From Liolophura sinensis (Eukaryota; Mollusca; Polyplacophora; Chitonida; Chitonidae), in contig NC_088306.1 of NCBI RefSeq assembly GCF_032854445.1, positions 25,641,764-25,705,763 of the forward strand: 64,000 bases of DNA. The letters are read 5' to 3'. Of the stretch, positions 1 through 64,000 are shown piece by piece. How positions within the stretch are numbered: the stretch's first letter is position 1; the number at the start of each line of letters is the position of its first letter. The notes beneath the pieces are model-generated. The model ran no database searches. It saw only the letters and a program-made list of their open reading frames with translations, and was not told where the DNA came from. A program made the translations under genes and the position numbers.

Positions 1-70
1 AAAATAATAGAAAAACAAGAAGAACAAAAAAAAAAAAAAAAAATAGAAAAACAAAGAAAAGAGTTCATGG

Positions 71-2455
71 TCAGAAATTAACAGATTCCATAATGAGAGA
101 TTTACTCTCTATGACGTCCTTCAGCCATTTCTCCCTGAACCTAGACTCGCCTGGTCTGAAACATAAAATTCACCAAATATGAAAATTATACATATGTACA
201 TTTTGTAAAGTAAACAAGAATGTACTAACATACAACTCATTTGTTTTTGTACCTTACTGCAATAAAATGTTAAAGGATGGAAAACAGGCTTTAAGAGTTC
301 TAAATCAGCGGTAAAAACCCAAATGACTCTGATACAATTCGGTAAAAGATATTTTATAACAGTAGCTGTGACACTACACACAGGATGTAAGCACACCTAA
401 AACCTTTTATTTTTATTGAATTATTTTATATATATTATATATTACTATATACTATATATTATGCCTTAATTTTTACTCACCGATGCACCAGTCTGTTTGT
501 TTCAAAGACATAAAAGACTTCCACTGGATATTGCTACAAAATAAGACGAAGACATTTGACATAACGGGTTAAATATATGTGTCTCTGATGCTCCAAATTT
601 TTTTACATAATGAAATAACAATGGCGTGAAGTCCTGCTTTACACAAGCACCACCCCACAGGATTAAAAAATATGCCACTTCCCCATTGTTTGGAGCTTGA
701 CTTCGCTTTAAACCTTAAACTTTATGATGAAAACCCATAGCAATTACATGTATTAATCCGTCTCCAACATAACCAAGATTCTCCTGTTTCAGTTGTTCTT
801 GGGACCTTGATAGCAATGAATGGGTTGAAAGTGCTCTCTTGTGTAGTCTTACATGAAGTTCATCCATCTATTCATATGTCACAATATGGGAAAGCTCACC
901 AGGATTTTACCAAAGGCTTTGTTTGTTAACTTCAGGCACTTTCCTACACTCAAAAAACTGATTACCGTCACATATGTCAAAAATTCTTGAGTATGACATA
1001 AACAACAATTACCCTAAATCCTCAACCTGTTCGCAAATGAAACAGCAACTTTCAGTGCAATTTATGCGCTTGATTTTGACTTGTTATTAACTTGATTTTG
1101 GAGACAAAACTACATTGGTTGGACTGGTCAGCTTCAGGGCTTCACAGAAAGTATAAATTTATCAGTATATACACAGAATAATGCGTTCAGAATATGCCTG
1201 AATGAACAAAAACAAGAATGCAAAAAAAGTTATAGAATTACAGTAATCAGTCAGTTGTAACATTACCTTGGGCTTGATCTTGGAGACTTGGAATGTAAAG
1301 TAGACACAAGCTGTAGCCCTGGGTACAGGTTTCCTGCGGGTGGGGATGCTCCAGCGGACACGGTACCTATAGCGGGTGTCAAACTCGTGTTCATCCTCAC
1401 CCAGGAATTCTATACAGTACAACCAGCTGTCCTCGTACTCCCATGTCTGAAACACAGAATTGTCATACAGCCAAACTGTGACATGTGGATGGCTTTGACA
1501 CAAAGCAGATGGGTGGACTTACCACTTCCTCTCAAGGACTGCTTTGGTGGCCAAGTAGAGAATCTACCTGAAAGTTGTGTGACAAGGGATCAAATCCTGG
1601 CCAGGTCATACCAAAGACTAAAAATGGTACTTGTTTCTGCCTCGCTTCGCGTTCAGCACTAACAGGTTTGAGCAGGGAAACAGGATGGGCTGGCACGGTG
1701 TCAGTATAATGTGGCTGGATGGGGTATCATGTCTGGTGTCTCCGGCATGATACTTCAGAGGGAGCATGGACCCGCCCTGCCACAAGAAGGCTCAAATTCA
1801 GCTTCTGTTTATCAGGCTGCTTAAATTCAGCTTCTGTTTATTAGGCTGCTTGACAGGCTGCTCAAATTCAGCTTTTGTTTATCAAGCTGCTTGACAGGTT
1901 GTCAAAATTCAGCCTCTGCTTGACAGCTAGGCTGTTCAAGTTCAAATTGTGTGTCACAAGCAGATGAAATTCAGCTTCTGAATGACATGATGCTGAAATT
2001 CATCTTCTGCTAGTCAGGCTGCTGATATTCACATCCTACTTAACAGGCTGCTCGACTGAGAGGCTGTTCAAGTTCACCTGCTTGCTTGACATAATCAGAC
2101 TAGCACTTGCTTATTCTCCATGTCAAGCTAACAGTCACCGCATGAGCCTTGACTATAATTCTACAAATACCAATGAAATAAATAAACAAGAAATAATTAT
2201 TACCTGAATATACTCCATAATCTTCTCTTGGCCTTTTTCAACAGAGAAATTTTGGATGGTTAGCCAGTTTATATCCTTGACCTCATAGTTCTCTTGTCTG
2301 CTTGTGAATGCATTATGTCTAACCATCTCCTTTTTCATGGAGTCTATTGTTTTTTCGCGTTCCAGCATTCCAATTTCCAACTTTTGTATAGCATTGTTTA
2401 TGAAATCATCCACAAGAACTTTAGCTTGTTTTTCATACTCTTCTCCGTCCATCAT
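71..2455 (-). CDS. AKAP14: A-kinase anchor protein 14 (AKAP28-like), four exons
   Basis: Minus-strand exons: 2455-2204 (exon begins at acceptor 2471), 1446-1267, 533-481 and 155-71 (TGA at 73-71). Each has AG/GT borders (donors gtaata, gtaatg, gtgagt) and the phases join, giving 189 residues from the first ATG. Residues about 9-28 (from YEKQAKVL) form an amphipathic helix of the kind that binds the RII dimer of protein kinase A. The rest carries the family's conserved blocks: INWLTIQNFSVEKG, then RYRYRVRWSIPTRRKPVPRA, and the C-terminal SRFREKWLKDVIESK. In vertebrates AKAP14 anchors PKA in ciliary axonemes. The start is uncertain because the frame stays open to the acceptor at 2471, so an upstream coding exon is possible. 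The identification is by recognition of conserved blocks, not a search. No poly(A) signal is visible before the window edge. Confidence 0.85.
481..533 (-). CDS. AKAP14: AKAP14 exon 3 (53 nt)
   Basis: This short exon has acceptor 'ttttgtag' and donor 'gtgagt'. It encodes 17 codons beginning QYPVEVFYVF plus two bases of an Arg codon, which is completed by the first base of the last exon. It is too short to stand out as an open frame and was found by phase and family similarity. Confidence 0.85.
1535..1800 (+). repeat. Degenerate SINE, second family (SINE-B)
   Basis: The segment aligns by eye with the SINE-B copies at 41361 and 42039, with matching blocks 'cgcttcgcgttcagc', 'gtcagtataatg' and 'acttcagagggagca'. 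It lies in AKAP14 intron 1 on the opposite strand and is strongly diverged. Confidence 0.5.
1790..2075. repeat. Degenerate tandem repeat, about 30-35 bp unit
   Basis: Variants of 'aaattcagcttctg' followed by 'ttatcaggctgctt' recur about eight times with uneven spacing. It lies in AKAP14 intron 1 and has no coding potential. Confidence 0.6.
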
Positions 2456-3298
2456 TTTCTGTGATTGTGATCTACAAAGAAAATAAAACCAATAAAAGCA
2501 TTACAAACAACGGTGATTAACTGATTTCATGATTACTTTTCAATACCACATATAAATTTACCCAAAATGACCATAAATTTCATCCATGACTAACTTGCTC
2601 ATCCTTCCTTATTCTGAGAGGTCTGTTGATTTTAGAAAGGTGGTTAGACGTTTGCTTGGGACATGGGATGATACTCTAATGGAAAATTGCAAAACCCCCC
2701 AAAAATATTTTGTTACATTTATTTGGCCCTCAAAATGCACTTTTGTGAATGACATTTTAGGTCATTTAGGGTACCTTAATAATAGGAGAATAGCTCAGTT
2801 AACTCTGTCAATAATTCAGCAGCTCTAAGTTATGCAATGTATAATCTATCATGAAATAATCCTGAAAGTGAACACAAGCATTTCTTATCTACAACTCAAC
2901 AGTAATGTTCAACAGACTTGATCAATGCCAAAGTAAAATTCATTCAAAAGAAAAAACACAAGACGATATATGCAAGTTACTGAAATCTAAAAACACACAT
3001 CATCGCTATATAAAGTTGCTATAAAGAAATACTTTACATTTACAGACCAATGCCACAAAACGAACAATGTTGCTAAATTCGGTGGTGACTTGAGGAATAC
3101 ATTACTGCACTATTGTAATACTATGCACTTGTGCATGAGCATTTCACGTTTATTTTACCCTCTCCAGAAATTAGGCTTTACGTTACAGCAGTCTTGACAC
3201 CATAACCCACTGTAAACAACAGCTGTGGAGGTATGAAAGGTGTTTCTTGTTGTCACACTGAACACCATTGCATTATCACACAAATCTTGTGTGTATTT

Positions 3299-3558
3299 GT
3301 TTATTTATATACTTGATTGGTGCTTTACGCCACATTCAAGAATATTTCCCTTATACCCCAGCATTATGGTGGGAGAAAACCTTGCAGAACCCAGGGGGAA
3401 CCCACGACCACCTGCAGGTTGCTGAGAGACCTTCCCACGTACGTTCGGAGAGGAAGTCAGCATGAGCTGAACTTGAACTCACAGCAACCACATTAGTGAG
3501 AGAGTCCAGAGTCATTGCGCTGTGCTGGTGTGCTATCCCCCTCGGCCATGAAGGCCCC
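3299..3558 (-). repeat. SINE-A, near full length
   Basis: Read on the minus strand it has the tRNA-like head ending in a B-box-like 'gagttcaagttcagctca', the body 'gttgcaggtggtcgtggg' (approximate), and the tail 'attcttgaatgtggcg' followed by AT-rich sequence. It matches the best-preserved copy at 56163-56433 over its length. Confidence 0.85.
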
Positions 3559-4927
3559 TCTTGTATTTTTGTGTGAAGCAGCCAAACCTCCTTCCTACCT
3601 CAAAACTGCAAACCATAGATTACTGTATTTCACTTAACTGTATTTAAAAATATACTTTCAGAAACATAAAGGCCCCAAGAATGACTGATACCTATGATGC
3701 CGGTATTTACATTTGTACACAGAAATTCAAATGACTGCAGTCACACGTGTAAATACATGTAGGCACATGTCTGTACACATAAATTACACTCTTTGTTTTG
3801 ATCCAACACGTCACATTTGATCTCGTCTGTTACACAAAGAGGGTCGCAGTGTTGAGAGAGAAGAGAGGAGAGAGTCAAGTAAAAATGAATTTTGGAGCCA
3901 TTTTAAAGTAATGATGTGGTGCCATCCAGGCCTAAACAACAAATCATGGCAAATTATTGAAGAACAATCCCATTCTAATATTATGAACAAGCTCCAGTTT
4001 GGTGTATGGAAGTGATAAAAGCTAGAAGACTTCCACTGAGCAAATGCATATGACATTTGTATACTATAAATATTTATACTACAATAAAATATATGAATCG
4101 GAATGAGAACATTTAGCATGCAGTATGCGAGACCACACACATCTGGACACACAGTACATCATACTGTACATCACAAACGTCAACAGAGCCTAGTTTTGAA
4201 TTTATGTCACCATGAAGCAGAGATCTGTATAAGCCGTGTTATTTAGTTACTGTTTGGGAGTTTTAAAGCTGAGGTTAATTTTCTTGTCACATGGTAGAAT
4301 GATTTACACCAATTCACTGACCTATCAGCTTTCCTCAATAAGCCTCTGAGAATTGACTACCAAGGGGATCAACCCAGTCTTTACAACTGTCCGCTGTTTT
4401 AAACTCCGTGTCTGCTGAACCTGTAGGCCCAAGGAAAATAGCACCTGTCCTGATGTCGATCTGCTGCATTTGTTCTTGCAGTCTCGAAAAGGAACCAAAT
4501 GTAAGTCTTGACTAGTTTTACATCTTTTACTTGAGAAATAATACCAAATCAAAATAAACAATGAAGATAAATGATGACACTTAATCTTCCATTACACACA
4601 GCCTTATTGAAGTGTCAATTATCGTGCCCAATATTTTGGACAATCTCGTCCACTAAAGATTATTTAAACTAGTTGGTAGAAAGACGCTGAATTGAGAAAT
4701 AATCTTGAATAATATAAGACCTAGAAAAAACTAGTTACCTTAAACTTGATTCGTATAAAATATCCGCAAGTAAGCCTTTTTAAAAAGTCAAGTATTTCAC
4801 ATATCAAAATATACTACGGTCAACCATTACAGGCGTCGCGTGGTTGTCATGTTTACGGCTGTCGCTTCCGCGAATCAAAGCTCTTGTCTGAAAGCAAACC
4901 GAATATTTGCTCATAAGCCTTATTTTC

Positions 4928-4932
4928 ATTGG
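4928..4932 (+). promoter_or_regulatory. Inverted CCAAT box upstream of CDC16
   Basis: An ATTGG core in 'ttcattggttgag' lies 42 bp before the CDC16 ATG. Such NF-Y-type sites are common in cell-cycle promoters. The role is inferred from position; no TATA box is seen. Confidence 0.35.
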
Positions 4933-4973
4933 TTGAGAGCTTCACGCATGCTCAATGTGTTATTTTTAGTATC

Positions 4974-7900
4974 ATGGCGGGCGAAGTGAAAGATGAAGTT
5001 TCGGGCACCACACCGCCTGCTTCAGAAGCTCTGTCGGCTAATTTCAACCTTAAAAGACTTAGAGCACTAGTGAGGAGTTACATTGACAAGGTGACTGTCA
5101 TGTTTGTATTTACCGTCATTGTTTCATAAAGGAATTATGCTACTTGTTTCTCAGCAGCCCTCTTGAATGCAACAACAACGCCATCTGATTTAGTTTAGTT
5201 TCATGTATGAATGACAGCTTTGAAGGGTGACTACATGTAGTTCTCACTGTGCTCAACATACATGTACTGATCTTGTCTGTAATCTATGTCCGTTTCTGCA
5301 TCCGATGTGTGTGAGTTTAGTAAAAGCTTCTCCATTGTTGCTTCTCGTAGATGGTTTAGGATTTAACAACTATCAGATTTGGCAAAAGCAAGCAACCTTT
5401 TTTCCGATGTTTGTTACAGTGTCTCTCCATAACTTGAAATATACCAAAACTTGACTATAGTGGTACACAAGAGTCAGAACTCAACATAAGTACTGACACT
5501 GGAAAACCATGATGAAGGGATGATAAAAAATAAAGATTAGAGCTAACAACAATCAGTTAACCATACCATCCTTTAACAGTATGACATCTATTTGAAACCA
5601 CGAACATCCGGGCATTTGCAGTTGTACTTACACCAACAGGCTTTTCTCTCGCAGAGACAAGAGTGAAAAAATAGTCTAAATAACCTGGGAGTTAATACAA
5701 AACTCTTCCTCATTGCCTCATTAATCCAAAACCAGATTTTGTTCACATTCACGATTTTTACATATGCTGTGCAGACTGTTGTGTTGTTTAACTTAATGTA
5801 ATTTCCAGTTATCATTAAGTTCTCAGAATATTATCTTGGAGTGTTATTCATTTCCCATATACCTTCTCGTTATTTTTCACCGTGTCATCTGCTAGCTGAT
5901 GCCACAAGTGATTTGCGAGTACAGTGCCAGGATGTGCGCTGTCTTGAGTATGAATAATGACAAATTGGTTTCTTGGTGACATTCGAAATTGACCTTAAGC
6001 GGCCTGTAGATATAAAATGCCAATAGTGATGTATTTTCATTTTTGTGTTTGTTATTATGTTTTTCTGCTTTCAGCATCACTATGATTCTGCTTTATTCTG
6101 GGCTGACAAATTGGTTACCTTATCAAGCGGTGAGGATAGGTGTATAACTTTTTTGCATGTTTACTGATTAATCAAATCTGTTTTCTCTTTTTACCAAGAA
6201 AAGACTCTTAACTGTACTATTTATAGTGTTAAAATGATTCTTAAGTTTGAAACTGTTATAATGCAACCCACTTTGTAAATTCTAGGAACTTTATCATCGA
6301 TTTTGAATGATAACACGTGTAAAGATGAGACTGATATTTTGTGAAATATAATTATTTGGACTATTCTGGGAAAATAGCAAAAATATGACAGGATCAATTT
6401 TAGCCTCTTTAAATGATATAAATGTTTGAGTACTATGGCCTTTGGAATGAGCATGGCCATACCTTCATTCCTTTGGGACTAAAGATTTACACGTCAAGTT
6501 GCAGGCCATCATGAAACAGTTTAATATCTAGACTTCGTTTTTTCACATTGAATTCAATCTTAGTATAAGACTTTACCATGTACAGTGGTCGATCAAGTTT
6601 GAGTGTTAGACAATTCTTGATTTTGAATAAAAATGTGGGTGTTTTTGCCCTGTTTTGGATTTCCACAGTTTTCTGGGCTATTTTGAAGACAATTTGTCAT
6701 AGAACCGAGGCATTAATTTTTGGGTTCAATTCACTGTACCTAGGGCAGTCATGACAATGAGCGTGTACATGCAGTTGAGGGAAGATGGGACATGCATCAT
6801 GATTTGTGGTTGGCATTTGTTACGATTTGCAGAAATTCTATTTGAGCGAAAAAGTAAGATTAAGATGCATTAAGATCGCAGTATCTCTGTGGCTAATACC
6901 CTAAAATAGTAGGTCTAACTGGGGCTTGTGTTGAGTCTTGTGAGCATGGCATTTCAGTGAGGCAGCACTGTAAGTAAGTTGATGGTGATGCCATTGGGAT
7001 GTTGTTGAAGGAATGTTGGAAATGATATCAAACTTTCCACTTTTTTAATTTTTCACAGAAGCAGTTGAAGACATCTATTGGTATGCCCAGACACTATTCT
7101 TGACCAAACAGTATCACAGAGCTTCTAATTTAATACGGTCCAAAAAACTGGACAAGGTAAGATGATGGTCAGTGTGAAGCACTTGTTATGTGTAACACTA
7201 AGCTTTAAGATCTAATTTAGAATGTTATAGGTTGTGTAGTAAAGGTCAGTCTGCACTTATCACATTTTGAAGGAGATTACTTTTTGGAAATTAGTCGTTG
7301 TGGGTCAAGTGTGTTGAATTTTTGAGGAACAAGTTACGGAAAATAGAACTTTCGTTTCATTATTTTAGGTGGTGCATTTTAGTTAAATTGAGCTTGATAC
7401 TTGTCGTCTTGCATTTCCTGTATACCCTGTTGATGCAAATGTTCATTAGCGGTACTTGCATCATTCTGGGGGTTTGTCAAGTAACAGACAAGACAGTGTG
7501 GTTTTGTCTCGGCTTTACCTGGCCTCATACTCACATAAACCAAACTGTCATTGTGTAAAAGTGTTAAAGTTTTGTTGTGTGTGTCATTGAATGTGGAAAG
7601 ACATACATGTACACACTTCAGTTAATGTGGATTTTTGATTTTTTCAGAGTTACATTTCGTGTCGTTATTTGGCTGCCAAATGTCATGTAAGTACTTCTAA
7701 GAGAGCAAATTTGTTACTCCCCTTACTTCAATGAATGCTTTAGGATGTAAAATGATCTTGTGGTTAATGTAGTTGGTCACACTCGCCTGAAAACAGCCTC
7801 TTTTTACCTCACAATAGCTTTTCTTCGTCTTATAAATTTTTCTACATCTGACGTGAAGAAAGGAAGCGAACAGATCATTGTTTGATTTACAGGAGTTTGC

Positions 7901-10900
7901 CAGAACTCATGAACCTCATGACATACGAAAATGAAACTACACCAGACAGTGATTGCAGTTTCTAGGTTACCTTCTATTTTTGATGTCCTGTGATATTTTC
8001 CTTTTATGCCTATTTTTATTACCGTACCTTCTCAATAATTTCAGACACATTTTTAGAAAATGTATACCATGATGTCTTGCCGGGCTGTTGTCTTAAGTCT
8101 TACCCTCTCTGTAGGGGATTACTAGTAGTTGATCAGTGACAGTAGTTCACATCAGTGAGCCTCATCAGCTTGACAAGACGGGGAGAAACACTGCCAGGTT
8201 TTGAAAAGATTTAACTTTTTGTGTTATTGGACGGCTGTTTTTTAATCATGCCAGTGTCGTTTAAAACTCTGCACACATTGGTTGACCTATATGTGCTACA
8301 AAAAACGTTTTCGGAATTTTTCGCTTGTAACATGTGGGTACAGTGCATTTGTAACATATGTATTGATTAGCTGTGTTTAAACGTCGGCCAATACAATCTC
8401 TGGTTGGATAGTCGTGACATTGTCCAAATACATGGAAATCTTGGCTTGGAATCTTATTAAGAACACCAATGTTAGTAGTTCGTGTCCATTCTTGGGACGT
8501 GGCCAGAGGCGCCTGGTGTTTGCTCCTGCTGATCAAGCCCTGTTTAAAAGCTTTAATTGCCACATTAAAAATGAAACCTGGTTCAACAGTTTTTTTCATA
8601 ATCATTACGTACATTAGCCATTTTATGTACCGATGATTCGAGAAAGGTCATTAAAAATATATTATCAGTGGGATATGTACAAGCTGTGAATTTGTAGAGT
8701 ATTTTAATCATTCTTTTTGTTGTGAGTTATCTGGTATTAATTAGTAAAACCAGTACCTGTAGCTGGTGTTGTGCATGGGATCTTGATTTTTGTAATCCAC
8801 TTACACATTTGCATATTTTGTCTCACTCATGTTCAGCTGAGGAGTTTGTCAAGATACTTCTGTTTAATTGAAGTCGAAAAAAACTGAGTAAGGTTTCCAA
8901 GGAAAGGATTTTGAGGTAGTGGGCAATGTATTTACTAAGACCGTGCCACACTCTGCATCATTCGTAACTTTTGAGCATACCTTTAGAGTGATTGGTAGGT
9001 AAATACACATGGGAATTTGATAATTCTTCCCTTTAGACATTGAACAAATGATATGTATGGTAGTCTCTCACGTCCCAGATCTGCCAGATGAAATCTACAT
9101 GGTTTGTATTCTTGTCGGGAACTGGGAAATCAGTACTTTCATCCTTTCAGTTGGATCTAACAACTTGAACATTGTTTTCTGAGCGAACTTTGTGTACATA
9201 TTCCCTGTGAAATTACTGATACCATTCACAGCAAAACATACTTCTCAGAGCTCGATATTCTCTCAAGGTCGTCTGGTATGTATATCCGTGGGTTTTGAAG
9301 GCATTTGTGTGGTAAAGTTTAAAGGCCGGTTTAGCTAATTTAGTGACATATACACATGAACGTACATGTATGACTAACTTTTTCTTGAATTCCCGGGGTA
9401 ATGTGTTGCAGACTATCTTTTTAAAATTAATCTAAAAAGAGACAATCATGTGAATATAAAGCCTAATGCACTGGGGTGTTGAATGCTTCCCTGTAAATAA
9501 TGCCACACAACCGTTGACTTTAAATATTGGATAGCACAGTTTGTAGAACACAAGCCAGAAAACAGCATGGTATGGGTTTGGGGAAGGGAAATAGCGAAGA
9601 TATATTCTCACTAGATTGGTGTTCCGGTTTCAATATTTTTATATTTTTCTGTCTTTTAAACAAGTGCTTATACTGAAAAATGATATTGTGAGTTGCTGTG
9701 TACAAGCTGTCAGGAAAGGCTGGCTTTATGGGCCAGCTGGCACGGCGATATCACCCACAGTGAGCGCTTCACAGGAGACTTCTCTGATATACTTACTTTC
9801 ATTGCGTCTCAATTAGTGTCTCTAATTATTGAGAAGGTATGGTAACAGGAAGTGTGATTGGATCTTAAGTTTTCACTGACCATAGCCTATTCAGACGAAC
9901 CAGACTGCAATGGCTGATAGACTTCATGTTAATTTTAATAAATTTTCAGCGCCAAAGGTAGAATTCTGTGACATTCATTGCCACACTTTGGAAAGTTTAT
10001 CATTAACTTTGGCGCAATCACCCAGGAGGCCCCCACCAAAGCTGTCCCTGTGAGTTCATGTCCAGCACATTCTGGCTTCCTCTCTGGCTGTACTTGGGAA
10101 GGTCTGCCAGCATACTGCGGATAGTTGTGGGTTTCCCTGGGTACTGCCTGGTTTCTTCCATCCGTAATGCTGGTTGCTGTTGTATAAGTCATATATTCTT
10201 GAGTACAGCATAAAACACCAATCAGATAAATATGTAAGTAACTAACTTTGGCAATTTTTTTCTTAATTTTCACTTAATTTTCCTCCACGTGTAAAGATTG
10301 TCTGAAATGGTATAAGTGAAAAATTCTTGAGTGTGACGAAAAAAGAAGAAAAATTATGCATGCTTGGGATTTAATGTTGTACTTAACAATTATTCAGTCA
10401 TATGACGACAAGAAAAAAAAACAAAAGTAGAGCATACATGTATGTATGTATTTGCAGTATGAGTGCAATGAATGGCAAGAGGCCCTGGACATACTGGACA
10501 TGGTACAGAATGACAACATTCCCAACCCAGGCTCAGTGCTGGAGGAGTCTCTCAACATCACAGATGTGGACAGCGGTCTGCCTCTCATGGTAAGGGCTGA
10601 TGGGTCACTCTGTATGGATGTAGACTGCAGTCTGCCTCTCATGGTAAGGGCTGATGGGTCACTCCGTATGGATGTGGACTGCGGTCTGCCTCTCGTCGTA
10701 AGGACTGATGGTCACTCTGTATGGATGTGGACAGCGGTCTGCTTCTCATGGTAAGGGCTGATGGGTCACTCCGTATGGATGTGGACTGCGGTCTGCCTCA
10801 CATGGTAAGGGCTGATGGGTCACTCTCTATGGATGTAGACTGCGGTCTGTCTCACATGGTAAGGGCTGATGGATCACTCGGTATGGATTTAGACAGCGGT

Positions 10901-12365
10901 CTGCCTCACATGGTAACAGCGGAAGCACACAAATTCTGGAAATCTTCTCGGTCGACCATCTCTGATTTTCATGAAATTTTTATCTGCAGGTACTTCACTT
11001 ATGTTAAATATGAAGGCAATGTTCTGACTGGTTTTATTGGCAGAGGCTCCACTTTTCATTCCAAGAAATTCAAAACTGAAGGAAAAGCAAAGTTCAGCTT
11101 ACATACCTACTATTGACAACATAACTTATTTTCCAGTGCCTGTAGTTATCAAAGAATGCTCATGCAAAATTTCAACCATTTGTATAAAAGCAAGACTAAG
11201 ATATTACTGTCTGAAAAAGCTAAAAAGCCAACTGCAAGAGAATACTTTAAAGAGCATCCTATAAACTGTTGGGAATATAAAAAGTACCTTTTTCATCATA
11301 CATATGTAGGTACCTGCAGTTAACATTTAAAAAATTTCAGAGATGATCAACACAGGGCCTGTCAGTGGTTTCACACAGAATGACCCTAATAGGGAATGTT
11401 CGGGGATTCTGGTGGGCTAAAGGGAGGGTGAGGGTAAGGGTAAGGGTATGGTCTTTGCTCATTCAGGTTATAACCCCATCCCTTCATAGTTGAAATATAA
11501 TCCAGAAGCTTTGCTTTACGTATTGTTTTCCAGTACAGTACATCAAGAATTTCCTGCTTCCATTCCTCTCAGGGCCATGTTGGCAATAAGTGTTAAACGA
11601 TGCTCTTTCGTGTACTCTGTCATGAAGTTCACTGCTGATCACACTAGCCTTATACCCTCATGACATGTGTCAAATATTAAGATTTTCTGATAAGAAAGTA
11701 GTCCAACTTAACCAAAAGCTGCAGAGTGGTCCTGGAAGGTTGATGATACGATCAGAATTAATAAAAAGGGTGTCATTTAAAAAGCACAACACTTCAGATA
11801 AAATACAATCAGTGACATATTTTTGAGTATGGTGTGAAACAACAATCAGTCTGTAATGTTAAAAGACAAGTCTAGACCCAAAGTAGACCAATCTATCATT
11901 CTAATACTGTCCATTGTTTTGATATTAAGGATAGAAAGGTATTTCATATTAACTGATTTCTCTTATTTTGATTTCAGATGGAAAATTCTGTAAATCTTCT
12001 CCGTGGCAAAATTTACGAGGCAATGGACAACAGGAATCTGGCTGTGGAGTGTTTCAGAGAAGCACTGCGTCAGGATGTCTACTGTTTCGAGGCCTTTGAT
12101 CTTTTAGTGAATCATCATATGTTGACAGCTCAGGAAGGTGAGTGGAGTTACGTCCCTTTACTTTGTTGAAACTCTTCTGCATGTTATGAAAAACAAAGCA
12201 TTCAAGTCGACAATGGGCACTAACATTCAACACATTTTTTCATCATATGTGTGGGCTTCGTGAAATTATGCAGTTTTTGTGTTTAGGATTTCAATTTAGA
12301 ACTCAAACTATCATGGACTCTGGTCGTAAAGGTGTGAGTAACAAATCTGGTATGTGATATATACA

Positions 12366-12423
<58 letters not shown>

Positions 12424-15400
12424 GCCATCTGTTGTCAAGGAAAATTATGTAGTCGTAATCTTGAACATTACAGCAAAGGCAAGAAAAGGGAAAGCAAACC
12501 AAATCAGATCTGGTCAACCGTTTCAGGGGTATAATAAATAAAATAGTTTTATTAATGACTTTCAAATAAATAAATTTCCTCTGTAGTTGTATGTTGGAAG
12601 ATCTGCTAGCATTGTGGTTGTGGTGATGGGGTTCCTCCCATCATAATGCTGGGCACCATTGTATAAATGAAATATTCTTGAGTATGGCTTTGTGGTTGTG
12701 GTGATGGGGTTCCTCCAGTCATAATGCTGGGCACCATTGTAGAAGTGAAATATTCTTGAGTATGGTTTTGTGGTGATGGGTTTCCTCCCATCATAATTCT
12801 GGGGGACATTGTATAAGTGAAATATTCTTGAGTATGGTATTGTGGCGGTGGTGATGGGGTTCCTCCCATCATAATGCTGGGCACCATTGTAGAAGTGAAA
12901 TATTCTTGAGTATGGTTTTGTGGTGATGGGTTTCCTCCCATCATAATTCTGGGGGACATTGTATAAGTGAAATATTCTTGAGTATGGTTTTGTGGTGATG
13001 GGTTTCCTCCCATCATAATTCTGGGGGACATTGTATAAGTGAAATATTCTTGTATGGTATTGTGGCGGTGGTGATGGGGTTCCTCCCATCATAATGCTGG
13101 GCACCATTGTAGAAGTGAAATATTCTTGAGTATGGCTTTGTGGTTGTGGTGATAGGGTTCCTCCCATCATAATGCTGGGCACCATTGTATAAGTGAAATA
13201 TTCTTGAGTATGGTTTTGTGGTGATGGGTTTCCTCACATCATAATGCTGGGCACCATTGTAGAAGTGAAATATTCTTGAGTATGGCTTTGTGGTGGTGGT
13301 GATGGGTTTCCTCCCATCATAATGCTGGGCACCATTGTAGAAGTGAAATATTCTTGAGTATGGCTTTGTGGTGGTGGTGATGGGTTTCCTCCCATTGTAA
13401 TGCTGGGCACCATTGTATAAATGAAATATTCTTAAGTATGGCTTTGTGGTGGTGGTGGTGATGGGTTTCCTCCCATTGTAATGCTGGGCGACATTGTATA
13501 AGTGAAATATTCTTGAGTATGGCACTGTGGTGGGGTGATGGGTTTCCTCCCATCATAATTCTGGGGGACATTGTATAAGTGAAATATTCTTGAGTATGGT
13601 ATTGTGGCAGTGGTGATGGGTTTCCTCACATCATAATGCTGGGCACCATTGTAGAAGTGAAATATTCTTGAGTATGGCTTTGTGGTGGTGGTGATGGGTT
13701 TCCTCCCATCATAATGCTGGGCTCCATGGTAGAAGTGAAATATTTTTGAGTATGGTATTGTGGTTGTGGTGATGGGTTTCATCCCATGATAATGCTGGGC
13801 GACATTGTATAAGTGAAATATTCTTGAGTATGGCTTAAACAAGCGATCAAATAATAAATAAATAAATAAAAACTAACAATGTAAATATATATTTTGAATT
13901 TTATTGACATGTGCTGGTTTTCATTTTTTATGGACAGTCACTGTTAGGAATTAGACTTAATAAACATAAGAAACATCTTAGGATGTATTTCATAATTTTT
14001 TTTTTTTCACTCCGTGTAAAATCCCTGGCAACATGTTGCCTGCTACAAGAACAAAAACAAGTTGCTGCATGAAAGTTTTATACTTTTGTGCTGCATAATT
14101 TGGGTAAATGTATATATGTGCATGTAAATACATATGTACCAGTACATAAAGAAATAAAGAAGGTTAAAAAAAGGTAAAGTTACATTGATGAGAATGGACT
14201 TGGTTAAGAACAAAAAAGTTCTCAAATTTGATTCAATGGTTGGTGTACATTTCATTGTTTATTTGTTCTTTCATTGTTATTTCTTGTACAGTTGACAATG
14301 TTGATGGTTTTAATAAGTGTATATTAGGCTAGCCCACATACATGGATAAGTAAAAAGAGTCATGTTTACCATATTCTGGTTGTTTCAATTAAGAGTTGTT
14401 TCATTAGTCATGAGTTACCTGCGGGCGAGAGGTATTGATGGATTATAGTGATGATTAAGGAATGATCAGCCAATGGATGTAAGCATTAAAAATTTATATA
14501 GTTTGAACTTTTCTTATTTGATAATAGCTATTTGTGTTTACATGTAGCTTTGAGGTGTTAAAGAATTGTTGAAAGATGGGAATAAAAGAATTCAAGGGTT
14601 TTAGACATTTTGTAAAAGTGACTAATCAAATATGGGAATTTTCCTCCGGTGGGGTGATTTCAGAATTTTATGGTTAAAGGTTGAAAAGTAAAAGCAACTG
14701 ATTTCAGCAGAAGAGGTAATTGCTCATGGGTTTTTTTTTTTTTTTTTGAAAATTCACACTTTTTTCCGACTGCGAATGGACACGATCATACATTGCTTGT
14801 CTTCTGGTGCACTGCAGACAGGTACTGGCATATTGCTTGAAAATTCTTCTAAAATCTGTCCACATAGATGTGCGATGTGTACCATGTGCGTTCTGACGAA
14901 AAAAATCAGACGATTTTTACTTCTATAGTAGTGTTACTTGTGCAGAAATCATTTCAGTAAATTTATGTCATTTATTTACCTGATATTTCGTTATTAAGTA
15001 ACATTTACTATTACCTTGATTACCTCATGCTTCTTATGTGTTTTCACAGGTGGCTGAAAATGGTTTATTATTATTGTTATTAGAAAGATATGCAAATGGG
15101 TCCTGAAAATAAAAGATTACTGTACTCTATAGGTGGTTTACAATGACAGCCATCTTTGATGTAAGATTGAGTATTGCTGACTGAGTGTCTGTTGTTAGCG
15201 GTGTCATAAGCTGGGCAGAGGCCCTTGGCTGGTAAGGGCATACATGGGCAGTGTAAACTAACTTACATCAAAGATGGCTGCCATTGCAAACCTTCTATTT
15301 TACTGAATGTTTTCAAGTGATTAAGGTAATGTACATGAAGTATACGAATTGAAGCTTCTAAATGGCCTGCCACACCACTAGCTCGCCACTAGCACATCAC

Positions 15401-18400
15401 TAACTCACCACCAGCTCACCACTAGCACTCCCTCACTAAGACCCTTGCATTTCACTTGACTGGAGCCAAAGTCTTACCACAAGCGCCCCATCAGTAAGCT
15501 TCTTACTGACTTCATCTGTCGAGGGAGAAGTCACTGAAGTCGAAGTCTAACTAGCATACATTTAGCAGGCTTCTTGCATTCCAGTACAAGCCTTGAAAAC
15601 AATCAGAAGGACAATGTCCTACACCAAATAGTATTTTGACAGTGACAAAAAAACTGTCATATAAGCAACATTGTACCTTCTCAATTAACTGGGTGGCTGA
15701 GAATTTTGCCAGTTACGTCTTGCATCAAGTTAAAAATTATTTTGAAGATTGCGCTATACTTTTTCAGCCTCCCTCTGCTGAGAGTTTAGGAGTTATACTG
15801 TGGAAAGTTGGTGACCTTCCAACTGAAATGTTCCATAACCATTCCACAAGAACACTTCTGACTGGCTAGTGCCTCTCTACTGGCTGTTCTGAACAGGGCT
15901 TCTAGCCTGGGTGGTACTGCAAAATCTGTACCTTATTGGGTTATTCATGAATGCCTGTGATATTGCTTACAGGTTATACTGGACAATTTTTTGGGCTTCA
16001 CCAAGATTTTACAAATGTGTATAGAAGATTTTGTTAAAATAAGCCTAACCTGCTAAAGTAAACACTGCCTGTACATGTATGTAAAACCACAAAATTAGTT
16101 AGGAACTACTCCAGTCAAAATTTCATCAGATCAAGGTTTTTACTAAAACATCCATAGTTTTCATTTTGCAAAATCTTACAGCTGCGTTTCCCTCACTCTG
16201 GGTAGAGTAGGTAGCCTGTGAAGGTGGTATGATGGCCCGATTCACCGTACACGTAGTAAATCCCGGGGCTTAGAACCAGCGTAACCATGTCGCCCTTCTC
16301 TAGCTTGAGAACCGCAGAGTTACTGACCCCTGTGTAACCGCCAGTCTCTCGCGAGTGGACGGAGTTGATCACTTTGACGTTGTGTTTTAGCGAGACTTCC
16401 GTCGGCTTGCTGTGTTGACCAAGGATGTGGTATGTGAAGTAGTATGCTCCGGGTACTGGTGCCACGAATTCTCCGTTCTCGGTGTTGTAACTGTTACCTG
16501 TGCGTAGGAGGGATGGGAAACAAAACTTGCATTACATTATAGCTGGATTTTGAAATGTGACAGTGTGTTTGAGTGTGATTTAAGTGTGTTTGAATTTTTC
16601 AGTGTGAAAATGATTAACACCCCACTTTTGATGCATTGTTAAAACTGATGCAACAACAACGACCATGCTTACAAACTTTAGAATGATTTCATTGGAATGA
16701 TTTGTTATTTACTATGGCAACACAACAGATGTAGAGTTATAGCACTTTGAGTTTTGTGTTTTATGTGTGAGCGGACAGTAAAAAATCCAAGACTGGAATG
16801 AAAATAGAACTGAAAATCTATGTTTTACTTTGTGTAATCTTTTTGTGATTTTCCTATTTTTCAAGGTTTTCTGATCTTGTAAATATGTCTTCAAGAGGAG
16901 TATTTGCTGGTAGAGCTCACATTTCCCCTAAATTACATGTAGATGATTTGTGAGTTTCATTCTATTTTCACACTCTCCTCAGACACTGAAGAAAGCTTCA
17001 TTCAAAAATATAACTTTCCTTACTTAGTGGAAAATGTTCTTGAAGATGAGAAACATTTTGTGGTGTTCGAATACTTTGTGTTGGACAAAAAAATTGTAAT
17101 ACATGAAACCAGTGTAGTATAACGTCGGATGCAGTTAGAAAACATAAAGTCATATCATTTTGTGGACTAAAATGTATTACTCAGCTAGGGACACATACAG
17201 ACTTCACAGAAGTTATGAATAATTTTTCCTCTCTGGCCATACATGGGAAGGTCTTCCAGCACCGTGCGGATGGGCGTGGGTTTCCTCCGGGCTCTATCGG
17301 GTTTCCTCCCACCAATAAAGCTGGCTGTCGTCATATAAGTGAAATATTAAAAATATCAAGTACAGCTTTAAACACCAAGCAAATAAATAAATAAATAGTT
17401 TGGCAAATTTGTGCTTATATACACGCTCACCATAAGAGATTTCAGATAATAGTCAACGAATAGAAATTTGCTTTCATGACAAAATTAATTTGCATTCTAC
17501 AAAATAGATCATATTATAAGACTGAGTGTGATACACAAACCTATATTTGTGACAACTTCTTCAAACTTTAACACCTGGGCAGCGTCTGTTGGACCTATGC
17601 TTTTGGTCAGAGCGACAGAGAATGCCACTCTTAAAGCCTCCGGCTCTTCCTTTGAGCTGTCGATGACCTCGTCTTGTTGGATGTCTTTCACTCGGGCCTG
17701 GCGTAATTCTTCTATCCGTCTTCCTACAGGGTCAACTGACAAAACAGATAGAGACTTTTTTATTTATTCAGACATGTCAGTTTTCCAAGAATTCTTGAAA
17801 TTCCAATTTTTTTCCTAATTCGGTTTGCAGCAACAACAAAAGTGTCTATGGGGAACATTTTGAAGATTATGAACTAGAATAACTGACCCACAGACGTTTT
17901 ACAACCTCAGTATTCTGCTGCAACTACTCTTATTTGTGGTAATACTGGTTTTTACCGATGGTGTATGTAATAATTGCGTTTTGTATTAGGTGACGAAAAC
18001 TGAAACCTTTGTGCTAGCAGCTTTAGTGTGACAAACAAAAATCAGATTTTTTTTCTTTTTGTGGATCCTGATCTCATCCCTGTGTATTTTTGGGTTCTTT
18101 TATGCTGCCATATATGAGTGAATGAATGTTTCAGGTTTAACGTTTTGACTCATGATATATGTTTACCCAAAGGACATTTTTCCAGCGTTCACAAAGTACG
18201 TGCTTTTATCAGAACATCCTGGTGATTTAGTTGTCATTTTGAGTTAAAAGTTGTGTGAGGTATTTGTCAGAGGAGCATGTTTTTAATTTTTGATTCAGGC
18301 TAAAGGCTTAATAAACTGATATAAGAGCAGTATTCTTGAAAGGGTTAAGGTAAAGACGTGCATTAATACTCTAGACTTTAAATGACATTTTACTACATGT

Positions 18401-21400
18401 TTTTAGCATATCTACTGCTTGCATTCACAGGTGTTTGTGCAGCTGGTTATCTGCCAGTTACCTGCAATACTCTGATGTGCTCAGGACTTAAACAACCCAC
18501 AAAATCCTAGACTGGTTGCCCTAGTACAAGTGAAACATTTTTGAGCTCCGATGAAGTAAACAAATAAACAAAATTCTAGATATAATCCATTTGGCATCAC
18601 TTTCTAAGAGCTTTTTTCTTACCTTTTTTTCCTGACTTTTTATTGCCCCAAACCCTAAGATTTTCATCTTGGTATTAAAGTGATATTAATTTCCACATGT
18701 ATAGAATACAAGATACCTCTGGTATTTTTAGAGAACTCCTCTTTTTAGATGTTTTTCACAGCTACTGCTATTAAAAGATGCTGAGAAGGCGACAGGCGCT
18801 CAGTCAGGTGTGACTGGCACCTTGTTTTGTGTCAGACATAGGACAGATGGGAGATAAGATTGGTTAGAGTCTGGTAGTCTGGCTAATATACTATCCAGTC
18901 ATGTTGAAATACTTTTTGCTGTGATACAACATTGATAATTTTTGGAAGACATACAGATATTAGGCCTGCACATAAGGCACAGAATTGTTTCAAAATTGAC
19001 AGGCAGTAAAATTCAGATTATCTATTTAGGCTATAAAAGAATTCAGAATATATAGATGGAAATGTGAAGTGTGATATAATGATTTAAATATCATTGTAAT
19101 TATTTTATCATTTTGTGTGTGCATTTAGTGTAAGAATATGATTTTAATTTTCAGCTGAAGTTTGGTATGTACATGTAGAAATGCATTTATAGAAGCAGGA
19201 AAAGTCCTTAAAATAGTTCTCTTGATGCCAGCAATTCAGCTTTTCAGATAAGAAATTAATCAAACTTTATTAAAAATTCTTCAGTGGCCTAATAAGGCGG
19301 ATTGATCCATGAGAATGAAACAAAATGTGTCCTGGGAAAAATACTAAACCAGAGAGGGTTGAAGTACAGTATTTACTGTAGGTTTTCAGTGCAGCTTGGC
19401 TTGTAGGTGTAAAGCTTTAGCTGTAGGTAATTGATAGGTTGGTGGATGGAGATGTAAACATTTGGCAACAGTTCAACCTGGTTCTCAGCAATGTTTCCCC
19501 AGTGTGCCTGAGATATTCTGGGGGTAAACCTGGCTAGATTTTAGCCTCTGAGTTGAGCTGGATTGATATTTATTCTTATGCACAGCTAAAATCTCTGATT
19601 TTAACATCTGACACTGTTTTTGTTGGTATGATGTCAAAGTTGGCGTGAAAATATTGGAAGACACTAAAAAATTCATACATTGCACTGAAACACGTGTAGA
19701 TGTGTGCAATAAGCGGACTTATTTTATACTGATTTCTCTTTATGTTTGTTTTTATTGTCTGTTATGTATGGGATCCACTTGTTTCTGTTTTAGTGGCTAG
19801 TTTAACACTTAAAGGCATAACATGCACAACCGGGATACATTCCTTCAGTTTTTAATAGAAAAAAGATGTGTTATACATGTTCAGAACTGCTATCTTCAGA
19901 AAAAGATTTTGTAACATGCCATGTGTCACCATTTACAATGGTCGGTATTTATTTTAAATAAATCCCAGCCAGGTTGTATTCATTGTAAGTCACAAGTAAA
20001 GAGAATAAAAGAATAAATAAAAGAAAAATGGGGCATTGAAATCATCTAAATGTAAAAATAAATACACTTTAAAGTTTACCTGTGCATATGCTTGTTTGTG
20101 CGTCAAAAACAAAGTTAATCTTCAAAGCCATTTCTTTATTGCCCAACTCAAGCCAGCAGGAGATCCAGTATCATCATTCCATTTAGGAAACCGGTTTATT
20201 CAAATTGTGAACTGGATTTGTGTGTGGCATTTATTTATAATGAATGTGTTATCGTTTCCAAAGAATCCGTAAAGTCTCTGTCAAAATATAACGTACAGAA
20301 GACAGCAGCCTATGTATGTCTCCTGTGCTTTTCGGGCAAACCTTAATTTATGAACTTCAGGATCTCTAACTGATCGTCTACTTTATATTTTATGAAAAGT
20401 ATGTATTCATTTCCAAAGCAAAATTGAAAGAGTTGAAAATTTGATCTCTGCGTTAAATATTTATAACACTTAAGCATATTTTCCGTCAGATGCATGTGAT
20501 AAAAAAAGCTGAAAACAGTAGTGAACATTTTAGAACTTGAGGCCAGTTTGGCTTTCTGTCAATATACAGCAAACCTGAATCCCAAGATTATGGAAATGTA
20601 GAAACATTCTAATATCTAAGTTTGTAATACATTCTCCACGTTTGAAGTTAAAAGGTTCCCTTCTGATGATCATAATTGCTTTTATAGTTTATTTGTACAA
20701 CTTTAGTTTGGCATTAAACAAGTCAAATAAATATATACCGTATGTCACAAAAAGTTTAGCGGGTTAAGATGTCTTCTTCAGAAGCACATAAAGGCCGTGA
20801 AATGATACTTTTGATGCTTACACTTGAAGTTTTCCTGATAAGAAATTAATCAGACTTAACAAACAACTTTTAAGTGATCCTATAAGGTGGATGAATCCAT
20901 CAAAATCAAGTAAAATATGTCAAAATATGGAAAATGGTAAACGTTTTGATGAAACACAGTATGCCTAGCTTGTCTTTCAGCCAGAATCCCCATTTTAAGT
21001 TCACCTTTCTTTACACACAACTTGAAAATGCTTTATGGTTTTCTTAATAACAACAATACAATTACAATTTAATAGCACTAAAAGTTTTGTTAATGAATTG
21101 TTGTGAATATCAACTCTCATTTTTTGCAGAGTCTTCTTTGGAAGATGTACGGTGATTTAGGTTTATTTTCCTTAGTTCTTCTTGAGGCCTGAAATAAGTT
21201 TATTTTCCTTAGTCCTTATCTAGTCTTCTAATTAGTGGGGTTCCTTGGGTTACACAACATGGCCTGTTCCTGTGTAAACAGCTATGTGATACCGGTTTGC
21301 TTACTAAATGTATGTTAAGAGCTATTTTCAGGTGATATTCTTTATTATGATTTATGATATGTGTACTATTTATCATTTTTACAGTCACGAGTTTTAACAA

Positions 21401-24400
21401 ATAAATAATGTAGGATAAATTAAAATTCAGCTTAAGTATACGAGAATCTCTGTTCATATTGGAATCCATCTACGATACATGTAGCTAATACAGTGAGACT
21501 TTCTGAAGGATATGTGTATAGCACTGCCTTTATAATGAAGCAAATTCCAGGTTTCAAGCACCCATATTTCGTATAAATCTGTCACATTTATATTAGTCCA
21601 TAAGTCTGTTACATCATCCCTTCACATTGGGTATCATCAAGCATAGAATTATATCCTGTATAAATCCGCTCTCCAGCATTCCTGGATTTAGACGTTTACC
21701 GTATGTTTATAGCTAGTTCACATATACCGTGTTTCACTTGAAGTTTACCGTATGTTTATAGCTAGTTCACATATACCGTGTTTCACTTGAAGTTTACCGT
21801 ATGTTTATAGCTAGTTCACATATACCGTGTTTCACTTGAAGTTTATGTCTAAAATTGCACCTTCAGAATCACATGAAGACGTTAAATATAATCTTTTGAT
21901 GCCAACACTTCAGATAAGATGTTAATCAAACAAAAACCTCTCTAGTGGCCCTGTAAGGGAAATGAATCGGTAAGAATCCAGCAGGATGTGTCAGTCGGAA
22001 AATGTTATTAAACCTTAGGTGAAATATGGCAACACCCTGTCACCATTTACAGATATTTCATGTTGTTCGTGCTGACCATGCAATGAAATAATTAAACTCA
22101 AGTGTGCAATATATTTCACTTCACATATTGGGGAATGATCTTGAGTTATAACCATGTGACAAAATTACACATGTACTTGTGTAAATATGTGTATATTTCC
22201 TTTGATGTTATTAGCATCATTAAAATCATGGTCTAGTAAACTTGCAACATTTCAAAAATGCATGTAAATGTACAAGAAAGATGGAAACAGCTCCATTCAG
22301 TGTCATGGTGTAAATAGGGCCGTAGATCTGATGGAAAAATTTGTTTTTTTCTGTCTTTTAAATTTCCATACCTCTTGTGTTTTGATGTCTATATGAGCTT
22401 TTCTACAAGGCTTAGCCGCATTCACAGATGAATTATCTTACTGTCGACATTTAAAGGCAGCCAGGTTTGTACGAAATGAAACAAGGAATTTATTTTCCAT
22501 CCTTTTGGTAACTGGATGTTTAGCGACTACAGATTGGGGTAGGGTGTTGTCAAGATGTAGGTCACACAGAAAGGATTGCTGTGAATGTTGTGGTTTTAGG
22601 CAACGTATTTGTGGCTCTCATATGGGTTAATGATTGGGCGTAACTGTCACCATTCGTGTTTGTTGGGAAATCGTGGGTGGACTTTGGAATGGCACTTATC
22701 CTAAATGCCCGAGACAAACTGCCCATTTTTCCTAAATCTGAGAGTTCTATTGATTTTAGAAAGGTGTTGTGAGGTTGTTTGGAATATGGGATGATATTTT
22801 ACTGGAAAATTGTAAGTTTCAGGACCAAAAATAATATTTTGTGACAATTATTTACCTCTCTGAATGCACTTCTGTGGCCAAGATTTAAGGTCATTTTAGG
22901 GCATTGTAGTGTTGAAACCAAAAATGAAGAAGGTTGTGGTAGCAGGAACAATTTTGGACCAGGCCTACTTATATGTAGGCCTGTATTTTTTGGGAATCTA
23001 AAGACTAGATTTTATAGATTTACTTTATGTGAAGGTTATTCCAGAGATTGGTTATTAAAGAATTCCCTTCTGAAGACTTGATCTACTTTTCAGATTAATT
23101 TTCTAGGTGATTATGGTATTACAAATTCACATTTCACGAAAGAAAAAAAATATCCATGAGTAAAAGGTTTAATATGTTTGATGTATATTCATGTGTTATG
23201 CTATAGATCCACCAGTTTTTCCAAGGCTGTACAGTCGCCAAGCACTTTGTTTATTAGTTTGGTATTAGTTGCAATTATTTGTAAAAAAAACAGTTGATTG
23301 GGTTGCTGCAATTGACACATGCTGCTGTATATTATTACGCACAATTTTATTGTTAATTTTAAGTTGTTAAAGATCCCGGTATGAGAATCAAAAGCTAATA
23401 TTTACATTACAGATTGCAAGTTGCCTCATCTTCATAATTTATTATTAATTTTTTTTTGTTGAAACTGAACACAAAATTTCTTATTGCCCTTCAGTTAGAT
23501 GGATTGTGACTTGATTGTGTCAGCATTTGTGTTTAAGGTGAACACCTTATTTGGTCCGTGAACTCACCCCTGTAAGGTGGGCCAGGCGGCCCTGGAGGCC
23601 CAGGTGGGCCACGGAATCCTCTCAGCCCACTAAGCCCCATAATCCCTCGGTCTCCCTTCTCCCCCTTTGCGCCCCTTAAGGCTCCATAACTTCCTCCGCT
23701 TAAATCGCCCTTCAAGGTTTGCGCCGTGACCGCAATGTTCAGCGTGCGTTCAGGTGTGACTGCATCGCCTTCTTTGACATTGTAGATTTCCGAATCCTCG
23801 CGCTCGGGGCATGCTCCGCAGCCGACGCCTGGTTCACCCTTTTCTCCTTTGATTGGCTGGAAAGGGTTTGGAATTTGACCCTGGTTGAGTGGTAAATGTG
23901 GCATGGCATACATCAGGGGCATGAACATGTTTGGCATCTGGGTGTACTTCTGATATCCATTCATGTCTCCACCATGATTGGGCGCAGCAGTGTTTCCGGG
24001 CGAATCTTCACTTTTCGGGCAGTCACATGTTACCTTGTCTACTACATCTGCCCACGTCACTGTTAACAGTGTTAATATCGCTAAAATTGTTTTAGACTGC
24101 TTCATCTTCATTGAATTTCTTCTGCCCTGCAGATTAAAATAGAAAATATTCAATGACTATAATTATAAACCAGGAATTTTTCATTCCCATGACTTTTTCT
24201 TCTTAAAAATGAAATTAAGTTTGTTTAAATTACGTAAATTGTGTTGTGTCAGGTGGACTTCGCTTATTTCGAATGGAACCACCTGTTTTTATGGGGATTT
24301 GTGAATTTCATGGTTGCAATACTAGTGGAAGTGAATAATCATGTATTCAATCATTCGCTGTTCGTGGAGCCTTAGTAATAGTAACCAGTCAAGAACACAT

Positions 24401-27400
24401 TAAACCTCGTTGAAGACCACCTAATTGTCTTCCACGAGTTTGTGTGCATATCTGTATGTCACACTGGCGGAAAGTTTGTGAATAGTTTGCCAAAGATCTC
24501 TGGTGTTACTCTGGGGCCAACTGGCTGTCACCATGTAAACAACAATCAAATAAATAAAGCAATCAAAGCATAAGAATGAAATTTTGAATTATTTTTAGAT
24601 TAACTAGAATACTTGGAATAAGTGGGACTTTTATGTTTTATTGACATGTACATGTACTTGACAAGTGTTCATGACTTCTTTAGAAAAAGGAAAACAAATA
24701 TCACTCATAGGACAGCGGTCAGTTTCATGGGTGGAGGAAACTGAGCAGTCCACAGTATGTACAGGCAGTATGCTTGTTACGTAAAAATCTTGTCAATTAA
24801 AGCTGCAGCTGAAGCAGCCAGAGCTGGATTTGAACTTGCGATCTCATTGGTCAAGGGCCTGACAGTCACAGCTACAATTACAGTGTGTCTGTTCCATACA
24901 TGTCATGTAATGACGTCTCTCCCAGTGTCTGCCCATAATTACACCATTCGTTGCATACATATCTAGTACATGAGAAAGTTTTGAAAAGTTTTAAAATAAA
25001 CAGTACCTCCATATCAAACTATTTATTAAACTTGTAAACAAAGTTATGTACTTACCTTTGATATTATTGCATACATTTCTAATACACGTGCAACTTTTGA
25101 AAGAGCATCTTGCTCGCCATGTGTAAATACATTATAAGTATTTAAAAAGTAGCTGTGTATCAAACTAATTATTATATACTTTAATAATGAACAAAGTTCC
25201 CTACCATACTTACCGGTATATTAAAGTACACTTGTCAACCTGTGGGTTTCCACTCTTTGATAGCCAGGAATGTAAGTAATACAGTATATATACTGCTTTT
25301 GCTAAGGTGACTTTCCTAACCTACATGGGGGCCTAAGCTAGCACTTTGTGTTTTCCCCACCCTCAGCAGTATGAAACTGTGTCAGCCTCCAGGTACATGG
25401 ACTGGTCCTTACCCAGACATACCACATATACTACAAGTAGGCTGGGGTAGTGTTTGGTACTGATGGAGAGATGCCAAACCTTTTGTGCCTGTGATTTGCT
25501 GTACCCTGGGAACAAGGTTCTTCAGGCTGGCTGGCTTGCTTGGCTTGAGATTCTTATGCTGTACCTTGGGAACAAGGTGTTCAGGCTGACTGGCTGTCTT
25601 GACGGGCTACTTTCAGATTCTTCGCTCACGGACAAACTTGCTTGTCAGACCCAGGCATGATGCACTAGCTGTATGACTTTCTTCACACTTCTGAGCCTAG
25701 ATCGGCGGTTATAAGTTTGAAATTGAATTCCAGGTAGCCTTTCATGTGTAGAGTATCCAAATCGGCCTTCAGAGAACTGAAGGGTGTCCAAAAGACCTTT
25801 TCATATCCCAAGACTGAGCATATAAAGGTATCCAAACTGACCTTTTGTAACTCTTTCCCTGTAGTAGGGTATCCAAGGTACTCTTGGTATATCGAACACT
25901 GTGTCCAGATTGGCTTTTTGGTGAAGCCTTTGATGTACAGCAAGGTAACAATGGTCTTCTAACCTCTCAGTACACCATGGCATAAAAAATATGCTTTTGT
26001 TTTATGCATAAAAGTCTTTCAGGGTTTCAAATTACAGAGACAGAAGCATTGTAACTGGAGCCAATTAGTAGCACTACTCTCTGAGCAGAACATGTGATCC
26101 AAATTGTGGTTAGCTGGAAGTCGGGTTTTGTCCAACTTGTCCTAAATAATTGTGCAGAAGAGAAACAAGCTTGTCATATACTTCCTTGCACACATCGCAG
26201 TATTTACGAAATCCTGCCCTCAGATTTCCTGTGGCCACCATCACAAATCTGCTGGACAGGAAACCTCTAATTCAGTCACAGTACAAGCACACACCTTGCT
26301 AAAGGGAATGATTTTTTTTCTTTCTTATGATTAACATATGTTCCCTAGCTGTTCCCTCCCTGTTTTCCTTAGAATAAAAAATGTACATTGTATTTGTGAA
26401 ACACATGGCCCAAAGTTCAGTCCTCTTTTATAGGCTTGTTTAGCCATACAGTGTGGGTGTTCTGCTTTTACCATGTTTACAGGTGTAAAATATCAGTGGT
26501 CAGTGATGGAAAAAAATTATATGTCCTCGGAAGTGATTTTCAGGGGGCTGAAAGGTCACTAGTGGTCGGATGTTGTTAATTTTCTATGTCGTGCAGACTT
26601 TAGGTACCCCCCTGAGTAGCTTTTAAGACCCTACATGTACACTGTAATTCAGTTTCTCTCTGGTCAGAATCTTGGGGAGGCAGTGGGGGGCTTGGGGGAT
26701 AGGGAGATGGGAATTGTGCCCCTGGCCTAGGCCATGTGTGAATTTTTTTGGGGAGGGGGGGGCAAAAACATATACACATGGATGTGAATGGCATTTTATC
26801 TGAACTGTAGATTTCCTAGAAAGAGGAGAGAAAATAGAAGAGAGAGATATTCTTTGTCCAGGCTGAAGTCGTGTTTTGGTGGTGTATTATTGTCACTAAG
26901 GGGCCTCCGTGGCTCAGTTGGTTAGCGCGCTAGTGCAGCGTAATGACCCGCAAGTCTCTCAACAATACTGTAACTGTGAGTTCAAGTCTAGCTCATGCTG
27001 GCTTCCTCTCCGGCAGTAAGTGGGAAGGTGTGTCCGCAACCTGCAGATGGTCGTGGGTTTTCCCCGGGATCTGCCCGGTTTCCTCCCACCATAATGCTGG
27101 CTGTCATTGTATAAGTGAAATATTCTTGAGTACGGCATAAAACACCAATCAAATAAATAAATAAATAAAATATTTTCACTAAATTAGAGAAGAAATTCAT
27201 TTTGACAATCTCAGTATTTCGACTTTAATTAAGTCATCCTCAGGAGAATTGTGCCAAGTGAGGCACATTTTAGCTATATAAACATGCATACAGTAAGCTT
27301 CCAGAAAAGCATAATTAAAATAATGTCTAAATAACATACCCTAATTCTTCTAAAATTTGGGACAGATATTAGTAGTGTTGAATTAAGAATATTTCATTTC

Positions 27401-30400
27401 TTTACCAGCCTTTTGGAAAAGTAGAGATATGAGTATGTTGTTCATTAGATGGTCTGACCATGTGAGAAAAAAAAACTCTATATTCCGGTTAGAGTTACAT
27501 ATATACATATTGGCTAAAATGAGCAGACCTGGTGTCCCAAATTTTAGAAGAAATAAAGTAAGCGTGGTAATGAGCATCTATGATAAGATCGTCAAAATGT
27601 ATTTCTCCGGAGTTACCTCTGCTTTTTTATTATGCTAAGCTGTTCATTGGATCAACTAGATAAAATTTATAAAATATTTTCATGGCATTACAATATGCAC
27701 TGATAAACATTGCTTCAGCGAAGTTGTATTAGCATTGATATTTTTTACATACTACATAAGTAATGTAAATGTAAAGACTTTATTGTGATTTTTGGTCATT
27801 ATCTTCTGATGAAATGTCCAGTAATAATAAAGTCTTTTGGTATTACGCTTCTTTTTTTTTATGATCTGTTTAGTGATAGTTATTATGGATGATCATTTAT
27901 TAGGGTCATTATTTAATCTCTGGTCATAAAAATGAAATGCAAGGAAATGAAATATTCCCATGTGAAAACCAAAGTGTAATAATATATGGTTGTCATGTAA
28001 ATTGTTCTCACCAGAACACCTGGTACCCCTCAGAAAGAAGACAATCGTAAGACCCATTTTATGCATTGGACCAACTCAGATAACCTTAGTTCATTATTAT
28101 ATAACTGGAGCAATATGGGTCTTACCACTTGTTCCAAAGGGGTATTTACAAAAATGTCTGACTCCTAGTGTTAGACTCAAATATTAAGTAGAGAATTTAG
28201 TTGGGAATTCATATATTGACATTTTACTGTAGCTTGATAAAATATATGTATCAGATAAAATATTGTTTTCCACTGCCCATCTGTGATGTTTTTAGAAGGT
28301 TTACGGTAACCCCCTACCCCTTACTGAGTGAGGAAGGCTTCTGGGTTGATTGTTTTACACAGGCTGTTTACATTATCATGTTGATCATTGAGCTATTCTG
28401 AGATTTACCAAGACCTGTTGGCAGTGTGGGAGAACTACCTTAAACTTCCTAAAAATAATTGGATCAGCAATTACCTGATAGAGGTCAAATATAAAGGCTG
28501 GAAGAGACTTTCAGATTTTCTCTAATAATCCAGTTTAAAGGATCCCAGTAGTAATTAGCCTGGTGTACTCTGACCTCTTTCTACAGTGTTATATATAGAT
28601 GTAAGTTTATTTATTTATTTGATCATTGTTTAACTTCATACAGAAGAATTTTTGACTTACTACACTGGTGGTCAGTATTGCGAGTGTGTGGTGGAAACCA
28701 GAGTACTGGGATAAACCACCGACCTCTGACAAGTTACTGACAACCTTCCCAAGGCTCATTGACGGTTAGACTGCGTAAATCTAGGCCCACAAACAGTGAG
28801 AGCTAAAATAAGAGCGCTTTAACCACAGACTGCCCTCATAAATTTATAACTGCAGGAAGGTGTCAAAGCTCATTTTCCATCTGGTGATGTTCTTCCTTCA
28901 TCTGGTGAAGTTCTTCCTTCTTCCATCGGGTGGAGTTCTTCCTTTCTCCATCTGGTGATGTTCTTCCTCCATCTTGTGATGTTCTTCCTTCCTCCATTTG
29001 GTGAAGTTCATTTTTCCTCCACCTGGTGATGGCCTTCCTCCATCTGGTGAAGTTCTTCCTTCCTCCATCTGTTGATGTTCTTCCTTCTTCCACCTGGTGA
29101 TGTTCTTCCTCCACCTGGTGATGTTCTTCCTTCATCACTGGTTTCTTTAAACCTTAAGCCTAATTGTTGTCACAGGAATGAAAATATTATTTTTGTTATC
29201 ACAGCCAAAAACGCATGTCAAATAAAGAAATAAATACATGTATGCCTTTGTTGAGATTCCATGCAATAGACATTTGTCATCTGATCTGACATTCTACATG
29301 GTCGGCAACATCACGAATGCTGCATCACAATGTATGCGTTGACAGTTCAAACCGCAAGTGTGCAGATTATTTGCATACATTATGGGGACATGTGTAGTCA
29401 GCACAAAACATGAAGAAAACGTATTGTGTCGGTGTCTGTATTAATCCTCATGTTTGTACTGTTTGTTAATGTTGATTTATTTATTTTTTTATTTGATTGT
29501 TTTACACCATACTCATAATTTTTCACTTATACAATGGCGGCCAGAATAATATTTGGAGGAAACCATAGGAAACCCACAACCATCCACAGGTTGCTGAAAG
29601 ACCTTGCCACATACGGGCGAAGTTTATGTTCATCTTGCAAAGTAAAAAAAAAAAAAAAACTGAATATTACCTGAGTGAATCTCGTGTGTGTGTGTTTCAG
29701 AGAAGGAGTTACTGGATACGCTGCCGTTTGACTCTCAGTGTCCTTCGGAGGAATCAGAGCTGGTCAAGTTTTTATACACAAACTCATTAAAAAAGGTATG
29801 TCATTTTTAAAAGATGCAAGACCAATTTTTGAAAAAAAATTATTATTCGCTAATGAAATTAAATTTCCTGTATTTATCAATACTCAATTTATTACCTGTA
29901 GCAAATCATTGAAACAATTTTATATATTTAAAGTTTGAAGAAGCTACAATCCAAAAAGCTTTATAAATTTTAGAAACTTTATGACCGATTTTGAATGGTA
30001 GCATGTGCTCAGAGAAGGCTAATGTTTTCTAAAGATTATTATTTGGGCTATTCGAAAATCACAGCAAAAATTTGATTGGATTTGCTTCTATGCTAATAAT
30101 CTCTGGTATAGCCTCTCTTAATCCACCATCTACCAGTGAACCATATCATTGTCTTGTCGAACTAGTACTAATGTCTGCTTCTTTATGTCATGTATGTGGG
30201 CAATGAGCTTTTTCAGAGGCCAGGCAGTTTAGACTGTGTATCTCTCTTTGAATCATACTGTGAGTGTGTTTACTGTTTCCTTCCACCTGTATACACATAT
30301 ATATCTTGAAAATGGAATATTTCGTGTATGAAAGATTTACCTCTTATGTGTTAAACAGGAAGGAAATAATTAAGTAAATATTTACTTCATGTGCACCTGA

Positions 30401-33400
30401 GCTGGGTCTTTATACTACATGTATATGTTGAGTCATGCATGGAAAGCATCGCAAGCTGTTTTTATTTTTTTATTTTTTTCACCTTGAAGAGACAACCTTT
30501 TTGTGGTTTTCACAAGTATGGGTATGTAATCAGATTGGATAGACACTACATGTAGTTTTTGCTTTCAGTACGACAAACCAGGAGACATGAAAATTCCTGC
30601 ATCTCTGAGCTGTCTACAAACAAACCTGGACCTAGACGTGTCCCTTGCTGAACGCCATTATTACAACTGTGATTTCAGACAGTGCTACAAAATTACATCC
30701 AGGTAAGTTCTAGTTATGAGTATATCCATGTTTATCCAGGTGAAAACAGTCAGTGAGATCAATATTTTCAGTGATCATGGTGTTTATATCTAAACATGGA
30801 CCAAGTTCTTAAATATAATCCAATTTTGGTGCCTTGGAGAGTCGTTACTCAGGAGGTTAGCCAGAAACGTGAGAGCGGATGTCCAAGCCCTTCTTGAGAC
30901 CTATTTGTTTTTCTCCCACGTTGAGTAGGTACATCGATATGTTAGCTGGTTAGCCCTGTATCATTAGTGTGGAAGGCGTGTGTTCAATTGAGTTGTCTCT
31001 CTTGTCCATCAAAGGGTAATGTTGCTCAGAGCAGATGATAGCCATGCAAATACATTTAGTCCTTGAGCTGGGCAAGTTATTGTTTACAAACTGCCCAGTT
31101 GATCAGTTTATCAAGATGTCACATGGTAGTGGGTTTGCCCCGGGCTCAGCCAAGCCTCCTCCCACTGTAACACTGGCCGCTGTTGTATAAGTGAAATATT
31201 CTTGAGTATGGCCATAAAACTCAAATAAATAAGTAAATAAATAAATAGGGATTTGACATACTCGGTAGTGTGTTGTAGGATTTTGTTAGTGAAATGTCCA
31301 CAGTAGAAACATTTACATGTTGTTGTCCTACGTCTTCTGGATAGCAGACAGATATTAATTTGGATCTGTCTGACAAACTTCCAGTCATACCATTACACTT
31401 TGCAGACATTTGTTATGTAGTAAGCGCTCCAAATATTGTCAGGTTTATGACCAAAAAAACATTTGTTTGAAAACCAAGCCAGTTTGATCTTGGACATAAG
31501 TTTAGTATATTTTAGTAATGAATTTAGTGATTTTCAGTGATATAAATTCTACCAATTTACTTCTTGTTTCATGTTCCAGTGTCCTTGACAAGGATCCGTA
31601 CAACAGTCAATGTTTACCTCTGCATGTAGCTGTGTTAGTGGAACTAGGAAAATCAAATAGTAAGTGTTTAAACATTCATGTTAATTCTTTTTTGTACATA
31701 TCTTTTTTAGGCGTAATTTGACCGTCACTAAAATGAGAGGGTCAGTCAAGAGGAAATAGAGATTTTGTAGACATTTACTTGGAGATAAAATAAAAAATAA
31801 GAAATCAAACTTCTGTCATTAACTTAGGGTAAACTTTAGGGAAAACTTTAGGGTAAGGTCTTGTTTAGAGGGTTGGTTGAGTTACAGCCAACTAACCTAT
31901 TTTAAGAATGGTCTTACATAAGTTTTTTTCTTTTAAAAGTTTGATTTTCTCAAATGGAATATAGAAAATTTACTAGACTCTGCTGAAGTTCAGAGGTTTT
32001 ATCTTGGCACTGTACAACTTATTTACAATATCAGTGTCTAATGGTTGTCTTTGTTGTATGAATTTAATGGAAAACTTGTCTTTTTCTTTTCAGTTTTATT
32101 TTACTTAGCCCATAAACTTGTGGATATTTACCCGAACAAAGCAGTAAGTTGTCATTTCTCTTGTCATTTTACTTCATGTGAAAGATTTTCACGATTCTGT
32201 GCCTTCAATGGTTCCAGGATCTTTAAGAGTGGGAGTAAACAGTAGGATGAATCAAGTAGTCTTACATGACGTTTATAGATTACCTGCCTTCTACCAATAT
32301 GTCACACACCTTGAACTTGCTCTACAGGTGAAAATCCTCATGACAGTTTCTGCCATTTGCATGATGTAAAATGGCAGAATCTGAGTTGGATTTAATCAGT
32401 CTTCATTAAAAGATGTTTATTTTCGTATGCATTGTAAACCTGACCACTGTTCTGTAAGTGAAGAATTCTTAGGCATGGCATTTATTTATTTGATTGGTGT
32501 TTTACACTGTACTCAAGAATATTTCACTTATATGACAGCGGCCAATATTATGGTGAAAGGAAACTGGGCAGAGCCTTGACCATGCACAGGCTGCTGGCGG
32601 ACCTTCCCCGCCATTTTGTCTGGAGAGGAAGCCAGCATGAGCTGGACTTGAACAAAGCAACGGCATTGGTAAGATACAGTGTAGGTTAACCTCGGAGGTC
32701 ACGAGAGGTACATGTAGCTTTTCAGGGTCATCCAACAGTAATGTCCTATACCTCCATATTGGACTGGTTTATCTGAATGTACAACTACCGTACGAGAATA
32801 CATACAACACCAGCCATTGTGATGTCATGTCTCTCCATGTCTACACACATAAAGATGGGTGTATTAGGATAGAATTGAAGAATTCTTTCATCTGGAAGGC
32901 AAAGAAAATACTATGTCAGATAAAAGACCATTAAACACTGTCCACAAAGATAGTTATATTGTTTTTTTATATATATTTTTTTCAACCCAGTAACGTGCAC
33001 TTGAAACATTGGATTTTATGGTGGCCTTTTCTTATCATATTGGGACCAGTAATGTCACATGACATTTTTGCAACTTAACACACGTAGATGGCTAGATTTC
33101 CTCATTTTGCATATACATATAGATCTATGAATGCATTTACTGAAAGGACCTTGAAATGAACTATTTCAAGTGAAAAATATAGATGTGACATCACTGATAC
33201 CCTCTGGGTCACTACAGACCAGCATAGAATCTGGATGTCACGTCACTGATACCCTCTGGGTCACTACAGACCACCGTAGAATCTGGATGTGACATCACTG
33301 ATACCCTCTGGGTCACTACAGACCAGCGTAGAATCTGGATGTAACGTCACTGATACCCTCTGGCCTGGGTCACTACAGACCACCATAGAATCTGGATGTC

Positions 33401-36400
33401 ACGTCACTGATACCCTCTGGGTCACTACAGACCAGCATAGAATCTGGATGTGACGTCACTGATACCCTCTGGGTCACTACAGACCACCATAGAATCTGGA
33501 TGTGACATCACTGATACCCTCTGGGTCACTACAGACCACCGTAGAATCTGGATGTGACATCACTGATACCCTCTGGGTCACTACAGACCACCGTAGAATC
33601 TGGATGTGACATCATTGATACCCTCTGGGTCACTACAGACCACCGTAGAATCTGGATGTGACATCATTGATACCCTCTGGGTCACTACAGACCAGCATAG
33701 AATCTGGATGTCACGTCACTGATAGCCTCTGGGTCACTACAGACCAGCATAGAATCTGGATGTGACGTCACTGATACCCTCTGGGTCACTACAGACCAGC
33801 ATAGAATCTGGATGTGACGTCACTGATACCCTCTGGGTCACTACAGACCAGCATAGAATCTGGATGTGACGTCACTGATACCCTCTGGGTCACTACAGAC
33901 CAGCATAGAATCTGGATGTGACGTCACTGATACCCTCTGGGTCACTACAGACCAGCATAGAATCTGGATGTGACATCACTGATAGCCTCTGGGTCACTAC
34001 AGACCACCGTAGAATCTGGATGTGACATCATTGATACCCTCTGGGTCACTACAGACCACCATAGAATCTGGATGTCACGTCACTGATACCCTCTGGGTCA
34101 CTACAGACCAGCATAGAATCTGATGTTTTAAAACCATTGTACTTGGGTGGAAAAATTCTCAAAAAAAACAAATCAAACTATTTTCCTGAACAGTGTTTAA
34201 TGGTATGTTATTTGATATATACCAGTGCTTCATTTTAGTGTTTTCAGTGCCTTTAATTAGCAGTAATCTGTCAGTTTATCCCCTTTGGCAGGTGTCCTGG
34301 TTTGCTGTGGGGTGTTATTACTATCTGATAGGGAAATACCAGCCCGCTAGGAGATATTTAAGGTAAGCTCTTTCAATCATCCTCGGTTTTGCGTTGCCCT
34401 TGATGTATTTGATTTGCTATGGTTTTTTCACCTGTCCAGAATTGGCCAAGGGGTATTGTTGTAGGTGTTTGCCTGATCCACCTTTCTGTCCATTTCTTTG
34501 TGAACACTCTGTCTGTTGAATGCATGTAGCCAGTTTTATCATACTTCTACCACTTTGGACACTTATGCATTTTGAAGAATATTCTTTGACTTTTGCAATT
34601 GGTTTTAGGTCATTTTTATAGGTTATTGAAGTTATATTTTGTGACAGGCTGGTTAACACAAATGACTCTTGAAGTCTTTAAAGCATATATGAAAATGTAC
34701 TGGGAAAGGAAGAGTATGGTTTATAGGACAATGAAGAAAGATATATGAAAAAATGGAAAATATATATTTTATTTTATGATTTTTAATAAAGGCTCTTTTT
34801 ATGTATATTTTCCATCACTAATCGGGAATATTTGGATATAATGTAATCGCTAAACTTACTGGAAACACTGGACCAGCTTAGCACCCCAATTCAGGCATCC
34901 CCCCCCGCAAAAGTTACTCCACTTATACCAAACGTGTCACTAATCATGTAGACGAACCCTGTTGTTTTTCAGTGACCTTGTCTTCATTTTTCTTTCAGTA
35001 AAGCGACATCACTGGATCGATCGTACGGCCCTGCCTGGCTTGCCTTCGGACATTCCTTCGCCACAGACAATGAGCATGACCAGGCCATGGCAGCTTACTT
35101 CACAGCATCTCAACTCATGAAAGGGTAAGCTTCCAAATTTCATATTTGAAAGGCGATCTGACGGCAAAAAACTCAATCACCGTTAACTTCAAATTCCCAC
35201 ACTACAGGCAAGAGGACATTAGTCAACATTTCTGTCCTGTTTTTCAGTGATGATCCAGTTCACAATTGACAGATATTGGTCCTAGACTGGAGCATCATTA
35301 ACATTGGTTGGGTCCTTATCCCATTATACACCATATGTGTGCATAAAATTTCCTTCAAATCCCTAAGTAGCTGATGGACAGAGAATTGCATTAAGGGAGG
35401 TAATCAGTTAGTTCCAATGTGGTGTTCAGTTCCAGCAAGCTCATCAAGTCGTCATTTGCAGCAGGGTTTCCAATTCCAGTGATATGTTCGATTCCAATTA
35501 GATCTTCAATTTCAACTAGATCTTTAATCGTCATAAATGTCCGAAATTTCTGGTAACTGAGATAGAGAGAGGCCTTGAGCCAAGTGAGTCAAACAAAGGA
35601 CCTCTGTTTCAAGAAAATGATGCTAGTGTTGTCTTTCCCTGTGCGGTTCTAACATCAGCCTCAGAATGATTGAAATCCAAACACTCCTTTCAAAATGACT
35701 TGGCTGTAAATCAAATAAGGTCACACAGTGGCTTTGTTTAGCTCTTTCATTGTTTGATGAGGTAGTTGTTCTGTCCTGTATAGCATCTTGAAATGCGAGG
35801 AGCGACTTTGTAACTTTAGTGGGATGAAATTTTCTTTGTTACTACCACATTAATATGACCAAAAATGATGTACAAGGAAAATCTCCCTTTTGATGTTTTT
35901 TCTGTGTATCAAGTGCCATGTTGCAAGTTTCAGTAAACACACTCACCTGTACATCACCTGTTTCTCCATTTTCTGCTTAGGTGTCATTTACCAGTACTAT
36001 ACATAGGTTTGGAATATGGACTGACTAACAACGCTAAACTAGCAGAGAGGTTCTTCAGCCAGGCTCTGAGTATCGCTCCCCAAGATCCCTTTGTCCTGCA
36101 TGAGATGGGGGTCATAGCCTTCCAGAATCATGAGTAAGTATTGGTTACCTACATAGTTCTCCAGCCAGGCTCTCAGAATAGCTCCATAAGACCCTTTTGT
36201 CTTGTTTGAGATGGGGGTCACTGCCTTCCCGAATCATGAGTAAGTATTTGTCACCTTTGCAGAGGTTGTTGGTGCCCTAGCTGTAGAAAACAGGGCCCTC
36301 ACCAAAAAAAAAAAAAAAATCAAAGGCCTTTGTGCCCTCACTGCAGAACAAAAACAAGACTCTCCTACCATTGTCTAGTGTATTCATGTACTATTTATTT

Positions 36401-39400
36401 ATTTCTTTGATTGATTGAGGTTATATGCTGTAGTCAAGAATATTTTACTTGTTCAACTGTGGCCAGCAAAATGGGCAGAGGTTGGGGGGAATGCTGTTCA
36501 GGCACTATGTATTTATCTAGTGCAAAAGCTAACATAATGAGAAAGCACAGGTACTCTACATAAACTGAGAAGACACATTGTTGATGTTCCAATATTATAA
36601 GGATATAAGAAAGTTTTTTTTGTCATCTTCAGGATATTAAAACACTTGACTTTGTACATACAGCTGTTGGCAGATTGATTGGGCCTGGAATCACTGTTAC
36701 TGTGTGCACAGGTACATTTATGTCATTGATTTATTGAGACTTCTGTCGTGAAGTGAGAACTCCTTCAGGCCTTGAATTACTATAAGGTGTTGTATCATGG
36801 GTTATAGTTTCATGTGCTCCCTCATACATGTCATCAGTTTGTGACCCAAGAATTTGTTTTGTTTTCTATCTTCAGTTGGAGCATTGCTGAGGGTTATTTT
36901 AAAGAAGCTCTGAAAAAAATCCAGTGTGTGAGTCATGAGATTACAGCAGAGAAATGGGAGCCTCTCCTCAATAATCTGGGACATACCTACAGGAAACTCA
37001 AGTGAGTACCAGTAGGGAGCCTCTGTTGGCGATGAGGCTAGTGTGCCACCACGGGGCAATGACCCAGGAACCTCTCCTCAATAATCTGGGACATACCTAC
37101 AGGAAACTCAAGTGAGTACCAGTAGGGAGCCTCTGTTGGCGATGAGGCTAGTGTGCCACCACGGCGCAATGACCCAGGAACCTCGCCTCAATAATCTGGG
37201 ACATACCTACAGGAAACTCAAGTGAGTACCAGTAGGGAGCCTCTGTTGGTGATGAGGCTAGTGTGCCTGCACGGCGCAATGACCCAGGAACCTCTTCTCA
37301 ATAATCTGGGACATACCTACAGGAAACTCAAGTGAGTACCAGTAGGGAGCCTCTGTTGGCGATGAGGCTAGCGTGCCTGCACGGCGCAATGACCCAGGAA
37401 CCTCTCCTCAATAATCTGGGACATACCTACAGGAAACTCAAGTGAGTACCAGTAGGGAGCCTCTGTTGGCGATGAGGCTAGTGTGCCACCACGGCGCAAT
37501 GACCCGGGAGCCTCTCCTCAATAATCTGGGACATACCTACAGGAAACTCAAGTGAGTACCAGTAGGGAGCCTCTGTTGACGATGTGGCTAGCGTGCCTGC
37601 ACGGCGCAATGACCCAGGAGCCTCTCCCCAATAATCTGGGACATACCTACAGGAAACTCAAGTGAGTACAAGTAGGGAGCCTCTCCTCAATAATTTGGGA
37701 CATACCTACGGGAAACTCAAGTGAGTACCAGTAGGGAGCCTCCTTTGCCTATGAGGCTAGTGTGCCTGCACGGCGCAATGACCCAGGAGCCTCTCCTCAA
37801 TAATCTGGGACGTACCTACAGGAAACTCAAGTGAGTACCAGTAGGGAGCCTCTGTTGGCGATGAGGCTAGCGTGCCTGCACGGCGCAATGACCCAGGAAC
37901 CTCTCTTCAACAATCTGGGGCAGGCGTACAGGAAACTCAAGTGAGTACAAGTGGGTGAGGGGGGGGGGGGCCTCCGTGGCGGATGGGGTTAGCGTGCCAG
38001 CGCGCCAGCGCGGCGTAATCACCTAGGAGCCTCTCTTCAACAATCTGGGGCACAGGTACAGGAAACAAGTAAGTACAGGTAGGGGTCCTCCATGACCGAC
38101 GGGGTTAGCACACCATCATGTCGCAATTACCCAAGAGCCTCTCTTCAACAATCTGGGACACAGGTACAGGAAACAAGAGAGTACAAGTAGGGGCCCTCCA
38201 TGGCCGAGGGGGTTAGCACGCCAGCGCAACGCAATGACCCAGAGTGCGAACGCGGCGCAATGACCCAGAGTGCGAACGCGGCGCAATGACCCAGGAGCCC
38301 CTCCTCAACAATCTGAGGCACACCTACAGAAGTGACTACAAGTAGGGAGCCTCCGTTGCCGGTGAGGCTAGCGTGCCCAGCACGGTGCGATGTCCCAGGA
38401 GCCTCTCTTCAAAAATCTGGGGCAGGCGTACAGGAAACTCAAGTGAGTACAAGTAGGGGGCCTCCATGGCCAAGGGGGTTAGCACGCCAGCGTGCCGTAA
38501 TCACCCAGGAGCCTCTCTTCAAGAACCTGCAGTACACCTACAGGAAACTTAGGTGAGTACAACATACATGGTTGATTTCCTCTGTATATTGACTGGTCTC
38601 TTATTAACAATCTGGAGTGCACCTACAGGAAACTCAGGTGAGTACAACATGCAAGTGCACTGTGTGTACTCTTCCTTGTGCTCAGTTTCATGTGGACATA
38701 GCCTGGTTTTGTTGTGTACATTGTCAGATGACTTGTACGTTGCTTGATTTTCTCTGCATATACAGGTATGGCCTGGTTTTCTTGTACGTTGCTTGATTTC
38801 CTCTGTGTATACATGTATGGCCTGGTTTTCTTGTGTGCGTTGCTTGATTTCCTCTGCATATACATGTACTGTATGGCCTGGTTTTTTTGTGTACGTTGCT
38901 TGATTTCCTCTGGGTACATGTATGGCCAGGGTTTCTTGTGTACGTTGCTTGACTTCCTCTGCATACATGTATGGCCAGGGTTTCTTGTGTACGTTGCTTG
39001 ATTTCCTCTGTGGGTTTCTTGTGTACGTTGCTTGATTTCCTCCGTGTATACATGTACTGTATGGCCTGGTTTTCTTGTGTACATTGATTGATTTCCTCTG
39101 TGTATACATGTACTGTATGGCCTGGTTTTCTTGTGTACGTTGCTTGATTTCCTCTGGGTACATGTATGGCCAGGGTTTCTTGTGTACGTTGCTTGACTTC
39201 CTCTGCGTACATGTATGGCCAGGGTTTCTTGTGTACGTTGCTTGATTTCCTCTGTGGGTTTCTTGTGTCTGTGTCTACATGTATGACCTGGTTTCTTGTG
39301 TTTTTTCCTCTGGTCACTGACTCGTTTTCTGTTGTACATTACTTATGTAGCTTGATTTCCTCTGGACATTGCCTGTTCTTCTTGTGTACGTTGATTAGTG

Positions 39401-42400
39401 TACTCTCTACATGTGAATTGCATATTAATTTGTTTTACTGTTGCTGGTGGTTTTCTTGTGTACATTCATGCCTTGTCTTTTAAGTTAAATTTTGTATAAC
39501 AGCAGTTTGAAATAAACAAAAAAGGTTGTTACCCTTAAAAGATATTCTCCTGCTTCATGTTACACAACTTTCTAAATGCCACTTAAAGAAGATCTGCATA
39601 TTATTGCAAACCACCATAAAGTTGGATCTATTCTTTACATTGTACATATGCTCAAGGCTGAGGGATTTCAAGTGTTTATTTGTTTTGTTTTGTTTGGGTT
39701 TTTTTGTACATTCATGCCTTGTTTTCTAGTGCACATTCATGCCTAGTTATCTTGTGTACATTCATTGTGTTTTGGAGGGGTGAGGTGCTCTGTGTACATT
39801 TATGCCTGGTGTTTTGTGTTCAGCTATGGGACAAAACCCCTGACTTAAAACCACAAATGCACTAGTGGCCTGAACAGGTCATTTATGAGGAGACAAATTG
39901 AACCAGTGAGGGCACTCTTTAAACTAAATGTGTACAAGTATTAGTGTGTGTTGTTTCTTGTATTTTTTCAGAAAGTATGAAGAATCCCTGGAATACCACA
40001 AACACGCCCTGGTCTTATCACCTCAAAATCCCTCCACATACTCAGCAATAGGATACGTGCATGTGATCATGGGAAATAACATGGAGGCTTTGGACTACTT
40101 TCATAAGGTATCCACACGTTGTGCTCAGTTGTTAGATAATTACAATGCTTTTAGACATCATAGAACATCCGATTGAAAATAGTCCCATGCATGTAGGTGA
40201 TAAAGAAAATGGAGGCTTTGGACTACTTTCAGAAGGTATCCACACAAGGTGCTCAGGTGTTAGATAATTACAATACTTTTAGACATCATAGAACATCCGA
40301 TTGAAAATAGTCCCATGCATGCAGGTGATAAATAACATGGAGGCTTTGGACTACTTTGAGAAGGTATCCACACAATGTGCTCAGGTGTTAGATAATTACA
40401 ATACTTTTAGACATCATAGAAAAGCTAATTGAAAATAGTCCCATGCATGCAGGTGATAAGTAACATGGAGGCTTTGGACTACTTTCATAAGGTATCCACA
40501 CATTGTGCTCAGGTGTTCGATAAATACAATACTTTTAGACATCATAGAAAAGCTAATTGAAAATAGTCCCATGCATGCAGGTGATAAATAACATGGAGAC
40601 TTTGGACTACTTTCATAAGGTATCCACACAGTGTGCTCAGGTGTTAGATAAATACAATACTTTTAGACATTATAGAACATCCGATTGAAAACAGTCCCAT
40701 GCATGCAGGTGATAAATAACATGGAGGCTTTGGACTACTTTCATAAGGTAGCCACACAGTGTGCTCAGGTGTTAGATAAATACAATACTTTTAGACATCA
40801 TAGAAAAGCTAATTGAAAATAGTCCCGTGCATGTAGGTGATAAAGAAAATGGAAGCGCGGGACTACTTTCATATGGTATCCACACATTGTGCTCAGGTGT
40901 TAGATAATTACAATACTTTTAGACATCATAAAACATCCGATTGAAAATAGTCCCATGCATGTAGGTGATAAAGAAAATGGAAGCATGGGACTACGTTCAT
41001 AAGGTATCTACACGTTGTGCTCAGGTGTTAAATAATTACAATACCTTTAGACTACAGAGAACATCTGATTGAAAATAGTCCCATGCATGTAGGTGTTAAA
41101 GAAAATGGAAGCGTGGGACTTTTTCCAAAAGGTTCATGGACAAGTAATTCTAGGTATGAAAGAATAGCTGATTGAGTCCGATGAGATACATACCACCATG
41201 AAAGTTTTGGACTATATTTGCAAGCTACCAATGTCTTTTCAATGTCTAAAGCACTTATTTCATGTAATTACTATTAAAATGATGTGGATTTTTTGGTTGC
41301 ACTAAAGATGCAAGCTTCATAAAAACTCTACACATTATTTCTTTACACTCCATAGTTCTCTAACTGGGCCCAATAGCACAGTTGGTAGAGCATCCGCTTT
41401 GGGAGCAGTAGATCTAGTGTCAGTCCCAGGTCGGGTCTCACATAAGACTTTAAAAGAGGAAGTTGTAAATTCTTCGCTTGGCATTCAGCGTTAAGGGGTT
41501 AGTGCAAAGACTGGTTGACCTGTATCAGTATAATGGCTCGGGTAGTGTGGCTTACTTGACTGCGGTAAGTTGTCTCAGTGAAGCAGCACTAGACAAAAGA
41601 GCGGTGGATATCCGTCCTGCGACAAGGAGGCACATTACATACACTCTAAGGACTCCTTTGTCGTCATATGACTGAAAAATTGTTGAGTACGACGTTAAGC
41701 CCCAAGCATTCACTCACTCCATAGTTCTCACAGATGGTTTCAAAGTATTGATCACATGGGTGTTTGAAAAGGTTGACGAATTAGGGTAGATAAGTCCTGT
41801 AGAACAATTATAATTGATATATTGCTGATAAATACTTTGTAATACATGTAGCTTTGAACCTAGGAAAGTCCTGTGAAATTTCAAACCTATTCAAAGCCTA
41901 TGTGCTTTCTTTCAAGGCACTGGGTATTCATCGCGATGATGCGTTCTCCACGACGATGTTAGACCAGGTGATGGAGTCACTGATGAAGGAAATGTCATCC
42001 TTTGAAGGTAATAAAGTGGGAAGGTCTCTCAGCAACCTTTAGAGCGTCCGCTTCGGGACCGGTAGATCCAGGATCAATCCTTGATCGAGTCACACCTAAG
42101 ACTTTAAAAGAGGAAGTTGTAACTTCCTCGCTTGGCGTTCAGCATGAAGGGGATAGTGCAACGACTGGTTGACCCGTATCAGTATAATGCCTCAGGCGGG
42201 GCGGCTTGCTTGCCTTCGGTAAGTCGTCTCAGTGAAGCAGCACGAAATAAAAGAGCGGTGGAAATCCGTCCTGCAACAAGGAGGCACATTACACATACAT
42301 GCACCCTAAGGATTCCTTCGTCGTCATATGACTGAAAAATTGTTGAGTGCGACGTTAAACCCCAAGCACTCACTCACTCTCTCAGCAACCTACGGATGGT

Positions 42401-44062
42401 CATGGGTTTCCCGTGGGCTCTGCCCGGTTTCCTACCACCATAATGCTGACCGCCGTCACATAAGTGAATATTCTTGGGTATGGCATAAAACAGCAATCAA
42501 ATAAATAAACAAATAAATAAATTGAAGGTAATACAGCCTATTTATTGGTGTTTACACTAACAAGTTCTCGGTGTTTGACATGCTTGTGAAATGAACACGG
42601 CCCAGTTGTTCGAAAATGTATTAGCTGACACTGGTATAAAGTCACATTTTATATTTAATTTTTTAGCCATATTCAGTCGCCAGTGCAGTTGTCAAAAGTC
42701 AGAGTATAACAATAGCAGTTTTAGTTCATTTGTAATAGAATGTGACAAAAATTTTTTTCAGGCTTAGCACAAAATTGAAGACTTGGTTTAAAGTTAAATC
42801 TGGTATTAAGTCTTAAACCAGTTTTGAACAACCCTGCCCAGAACCCTTGATTATTTTGCCTACCATGGACATGTAGCACAACAAAGTTATAGCCTTAGTT
42901 GATTGCATATGTACATCCCGCTGCGTTGTTTTCATGTTATGTAGGTTAACTGTCATGACAACAGAGCATATTAAATAATGCCAGAGGAATGCCTTGAGTC
43001 ATGTATTACTATTTAAGCATTTGATTGAACAGTTAGAATAAAAAACACTGACTGAGGTAAAACAACAAGAGGCTGTATTTCTCCAGTTATGTGTTCTGTC
43101 GTCATCGTTACTGCTCTGGTTTGGCTCTCTATGCTGTACGTCTTTAATTATGCATGTAATGTGACTACACTGTCAACACATGGTATTAAAAGACATTGCT
43201 CTGGTAGTTTCTATCAATTTAGTCTATGATAACCTATATGAAACCAAACAATTTTAGGGTTTTAAGGATAAGAAACAACTGTCAATCTCCTGCTCTGAGA
43301 CAAATTTTCACCCAGTCTACTTGTAAAACACATTGTAAAAACTTTGACTTAAGCGTCTGTATCCTCATTCCAGTATATTTTTACTTAAGAAGAAATCAGA
43401 TAGAATGAACAAGAAACTTTGTCTTAGCATTCAACTCGGGCAAGAAGTTGTGTATTTAATTTTTTTTTTTGTCAGTATGATATTTGCTGAAATACTACGC
43501 GCATCCATGCTCAGTAGCGGGAAGCTGTAGTCAGTTAATCTGTATTATATATAATATATATTATTATATATATATATAATTATATATTATTATATATAAT
43601 ATGTATTCAGAATATCAGACTTCTCTAAATCTTCAACCTTTTCAACCACAGAAGCACTTGCTTCAGTGGAATTTATGCCTACAATTATTATGAAAATGAC
43701 GCTAAGAACGATTTGTTTGTGTCCGTAAAGATGCAAGCTTCATGAGACTGTGCAAATAATTTCTCTACTTTCCATAGTTCTCTCAGAATGTTATAAAATA
43801 TTTGGTTGCAGAGACATTTGGAATGGTTGAAGAATTAGGGTAACTGTATTTCATAACGTCGTATTGTCCAGCCTGTGTTAATGCCTCGGACTCTGTTTAC
43901 TTGCCAGAAGTACCTGATACACTACCCACGTTTGAATGTACCAGTAACCTGGAGTTGTCCCAGGCGGACGTCTCTGTGTCCCTGGATGAGATTGACACCA
44001 CCACGGGCACAGCAGACACCAGTAGTATGATTATGGAGGTGGAAATGGATGCTTCAGACTGA
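4974..44062 (+). CDS. CDC16: Anaphase-promoting complex subunit 6 (CDC16), 17 exons
   Basis: Exons: 4974-5090, 6075-6129, 7059-7156, 7648-7686, 10458-10589, 11978-12137, 29701-29795, 30569-30702, 31580-31659, 32094-32143, 34292-34362, 34999-35124, 35981-36133, 36876-37001, 39972-40107, 41917-42007, 43908-44062 (TGA 44060-44062). All introns are GT-AG and every phase joins, giving 605 residues, close to the roughly 620 of vertebrate CDC16. Diagnostic blocks include YHRASNLIRSKKLDK (exon 3), DVYCFEAFDLLVNHHMLTAQE (exon 6), LAERHYYNCDF (exon 8), VSWFAVGCYYYLIGKYQPAR (exon 11), HDQAMAAYFTASQLMKG (exon 12), EYGLTNNAKLAERFFSQALS (exon 13) and STYSAIGYVH (exon 15). These form the TPR superhelix of this core APC/C scaffold, which drives ubiquitination of cyclins and securin. 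The first 26 or so residues precede the usual family start (N-L-K-R-L-R). The last exon is an acidic, Ser/Thr-rich tail. Five exons have tandemly duplicated 3' ends (see the repeat entries). Confidence 0.95.
5091..10457. other. CDC16 introns 1-4
   Basis: AT-rich intron sequence interrupted by exons at 6075-6129, 7059-7156 and 7648-7686. Apart from a SINE-A copy at 10030-10240 I see no gene or structured repeat. Open frames here are short and lack family-like composition. Confidence 0.6.
10030..10240 (+). repeat. SINE-A, 5'-truncated
   Basis: It contains 'gtgagttcatgtccagc', 'ggcttcctctctggc', 'gtgggtttccctgggt' and 'tattcttgagtacagcataa', all matching the SINE-A consensus. It lies in CDC16 intron 4. 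Confidence 0.85.
10563..10930 (+). repeat. 54-bp array over the end of CDC16 exon 5 and its splice donor
   Basis: Units start near 10563, 10617, 10671, 10724, 10778, 10832 and 10886. Each carries the last 27 exon bases (gatgtggacagcggtctgcc and so on) and about 27 intron bases starting 'gtaagggctgatgg'. The donor GTAAGG is kept in most copies. Unit 3 is one base short. Because 54 is a multiple of three, the frame stays open through the second and third donors. Confidence 0.95.
12351..12424. repeat. TA dinucleotide microsatellite
   Basis: A long run of alternating T and A with minor interruptions, in CDC16 intron 6. Confidence 0.95.
12600..13836 (+). repeat. SINE-tail-derived satellite, about 76-80 bp unit, about 16 copies
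   Basis: Each unit has 'tttcctcccatcataatgct', then 'gggcaccattgtagaagtga' and 'aatattcttgagtatggc', followed by a variable 'ttgtggtggtggtgatggg' linker. The first three blocks are the 3' half of SINE-A. Two unit types alternate ('ataatgctgggcacc' and 'ataattctgggggac'), implying block-wise amplification. Long minus-strand open frames across it (up to 207 codons) follow from the repeat and are not genes. Confidence 0.95.
13840..15126. other. CDC16 intron 6, no recognised feature
   Basis: AT-rich sequence with poly-T tracts near 14000 and 14735. I see no gene, RNA gene or clear repeat. Confidence 0.5.
15131..15294. mobile_element. MITE-like element with about 33-bp terminal inverted repeats
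   Basis: The left arm (15131-15165) and right arm (15262-15294) are near-perfect inverted copies sharing 'cagccatctttgatgtaag'. The element is about 165 bp, non-coding, and flanked on both sides by 'ctat', a possible target duplication. Confidence 0.7.
16193..24111 (-). CDS. Secreted collagen-like C1q-domain protein, three exons
   Basis: Minus-strand exons: 24111-23568, 17735-17541 and 16497-16193 (stop), with GT-AG introns and matching phases, giving 347 residues. An acceptor 'ttaatctgcag' just before the first coding exon (24127) implies an untranslated upstream exon. Residues 1-21 are a typical signal peptide (hydrophobic ILAILTLLTVTWA). Gly-X-Y stretches follow: a short one (GEKGEPGVG) and a longer one ending in GPPGPPGPPGPP near residue 178. 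The C1q domain runs from about residue 216 (LRVAFSVALT) to the end and includes PVPGAYYFTYHI, GYTGVSNSAVLKLEKGD and the terminal FTGYLLYPE. Such proteins trimerise and act as soluble pattern-recognition lectins or extracellular matrix factors. The gene lies entirely in CDC16 intron 6 on the opposite strand. Its exact ligand cannot be told. Confidence 0.9.
17222..17397 (+). repeat. SINE-A, 5'-truncated
   Basis: It carries 'ctctggccatacatgggaag', 'gtgggtttcctccgggct', 'gtcatataagtgaaatat' and an 'aaataaataaataaat' tail. It lies in the second intron of the C1q gene. Confidence 0.85.
17742..23567. other. C1q gene intron 1 (also within CDC16 intron 6)
   Basis: About 5.8 kb of AT-rich intron. It holds a weak SINE-A tail (about 18530-18580) and a three-copy 49-bp repeat (21694-21840). 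I see no further exon on either strand. Confidence 0.5.
21694..21840. repeat. 49-bp tandem repeat, three identical copies
   Basis: The unit begins 'gtttaccgtatgtttatagc' and ends 'gtttcacttgaa'; copies start at 21694, 21743 and 21792. The perfect identity suggests recent expansion. Confidence 0.95.
24630..24900 (-). repeat. Diverged SINE related to SINE-A
   Basis: On the minus strand it has a B-box-like 'gcaagttcaaatccagctc', followed by 'cagtttcctccacccatga' and 'gctgtcctatgagtgat', the same block order as SINE-A. The right part lacks the usual tail, so this may be a separate subfamily. Confidence 0.55.
24970..26880. other. CDC16 intron 6, no gene seen
   Basis: It holds a 60-70 bp near-duplicate around 25487-25600 ('ctgtaccctgggaacaaggt' and 'ctgtaccttgggaacaaggt') and a decayed about 40-bp periodicity at 25745-25935 ('ggtatccaaactgacctttt' variants). 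No coding exon was recognised. Confidence 0.5.
26900..27168 (+). repeat. SINE-A, full length
   Basis: The head 'ggggcctccgtggctcagtt' includes a pol III A-box-like stretch, and 'gtgagttcaagtctagctc' includes the B-box. The body and the 'aaataaataaataaa' tail are intact. Flanks share 'tcactaa' on both sides (10 of 12 bases over a longer stretch), a likely target-site duplication. Confidence 0.95.
27190..28860. other. CDC16 intron 6, no gene seen
   Basis: AT-rich sequence. The part from about 28606 to 28800 has an 'atttatttatttgatcattg' start and a SINE-like look in the minus sense, but it does not align clearly with SINE-A or SINE-B. Confidence 0.4.
28875..29140. repeat. Low-complexity tandem repeat (tccatctggtgatgttcttcc)
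   Basis: About ten units of 24-30 bp built from 'ccatctggtgatgttcttcc' with variable 'ttcctt' spacers. A 91-codon minus frame through it is an artefact of the repeat (Glu/Arg/Thr rich). Confidence 0.9.
29474..29630 (-). repeat. SINE-A, 3' half
   Basis: Reverse complement of the SINE-A tail and mid-body ('atttgattgttttacacc', 'tttttcacttatacaatggc', 'aacccacaaccatccacagg'). It lies 70 bp before CDC16 exon 7. Confidence 0.8.
31118..31250 (+). repeat. SINE-A, 3' half
   Basis: Contains 'gtgggtttgccccgggct', 'cctcccactgtaacactgg', 'tgttgtataagtgaaatatt' and an 'aataaataaataa' tail, in CDC16 intron 8. Confidence 0.85.
32477..32690 (-). repeat. SINE-A, partial
   Basis: Begins 'tttatttatttgattggtg' and runs through 'gtactcaagaatatttcac' to 'agccagcatgagctggac', the inverse of SINE-A without its 5' head. 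It lies in CDC16 intron 10. Confidence 0.85.
33182..34121. repeat. 52-bp minisatellite in CDC16 intron 10, about 18 copies, with CRE palindromes
   Basis: The unit reads 'gatgtgacatcactgatacc', 'ctctgggtcactacagacca', 'gcatagaatctg'. The 'gatgtNacNtcactg' part varies (TGACATCA, CACGTCA or TGACGTCA). Five units carry the perfect cAMP-response palindrome TGACGTCA (near 33450, 33763, 33815, 33867 and 33919). One unit has a 'ctggc' insertion near 33360. Confidence 0.95.
36047..36260 (+). repeat. Tandem duplication of the CDC16 exon 13 3' end and donor
   Basis: The last about 85 bases of exon 13 with its donor and intron start (36047-36155) recur at about 36157-36260, sharing 'cagccaggctct', 'tgagatgggggtca' and 'aatcatgagtaagtatt'. 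The second copy has substitutions and a small deletion that brings a stop into frame, so it is not a functional exon. The donor GTAAGT is kept. Confidence 0.9.
36391..36490 (-). repeat. SINE-A, 3' fragment
   Basis: Diverged inverse of the SINE-A tail ('tttatttatttctttgattg', 'gtcaagaatattttacttg', 'gtggccagcaaaatgggcag') in CDC16 intron 13. Confidence 0.65.
36958..38640 (+). repeat. 110-bp array over the end of CDC16 exon 14 and its donor, about 16 copies
   Basis: Copies of the last about 45 exon bases ('gagcctctcctcaataatct', then 'gggacatacctacaggaaac' and 'tcaa') with donor 'gtgagtacc' start at 36961, 37071, 37181, 37291, 37401, 37511, 37621, 37681 (short spacing), 37790 and 37900, then more diverged at about 38030, 38139, 38298, 38402, 38511 and 38600. 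The intron part ('gaggctagtgtgccaccacg', 'gcgcaatgacccaggag') resembles the SINE-A head. The frame meets TGA directly after the first donor, so only splicing at 37001 keeps the protein. Confidence 0.95.
38640..39310 (+). repeat. About 55-bp tandem repeat in CDC16 intron 14, about 12 copies
   Basis: The unit is 'tatggcctggttttcttgtg', then 'tacgttgcttgatttcctct', then 'gtgtatacatgtactg', with deletions in some copies. Degenerate units continue to about 39830. Open frames of about 200 codons on the minus strand follow from the repeat. Confidence 0.9.
40075..41215 (+). repeat. 128-bp array over the end of CDC16 exon 15 and its donor, 9-10 copies
   Basis: The exon-derived part (start 'aataacatggaggctttgga', ending 'ctactttcataag') with donor GTATCC recurs at 40081, 40209, 40337, 40465, 40593, 40721, 40849, 40977 and 41105, every step 128 bp. 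A tenth, weak copy lies at about 41200. The intron part ends 'gtcccatgcatgcaggtgat'. Unit length is not a multiple of three and downstream copies contain stops. Confidence 0.95.
41361..41714 (+). repeat. SINE-B, full length, with 15-bp target-site duplication
   Basis: The tRNA-like head 'agcacagttggtagagcatc', 'cgctttgggagcag' resembles a tRNA-Pro (TGG) arm. The body includes 'cgcttggcattcagcg' and 'ctggttgacctgtatcagta', and the tail 'actgaaaaattgttgagtac' ends in CACTCACTC. 'cactccatagttctc' lies on both sides (41346-41360 and 41715-41729). It is in CDC16 intron 15. Confidence 0.95.
42014..42521 (+). repeat. 5'-truncated SINE-A inserted at the exon 16 donor, split by a SINE-B
   Basis: SINE-A starts 'aagtgggaagg' directly after the donor, is interrupted by SINE-B (42039-42377), then resumes 'acggatggtcatgggtttcc' to its 'aaataaataaa' tail. 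The outer target duplication 'ttgaaggtaata' (42002-42013 and 42522-42533) includes the last exon bases and the GTAATA donor, so a second donor copy lies after the insertion. Confidence 0.95.
42039..42377 (+). repeat. SINE-B nested in SINE-A, with 14-bp target-site duplication
   Basis: Close relative of the copy at 41361 but lacking about the first 25 bases of the head. The 14-bp 'tctctcagcaacct' is present at 42025-42038 and 42378-42391, and the flanking halves of SINE-A rejoin across it. Confidence 0.95.
42540..43907. other. CDC16 intron 16 remainder
   Basis: AT-rich. It includes an AT palindrome (43540-43606) and, at about 43728-43850, a segment paralogous to intron 15 sequence around the SINE-B insertion site ('aaagatgcaagcttcat', 'ccatagttctc', 'gaattagggta'). 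No gene was seen. Confidence 0.6.
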
Positions 44063-44690
44063 TCTGAAGGATGAGGTGGAAATGGACACTTCAGACTGAT
44101 CTGAAGGATAAAGTAGAAATAGACGCTTCAGACTGATCTGAAGGATAAGGTAGAAATAGACGCTTCAGACTGATCTGAAGGATGAGGTGGAAATGGATGC
44201 TTCAGACTGATCTGAAGGATAAAGCAGAAATAGACGCTTCAGACTGACCTGAAGGATGAGGTGGAAATCGACGCTTCAGACTGATCTGAAGGATGAGGTG
44301 GAAATGGATGCTTCAGACTGATCTGAAGGATGAGGTGGAAATATATGCTTCAGACTGATCTGAAGGATGAGGAGGAAACGGACGGTTCAGACTGATTTGT
44401 ATAATGAGGAGGAAATGGACGCTGCAGACTGATCTGAAGAATAAGGAGGAAACGGACGGTTCAGACTGATTTGTACAATGAGGCGGAAATGGACGCTTCA
44501 GACTGATCTGATGAATAAGGAGGAAACAGACGGTTCAGACTGATTTGTGGAATGAGGAGGAAACGGACACTTCAGACTGATTTGTAGAATGAGGAGGAAA
44601 CGGATGCTTCAGACTGACATGAAGGATGAAGTAGAAATAGACGCTTCAGACAGATCTGAAGATTGAGGAGTCGATAGACGCTTCAGTCTG
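44029..44690 (+). repeat. 37-bp array over the end of the CDC16 terminal exon and stop codon
   Basis: About 17 units of 'gaggtggaaatggatgcttc', 'agactgatctgaaggat'. The first unit is the coding end of CDC16 (EVEMDASD-stop) and the following ones are 3' UTR. The first steps are 37 bp. Units drift downstream to about 44690, with scattered copies to about 44900. Confidence 0.95.
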
Positions 44691-44994
44691 ATTTGAAGAA
44701 TGAGAAGGAAAAATGGATGCTTTAGATAGATTTGAAGATGCGGTGGAAGTGGACACCTGGGTAGAAACTTGAACACTATTGAAATTTTAAGATTGAGATG
44801 GAAATGGATGATTCGTTGATTTGAAAAAGGAGGTGGATATGGATGTGTCAGATTGATTTGAAGACGGAGGTGGAAATGGACACCTGGGTAGGATCGAAGA
44901 GAACATGTTTTATTACAAGATTAAAGTTTAAATGGACACCTCTGTTAAAGACTTGTAGCTGTCATATAAGTGAAATATTCCTCATTAATTGTCA

Positions 44995-45225
44995 ATGTGG
45001 CAGCCTGGTACAATGGCTCAGGAACCTCTCACCAATGTAGTCACTGTGAGTTTAAGTCCAGGTCATGCTGGCTTCCTCTCCTGCCGTACGTGGGTAGATC
45101 TCCGAGCAACCTGCGGATGGCCGTGAGTTTCCCGTGGGCTCTGTCCGGTTTCCTCCAACCACAATGCAGGCCGCCATATTATAAGAAATATTCTTAAATA
45201 CGGCATAAAACACTAATCAAATAAA
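44995..45225 (+). repeat. SINE-A, nearly full length
   Basis: Matches from 'atggctcaggaacctctcac' through 'gcaacctgcggatggccgtg' to 'cactaatcaaataaat'. Confidence 0.85.
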
Positions 45226-45374
45226 TGAAAAAATCAAATTGGAACAGGGTCATGTCTTGCCAAGAAGACTGCCTAGACTACACGCCCTGCAAGACTACTC
45301 ATCTCTCCCTGCCTTGGCCATTGCCTTCTTTAAGGAAATTCGTGAGGGAAGTGGAAAAGAGCAGTGGTTTCACT

Positions 45375-45480
45375 CGGGCAATGCACAGTTTCCTCCACTC
45401 AGGCAATGCACAGTTTCCTCCACTCAGGCAATGCACAGTTTCCTCCACTCAGGCAATGCTCTGTTTCCCCCACTCATGAA
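45375..45480. repeat. 25-bp tandem repeat, about four copies
   Basis: The unit is 'ctcaggcaatgcacagtttc' plus 'ctcca'; copies are nearly identical. Confidence 0.95.
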
Positions 45481-46399
45481 CCGGATTGCTGTCCTGTTAG
45501 TAAAGATTTTATTGGTCAGTTTGTGGTGTTGTAGCAAAAATCAACTGATTAAGAAAAATCATTGCGTGAGATTGGCATTGGAAGCAGGATGCTTGTGGGT
45601 GAGAAAATGGCAGACCGAACATTACTGGTGATTGAAACCAAATAGGCAGTTTTCATTACCTATAAACAGCAGATTATTCACGTCATTAAAAAAAAACAAA
45701 AAAACTGAATAGTCACGAATAAATGTCTCGGTCATGAATTCTCTTATAAAAAGTTATGAATTTTGAAAATGTTTTGAGACAATCTTTAAAACGGTCCTGG
45801 GTTTTCTTATATCTGAGCTTGTACCTGTGTACATCTACATAGTCAAATTCCATTTCATGGGCAAAACATCTTGTCTGCATAGTTTATTGGTGCACTACTG
45901 GGTTTTTTTTTTTCATTGCAGATGATAGAAGTCATGAATTTTGTTTTGAAATATATGAGGAATTGAGATATTCAGTATTCAGTCAAACAAAAACTATACT
46001 TTTGGATGTATTGTACTGAGTGTGGCTGTCTTTCCATTGTCAAGACATTTTAGGAAGGGAAAACTTGGAGTTATGTCACAACTTCAAGAAAAGGGCTAAA
46101 CGTAAGAAGTCCGGATCGCTATACCATTTATTCCTTGTAAATAAGAAGAGTATATGCTTTTAATACTCGTATTGTCTGATTTTTTTTATGAGAATGGCTA
46201 TTAAGTTTACAGATTTCGTCATTATAATATTTGTGATTGGACTTTATGTTCAAACCTGAAAATAAAGAATTCTAATTGTGTACTTAACAAGTTCCCTCTA
46301 CATGTACATAATTGTGTATACTTTTGGAAATGTGTCATAGTAAATATTTTATATAGAAAGAACTAATGATTTTGTGTTTTTAGTCTTTTTTGTATGTCT

Positions 46400-46455
46400 T
46401 GGTCGTCGTCCTCAAATGACTGAAAAATTGTTGTGTGGGACGTAAAACCTCAAGT
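46400..46455 (+). repeat. SINE-B tail fragment
   Basis: 'tcaaatgactgaaaaattgt' followed by 'tgtgggacgtaaaacctcaa' matches the 3' end of SINE-B. Confidence 0.7.
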
Positions 46456-46545
46456 GTACATAAGCATATATTCAATGTCTTGGTATGAAGAAAACCAAGA
46501 AACCAAAGTACCTATAACATTCCATGTGAGAGAGTTTCTTCTGTC

Positions 46546-46833
46546 ATGCTACAGAAGAGTGCCATCGAACGAGACGTTACAAATTTTCGGCGGAAGACAA
46601 GTGAATGTCGACCTATCTGTATGGTAGAACAACTGAATCAGTATCTGGTTTACTATGCATCCTGCGCATGGTCGGAGAAGTGTTTGTACTCTAACCGTTT
46701 AGAATACAATAGAAACTTCAGTTTCAAAAGAGAGCTGGAGAGCCTGTGCAAGACTGCCCCACAGCGGGAATTTGTGGACGTCAGAGCCTTGGCAATAATA
46801 AGCAATGAAGCTCGTGTAGAGTTGATTTGTTGA
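46546..46833 (+). CDS. Unrecognised 95-codon open frame (doubtful)
   Basis: The frame from the ATG at 46546 has a balanced composition with several Cys (CSMS-type spacing is not apparent) and no low-complexity bias, unlike neighbouring chance frames. I do not recognise a family. It begins about 90 bp after a SINE-B tail and no promoter or splice pattern is evident. It may be a remnant of an exon, an old retrocopy or chance. Confidence 0.2.
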   Translation: MLQKSAIERDVTNFRRKTSECRPICMVEQLNQYLVYYASCAWSEKCLYSNRLEYNRNFSFKRELESLCKTAPQREFVDVRALAIISNEARVELIC

Positions 46834-46964
46834 AGACCACTTGTCTTCCCCTGTACGCCACAGGCTTATGAGAAAGCTTATCAGTGCCTTGTCAAAGGTT
46901 GGCGGTTTACTCCTGCCATTTCAGTTTCCTTCACCCATAAAACTGACATCGTATTAGTAGTCTC

Positions 46965-47170
46965 TAACCAATGTGGTCGCTGCGAGTTCAAGTCCTGTTC
47001 ATGCTGGCTTCCTTTCCGGCCGTCTGTCGGGAAGGGTCTGTCGGCAACCTACGGATGGTCGTGGGTTTCCCTCGAGCTTTGCCCGGTTTCCTCCCACCAG
47101 AATGCTGGCCGCCGTCGTATAAGTGAAATATTCTTGGGTGCGGCAAAAAACACCAATCAATGAAATCAAA
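46965..47170 (+). repeat. SINE-A, 5'-truncated
   Basis: Clear match from 'accaatgtggtcgctgcgag' to 'acaccaatcaatgaaat'. The preceding 46815-46960 resembles the diverged SINE variant at 24630-24900. Confidence 0.85.
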
Positions 47171-47639
47171 TCTTTACAGTGTAGAACAAGAATACCTATG
47201 AGCGCCGGGTATATCAAGTTCTGGTCCAAAAAATGGGCAAAAAATGGATGTCGGAGAGTGGCATTTTAACCACACTTACTCATGCCAGTCAGAAGCGTTA
47301 CATGAACGGCCGCGACACATGGGTATGAAAATTTGTCTGTTGTCACCAGACTTACTTGATAAACGCTCTTATCCACGAGCCTTGAACTTCTGACAAAGAA
47401 CAAGACCTCTGGTATATCATATGAGTATCCACCTGGGTGAGAAACCTTTTTACCCACATGGAGACTAAAGAAATAAGTTGTATTGTTGTATTGAGGAACG
47501 ACGAACAGTGTTATAGGAAAGCACAGAAAACGAGGGGGAAAAAACAACATAAAGCGGCCATAACGTATACCATATACCGGTAAAACGTGTACTTGTGAAG
47601 GCATAGATGTACCTGTCCCGTTTCAACTTAATACTCCGT

Positions 47640-47871
47640 GACCTAGTGATAAGCGTGTTAACGTAGCACAGTGACCAAGAATCGCCTCATCAGTTCAGGA
47701 GTTTATCCATCTAATGCTTATTTCCTCTCTGGACATATGTGGGAGGTTCTCCGAGTCACCTGCGGATGGGTATGGGCTTCCGCTAGCTCTTGCAGTTTTC
47801 CTCCCACCGGCGTTGTATATCTTGAGTATGGCGAATAAAACACCAAATCAATTAAATAAATAAATAATAAC
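47640..47871 (+). repeat. SINE-A, diverged
   Basis: Matches in block order: 'gataagcgtgttaacgtagc', 'ttatttcctctctggacata', 'cctgcggatgggtatgggct', and an 'aaataaataaataa' tail, with a deletion in the 'ataagtgaaat' region. Confidence 0.75.
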
Positions 47872-48297
47872 TCCTTACATGAAAAGGCTCGAAAAACCAT
47901 ATTTCGTGACAGCCTGACATACCAAATGTAACTTACAGCTCGATTACCTTCAACTCCCCCTCCTCCACCCCGCAACCCCCATGCGCCTTGAGTACCTGTA
48001 GGCAACGAATAAATCAATAAACAGGAAGGCGCCAGTGTGCTATGTGAGGCTATGGTGAAAATGACAATACAGGACCACAGACAGGAAGCAAAAGATCAAT
48101 CAACAGATTTTGTTCTTGCACTCCTTGATCCAAAAAGACAAAATCAATATATTCCGTTTGGTCTATGTATAGACAGCTTTGTTGTGAATTTTGTATTTTT
48201 TTTTCTGCAAGAAATGCTAATCAATACTATATAAATAATCGGCTTTTTTAGTGTGCTGGGAAGAAAAATACAAAAATGACACCAAAATGAGGCGATA

Positions 48298-48370
48298 CGT
48301 TGTGTTAGCAGTGACGTTGTGTTAGCAGTGACGTTGTGTTAGCAGTGACGTTGTGTCAGCAGTGACGTTG
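48298..48370. repeat. 17-bp tandem repeat
   Basis: 'cgttgtgttagcagtga' is repeated about four times. Confidence 0.9.
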
Positions 48371-48880
48371 TGGTAAACAAAATATTGTTTTGCCAAAAGC
48401 TTATGTGTGATCAAAAAATCATGGTAAACAGAATATTGTGATGTTAAAAGATTATGTGTGATCAAAAAATCATGGTAAACAGAATGTTGTGTTGACAAAA
48501 GATTATGTGTGATCAAAAAACCATGGTAAACAATATTGTGTTGATAAAAGATTGTGTGTGATCAAAAAATCATGGTAAACAGAATATTGTGTTGATAAAA
48601 GATTGTGTGTGATCAAAAAATCATGGTAAACAGAATATTGTTTTGTCATAAGCTTATGTGTGATCAAAAAATCATGGTAAACAGAATACTGTGTTGCCAA
48701 AAGATTATGTGTGATCAAAAACCATGATAAACAGGATATTGTTTGCCCAAAGCCTATGTATGATCAAAAACCATTATAAACACAATATATGTTTTCGTGC
48801 CACAATTTTGTGTGATAAAATCATGGTGAACAGAATAATGTTTTGCAGCAGTCGTGAGTGACCAAAAATTTAGGTAAATA
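48371..48880. repeat. About 51-bp tandem repeat, about ten copies
   Basis: The unit is 'atggtaaacagaatattgtg', 'ttgataaaagattatgtgtg', 'atcaaaaaatc', starting near 48372, 48423, 48473 and 48524 and degrading after about 48740. Frames through it are artefacts. Confidence 0.9.
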
Positions 48881-49570
48881 ATTAAAATACTTCTAAGAGC
48901 ACAAAGGCGCTATAATATACTAAAAGGCGATGCTTGTTTATGGCGCAGTCCTATAACAAGCAAGTCTGTATAGCTACAAACCACCAGACATGTAAACCAC
49001 CAGAACAACTTTACCTTCGGCAGTACTTGTGTCAGTCAGCCATGTAATAGACTAGACATTTTCTTCCGCTGCATCAATTCTAGTTCAAATATAGCCTATG
49101 TCCCCTGGTAATGGTTCCATCACAGAACAACTTACGACGTGATTATAGCTTCAGTGCACAGAAAACAAAGACATGATGTGAGATGAAAGACCATTGTAAA
49201 TATTCTACAGGGACATATATGTTTAGCTATTAAAAGTTCATTAGAAACGTTAGATTCTATAGTGCATGGCCATTATTGTGATTAGTTTTTTTTTGTCATT
49301 GAACACACACACACACGCACACGCACACACATACACATACACAAACACACACGCACACAGGATTCAATACGTCAGCGTCTAAAAATACTTATGTACATAG
49401 AGATAAGAAATGGACCTTGTGGCAAACTGTTTATTTCAAATGAAAAATACGTAGGTGACGTCATTGCTACCCACTGGGTTCCGAACAGTCAACCGGAGGA
49501 GCCGATGTTTGAAAGCAACTAGCTCGATCTTTTTAATGGCCATTCACCTGCACGATATAGGCCTATACTT
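48881..49570. other. Intergenic, CA-rich microsatellite, no gene seen
   Basis: Contains a CA-type microsatellite at about 49305-49360. Sequence at about 49430-49490 resembles part of the dispersed repeat at 33140-33210. Confidence 0.5.
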
Positions 49571-49770
49571 CACGTTCGCCGTGAGTTCAAGCACAGCTTA
49601 CGCTGGCTTCTCTCCGATCGCACGTGGAAAAGTCTGCCAACAACATGCGGGTGGTCGTGGTTTTCTTCTTGGCTCTGACCAGTTTCCTCCCACTATAATG
49701 CTGGCCGCAGTCGTATAAGTTAAAAAAATTCTTGAGTACGGCGTAAAATACCAATCAAATAAATAAACAA
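49570..49770 (+). repeat. SINE-A, 5'-truncated
   Basis: Matches 'gtgagttcaagcacagctta' through 'ggccgcagtcgtataagtt' to 'caatcaaataaataaac'. Confidence 0.85.
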
Positions 49771-50653
49771 AATAAGTATGGATAAAACTGAGACAACTGA
49801 TGAAGGGAACGACCAACCTCCTCGCAGTGCGTATTTGTTTCATATGTTTGTACTGACGCTTTTGTGGTGGATTATTCCCTTTGGACTGACAAGATGGCAA
49901 CAACACACGGACAAGTTTAAATACTGATTTAATCAGTCAAATTAATGTATGGAAACTGACAAGCAAGTTTGACTGGAAGTTCAAAAATGCGCCTCAGACA
50001 GATTCAAGCGCATTTTATGCAAAACAATTGCAAGGTATATTGATGTGTTTTGGTAATTATGTACAGAATAACTACATTCTTTATTCAGTCACATTTTTAC
50101 AAATCGAATTTTGGAAATACTTCAACACCAATTAGAATATCCCTTGCGTTTTCCCCTTTGAAATGTATGCCGGGACCAAGACATGCAGTAACCCGGATGG
50201 AGTTTTTCTACAACAAAATCAACCGTTTGTGGTCACAGGGTTTCACCCTGACAATTACAGACTGTAAACATAGCATATATAGATTTACCAATGTGAGTCT
50301 AACATTCGTAGAAAGAAAACGTAACACTATAATCAATCAATAAATTTCATAATTTCATGTGTTTGTTCTGTTAATGCTAGCATGATTTTATTTACAACAA
50401 AGACACCATTTTGAGCTTTGTATATACAGAGTTTACAAAATATACCATACGAACATGACGAAATATATATATATACACATTATTCTGATGAGAGATCGGT
50501 GCCGCATGAATATGTTTGCTTGCGAGCCGATTCTATCAAAGGTCATGTCGTCCTGATTAATGTCAAAATGTAAACTGTAATGCAAATTCAAACTTTTTTA
50601 GAGTTTTTTTTTTTAGACCATTAGAGATAAGTTTGGGAAGATTTAACTATTTA

Positions 50654-50890
50654 GGGGGCAGAGATGGCTAGCGTGCCAGCGCGGCGCACTGACCCAGGAG
50701 ATTCTCGTCAATATGGTCGCTGTGAGTTCAAGCCCAGCTAATGCTCGGTTCCTCCTCGGTCGTAAGTGGAAAGATGTACCAGTAGCCTGCAGATGATCAT
50801 GGTTTCCACGGGTCTTTGCCCAGTTTCCTCTCACCATAAGGATGGCAAAACAAATCTTTGGTAAGGCGTTAAATAACATAAATAAATCTC
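50654..50890 (+). repeat. SINE-A, with internal deletion
   Basis: The head 'gctagcgtgccagcgcggcg' and 'gtgagttcaagcccagcta' are present. The 'ataagtgaaatattcttgag' block is lost. The head variant is the one most like the intron part of the CDC16 exon 14 array. Confidence 0.8.
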
Positions 50891-51243
50891 TGACCTCTGC
50901 TGTCACTTTCTGATACACGATGCTTTTAACCAAGAATTGTTAACCTGTGTTATCTGATCTGTGACTGTAATGTGTGAGAACCACGCTCACACGCACGAAC
51001 AGAACATGCGTACACATACCCATGACAAGTACACAGCCCACGCAGTTACGGTGCACACACCAGGAACCGTGCGCACGCTGCGCGCATCAGGAACCGTGAC
51101 CACACTGCACGCACCAGGCAGCATATGCATAAAGCTTAAAAGTATACGTCGTGCATGTACCTGCGGACATGTATTATACATATATTTAGCAGAATGCGCA
51201 TATACTGTTACTGCTTAAGTGGTATTGTACTTCACAAACTTTT

Positions 51244-51625
51244 ACCCCGTTCACACGGGCAAAATTTAATCCGGATCAAATCTGAGCCGGTTTAAATCGA
51301 AACCAGGTGTTCACACGGCCATTGTGGCCAAACCGGTTTTAAGCCAGTTCAGGTATTTACCCGTTCACACGTTCACGTTTAAGTCGGTTTAGTAATTGCA
51401 GTGTCATCCTGACCCCTTCTTGTTCGGGAAATTTAATCCAGTTACCGTTTATACGTCACAGATAAACCGGCTCAAGCCCGGAAACTGGCTAAAAGCCACA
51501 TCGCTAGCTGGGGCAAGTAAACCGGATTGAATGCCCCCACTTTGGGTTCACACTAGCGACGTCAAACTGGCTCAAAGTTACTTTCGGATTTAAACCAGAT
51601 TAACTTTACCCGTGTGAACGGGGTA
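51244..51625. mobile_element. MITE-like element with TACCCCGTTCACACGGG inverted ends
   Basis: The left end 'taccccgttcacacgggcaa' pairs with the right end 'ttacccgtgtgaacggggta'. Internal 'gttcacac' motifs recur. It is about 380 bp and has no open frame. The superfamily is not assigned. Confidence 0.8.
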
Positions 51626-51849
51626 TTTTATACTGCATACGCGCATAAAACAGATACATGTATATCCTATAGCGTCATCACTGTGTCTGTTGCGTCATCA
51701 CACTAACCTGAATGCGGATTTGCCACAAAGCTATATTCAGTTGTGTGTTAAAATGAGTGAACTTGCCACAGCATTTTTTCGGCTGCCTCAGCGTACTAAA
51801 TAGAATGCGTTTTTGTCACAGTTTATATTCTGTTGTGTGTTAAAATGTG

Positions 51850-52380
51850 GCAAGTTACCATAGTCTTCTTTTCAGTTTCCTTAGCACACTACATATAGAA
51901 ACCGGATTTTCCACAACTTTATCATGTTGCGTGTCAAGAAATTGCCACATCCTTCTTTCGGGTTTCTACGGCACACAAAATATAGAAACCGGGTTTTCCA
52001 TAACTATATCCTGTTGCGTGGTAAGAAGTTGCCACATTCTGCTTTCGGGTTGCTACGGCACACTAAATATAGAAACCGGATTTTTCAGAACTATATCTTG
52101 TTGCGTGGTAAGAAGTTGCCACAGCCTTCTTTCGGGCTGGTACGGCACACTAAATATAGAAACCAGATTTTCCAGAACCATATCCTGTTGCGTGGTAAGA
52201 AGTTGCCACAGCCTTCTTTCGGGCTGGTACGGCACACTAAATATAAAAATCGGATTTTCCAGAACCATATTCTGTTGCGTGGTAAGAAGTTGCCACATCC
52301 TGCTTTCGGGTTGCTACGGCACACTAAATATAGAAACCTGGTTTTCCAGACATATGTCCTGTTGCGTGGTAAGAATGGGC
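51850..52380. repeat. 87-bp tandem repeat, about six copies
   Basis: The unit includes 'ccttctttcgggttgctacg', 'gcacactaaatatagaaacc', 'ggattttccagaactatatc', 'ctgttgcgtggtaagaagtt'; 'tatagaaacc' recurs at 51894, 51981 and 52068. Because 87 is a multiple of three, long frames run through on both strands (up to 243 codons). I treat these as artefacts, though the array abuts the small gene at 52486. Confidence 0.9.
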
Positions 52381-52485
52381 GACAGTCTTTTCTGTGGCTG
52401 TAACACGTACACTGGAAAGAACGTGTACTTGTCAGAACAATCTGCCACTATCCGTAAACACTGTGTCACACTCTGTCACAGACTG

Positions 52486-53284
52486 TCAGGACTTTGCCAC
52501 TTTGCTCCTGTTCATGGAGTGGTTTTCTGGCCATTTTTGATCCACACTTACTACCTTTTCTACCTCGGTCTCGAATAGTCCCGAGTTGGAAGAGTTGCTG
52601 GTTGATGTACCCCATTCATCTTTTTCTGAAATAGAAAAAAAACTATATTTAGAAATATGTAATGGTTCTGATTGTTATTACGTGCATGCCATATAAAAGG
52701 AAGAAGGGTGCAGAACTACCTCGCAAGCGAACGTCGTAGACCGCCTTTTGTCACCAAGACCTCATACACCGAAACAACGGTGGGCATATACAAATCCCCT
52801 GCCCATAACTGGGTTTGAACCCGTACTTCGTGAGCCTTGCTTCTGGAAGACAAGCACCTTAATCCCTGAACGAAATCCCGCCCCTAGCTTTGGACGAATT
52901 ATTTTGTGCTTAGAAAGAGTTGTAAACAATAAATATAAAAAAGTGATTAATTAATACCTAAATATACATATATATTTAAAATATATATGGATATGTAAAA
53001 AGTAAGTAATAATAAATTCAGGAAAAAATCCAGAAGACAGTAAATCTGTACATGTGTGAATAAAAAAGGTCATTGTACAAATCCAAAAATACTCTAAATA
53101 ATTTGTTTCAGTAATTACATGCTAATATTTTAAGGTATCACAGTCCACTCTACAAACCCTGCTTATCGTCCTCTCCGTCCGGTTCACCCCGACTGCTGAC
53201 GTAAGAGATACACGTGCTCTGTTCCTTGTAATACTCCCGATATGTCTGCTTGACGTTTGCCGACTTGCTGGAACCACACCCCAT
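52486..53284 (-). CDS. Candidate small N-myristoylated/palmitoylated protein, two exons
   Basis: Minus-strand exon 1 is 53284-53158 and exon 2 is 52625-52486 (TGA), with a GT-AG intron (donor gtttgt; acceptor 'ttttttttctatttcag'). The joined frame encodes 88 residues. The N-terminus MGCGSSK has Gly2 and Cys3, the usual pattern for N-myristoylation plus palmitoylation, suggesting a membrane-anchored small protein. Residues about 15-29 (TYREYYKEQSTCISY) are weakly reminiscent of the start of vertebrate BAALC (also MGCG... YYE ... ST..TY), but I would not assign orthology. The frame after the second exon's inner GTAAGT (near 52552) is uncertain: that donor could be used instead. A CCAAT motif lies only 11 bp before the ATG, which is oddly close. 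Both exons are shorter than usual open-frame cut-offs. Confidence 0.5.
52770..52900 (-). repeat. tRNA-like SINE head (third family)
   Basis: On the minus strand an A-box-like 'gttcagggattaaggtgc' is followed by a B-box-like 'acgggttcaaacccagttat'. The order and spacing fit a tRNA-derived SINE. No terminal acceptor stem supports a real tRNA gene. Confidence 0.5.
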
Positions 53285-53810
53285 CGCTCTGCCCATTGGC
53301 TGGCTGCGATCAGGCCACACCCACTATTTACGCAATGTCAATCTTGAAATCTGGAGCATAAAGATACATACGTGATTTAGAAAAGAACACGCAATCATAA
53401 ATGTTGTACTTAAATACAGGTGTAACGAAACAAATAAACTTTATATGATTTCTCCACGAACATGCTTTAAATATTTCGAAACTCAAAAAACTTTTGATAA
53501 ATATGGGTCTAATTTACGCCATACCCCATACATTTTTCATTGTTACGATGACCATCGGTTTTTGTGGATGGAGAAAACCGGAGAGCCTGGCAGAAATCAA
53601 CATCATCAGGCAAATAATATACAGACGTACTTTCTTACTTGTGACGTCATATTTCATGGTGGGAGATACATTCAAGAAAGTGAAGACCGCATGCGCTAAC
53701 AGACCCGGCAACACCATCGACCGTTTACTGTTTCCAAGTCTTCACAGACAATGAGAGCACTGGAATCTAGAAAAGCCCTGTACACGTACGGGATAGGACC
53801 GATACCCCTT

Positions 53811-53876
53811 ATAGCGCATGCGCCGCTCTATCTCTGCACACCATTGACAGCAGAGAGGTAGAGCGGCACATGCCAA
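53811..53876. other. Near-perfect inverted repeat / hairpin
   Basis: 'gcatgcgccgctctatctct' and 'agagaggtagagcggcacat' pair over about 24 bases around a 12-base loop. It may be a folded MITE remnant or a transcribed hairpin. Confidence 0.7.
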
Positions 53877-54520
53877 GTGAATGAAAGGAACAGAATTGCC
53901 ACATAGTATGCCGGCTGCGGTTGGGGGTCGCGCATCTCATACCACTAACTCACGTCACATACCTTGTGAAATAAGTATACAAGTATACATAAAGTAAGCC
54001 TATATTCTTCAGTACGTATTAAACACCCCAATGACATATATAAATAAATCGATAGCATCCATCTCACATAGAGATTCAATAAGATCTACAACTAATGTTG
54101 TTTTCGTATGTGCAATACATTACACAGCCATATTAGAAACATTACAATTCCTAACAGAGCGAAAAACTACTTCTGTAATTCTACTACAGTAATTCTTCTA
54201 ATTTTTGGGACTCATGGTCTGCTCTTTTTACCCAATATTCATGTAATTATACCGGAAATACACAGTTTCTCTTTTCTCCCATAGATGGTTACAACATCTG
54301 TGCACAAAATATACATATCTTTACTGAATCACAAATGTATTTTTTTGCCTTCTACCTGACAAATATCTGTCCTAAAAATCAGGAGAATTACAATATTTGA
54401 GTCAAGAGATTTATTTCTGTTTCCTCTCATTTGCTCTGTGGTTTAGCTGGTCTTTTCAACAATAATCTCATTGCACGACGTAAGGATTTTTCCAGGCAGC
54501 GAAGTCCCCATTCAAACATA

Positions 54521-55802
54521 CTGAACAAAGAAACTTCACAGTTGGAGAAATCAGTTGTGCTGAGAATGGGGAGTACAAGGTAATTAATATGGGCGGATTT
54601 CATGAAGGCCAGGTTTATCCTAACGCATCTGACCATTGCAATTCTGATGAACCACGCTGGGTGCATGCAGCACGTTGTTCTGTGAAAATGTGACCATGCA
54701 CGTGTGCGAGTTCACGTGACCACAGCTTTATGAAGCTGAGCACCAAGACGTGTGCGTAATTCGCTGGTAATTAGAAAAACACGCCAACAATCCTTTGAGG
54801 GATAAACAATTCTCATGTCGCGTCTTACAAAGGCTGAACGTGAGCGTGCAGCTGGTGTGATCTAGAATGACAAGTCTACTGTTGCTGTGCTATGAGACCC
54901 AGTAGACGGACAGTTGATAACCTGTGGACACGTGTGCATCAAACAGGTACGCCATTTGCTCGCCCTGGGTCAGTAAAGGCAACGTGTGACGACACATGCT
55001 CGGGAGAATCAAGTTTGACTACTTCGTTTGCGTAATCGTTTTACGACAGCAACGTCAACCGCGCTGTTTAGGGATCGTGTAACTGCCCAGACCATACGAA
55101 ACCGCTTCCCTGACGTCCTAGTGTTGAACCGATTACGACACAGATAAACCGTAATGAACCTCTACGGTGGGCACAATTTCACCTGCGCTGGATTCAGAGA
55201 CAATGGAATAGGGTTGTACTAACAACGATCTTGACGCATGAGCAGTGAACGTCACGCATAGTGCAGCGTACATGAAGTTGGTCGATTTCGAGGCGGTAGC
55301 GTAATGGTTTGGGGAAGCTTTTTGTCGGAACATGAATAATACAGGCCTCCAATTCCAATATGACATTGCTTCCGCGTCAAAACACGAAATTTCCTGCGGT
55401 CAGTGACGTCATGGAGTGACCATACATATCACCTGACTTCAATCCCATCCAACAGGTATGGAATGCTCTTGGCAGAAATCTTCCTGCCTTGAAGCGTCAA
55501 CCCCAGAGTGTTCAAGATCTGGCAGGTGTTGGTATGATGAGACAACGTGGCCCTGCTGTTGTGAATGCGAGAGGGGGCATACACGGTACTGAACAAACTC
55601 CAACACAGATGGCTAGTCCCTATGAAATCAAGGAGTGACCACATCATGCTACTGTTAACTGTAGAGGGTGCAACAGTGCCTAATCCATCCACACACCCAT
55701 TACGTCCATAAACTAGGTTTGTCCACTAGTATTACACTTTGTTCTATGTGGATATTTTTGGAACATAAAGTAACATATGTGAAGTTTCTGCTCTTTGTTC
55801 AG
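54521..55802 (+). mobile_element. Tc1/mariner-type transposon, decayed, 1282 bp
   Basis: The ends 'ctgaacaaagaaacttcac' (54521) and the inverse 'gtgaagtttctgctctttgt' 'tcag' (to 55802) form terminal inverted repeats flanked by TA dinucleotides (54519-54520 and 55803-55804), the Tc1/mariner target duplication. Length is typical of the family. The transposase inside is broken (separate entry). Confidence 0.9.
54815..55720 (+). pseudogene. Tc1-like transposase, degenerate
   Basis: Fragments in shifting frames: MSRLTKAERERAAG at 54815 (N-terminal DNA-binding part, then a stop), RNRFTTATSTA near 55030, WAQFHLRWIQRQWNRVV near 55168, GGSVMVWGS near 55292 and SPDFNPIQQVWNAL near 55430. The last is the block around the third catalytic acidic residue, where the usual E is Q here. 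Many stops and frameshifts; certainly inactive. Confidence 0.85.
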
Positions 55803-56162
55803 TATACAGGGGCCTACAGGTATTCTTAATTAGACAACAGAGAAGGCTGGTCAGGGGTAAGGAATATGCTACTAGGCCAACTACAAAACACCCCCAACCT
55901 CACTACCATCCCCATTCAACCCTCAGTTCATTAAACATGTGGACCTACACGTGTATAACGAAGATGGCTTGTCAACATCGCCTCTGGCTTACCTGTATCG
56001 GAAACCTTGGATAAATGCGTTCAACATGTTCAAAAAGTACCGGTAATCAATTATATCCCTCGGTTATTTCCGGAATTTACAACCGGAAACTAATTATTCA
56101 CAATTTTATCGTACGCTGATCATGGACCGACCGTCAGCGTATCCTCCGGCCACAATGGGCGC

Positions 56163-56433
56163 AGGGGCCTCCGTGGCTCAGTCGGTTAGCGCGCTAGCGC
56201 AGCGTAATGACCCGTGAGCCTCTCACCAATGCGGTCGTTGTGAGTTCAAGTCCAGCTCATGCTGGCTTCCTCTCCGGCCGTAAGTGGGAAGGTCTGCCAG
56301 CAACCTGCGGATGGTCGTGGGTTTCCCCCCGGGCTGTGCCCGGCTTCCACCCACCATAATGCTGGCCGCCGTCGTATAAGTGAAATATTCTTGAGTACGG
56401 CGTAAAACACCAATCAAATAAATAAATAAATAA
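56163..56433 (+). repeat. SINE-A, full length, best preserved copy
   Basis: Intact head ('ggggcctccgtggctcagtc', 'ggttagcgcgctagcgcagc'), B-box 'gagttcaagtccagctcatg', body, and tail 'tacggcgtaaaacaccaatc' plus four AAAT units. It serves as the reference for the other copies. Flanks 'aatgggcgca' and 'aatgtgcgta' may be a diverged target duplication. Confidence 0.95.
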
Positions 56434-59400
56434 TGTGCGTAGGATTGATGGTTGTACAGAATCCAGCTGTACTGTACGTATCAGATGAAACACCATTAAA
56501 TAGTGTCCGAGAAAATTCTTTATTTTTTTACAACACTTTTCGATCTAGTAAAATACATTTAAAACTTTGCATTCTCTTCATATTCACTTTTCTGGCCATA
56601 TTGAGGACAGTGATGTCACTTCGGCTTTTACCATGTGACACACATAGACTGATATATTTCATCATTGAAAATGCATCTTCATTTAGAGCTATGAATGCAT
56701 TTATGCTTTAAAATAGCGCTGGTCCTATTTCTTTTCACTATAGTCGAATTCGACGGGCCGACACAACGATTGCTCCGAATGCCAAAGAATGCCAATTTAA
56801 ACAACAATTAAACAACAATTATTCATTCTTTTGTTAACAACTTAACTGTTCTTCCAAAAACATTTTTTGTTTTTAGTTTTGCATTCAAACGATAGTTGAT
56901 TTTATGCTTTCCATATACGACAGGCGGTTTGCATATTCACGAACTGAATATCTGCGCGAATTTACGAATCTGTTATTGATTTATGAATTTTGGGCAAATA
57001 ATATTTTTCCGACAGTGTATTGCTACTCCATGGACAATCAGTGATCATGCCAGTCTCCCACATATAACGTAAACCCCCTGAAACCATATAATGTTTACGG
57101 AGTTTTGTACAACTACATGTTTCATTGATAATATAGTTTTAACTGGCAGAAATACACAATATTCCTTTTTATAATGATTTTTCTACGCCTAGTCCAGTCC
57201 ATTTCTATTCTACATATTAACACGGTTATTGATTTATGGCTCATAATTACGTGTCATTAAATTTCCCTGAAATCGCTTGGGCGTCTCAGCAAACAGGTTT
57301 TCCTGGGTATGTGCGTAACTATATTTACCACAAAATGCTTTTCATGTGAGATATTTACGGATGAAATTATTGATTTTCATTTGATTTCAGGAATAACTTA
57401 CACCGGAAAACATTAGCGTGAACAAGCCGCCATGTTGCCAATTCAATTATAACGCTGTTGATACCTGTCCACGGTAAATTATTCACATTTGTACTCTACA
57501 CACATAGACCCAACTGCGGCTTGACAATTTAGTCGTGGCTTGTTAAGTATGTGGCGAAAACATGTAGCTACAAATATGTAACTCAAAGTCGAGTGTCGCA
57601 GCCATGAGGGGTACTATACGAAAAACGCTTTCTAATATGCCGCTGTCGTTTTCAATGAAACGCATCCCCGGCACCCACATGTCACTGTTACTTTCACGGG
57701 GAGGGCCGGGGGTGGGCAGGGAGGTAATTTGCTACTATTTAGCCATTTACACGAACAGCTAGCATAAAAGCCTGAGATAAATTGACAACATGACAGATAG
57801 CTGAGGCCGTATCTCGTCGGTTATTTGTGACCATTTGCCTACTGTCACATTGCTCATCTCTGCTCCGATTTTACTATCTGTGCTGTAGTCATTTTATAGG
57901 AAAATCTTTGCTCTCCCGTCCTTTATATAGGAGTCTACACTGTATGCAAGGCAATCGTGCATTGATCAGCATTCGCCCTTTGAAGTGAAAGAGTAATATT
58001 GTCTGTAGCTTCAATACCGATAAGCCCCCTACAGGCATTTTCTACGGAAATGATACGGAAATCATCAAATTCTATGCGAAGAATGAGTTATATGCCTTAC
58101 ATGGAGGATATGCTCTCTCTCTCCCCCAATGATATTGCACTAAAGGCCATTTACGTCAAGGCTTGAGACGTATCATATACCTTAATTAAGCTTGGTATTT
58201 CAGAGTTCATTTTTTAGATCGACCTCGTATATGGCGGCCTAATGTGAGAGGACGGCGCGCTAGCCCTTCTTTTGTAGGGTGGTGTAAATATTCACCTGTC
58301 CTGGATTGTGGCGCATATTTGAAATGCGCATTTATGCCTCGCAGCTTGTTTCCATCGCACTCATTGGCGATTTTTTCTTCGTGAATAATTACGTTCCAGT
58401 TGTTTGTTACTCTTAAACGAGTTTTATTTAAATGATCGGTTTTCAGTATACATCATAATATATCTATCTATACGCCTCTAATGAAGCCTTATAGCGATCA
58501 CAGGTTTTAGGTTTTAGGGTCATGTATAACTGTCATATTCGAAAAATCATAAAACAAAAAACAAACGTCTGGCAAATTAGTTAATCCAAAGCAACGATAT
58601 TACGACCAATATTTACACTATACAGAGCGAGAACGTTTGCTAAATGTATCACTGTGTAAACCACATTGCACATATAGACTGATTTAAATATTCATTTTAC
58701 CGGTTTCATGTTTAAGTAAGCATAGCTGTATAAAAACCTTATTTACAAAATGTAACGGTTATAGCGTTTCACTGGAACATAGGCGCTATAGTTAGTGTTC
58801 ACGACGATGGGGTTGTGCGGTTGATTTACGCTATATCGACTGTGATTTTACGTTTTTGGAGGTTTACAAATTTCTGGCAAAGAATTCTGCCCGACCTTTA
58901 GCGGAAAGACGGACAAGTTCTGCTACGCGTCAATTTATCGGATATCAAACAGAATATGGTTTTAGTTCCAGTATTATTGTTATTTGGGATTACACATTTT
59001 GGGTATAGTATAAATTCTAGAACTGAAAATCTGGCGAGACCACTTCGAGTTTCGAACCGGCGATATCACAGTCAGGCGCCATATCGGCAGATGTGCATGT
59101 CGCCATGTAGTCTAGGACTATTCTGCCAACAGACCTCCCGAATAGAATTATAGGAGGTGGCTAATTCGTATACTTTTCTGTAATATAAACAGAAAACCGC
59201 AAATAATGAACATGTTAGTGTAAAAATGTGTAATGAATGACGGATGGCACCACCGACGAACTATCTCACGACATGGTACACAGATTTTCAGCCCAAGGGG
59301 AGATCAACGTGTATGACATATTGTTACAAATCACGTGATCTTCAACGAACTTCCTGTAAGACTTCCTGAATGGTGCTACAAAAGCTGGCGACCCGTTATT

Positions 59401-60166
59401 GTCATCAAGACTTCGAAAAGTTGGAGGCAGTCGCCATCAAGACAAATCGTCATCATCACCTGAATATGTATACTCAACAAAAATATAAACGCACGAAGCA
59501 ATTTTATATTGTTTTCTCCCAATATTAAATAATGTGTTAACTCGACGATTCGGATATTCATTATCAATCGTGGCTTCAATTTCTTTCAGATTTTCAAATT
59601 TTAAGGCAACAATCCAGGCGCTATGGCAGCGTGAAAACAGATTGGTCGGCAATCACAGTTTACAGCACCCAGTTCTGACTGTGTCCACCGTTAGCGTCCC
59701 GTAGAGCGTGAACTGTGATTACTGACCATTCTGTTCACGGACATAAAACGGTCTATAACTGAGGTCTCCAGAATAGGATTTCAGTTAATTACATCCTAAC
59801 AGTATCTGCAAAACGAAGTTTCAAAATAGATCGAAGACAATGCAAAAGAATAAGAAATTTCTTCTGGGGTGAATATTTATTAATCTTGGTCACAAGAAGA
59901 CATATTTGTATCTATGGTATCAAAAAATATACCATTTATTTTTTATTGCTATCGTGGTATTGGTTATTTTACGCCTTTATACGCTCTTTATCAAGCAATG
60001 AAGTAAATGTATTCCTATACAGAAATAAACTGTTTTTTTTTTACTGAGTCAAATTTGAAATTACATTGCAACATAGCACTAAGTCGATGCATAATACATA
60101 GATATATATACGTATGCCAATATTTAGTAAATCTGGTTATTGGTTATGACTAAAACTGTTCTTTTT
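56434..60166. other. Intergenic region 3' of the zinc-finger gene
   Basis: No gene recognised. It contains a dispersed repeat relative (56560-56710, similar to 33000-33150), a possible Tc1-like solo end at 59467-59495 ('tactcaacaaaaatataaac' 'gcac'), and a possible minus-strand poly(A) signal for the zinc-finger gene (inverse of TTTATT near 59936-59943). Confidence 0.5.
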
Positions 60167-62113
60167 TCATTGCTCAGAATGTTTCGTCTTCATGTGCCAA
60201 TCCATGGAGTTCTTCTGCACGCATGCGTAGTCGCAAAGATGGCACATCCTAGGTTTCTTTCCAGTGTGAATCATGTAATGGGTACGAAGATTATAGTCGT
60301 CACGGAACCTCTTTCCGCAGTTAGGCCAGGTGCATTTGAAGGTGTCCGTGTGGACAAACTGGTGGTGGCGCAAGGTGCTTCTCGTGGTGTAGCTCTTGCC
60401 ACAACCTTCGAACGAACACTTGAAGTTTTTTTCACCGTGGGTTTGGCGGCAGTGGTGGTTAAGCAGTTTCATTTGAGAGTACCCACTGGAACAGTCGGGA
60501 TACGGGCATTTGTAACGGACTGCGTTATCCACTGGGGAAGAGGCAATGCTCTGACAGGAATTATCGCCGTTGGAATCTATCGAAAGCCGGGGCAATGATG
60601 TACAGCTCTGAGTTTTCATCAGTTGTTGAGCCTCAAAGGATTGGCTTCTGGAGCGTTCTTCCACCCTCACCGTTAAACCATCGTTAGGACTTTCCACACT
60701 CTTTCTAGCTTTCTTCGGAGACTTCGACAAACCACTGTCATCTGGGTTGTCTTTAATACAAGAATCCACAACGGACTGAGTGGTGAGATATGAAGAACAC
60801 AGACCGTTTTTCAACAAGGAGTTTTGCGCAATCCCGCTATCGAACGTCGAATATACCACAGAAGGCGCTCCGTTTTCAGGGCTGCCAGACTTCGTTAGAG
60901 ACCCAAAACTAACTGGGGATCCTCGGCTTCCATTATTGATATAATCACGACCACTCTTCTCTTGCTTTATAACGGGTACAGCATTTTCCTTGTTGACAGA
61001 TAGCCCGGAAAAGTCCATCAGTTGGCATTCGAAACTCCTCGACTGGTAACCGTTTGACAATTGAAGAATGCTGCCGTGGACATGTCTTTGTTTGCCATTC
61101 AAACCACTAGACTTTGATGTGTCGGGTCGGTTGATTACACGAGAGGAATGGGCATATGTGTGCCAGCTTTCTTCTGAGGGTGATGCGTTCTTAGGGTCAG
61201 TGCGTTCTGTTTTGCATCTCTTGTTGTGGGGCGTGTTGGCAGATTCTGAGACTAAATCTTCGGCTTTTCGTTTGGCATTCCCCTTGTTTATACGTAGATC
61301 CAGTGGCTGTGCCAATGACAACTCATCATCATGAGAGTTCGAATCATGCTGTTGCCTTTTTTGCTGAAGTTTAGATTTTGTCTTTGTGGTGTTTCTTGAT
61401 TTTTGACATGAGGCATCCTGGCCTGTGAGTTTCAGAGGCGTCGACGCTGCTTTGGGACTGGGGATGAGAAATCCGTTTTCAAACAGAGGAGGCGACTGGA
61501 CCCTCTTCCTATTTGAGCTGCTGAGAGACGCGTGATTACAATGCTGCTGCAAGAGAGGACTCGCATGATCTTGTCCAACATTCGAACACATCTCCGTGGG
61601 TAGTACCTCCTCTTTTCCTTCCTCGTTTCTGTGTCTTTCCATTCCAGTAGCGTTGTTTATTTTCTCCAGTTCTAGGTCAATGGCTGTCAGAGGTCCACGG
61701 ATGGTTCCACTGGCACTAGTTCTCGTGTCGGCGTTTTCTGAAACGGCAGCATTTCCTTTAGTCATAATCCTAGACGAAGGCGTTGGCGGATTACCCGACG
61801 TCAGCGTCAAAGGTGTGTACGGCGAAATGTAGGTGACGTTCCAGGCGTTGTGAGACATGATGGCAGACTGGGACAGTCCCACAGTGGACTGCAAGGGATG
61901 ATGGGTTGGTACCGTGCCTGGAGCTCCAGGAAACTGAAACCTTGGGAAAAGTAACGGAAAGGCTGGTGGCATGCTGTTTGTCATTGGAGCCCCGAGTCCT
62001 GCGAGAGGTTCCGACGGAGAGAGGACGTGAAACCCGAATCCTGGGGTTCGTGTGACTTGGGGCAAGATTGGTGGAGGGCACGGCACCCCTGTTAGGAATG
62101 GACTAGCCCACAT
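60167..62113 (-). CDS. C2H2 zinc-finger transcription factor with CtBP-type motif
   Basis: A single coding exon of 648 residues. Four C-terminal zinc fingers lie at about 536-559 (CPYPDCSSGY), 566-588 (CSFEGCGKSY), 594-616 (CTWPNCGKRF) and 624-645 (CHLCDYACVQKNSMDWHMKTKH without the loop Gly). The first has an H-x5-H type end and the linkers are short, so the array is compact. The finger 3-4 region (MIHTGKKPRMC...) recalls the ZNF276/ZNF653 fingers, but the ZAD-type domain of ZNF276 is absent. Residues 1-110 are Pro-rich and hydrophobic. PLDLR at 270-274 matches the P-x-D-L-S/R CtBP corepressor motif, and VIKQE at 381-385 fits a SUMO site. Basic clusters at 280-283 and 466-471 may be nuclear signals. 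I infer a sequence-specific repressor. No clear vertebrate orthologue is recognised. Confidence 0.9.
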   Translation of the reverse strand: MWASPFLTGVPCPPPILPQVTRTPGFGFHVLSPSEPLAGLGAPMTNSMPPAFPLLFPRFQFPGAPGTVPTHHPLQSTVGLSQSAIMSHNAWNVTYISPYTPLTLTSGNPPTPSSRIMTKGNAAVSENADTRTSASGTIRGPLTAIDLELEKINNATGMERHRNEEGKEEVLPTEMCSNVGQDHASPLLQQHCNHASLSSSNRKRVQSPPLFENGFLIPSPKAASTPLKLTGQDASCQKSRNTTKTKSKLQQKRQQHDSNSHDDELSLAQPLDLRINKGNAKRKAEDLVSESANTPHNKRCKTERTDPKNASPSEESWHTYAHSSRVINRPDTSKSSGLNGKQRHVHGSILQLSNGYQSRSFECQLMDFSGLSVNKENAVPVIKQEKSGRDYINNGSRGSPVSFGSLTKSGSPENGAPSVVYSTFDSGIAQNSLLKNGLCSSYLTTQSVVDSCIKDNPDDSGLSKSPKKARKSVESPNDGLTVRVEERSRSQSFEAQQLMKTQSCTSLPRLSIDSNGDNSCQSIASSPVDNAVRYKCPYPDCSSGYSQMKLLNHHCRQTHGEKNFKCSFEGCGKSYTTRSTLRHHQFVHTDTFKCTWPNCGKRFRDDYNLRTHYMIHTGKKPRMCHLCDYACVQKNSMDWHMKTKHSEQ

Positions 62114-62173
62114 TTTGGAAATGGCTTCGGGTTAGGCTGTATTTTCTGACAAATTTGTTATAGGCAAGTGATT

Positions 62174-63767
62174 CTGAAACAGAAGAAAAACATTTTAGGA
62201 ATTTAATTGTTTATCCGTGTGTGTTACCTCATTCACTCTACCGGTACAAAAAAAAAACCACTAAATGTGAAATTCGACCAAAGTACACTCGAAAAAAATA
62301 TACCCATTAAGAGCGTTCCAAGTCATTTATGGCGAGATCCATTTCCAAAACAACCATCAAATCCTTTCATTTTAGAATGGAGTCGAAATGGACTTGTGTA
62401 GAACGGCAGGAAGCCGTTATTTTAATTCTCCGACGTACAAATTATATGCGTTCTCCGACAGGTAAGAATACTTCCGTTGCGCCGCGTGAAAGGATCTTAT
62501 CCCGCTTTTAGCTATGACCTGGCCGACCGACATGAGACATGTGCCAGTTTCCAAGAAAGAAGATCTAATTTTCAGACACCGTGGCACAAATCATCGTGCA
62601 AACAATAAAAACTTGTCAAAATAAGAAGAAAACATAAAAAAGAATCATCAAAAAGTGTAAGCGTATTCTGGTGTTTCACATTCACAATTCGCGTTTTGAC
62701 ATTATATTTGAAAAAAATATAAATATTAAAGATTGTTTTTAATAACATAGGGAGAAGCCAAATGATTTGCTTTTCGTCATTTACATCTGTCTGCATTTAC
62801 TTTATAGACGGATGGTTAGTTCATGTTATTGACTTCGCCATTCATCTGAACGATGTACGCAACGAACAATCATAAGATATATACATTTAGATCATATCAG
62901 TTTCTTTGGTTCGTGACATTTTACGTTGGATTTAAACGTGGATGCTCTTTAGAGCGTGCTATTCTGTCCTGTCTACATACGGGGACACTTGCCATTCCGC
63001 TTCACAATTAGCGATAAAGCCGTTAGTGCACTGACTTTAAGACGAAAGAAGGAAACATATAAATCAAAGCATGGCTTCAGCTTCCGCGTAATCAAATATT
63101 GATCAAAGGATAATATTTTATGCTAGCTGTAAAAGCCCCTTAGATAAAATAAAGAGACACAGCAGCAGGTCAAAACCAAGATAGAAAAATACTTTTCATT
63201 CAAGCTGCCTAGCTTTCCTTCAGGTCGGGGAATTGGACACATGTAACAAAAGCTCCTTTATTTTAGGAGATAGTTTAGGTTTAGGTATAGTTTTAAGTTC
63301 TGAGTTCGTAATTTTGATGGGAAATAGAACAAAAGGGTCAGCAATAAGAATAACATTAGTCTGTTTCTCGGCACAAAAAATCACTTAAATTCCATTTAAA
63401 GCTTAAACAACAGTCCTATTCAACCCCACACCATCCCGGGGATATGGACGTACCGTAACTGCATGGGGTGGGGTTTAACTTACACAAAATGATAAATCGT
63501 AAAATTGCAGCCTGTATTTTAAAAAAAAATCCACGAACTTAACCTTGTTGAAGAACGTTTTCGAAAGTAAGATTTCCAGTTTAAAGTCTTACAATTTTTT
63601 AGATGTACTTATAGGTGTCAATATTTTATGGACATTGCTGCCATGTGACAGCAGTGACCAGCTGAGGTAAACCATGTGACTTACAGATTGAAGTTTCTCT
63701 TGAGTTCTTCTAAGTCTGCTAATTCATCATAAAATGATATATTTCTGTGCAAATTTCTGAAACTTAC
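62174..63767 (-). other. Intron in the 5' leader of the zinc-finger gene
   Basis: Minus-strand donor AAG|GTAAGT at 63767 and acceptor 'tttcttctgtttcag' ending at 62174, 60 bases before the ATG (62113). The intron carries no recognised gene. Confidence 0.65.
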
Positions 63768-63812
63768 CTTTTACTCCAGGCTATGAACTTCCTCGTTCAG
63801 ACTGAGAGGTTG
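63768..63812 (-). other. Probable untranslated first exon of the zinc-finger gene
   Basis: The segment between the expected start about 30 bp after the TATA box and the GTAAGT donor. No ATG-initiated frame of note runs into the second exon. The exact start is inferred. Confidence 0.5.
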
Positions 63813-63840
63813 ATTTGGTGACTCTCCTTGTTTGTCGTAC

Positions 63841-63850
63841 CTTTTATATA
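63841..63850 (-). promoter_or_regulatory. TATA box of the zinc-finger gene
   Basis: On the minus strand the sequence reads 'gtatataaaagg', a strong TATA element. It is preceded by CpG-rich sequence ('gcgcgcgcgatg'), and lies about 75 bp before the GTAAGT donor of the leader exon. Confidence 0.65.
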
Positions 63851-64000
63851 CATCCATCGCGCGCGCTCTCTTCCCAAGCCAAGATGTCGGCGTGGAGCCG
63901 GTGCATGACACGTGAGCGCACAACAATCGCCTGACATCGTTGACGCGAACATCGCGAAAGCTAGGTGAATGCGTCGCGAGTCAACCTCGTCCAAGACATA

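Follow-up and report, generated by a model that had tools for sequence, protein, structure and literature searches.

The Adh3 gene is reportedly where arrays at exon boundaries were originally described in amphioxus. For amphioxus Adh3, TnC, the globins BflGb6 and BflGb9, and PGBD5, two reports describe "mirages", minisatellite-like copies lying over exon-intron boundaries, with units of 10–160 bp, the splice signal in many of the copies, and both 3' and 5' boundaries affected (PMC3087553, PMC3902484). Undisturbed normal splicing, length polymorphism and somatic instability are further traits of the amphioxus mirages. Minisatellite arrays at exon-intron boundaries are likewise described for human genes in segmental duplications, where they can alter splicing (PMC2812944). 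A related process is intron gain by tandem duplication of a segment containing AG/GT, known as the Rogers model and illustrated by a potato RdRp case (PMC4974935). Here we describe arrays at exon borders in the CDC16 (APC6) gene of the chiton Liolophura sinensis, located in a 64,000-bp stretch of contig NC_088306.1 (hereafter the window), and estimate how often such arrays occur at exon borders of three protein families in the same genome. The assembly was first assigned to L. japonica; its authors later corrected the species to L. sinensis (PMC12441733).

The predicted protein matches human CDC16 (chain 5g04_J) over residues 25–562 with E=1e-230. Its exons were placed by hand using GT-AG borders, and the border positions in Table 1 are predictions. 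The open frame encodes 616 aa, or 617 aa when the exon-17 acceptor at 43872 is used. The C-terminal ~50 residues match human CDC16 weakly, and the last exons are therefore less certain.

Table 1. The CDC16 gene and its tandem arrays in the window (a slash marks the exon-intron border).
Feature	Position	Strand	Unit and copies	Basis
CDC16 (APC6) gene, 17 coding exons, start to stop codon	4974..44062	+		Hand-mapped exons, open frame, human CDC16 match
Exon 5	10458..10589	+		Acceptor tttgcag, donor atg/gtaagg; open frame and CDC16 match
Exon 13	35981..36133	+		Sequence, exon map
Exon 14	36876..37001	+		Sequence, exon map
Exon 15	39972..40107	+		Sequence, exon map
Exon 17, last coding exon; TGA at 44060-44062	43872..44062	+		617-aa open frame with this start
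Exon-5 array	10563..10916	+	54 bp, 6.6 copies	TRF, sequence
Exon-13 array (duplication)	36050..36256	+	106 bp, 2.0 copies	TRF, sequence
Exon-14 array	36957..~38560	+	110 bp, later copies degenerate	TRF (36957-37952, 37999-38294), sequence
Exon-15 array	40074..41120	+	128 bp, 8.2 copies	TRF, sequence
Exon-17 array	44036..44754	+	37 bp, 19.4 copies	TRF, sequence
Intron array, no exon crossed	12612..13836	+	78 bp x 16	TRF
Intron array, no exon crossed	33182..34126	+	52 bp x 18	TRF
Intron array, no exon crossed	38734..39268	+	unit ~49 bp	TRF

Tandem copying of the ends of exons 5, 13, 14, 15 and 17, proposed in the first-pass annotation, was confirmed both by TRF and by the sequence itself, with units of 37–128 bp. 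The first unit of the exon-5 array consists of 27 bp of exon end followed by 27 bp of intron, a unit length that is a multiple of 3. The remaining arrays also start within their exons: 84 bp before the donor in exon 13, 45 bp before it in exon 14, where the donor caa/gtgagt is repeated, and 34 bp before the donor aag/gtatcc in exon 15. The exon-17 array begins 24 bp ahead of the stop codon, and a related stretch follows it at 44795–44880. Some of the copy numbers originally proposed for these arrays have shifted, from about 16 to 13 matched stretches for exon 14, from 9–10 to 8.2 for exon 15, and from about 17 to 19.4 for exon 17.

When all 58 TRF rows are considered, arrays lie over 5 of 17 exon ends (four donors and one stop-codon end) and over none of 17 exon starts; five other large arrays are wholly intronic. 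The 10 merged arrays account for 16.3% of the gene. When 10 arrays were placed in CDC16 at random, the mean number of exon-end arrays was 0.44, and five or more were seen in 0 of 20,000 trials, a p-value that is too favorable, since CDC16 was selected only once its arrays had been noticed. The genome (609,464,459 bp in 632 contigs) was searched with two of the five units, those of exons 14 and 15, which gave 13 and 8 matched stretches, respectively, all at their own loci. A dispersed-repeat origin of these two units is thereby ruled out. Differences in unit sequence and length, together with the restriction of the exon-14 and exon-15 units to their own loci among the matches reported by the genome search, uphold the view that the arrays arose as independent events.

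Several other features of the window and of the assembly were recorded. Downstream of CDC16, the minus strand carries a zinc-finger gene (60170–62128), with an uninterrupted frame of 653 aa and two C2H2 zinc finger matches near the C-terminus. Also downstream are two arrays, at 51884–52375 (87 bp x 5.7) and 48371–48846 (51 bp x 9.5), with a donor-like GGTAAR in each unit; no exon was found for either, and more than one frame stays open across several units of the 87-bp array. A peptide-like stretch (IYLIGVLRRTQEYFTYTTAASIMVGG) recurs on both strands, at 3237–3493, 32385–32686, 47002–47265, 49601–49936 and 56226–56544, which suggests a dispersed repeat family. Elsewhere in the assembly, contig C99 contains seven COX1 matches ~15.5 kb apart (8348, 23885, 39496, 54929, 70450, 85975 and 101504) and is probably a mitochondrial concatemer made during assembly, beside a separate mitochondrial contig of 15,209 bp (C632). 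The mitochondrial contig can be read through under the invertebrate genetic code, and its gene order fits molluscs, corresponding to the ancestral molluscan order.

To estimate the frequency of border arrays, exon matches were collected from three protein families only, paralogs included. The 271 matches listed comprise 81 from myosins, 132 from kinesins and 58 from SNF2 proteins; 214 of them were taken, chosen roughly by E-value with most long frame-merged matches left out, and 36 of 45 regions were fetched in the second batch. The final sample consists of the 205 matches flanked on both sides by 400 bp or more (63 myosin, 96 kinesin and 46 SNF2), at 167 loci. By hand inspection, arrays cross 11 of the 205 3' borders (L065, L056, L098, L044, L100, L085, L027, L115, L028, L135 and L152), a count that includes the short arrays of L100 (2.4 copies, 78% identity), L135 (2.0 copies) and L028 (2.5 copies). 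Five of 205 5' borders are crossed (L059, L129, L094, L073 and L069), where L129 and L069 reach only 9 and 10 bp into the exon, and L073 was missed by the automatic border rule. These counts correspond to ~5% of 3' borders and ~2% of 5' borders. Two further candidates for 3' cases, L061 and L074, were dropped as their exon borders are unclear. The units of the 3'-crossing arrays are 26–124 bp long. No array was found inside an exon or engulfing one among the 205 matches. Around the first 165 matches, arrays make up 12.8% of the intron sequence at distances above 100 bp from the exon match. The absence of arrays from exon 5' ends, noted in the first-pass annotation, is therefore true of CDC16 and does not hold in this sample.

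The number of crossings expected per 205 borders is 1.9 when calculated from unit lengths and the arrays located 120–400 bp off the exons, and 4.0 when calculated from arrays in the nearest 120 bp. The 11 crossings of 3' borders exceed both values (P=6e-6 and P=0.003, respectively), whereas the five crossings of 5' borders are marginal (P=0.048 and 0.38). Expressed relative to the array density in introns, the excess is 2.7–5.7-fold at 3' ends and 1.2–2.6-fold at 5' ends. Within 90 bp of the exon, the flanking introns on both sides also have more array edges than expected (10 vs 4.1 and 10 vs 4.4). A fully automatic count gave 10 of 161 3' borders (3.7 expected, P=0.005) and 4 of 173 5' borders (4.0 expected, P=0.56). 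The proposed enrichment at exon 3' borders thus stands when compared to intron density; when compared to 5' borders within the sample alone, the difference is not significant (11 vs 5, p=0.2). Requiring at least 15 bp of exon changes this comparison to 11 vs 3 (p=0.06). With the CDC16 arrays pooled, it becomes 16 vs 5 (p=0.027), or 15 vs 5 (p=0.04) when exon 17 is left out, a modest difference. CDC16 itself is an outlier with respect to the sample (5/17 vs 11/205, p=0.004; 4/16 without exon 17, p=0.016), and is an extreme case of a wider feature.

We think, with moderate confidence, that these exon-border minisatellites are of the amphioxus "mirage" kind, that is, random local tandem duplications which splicing tolerates. 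A short stretch (here mostly 26–128 bp) that happened to span an exon end would be duplicated in tandem, and the copy lying outermost toward the exon would still form the true exon end. If the spliceosome keeps to the donor of that copy or, at 5' borders, to the acceptor copy adjoining the exon, the mRNA is unchanged and the additional copies are absorbed into the intron. Growth and homogenisation of the array on the intron side may then proceed via slippage or unequal crossing over. Border duplications would be frequent because this genome makes many intron minisatellites. From the open frame alone, we infer that the first donor of the CDC16 arrays would be the one in use, and the intact 616/617-aa frame obtained with the first-unit donors counts in favor of tolerance. 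The lack of arrays inside or around exons also fits a process in which only copies removable by splicing survive. Random breakpoints predict longer units in arrays that cross a border, and the median unit is indeed longer in crossing arrays than in intronic ones (63 bp vs 36 bp, p=0.003). The place of the border within the unit looks random (fractions 0.24–0.94, KS p=0.26, n=15). Most of the anatomy is accounted for by random duplication with splicing as a filter. The excess at 3' ends is not, and it counts against a pure tolerance model since such a model predicts borders no richer in arrays than introns.

This excess is a reason to consider a second explanation, which we regard as possible though doubtful, in which the duplications are seeded by mutation linked to donors or exon 3' ends, through R-loops, paused polymerase, nascent RNA bound by U1, or repair of splicing-linked breaks. 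GC content was rejected as the cause of the border enrichment, as it predicts only a 1.15-fold effect, and both the five ends and no starts affected in CDC16 and the pooled comparison point in the same direction. Across the whole genome, tandem pairs of the donor motif CAGGTAAGT spaced 30–60 bp apart number 594, compared to 253 for the reversed motif. However, the single motif is also about twice as common as its reversed form (9,837 vs 4,862). The share of independent loci that are arrayed is 2.0% for the motif and 1.3% for the reversed motif (1.5-fold, p=0.34), based on array loci on contig C1 (23 vs 8) collapsed by hand and a contig-wide number of loci extrapolated from the first megabases. 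Among the independent loci in the first 100 matches listed, clustering is seen in 6 of 46 for the motif and 7 of 57 for the reversed motif (p=1). Acceptor pairs (TTTTCAGGA, 214 vs 56 reversed) are not interpretable because single-motif counts are lacking for them.

G-skew, the test for R-loops, is 0.18 in crossing arrays and 0.08 in intronic arrays (p=0.33; p=0.07 against background). This result, the roughly uniform position that borders take within units, and the per-locus motif comparison all speak against the donor-anchored process suggested in the first-pass annotation. The arrays at 5' borders and the non-significant difference within the sample alone also weigh against a process specific to exon ends. 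We would only tentatively entertain the stronger form of this idea, that chiton exon 3' ends are hotspots of array birth through transcription- or splicing-linked mutation, with gene architecture steering where minisatellites arise and introns being steadily re-made out of exon ends as a result. Such hotspots would perhaps extend to other animals with very active minisatellites.

Selection for donor redundancy, which had also been proposed, appears quite improbable to us as the reason why the arrays persist. According to this explanation, repeated donors would be retained because they back each other up in splicing or allow regulated use of alternative exon ends. GT is intact in 68 of 73 units from nine arrays (exon-14 units were scored by eye) and in all 6 units scored in the exon-5 array. 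Units agree slightly better at the donor columns than at the other exon columns in most of these nine arrays, although the difference is small and involves few units, so that it lends the idea weak support. The 54-bp unit of exon 5 would allow a later donor to keep the frame at first, but units of 106, 110 and 128 bp would shift it. In L085, the later units have weaker donors (GTAATG vs GTAAGA), and GT is lost in 4 of 13 units of L115. Arrays over acceptors and plain intron arrays exist as well, which also counts against this explanation. Separately, we note that splicing of exon 5 at a second or third donor (10563–10751) would add 18 aa per 54-bp unit in frame, giving candidate protein variants.

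The least probable explanation is that the pattern is an artefact of assembly or of wrongly placed exon borders, or a chance result of singling out one odd gene among many. It gains from the choice of CDC16 after the fact and from its outlier status, but is already largely refuted by an independent gene set that shows the same pattern and by the PacBio HiFi reads of the assembly, whose mean length of 8,347 bp (PMC11068029) means that reads should span arrays of at most ~1.6 kb.

Boundary minisatellites have been described, in the literature found, for single genes of amphioxus and for human genes that are duplicated. In the mollusc examined here, such arrays are common. Their presence at ~5% of 3' and ~2% of 5' sampled borders turns the genome as a whole into a natural experiment. 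Numerous donors of equal quality may stand next to each other in hundreds of exons, making the rule of donor choice directly testable, and whether exon ends steer the birth of tandem duplications becomes testable as well. The arrays also provide raw material from which introns can grow or be gained. Both their origin and the choice among copied splice sites are thus open to study across a genome.

The literature searched, consisting of titles and abstract openings for part of the matches, yielded no description of boundary arrays in molluscs. The closest likeness is to the amphioxus mirages. As in amphioxus, the chiton units span the exon-intron boundary at both 3' and 5' ends, fall within 10–160 bp, and carry an intact splice signal in many copies (68/73); the exon-14 and exon-15 units are specific to their loci. 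The host is a mollusc, whereas all mirages in the papers found belong to cephalochordates, a difference of distribution and not of mechanism. Unlike the amphioxus cases, the chiton arrays come with a rate estimated over 205 exons of three families and include five arrays in a single gene, and they are known here from DNA alone. The human arrays in segmental duplications are similar in being minisatellites that sit at exon-intron boundaries; they belong to recent paralogs in which the transcript was often changed or introns were created, whereas chiton CDC16 is single-copy and conserved with its frame unchanged. With intron gain under the Rogers model, the chiton arrays share the tandem duplication of a segment carrying a splice signal, the extra copy becoming intron, but they lengthen the ends of existing introns. 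We therefore file the chiton arrays as the known mirage anatomy in a new phylum, accompanied by a first estimate of its frequency.
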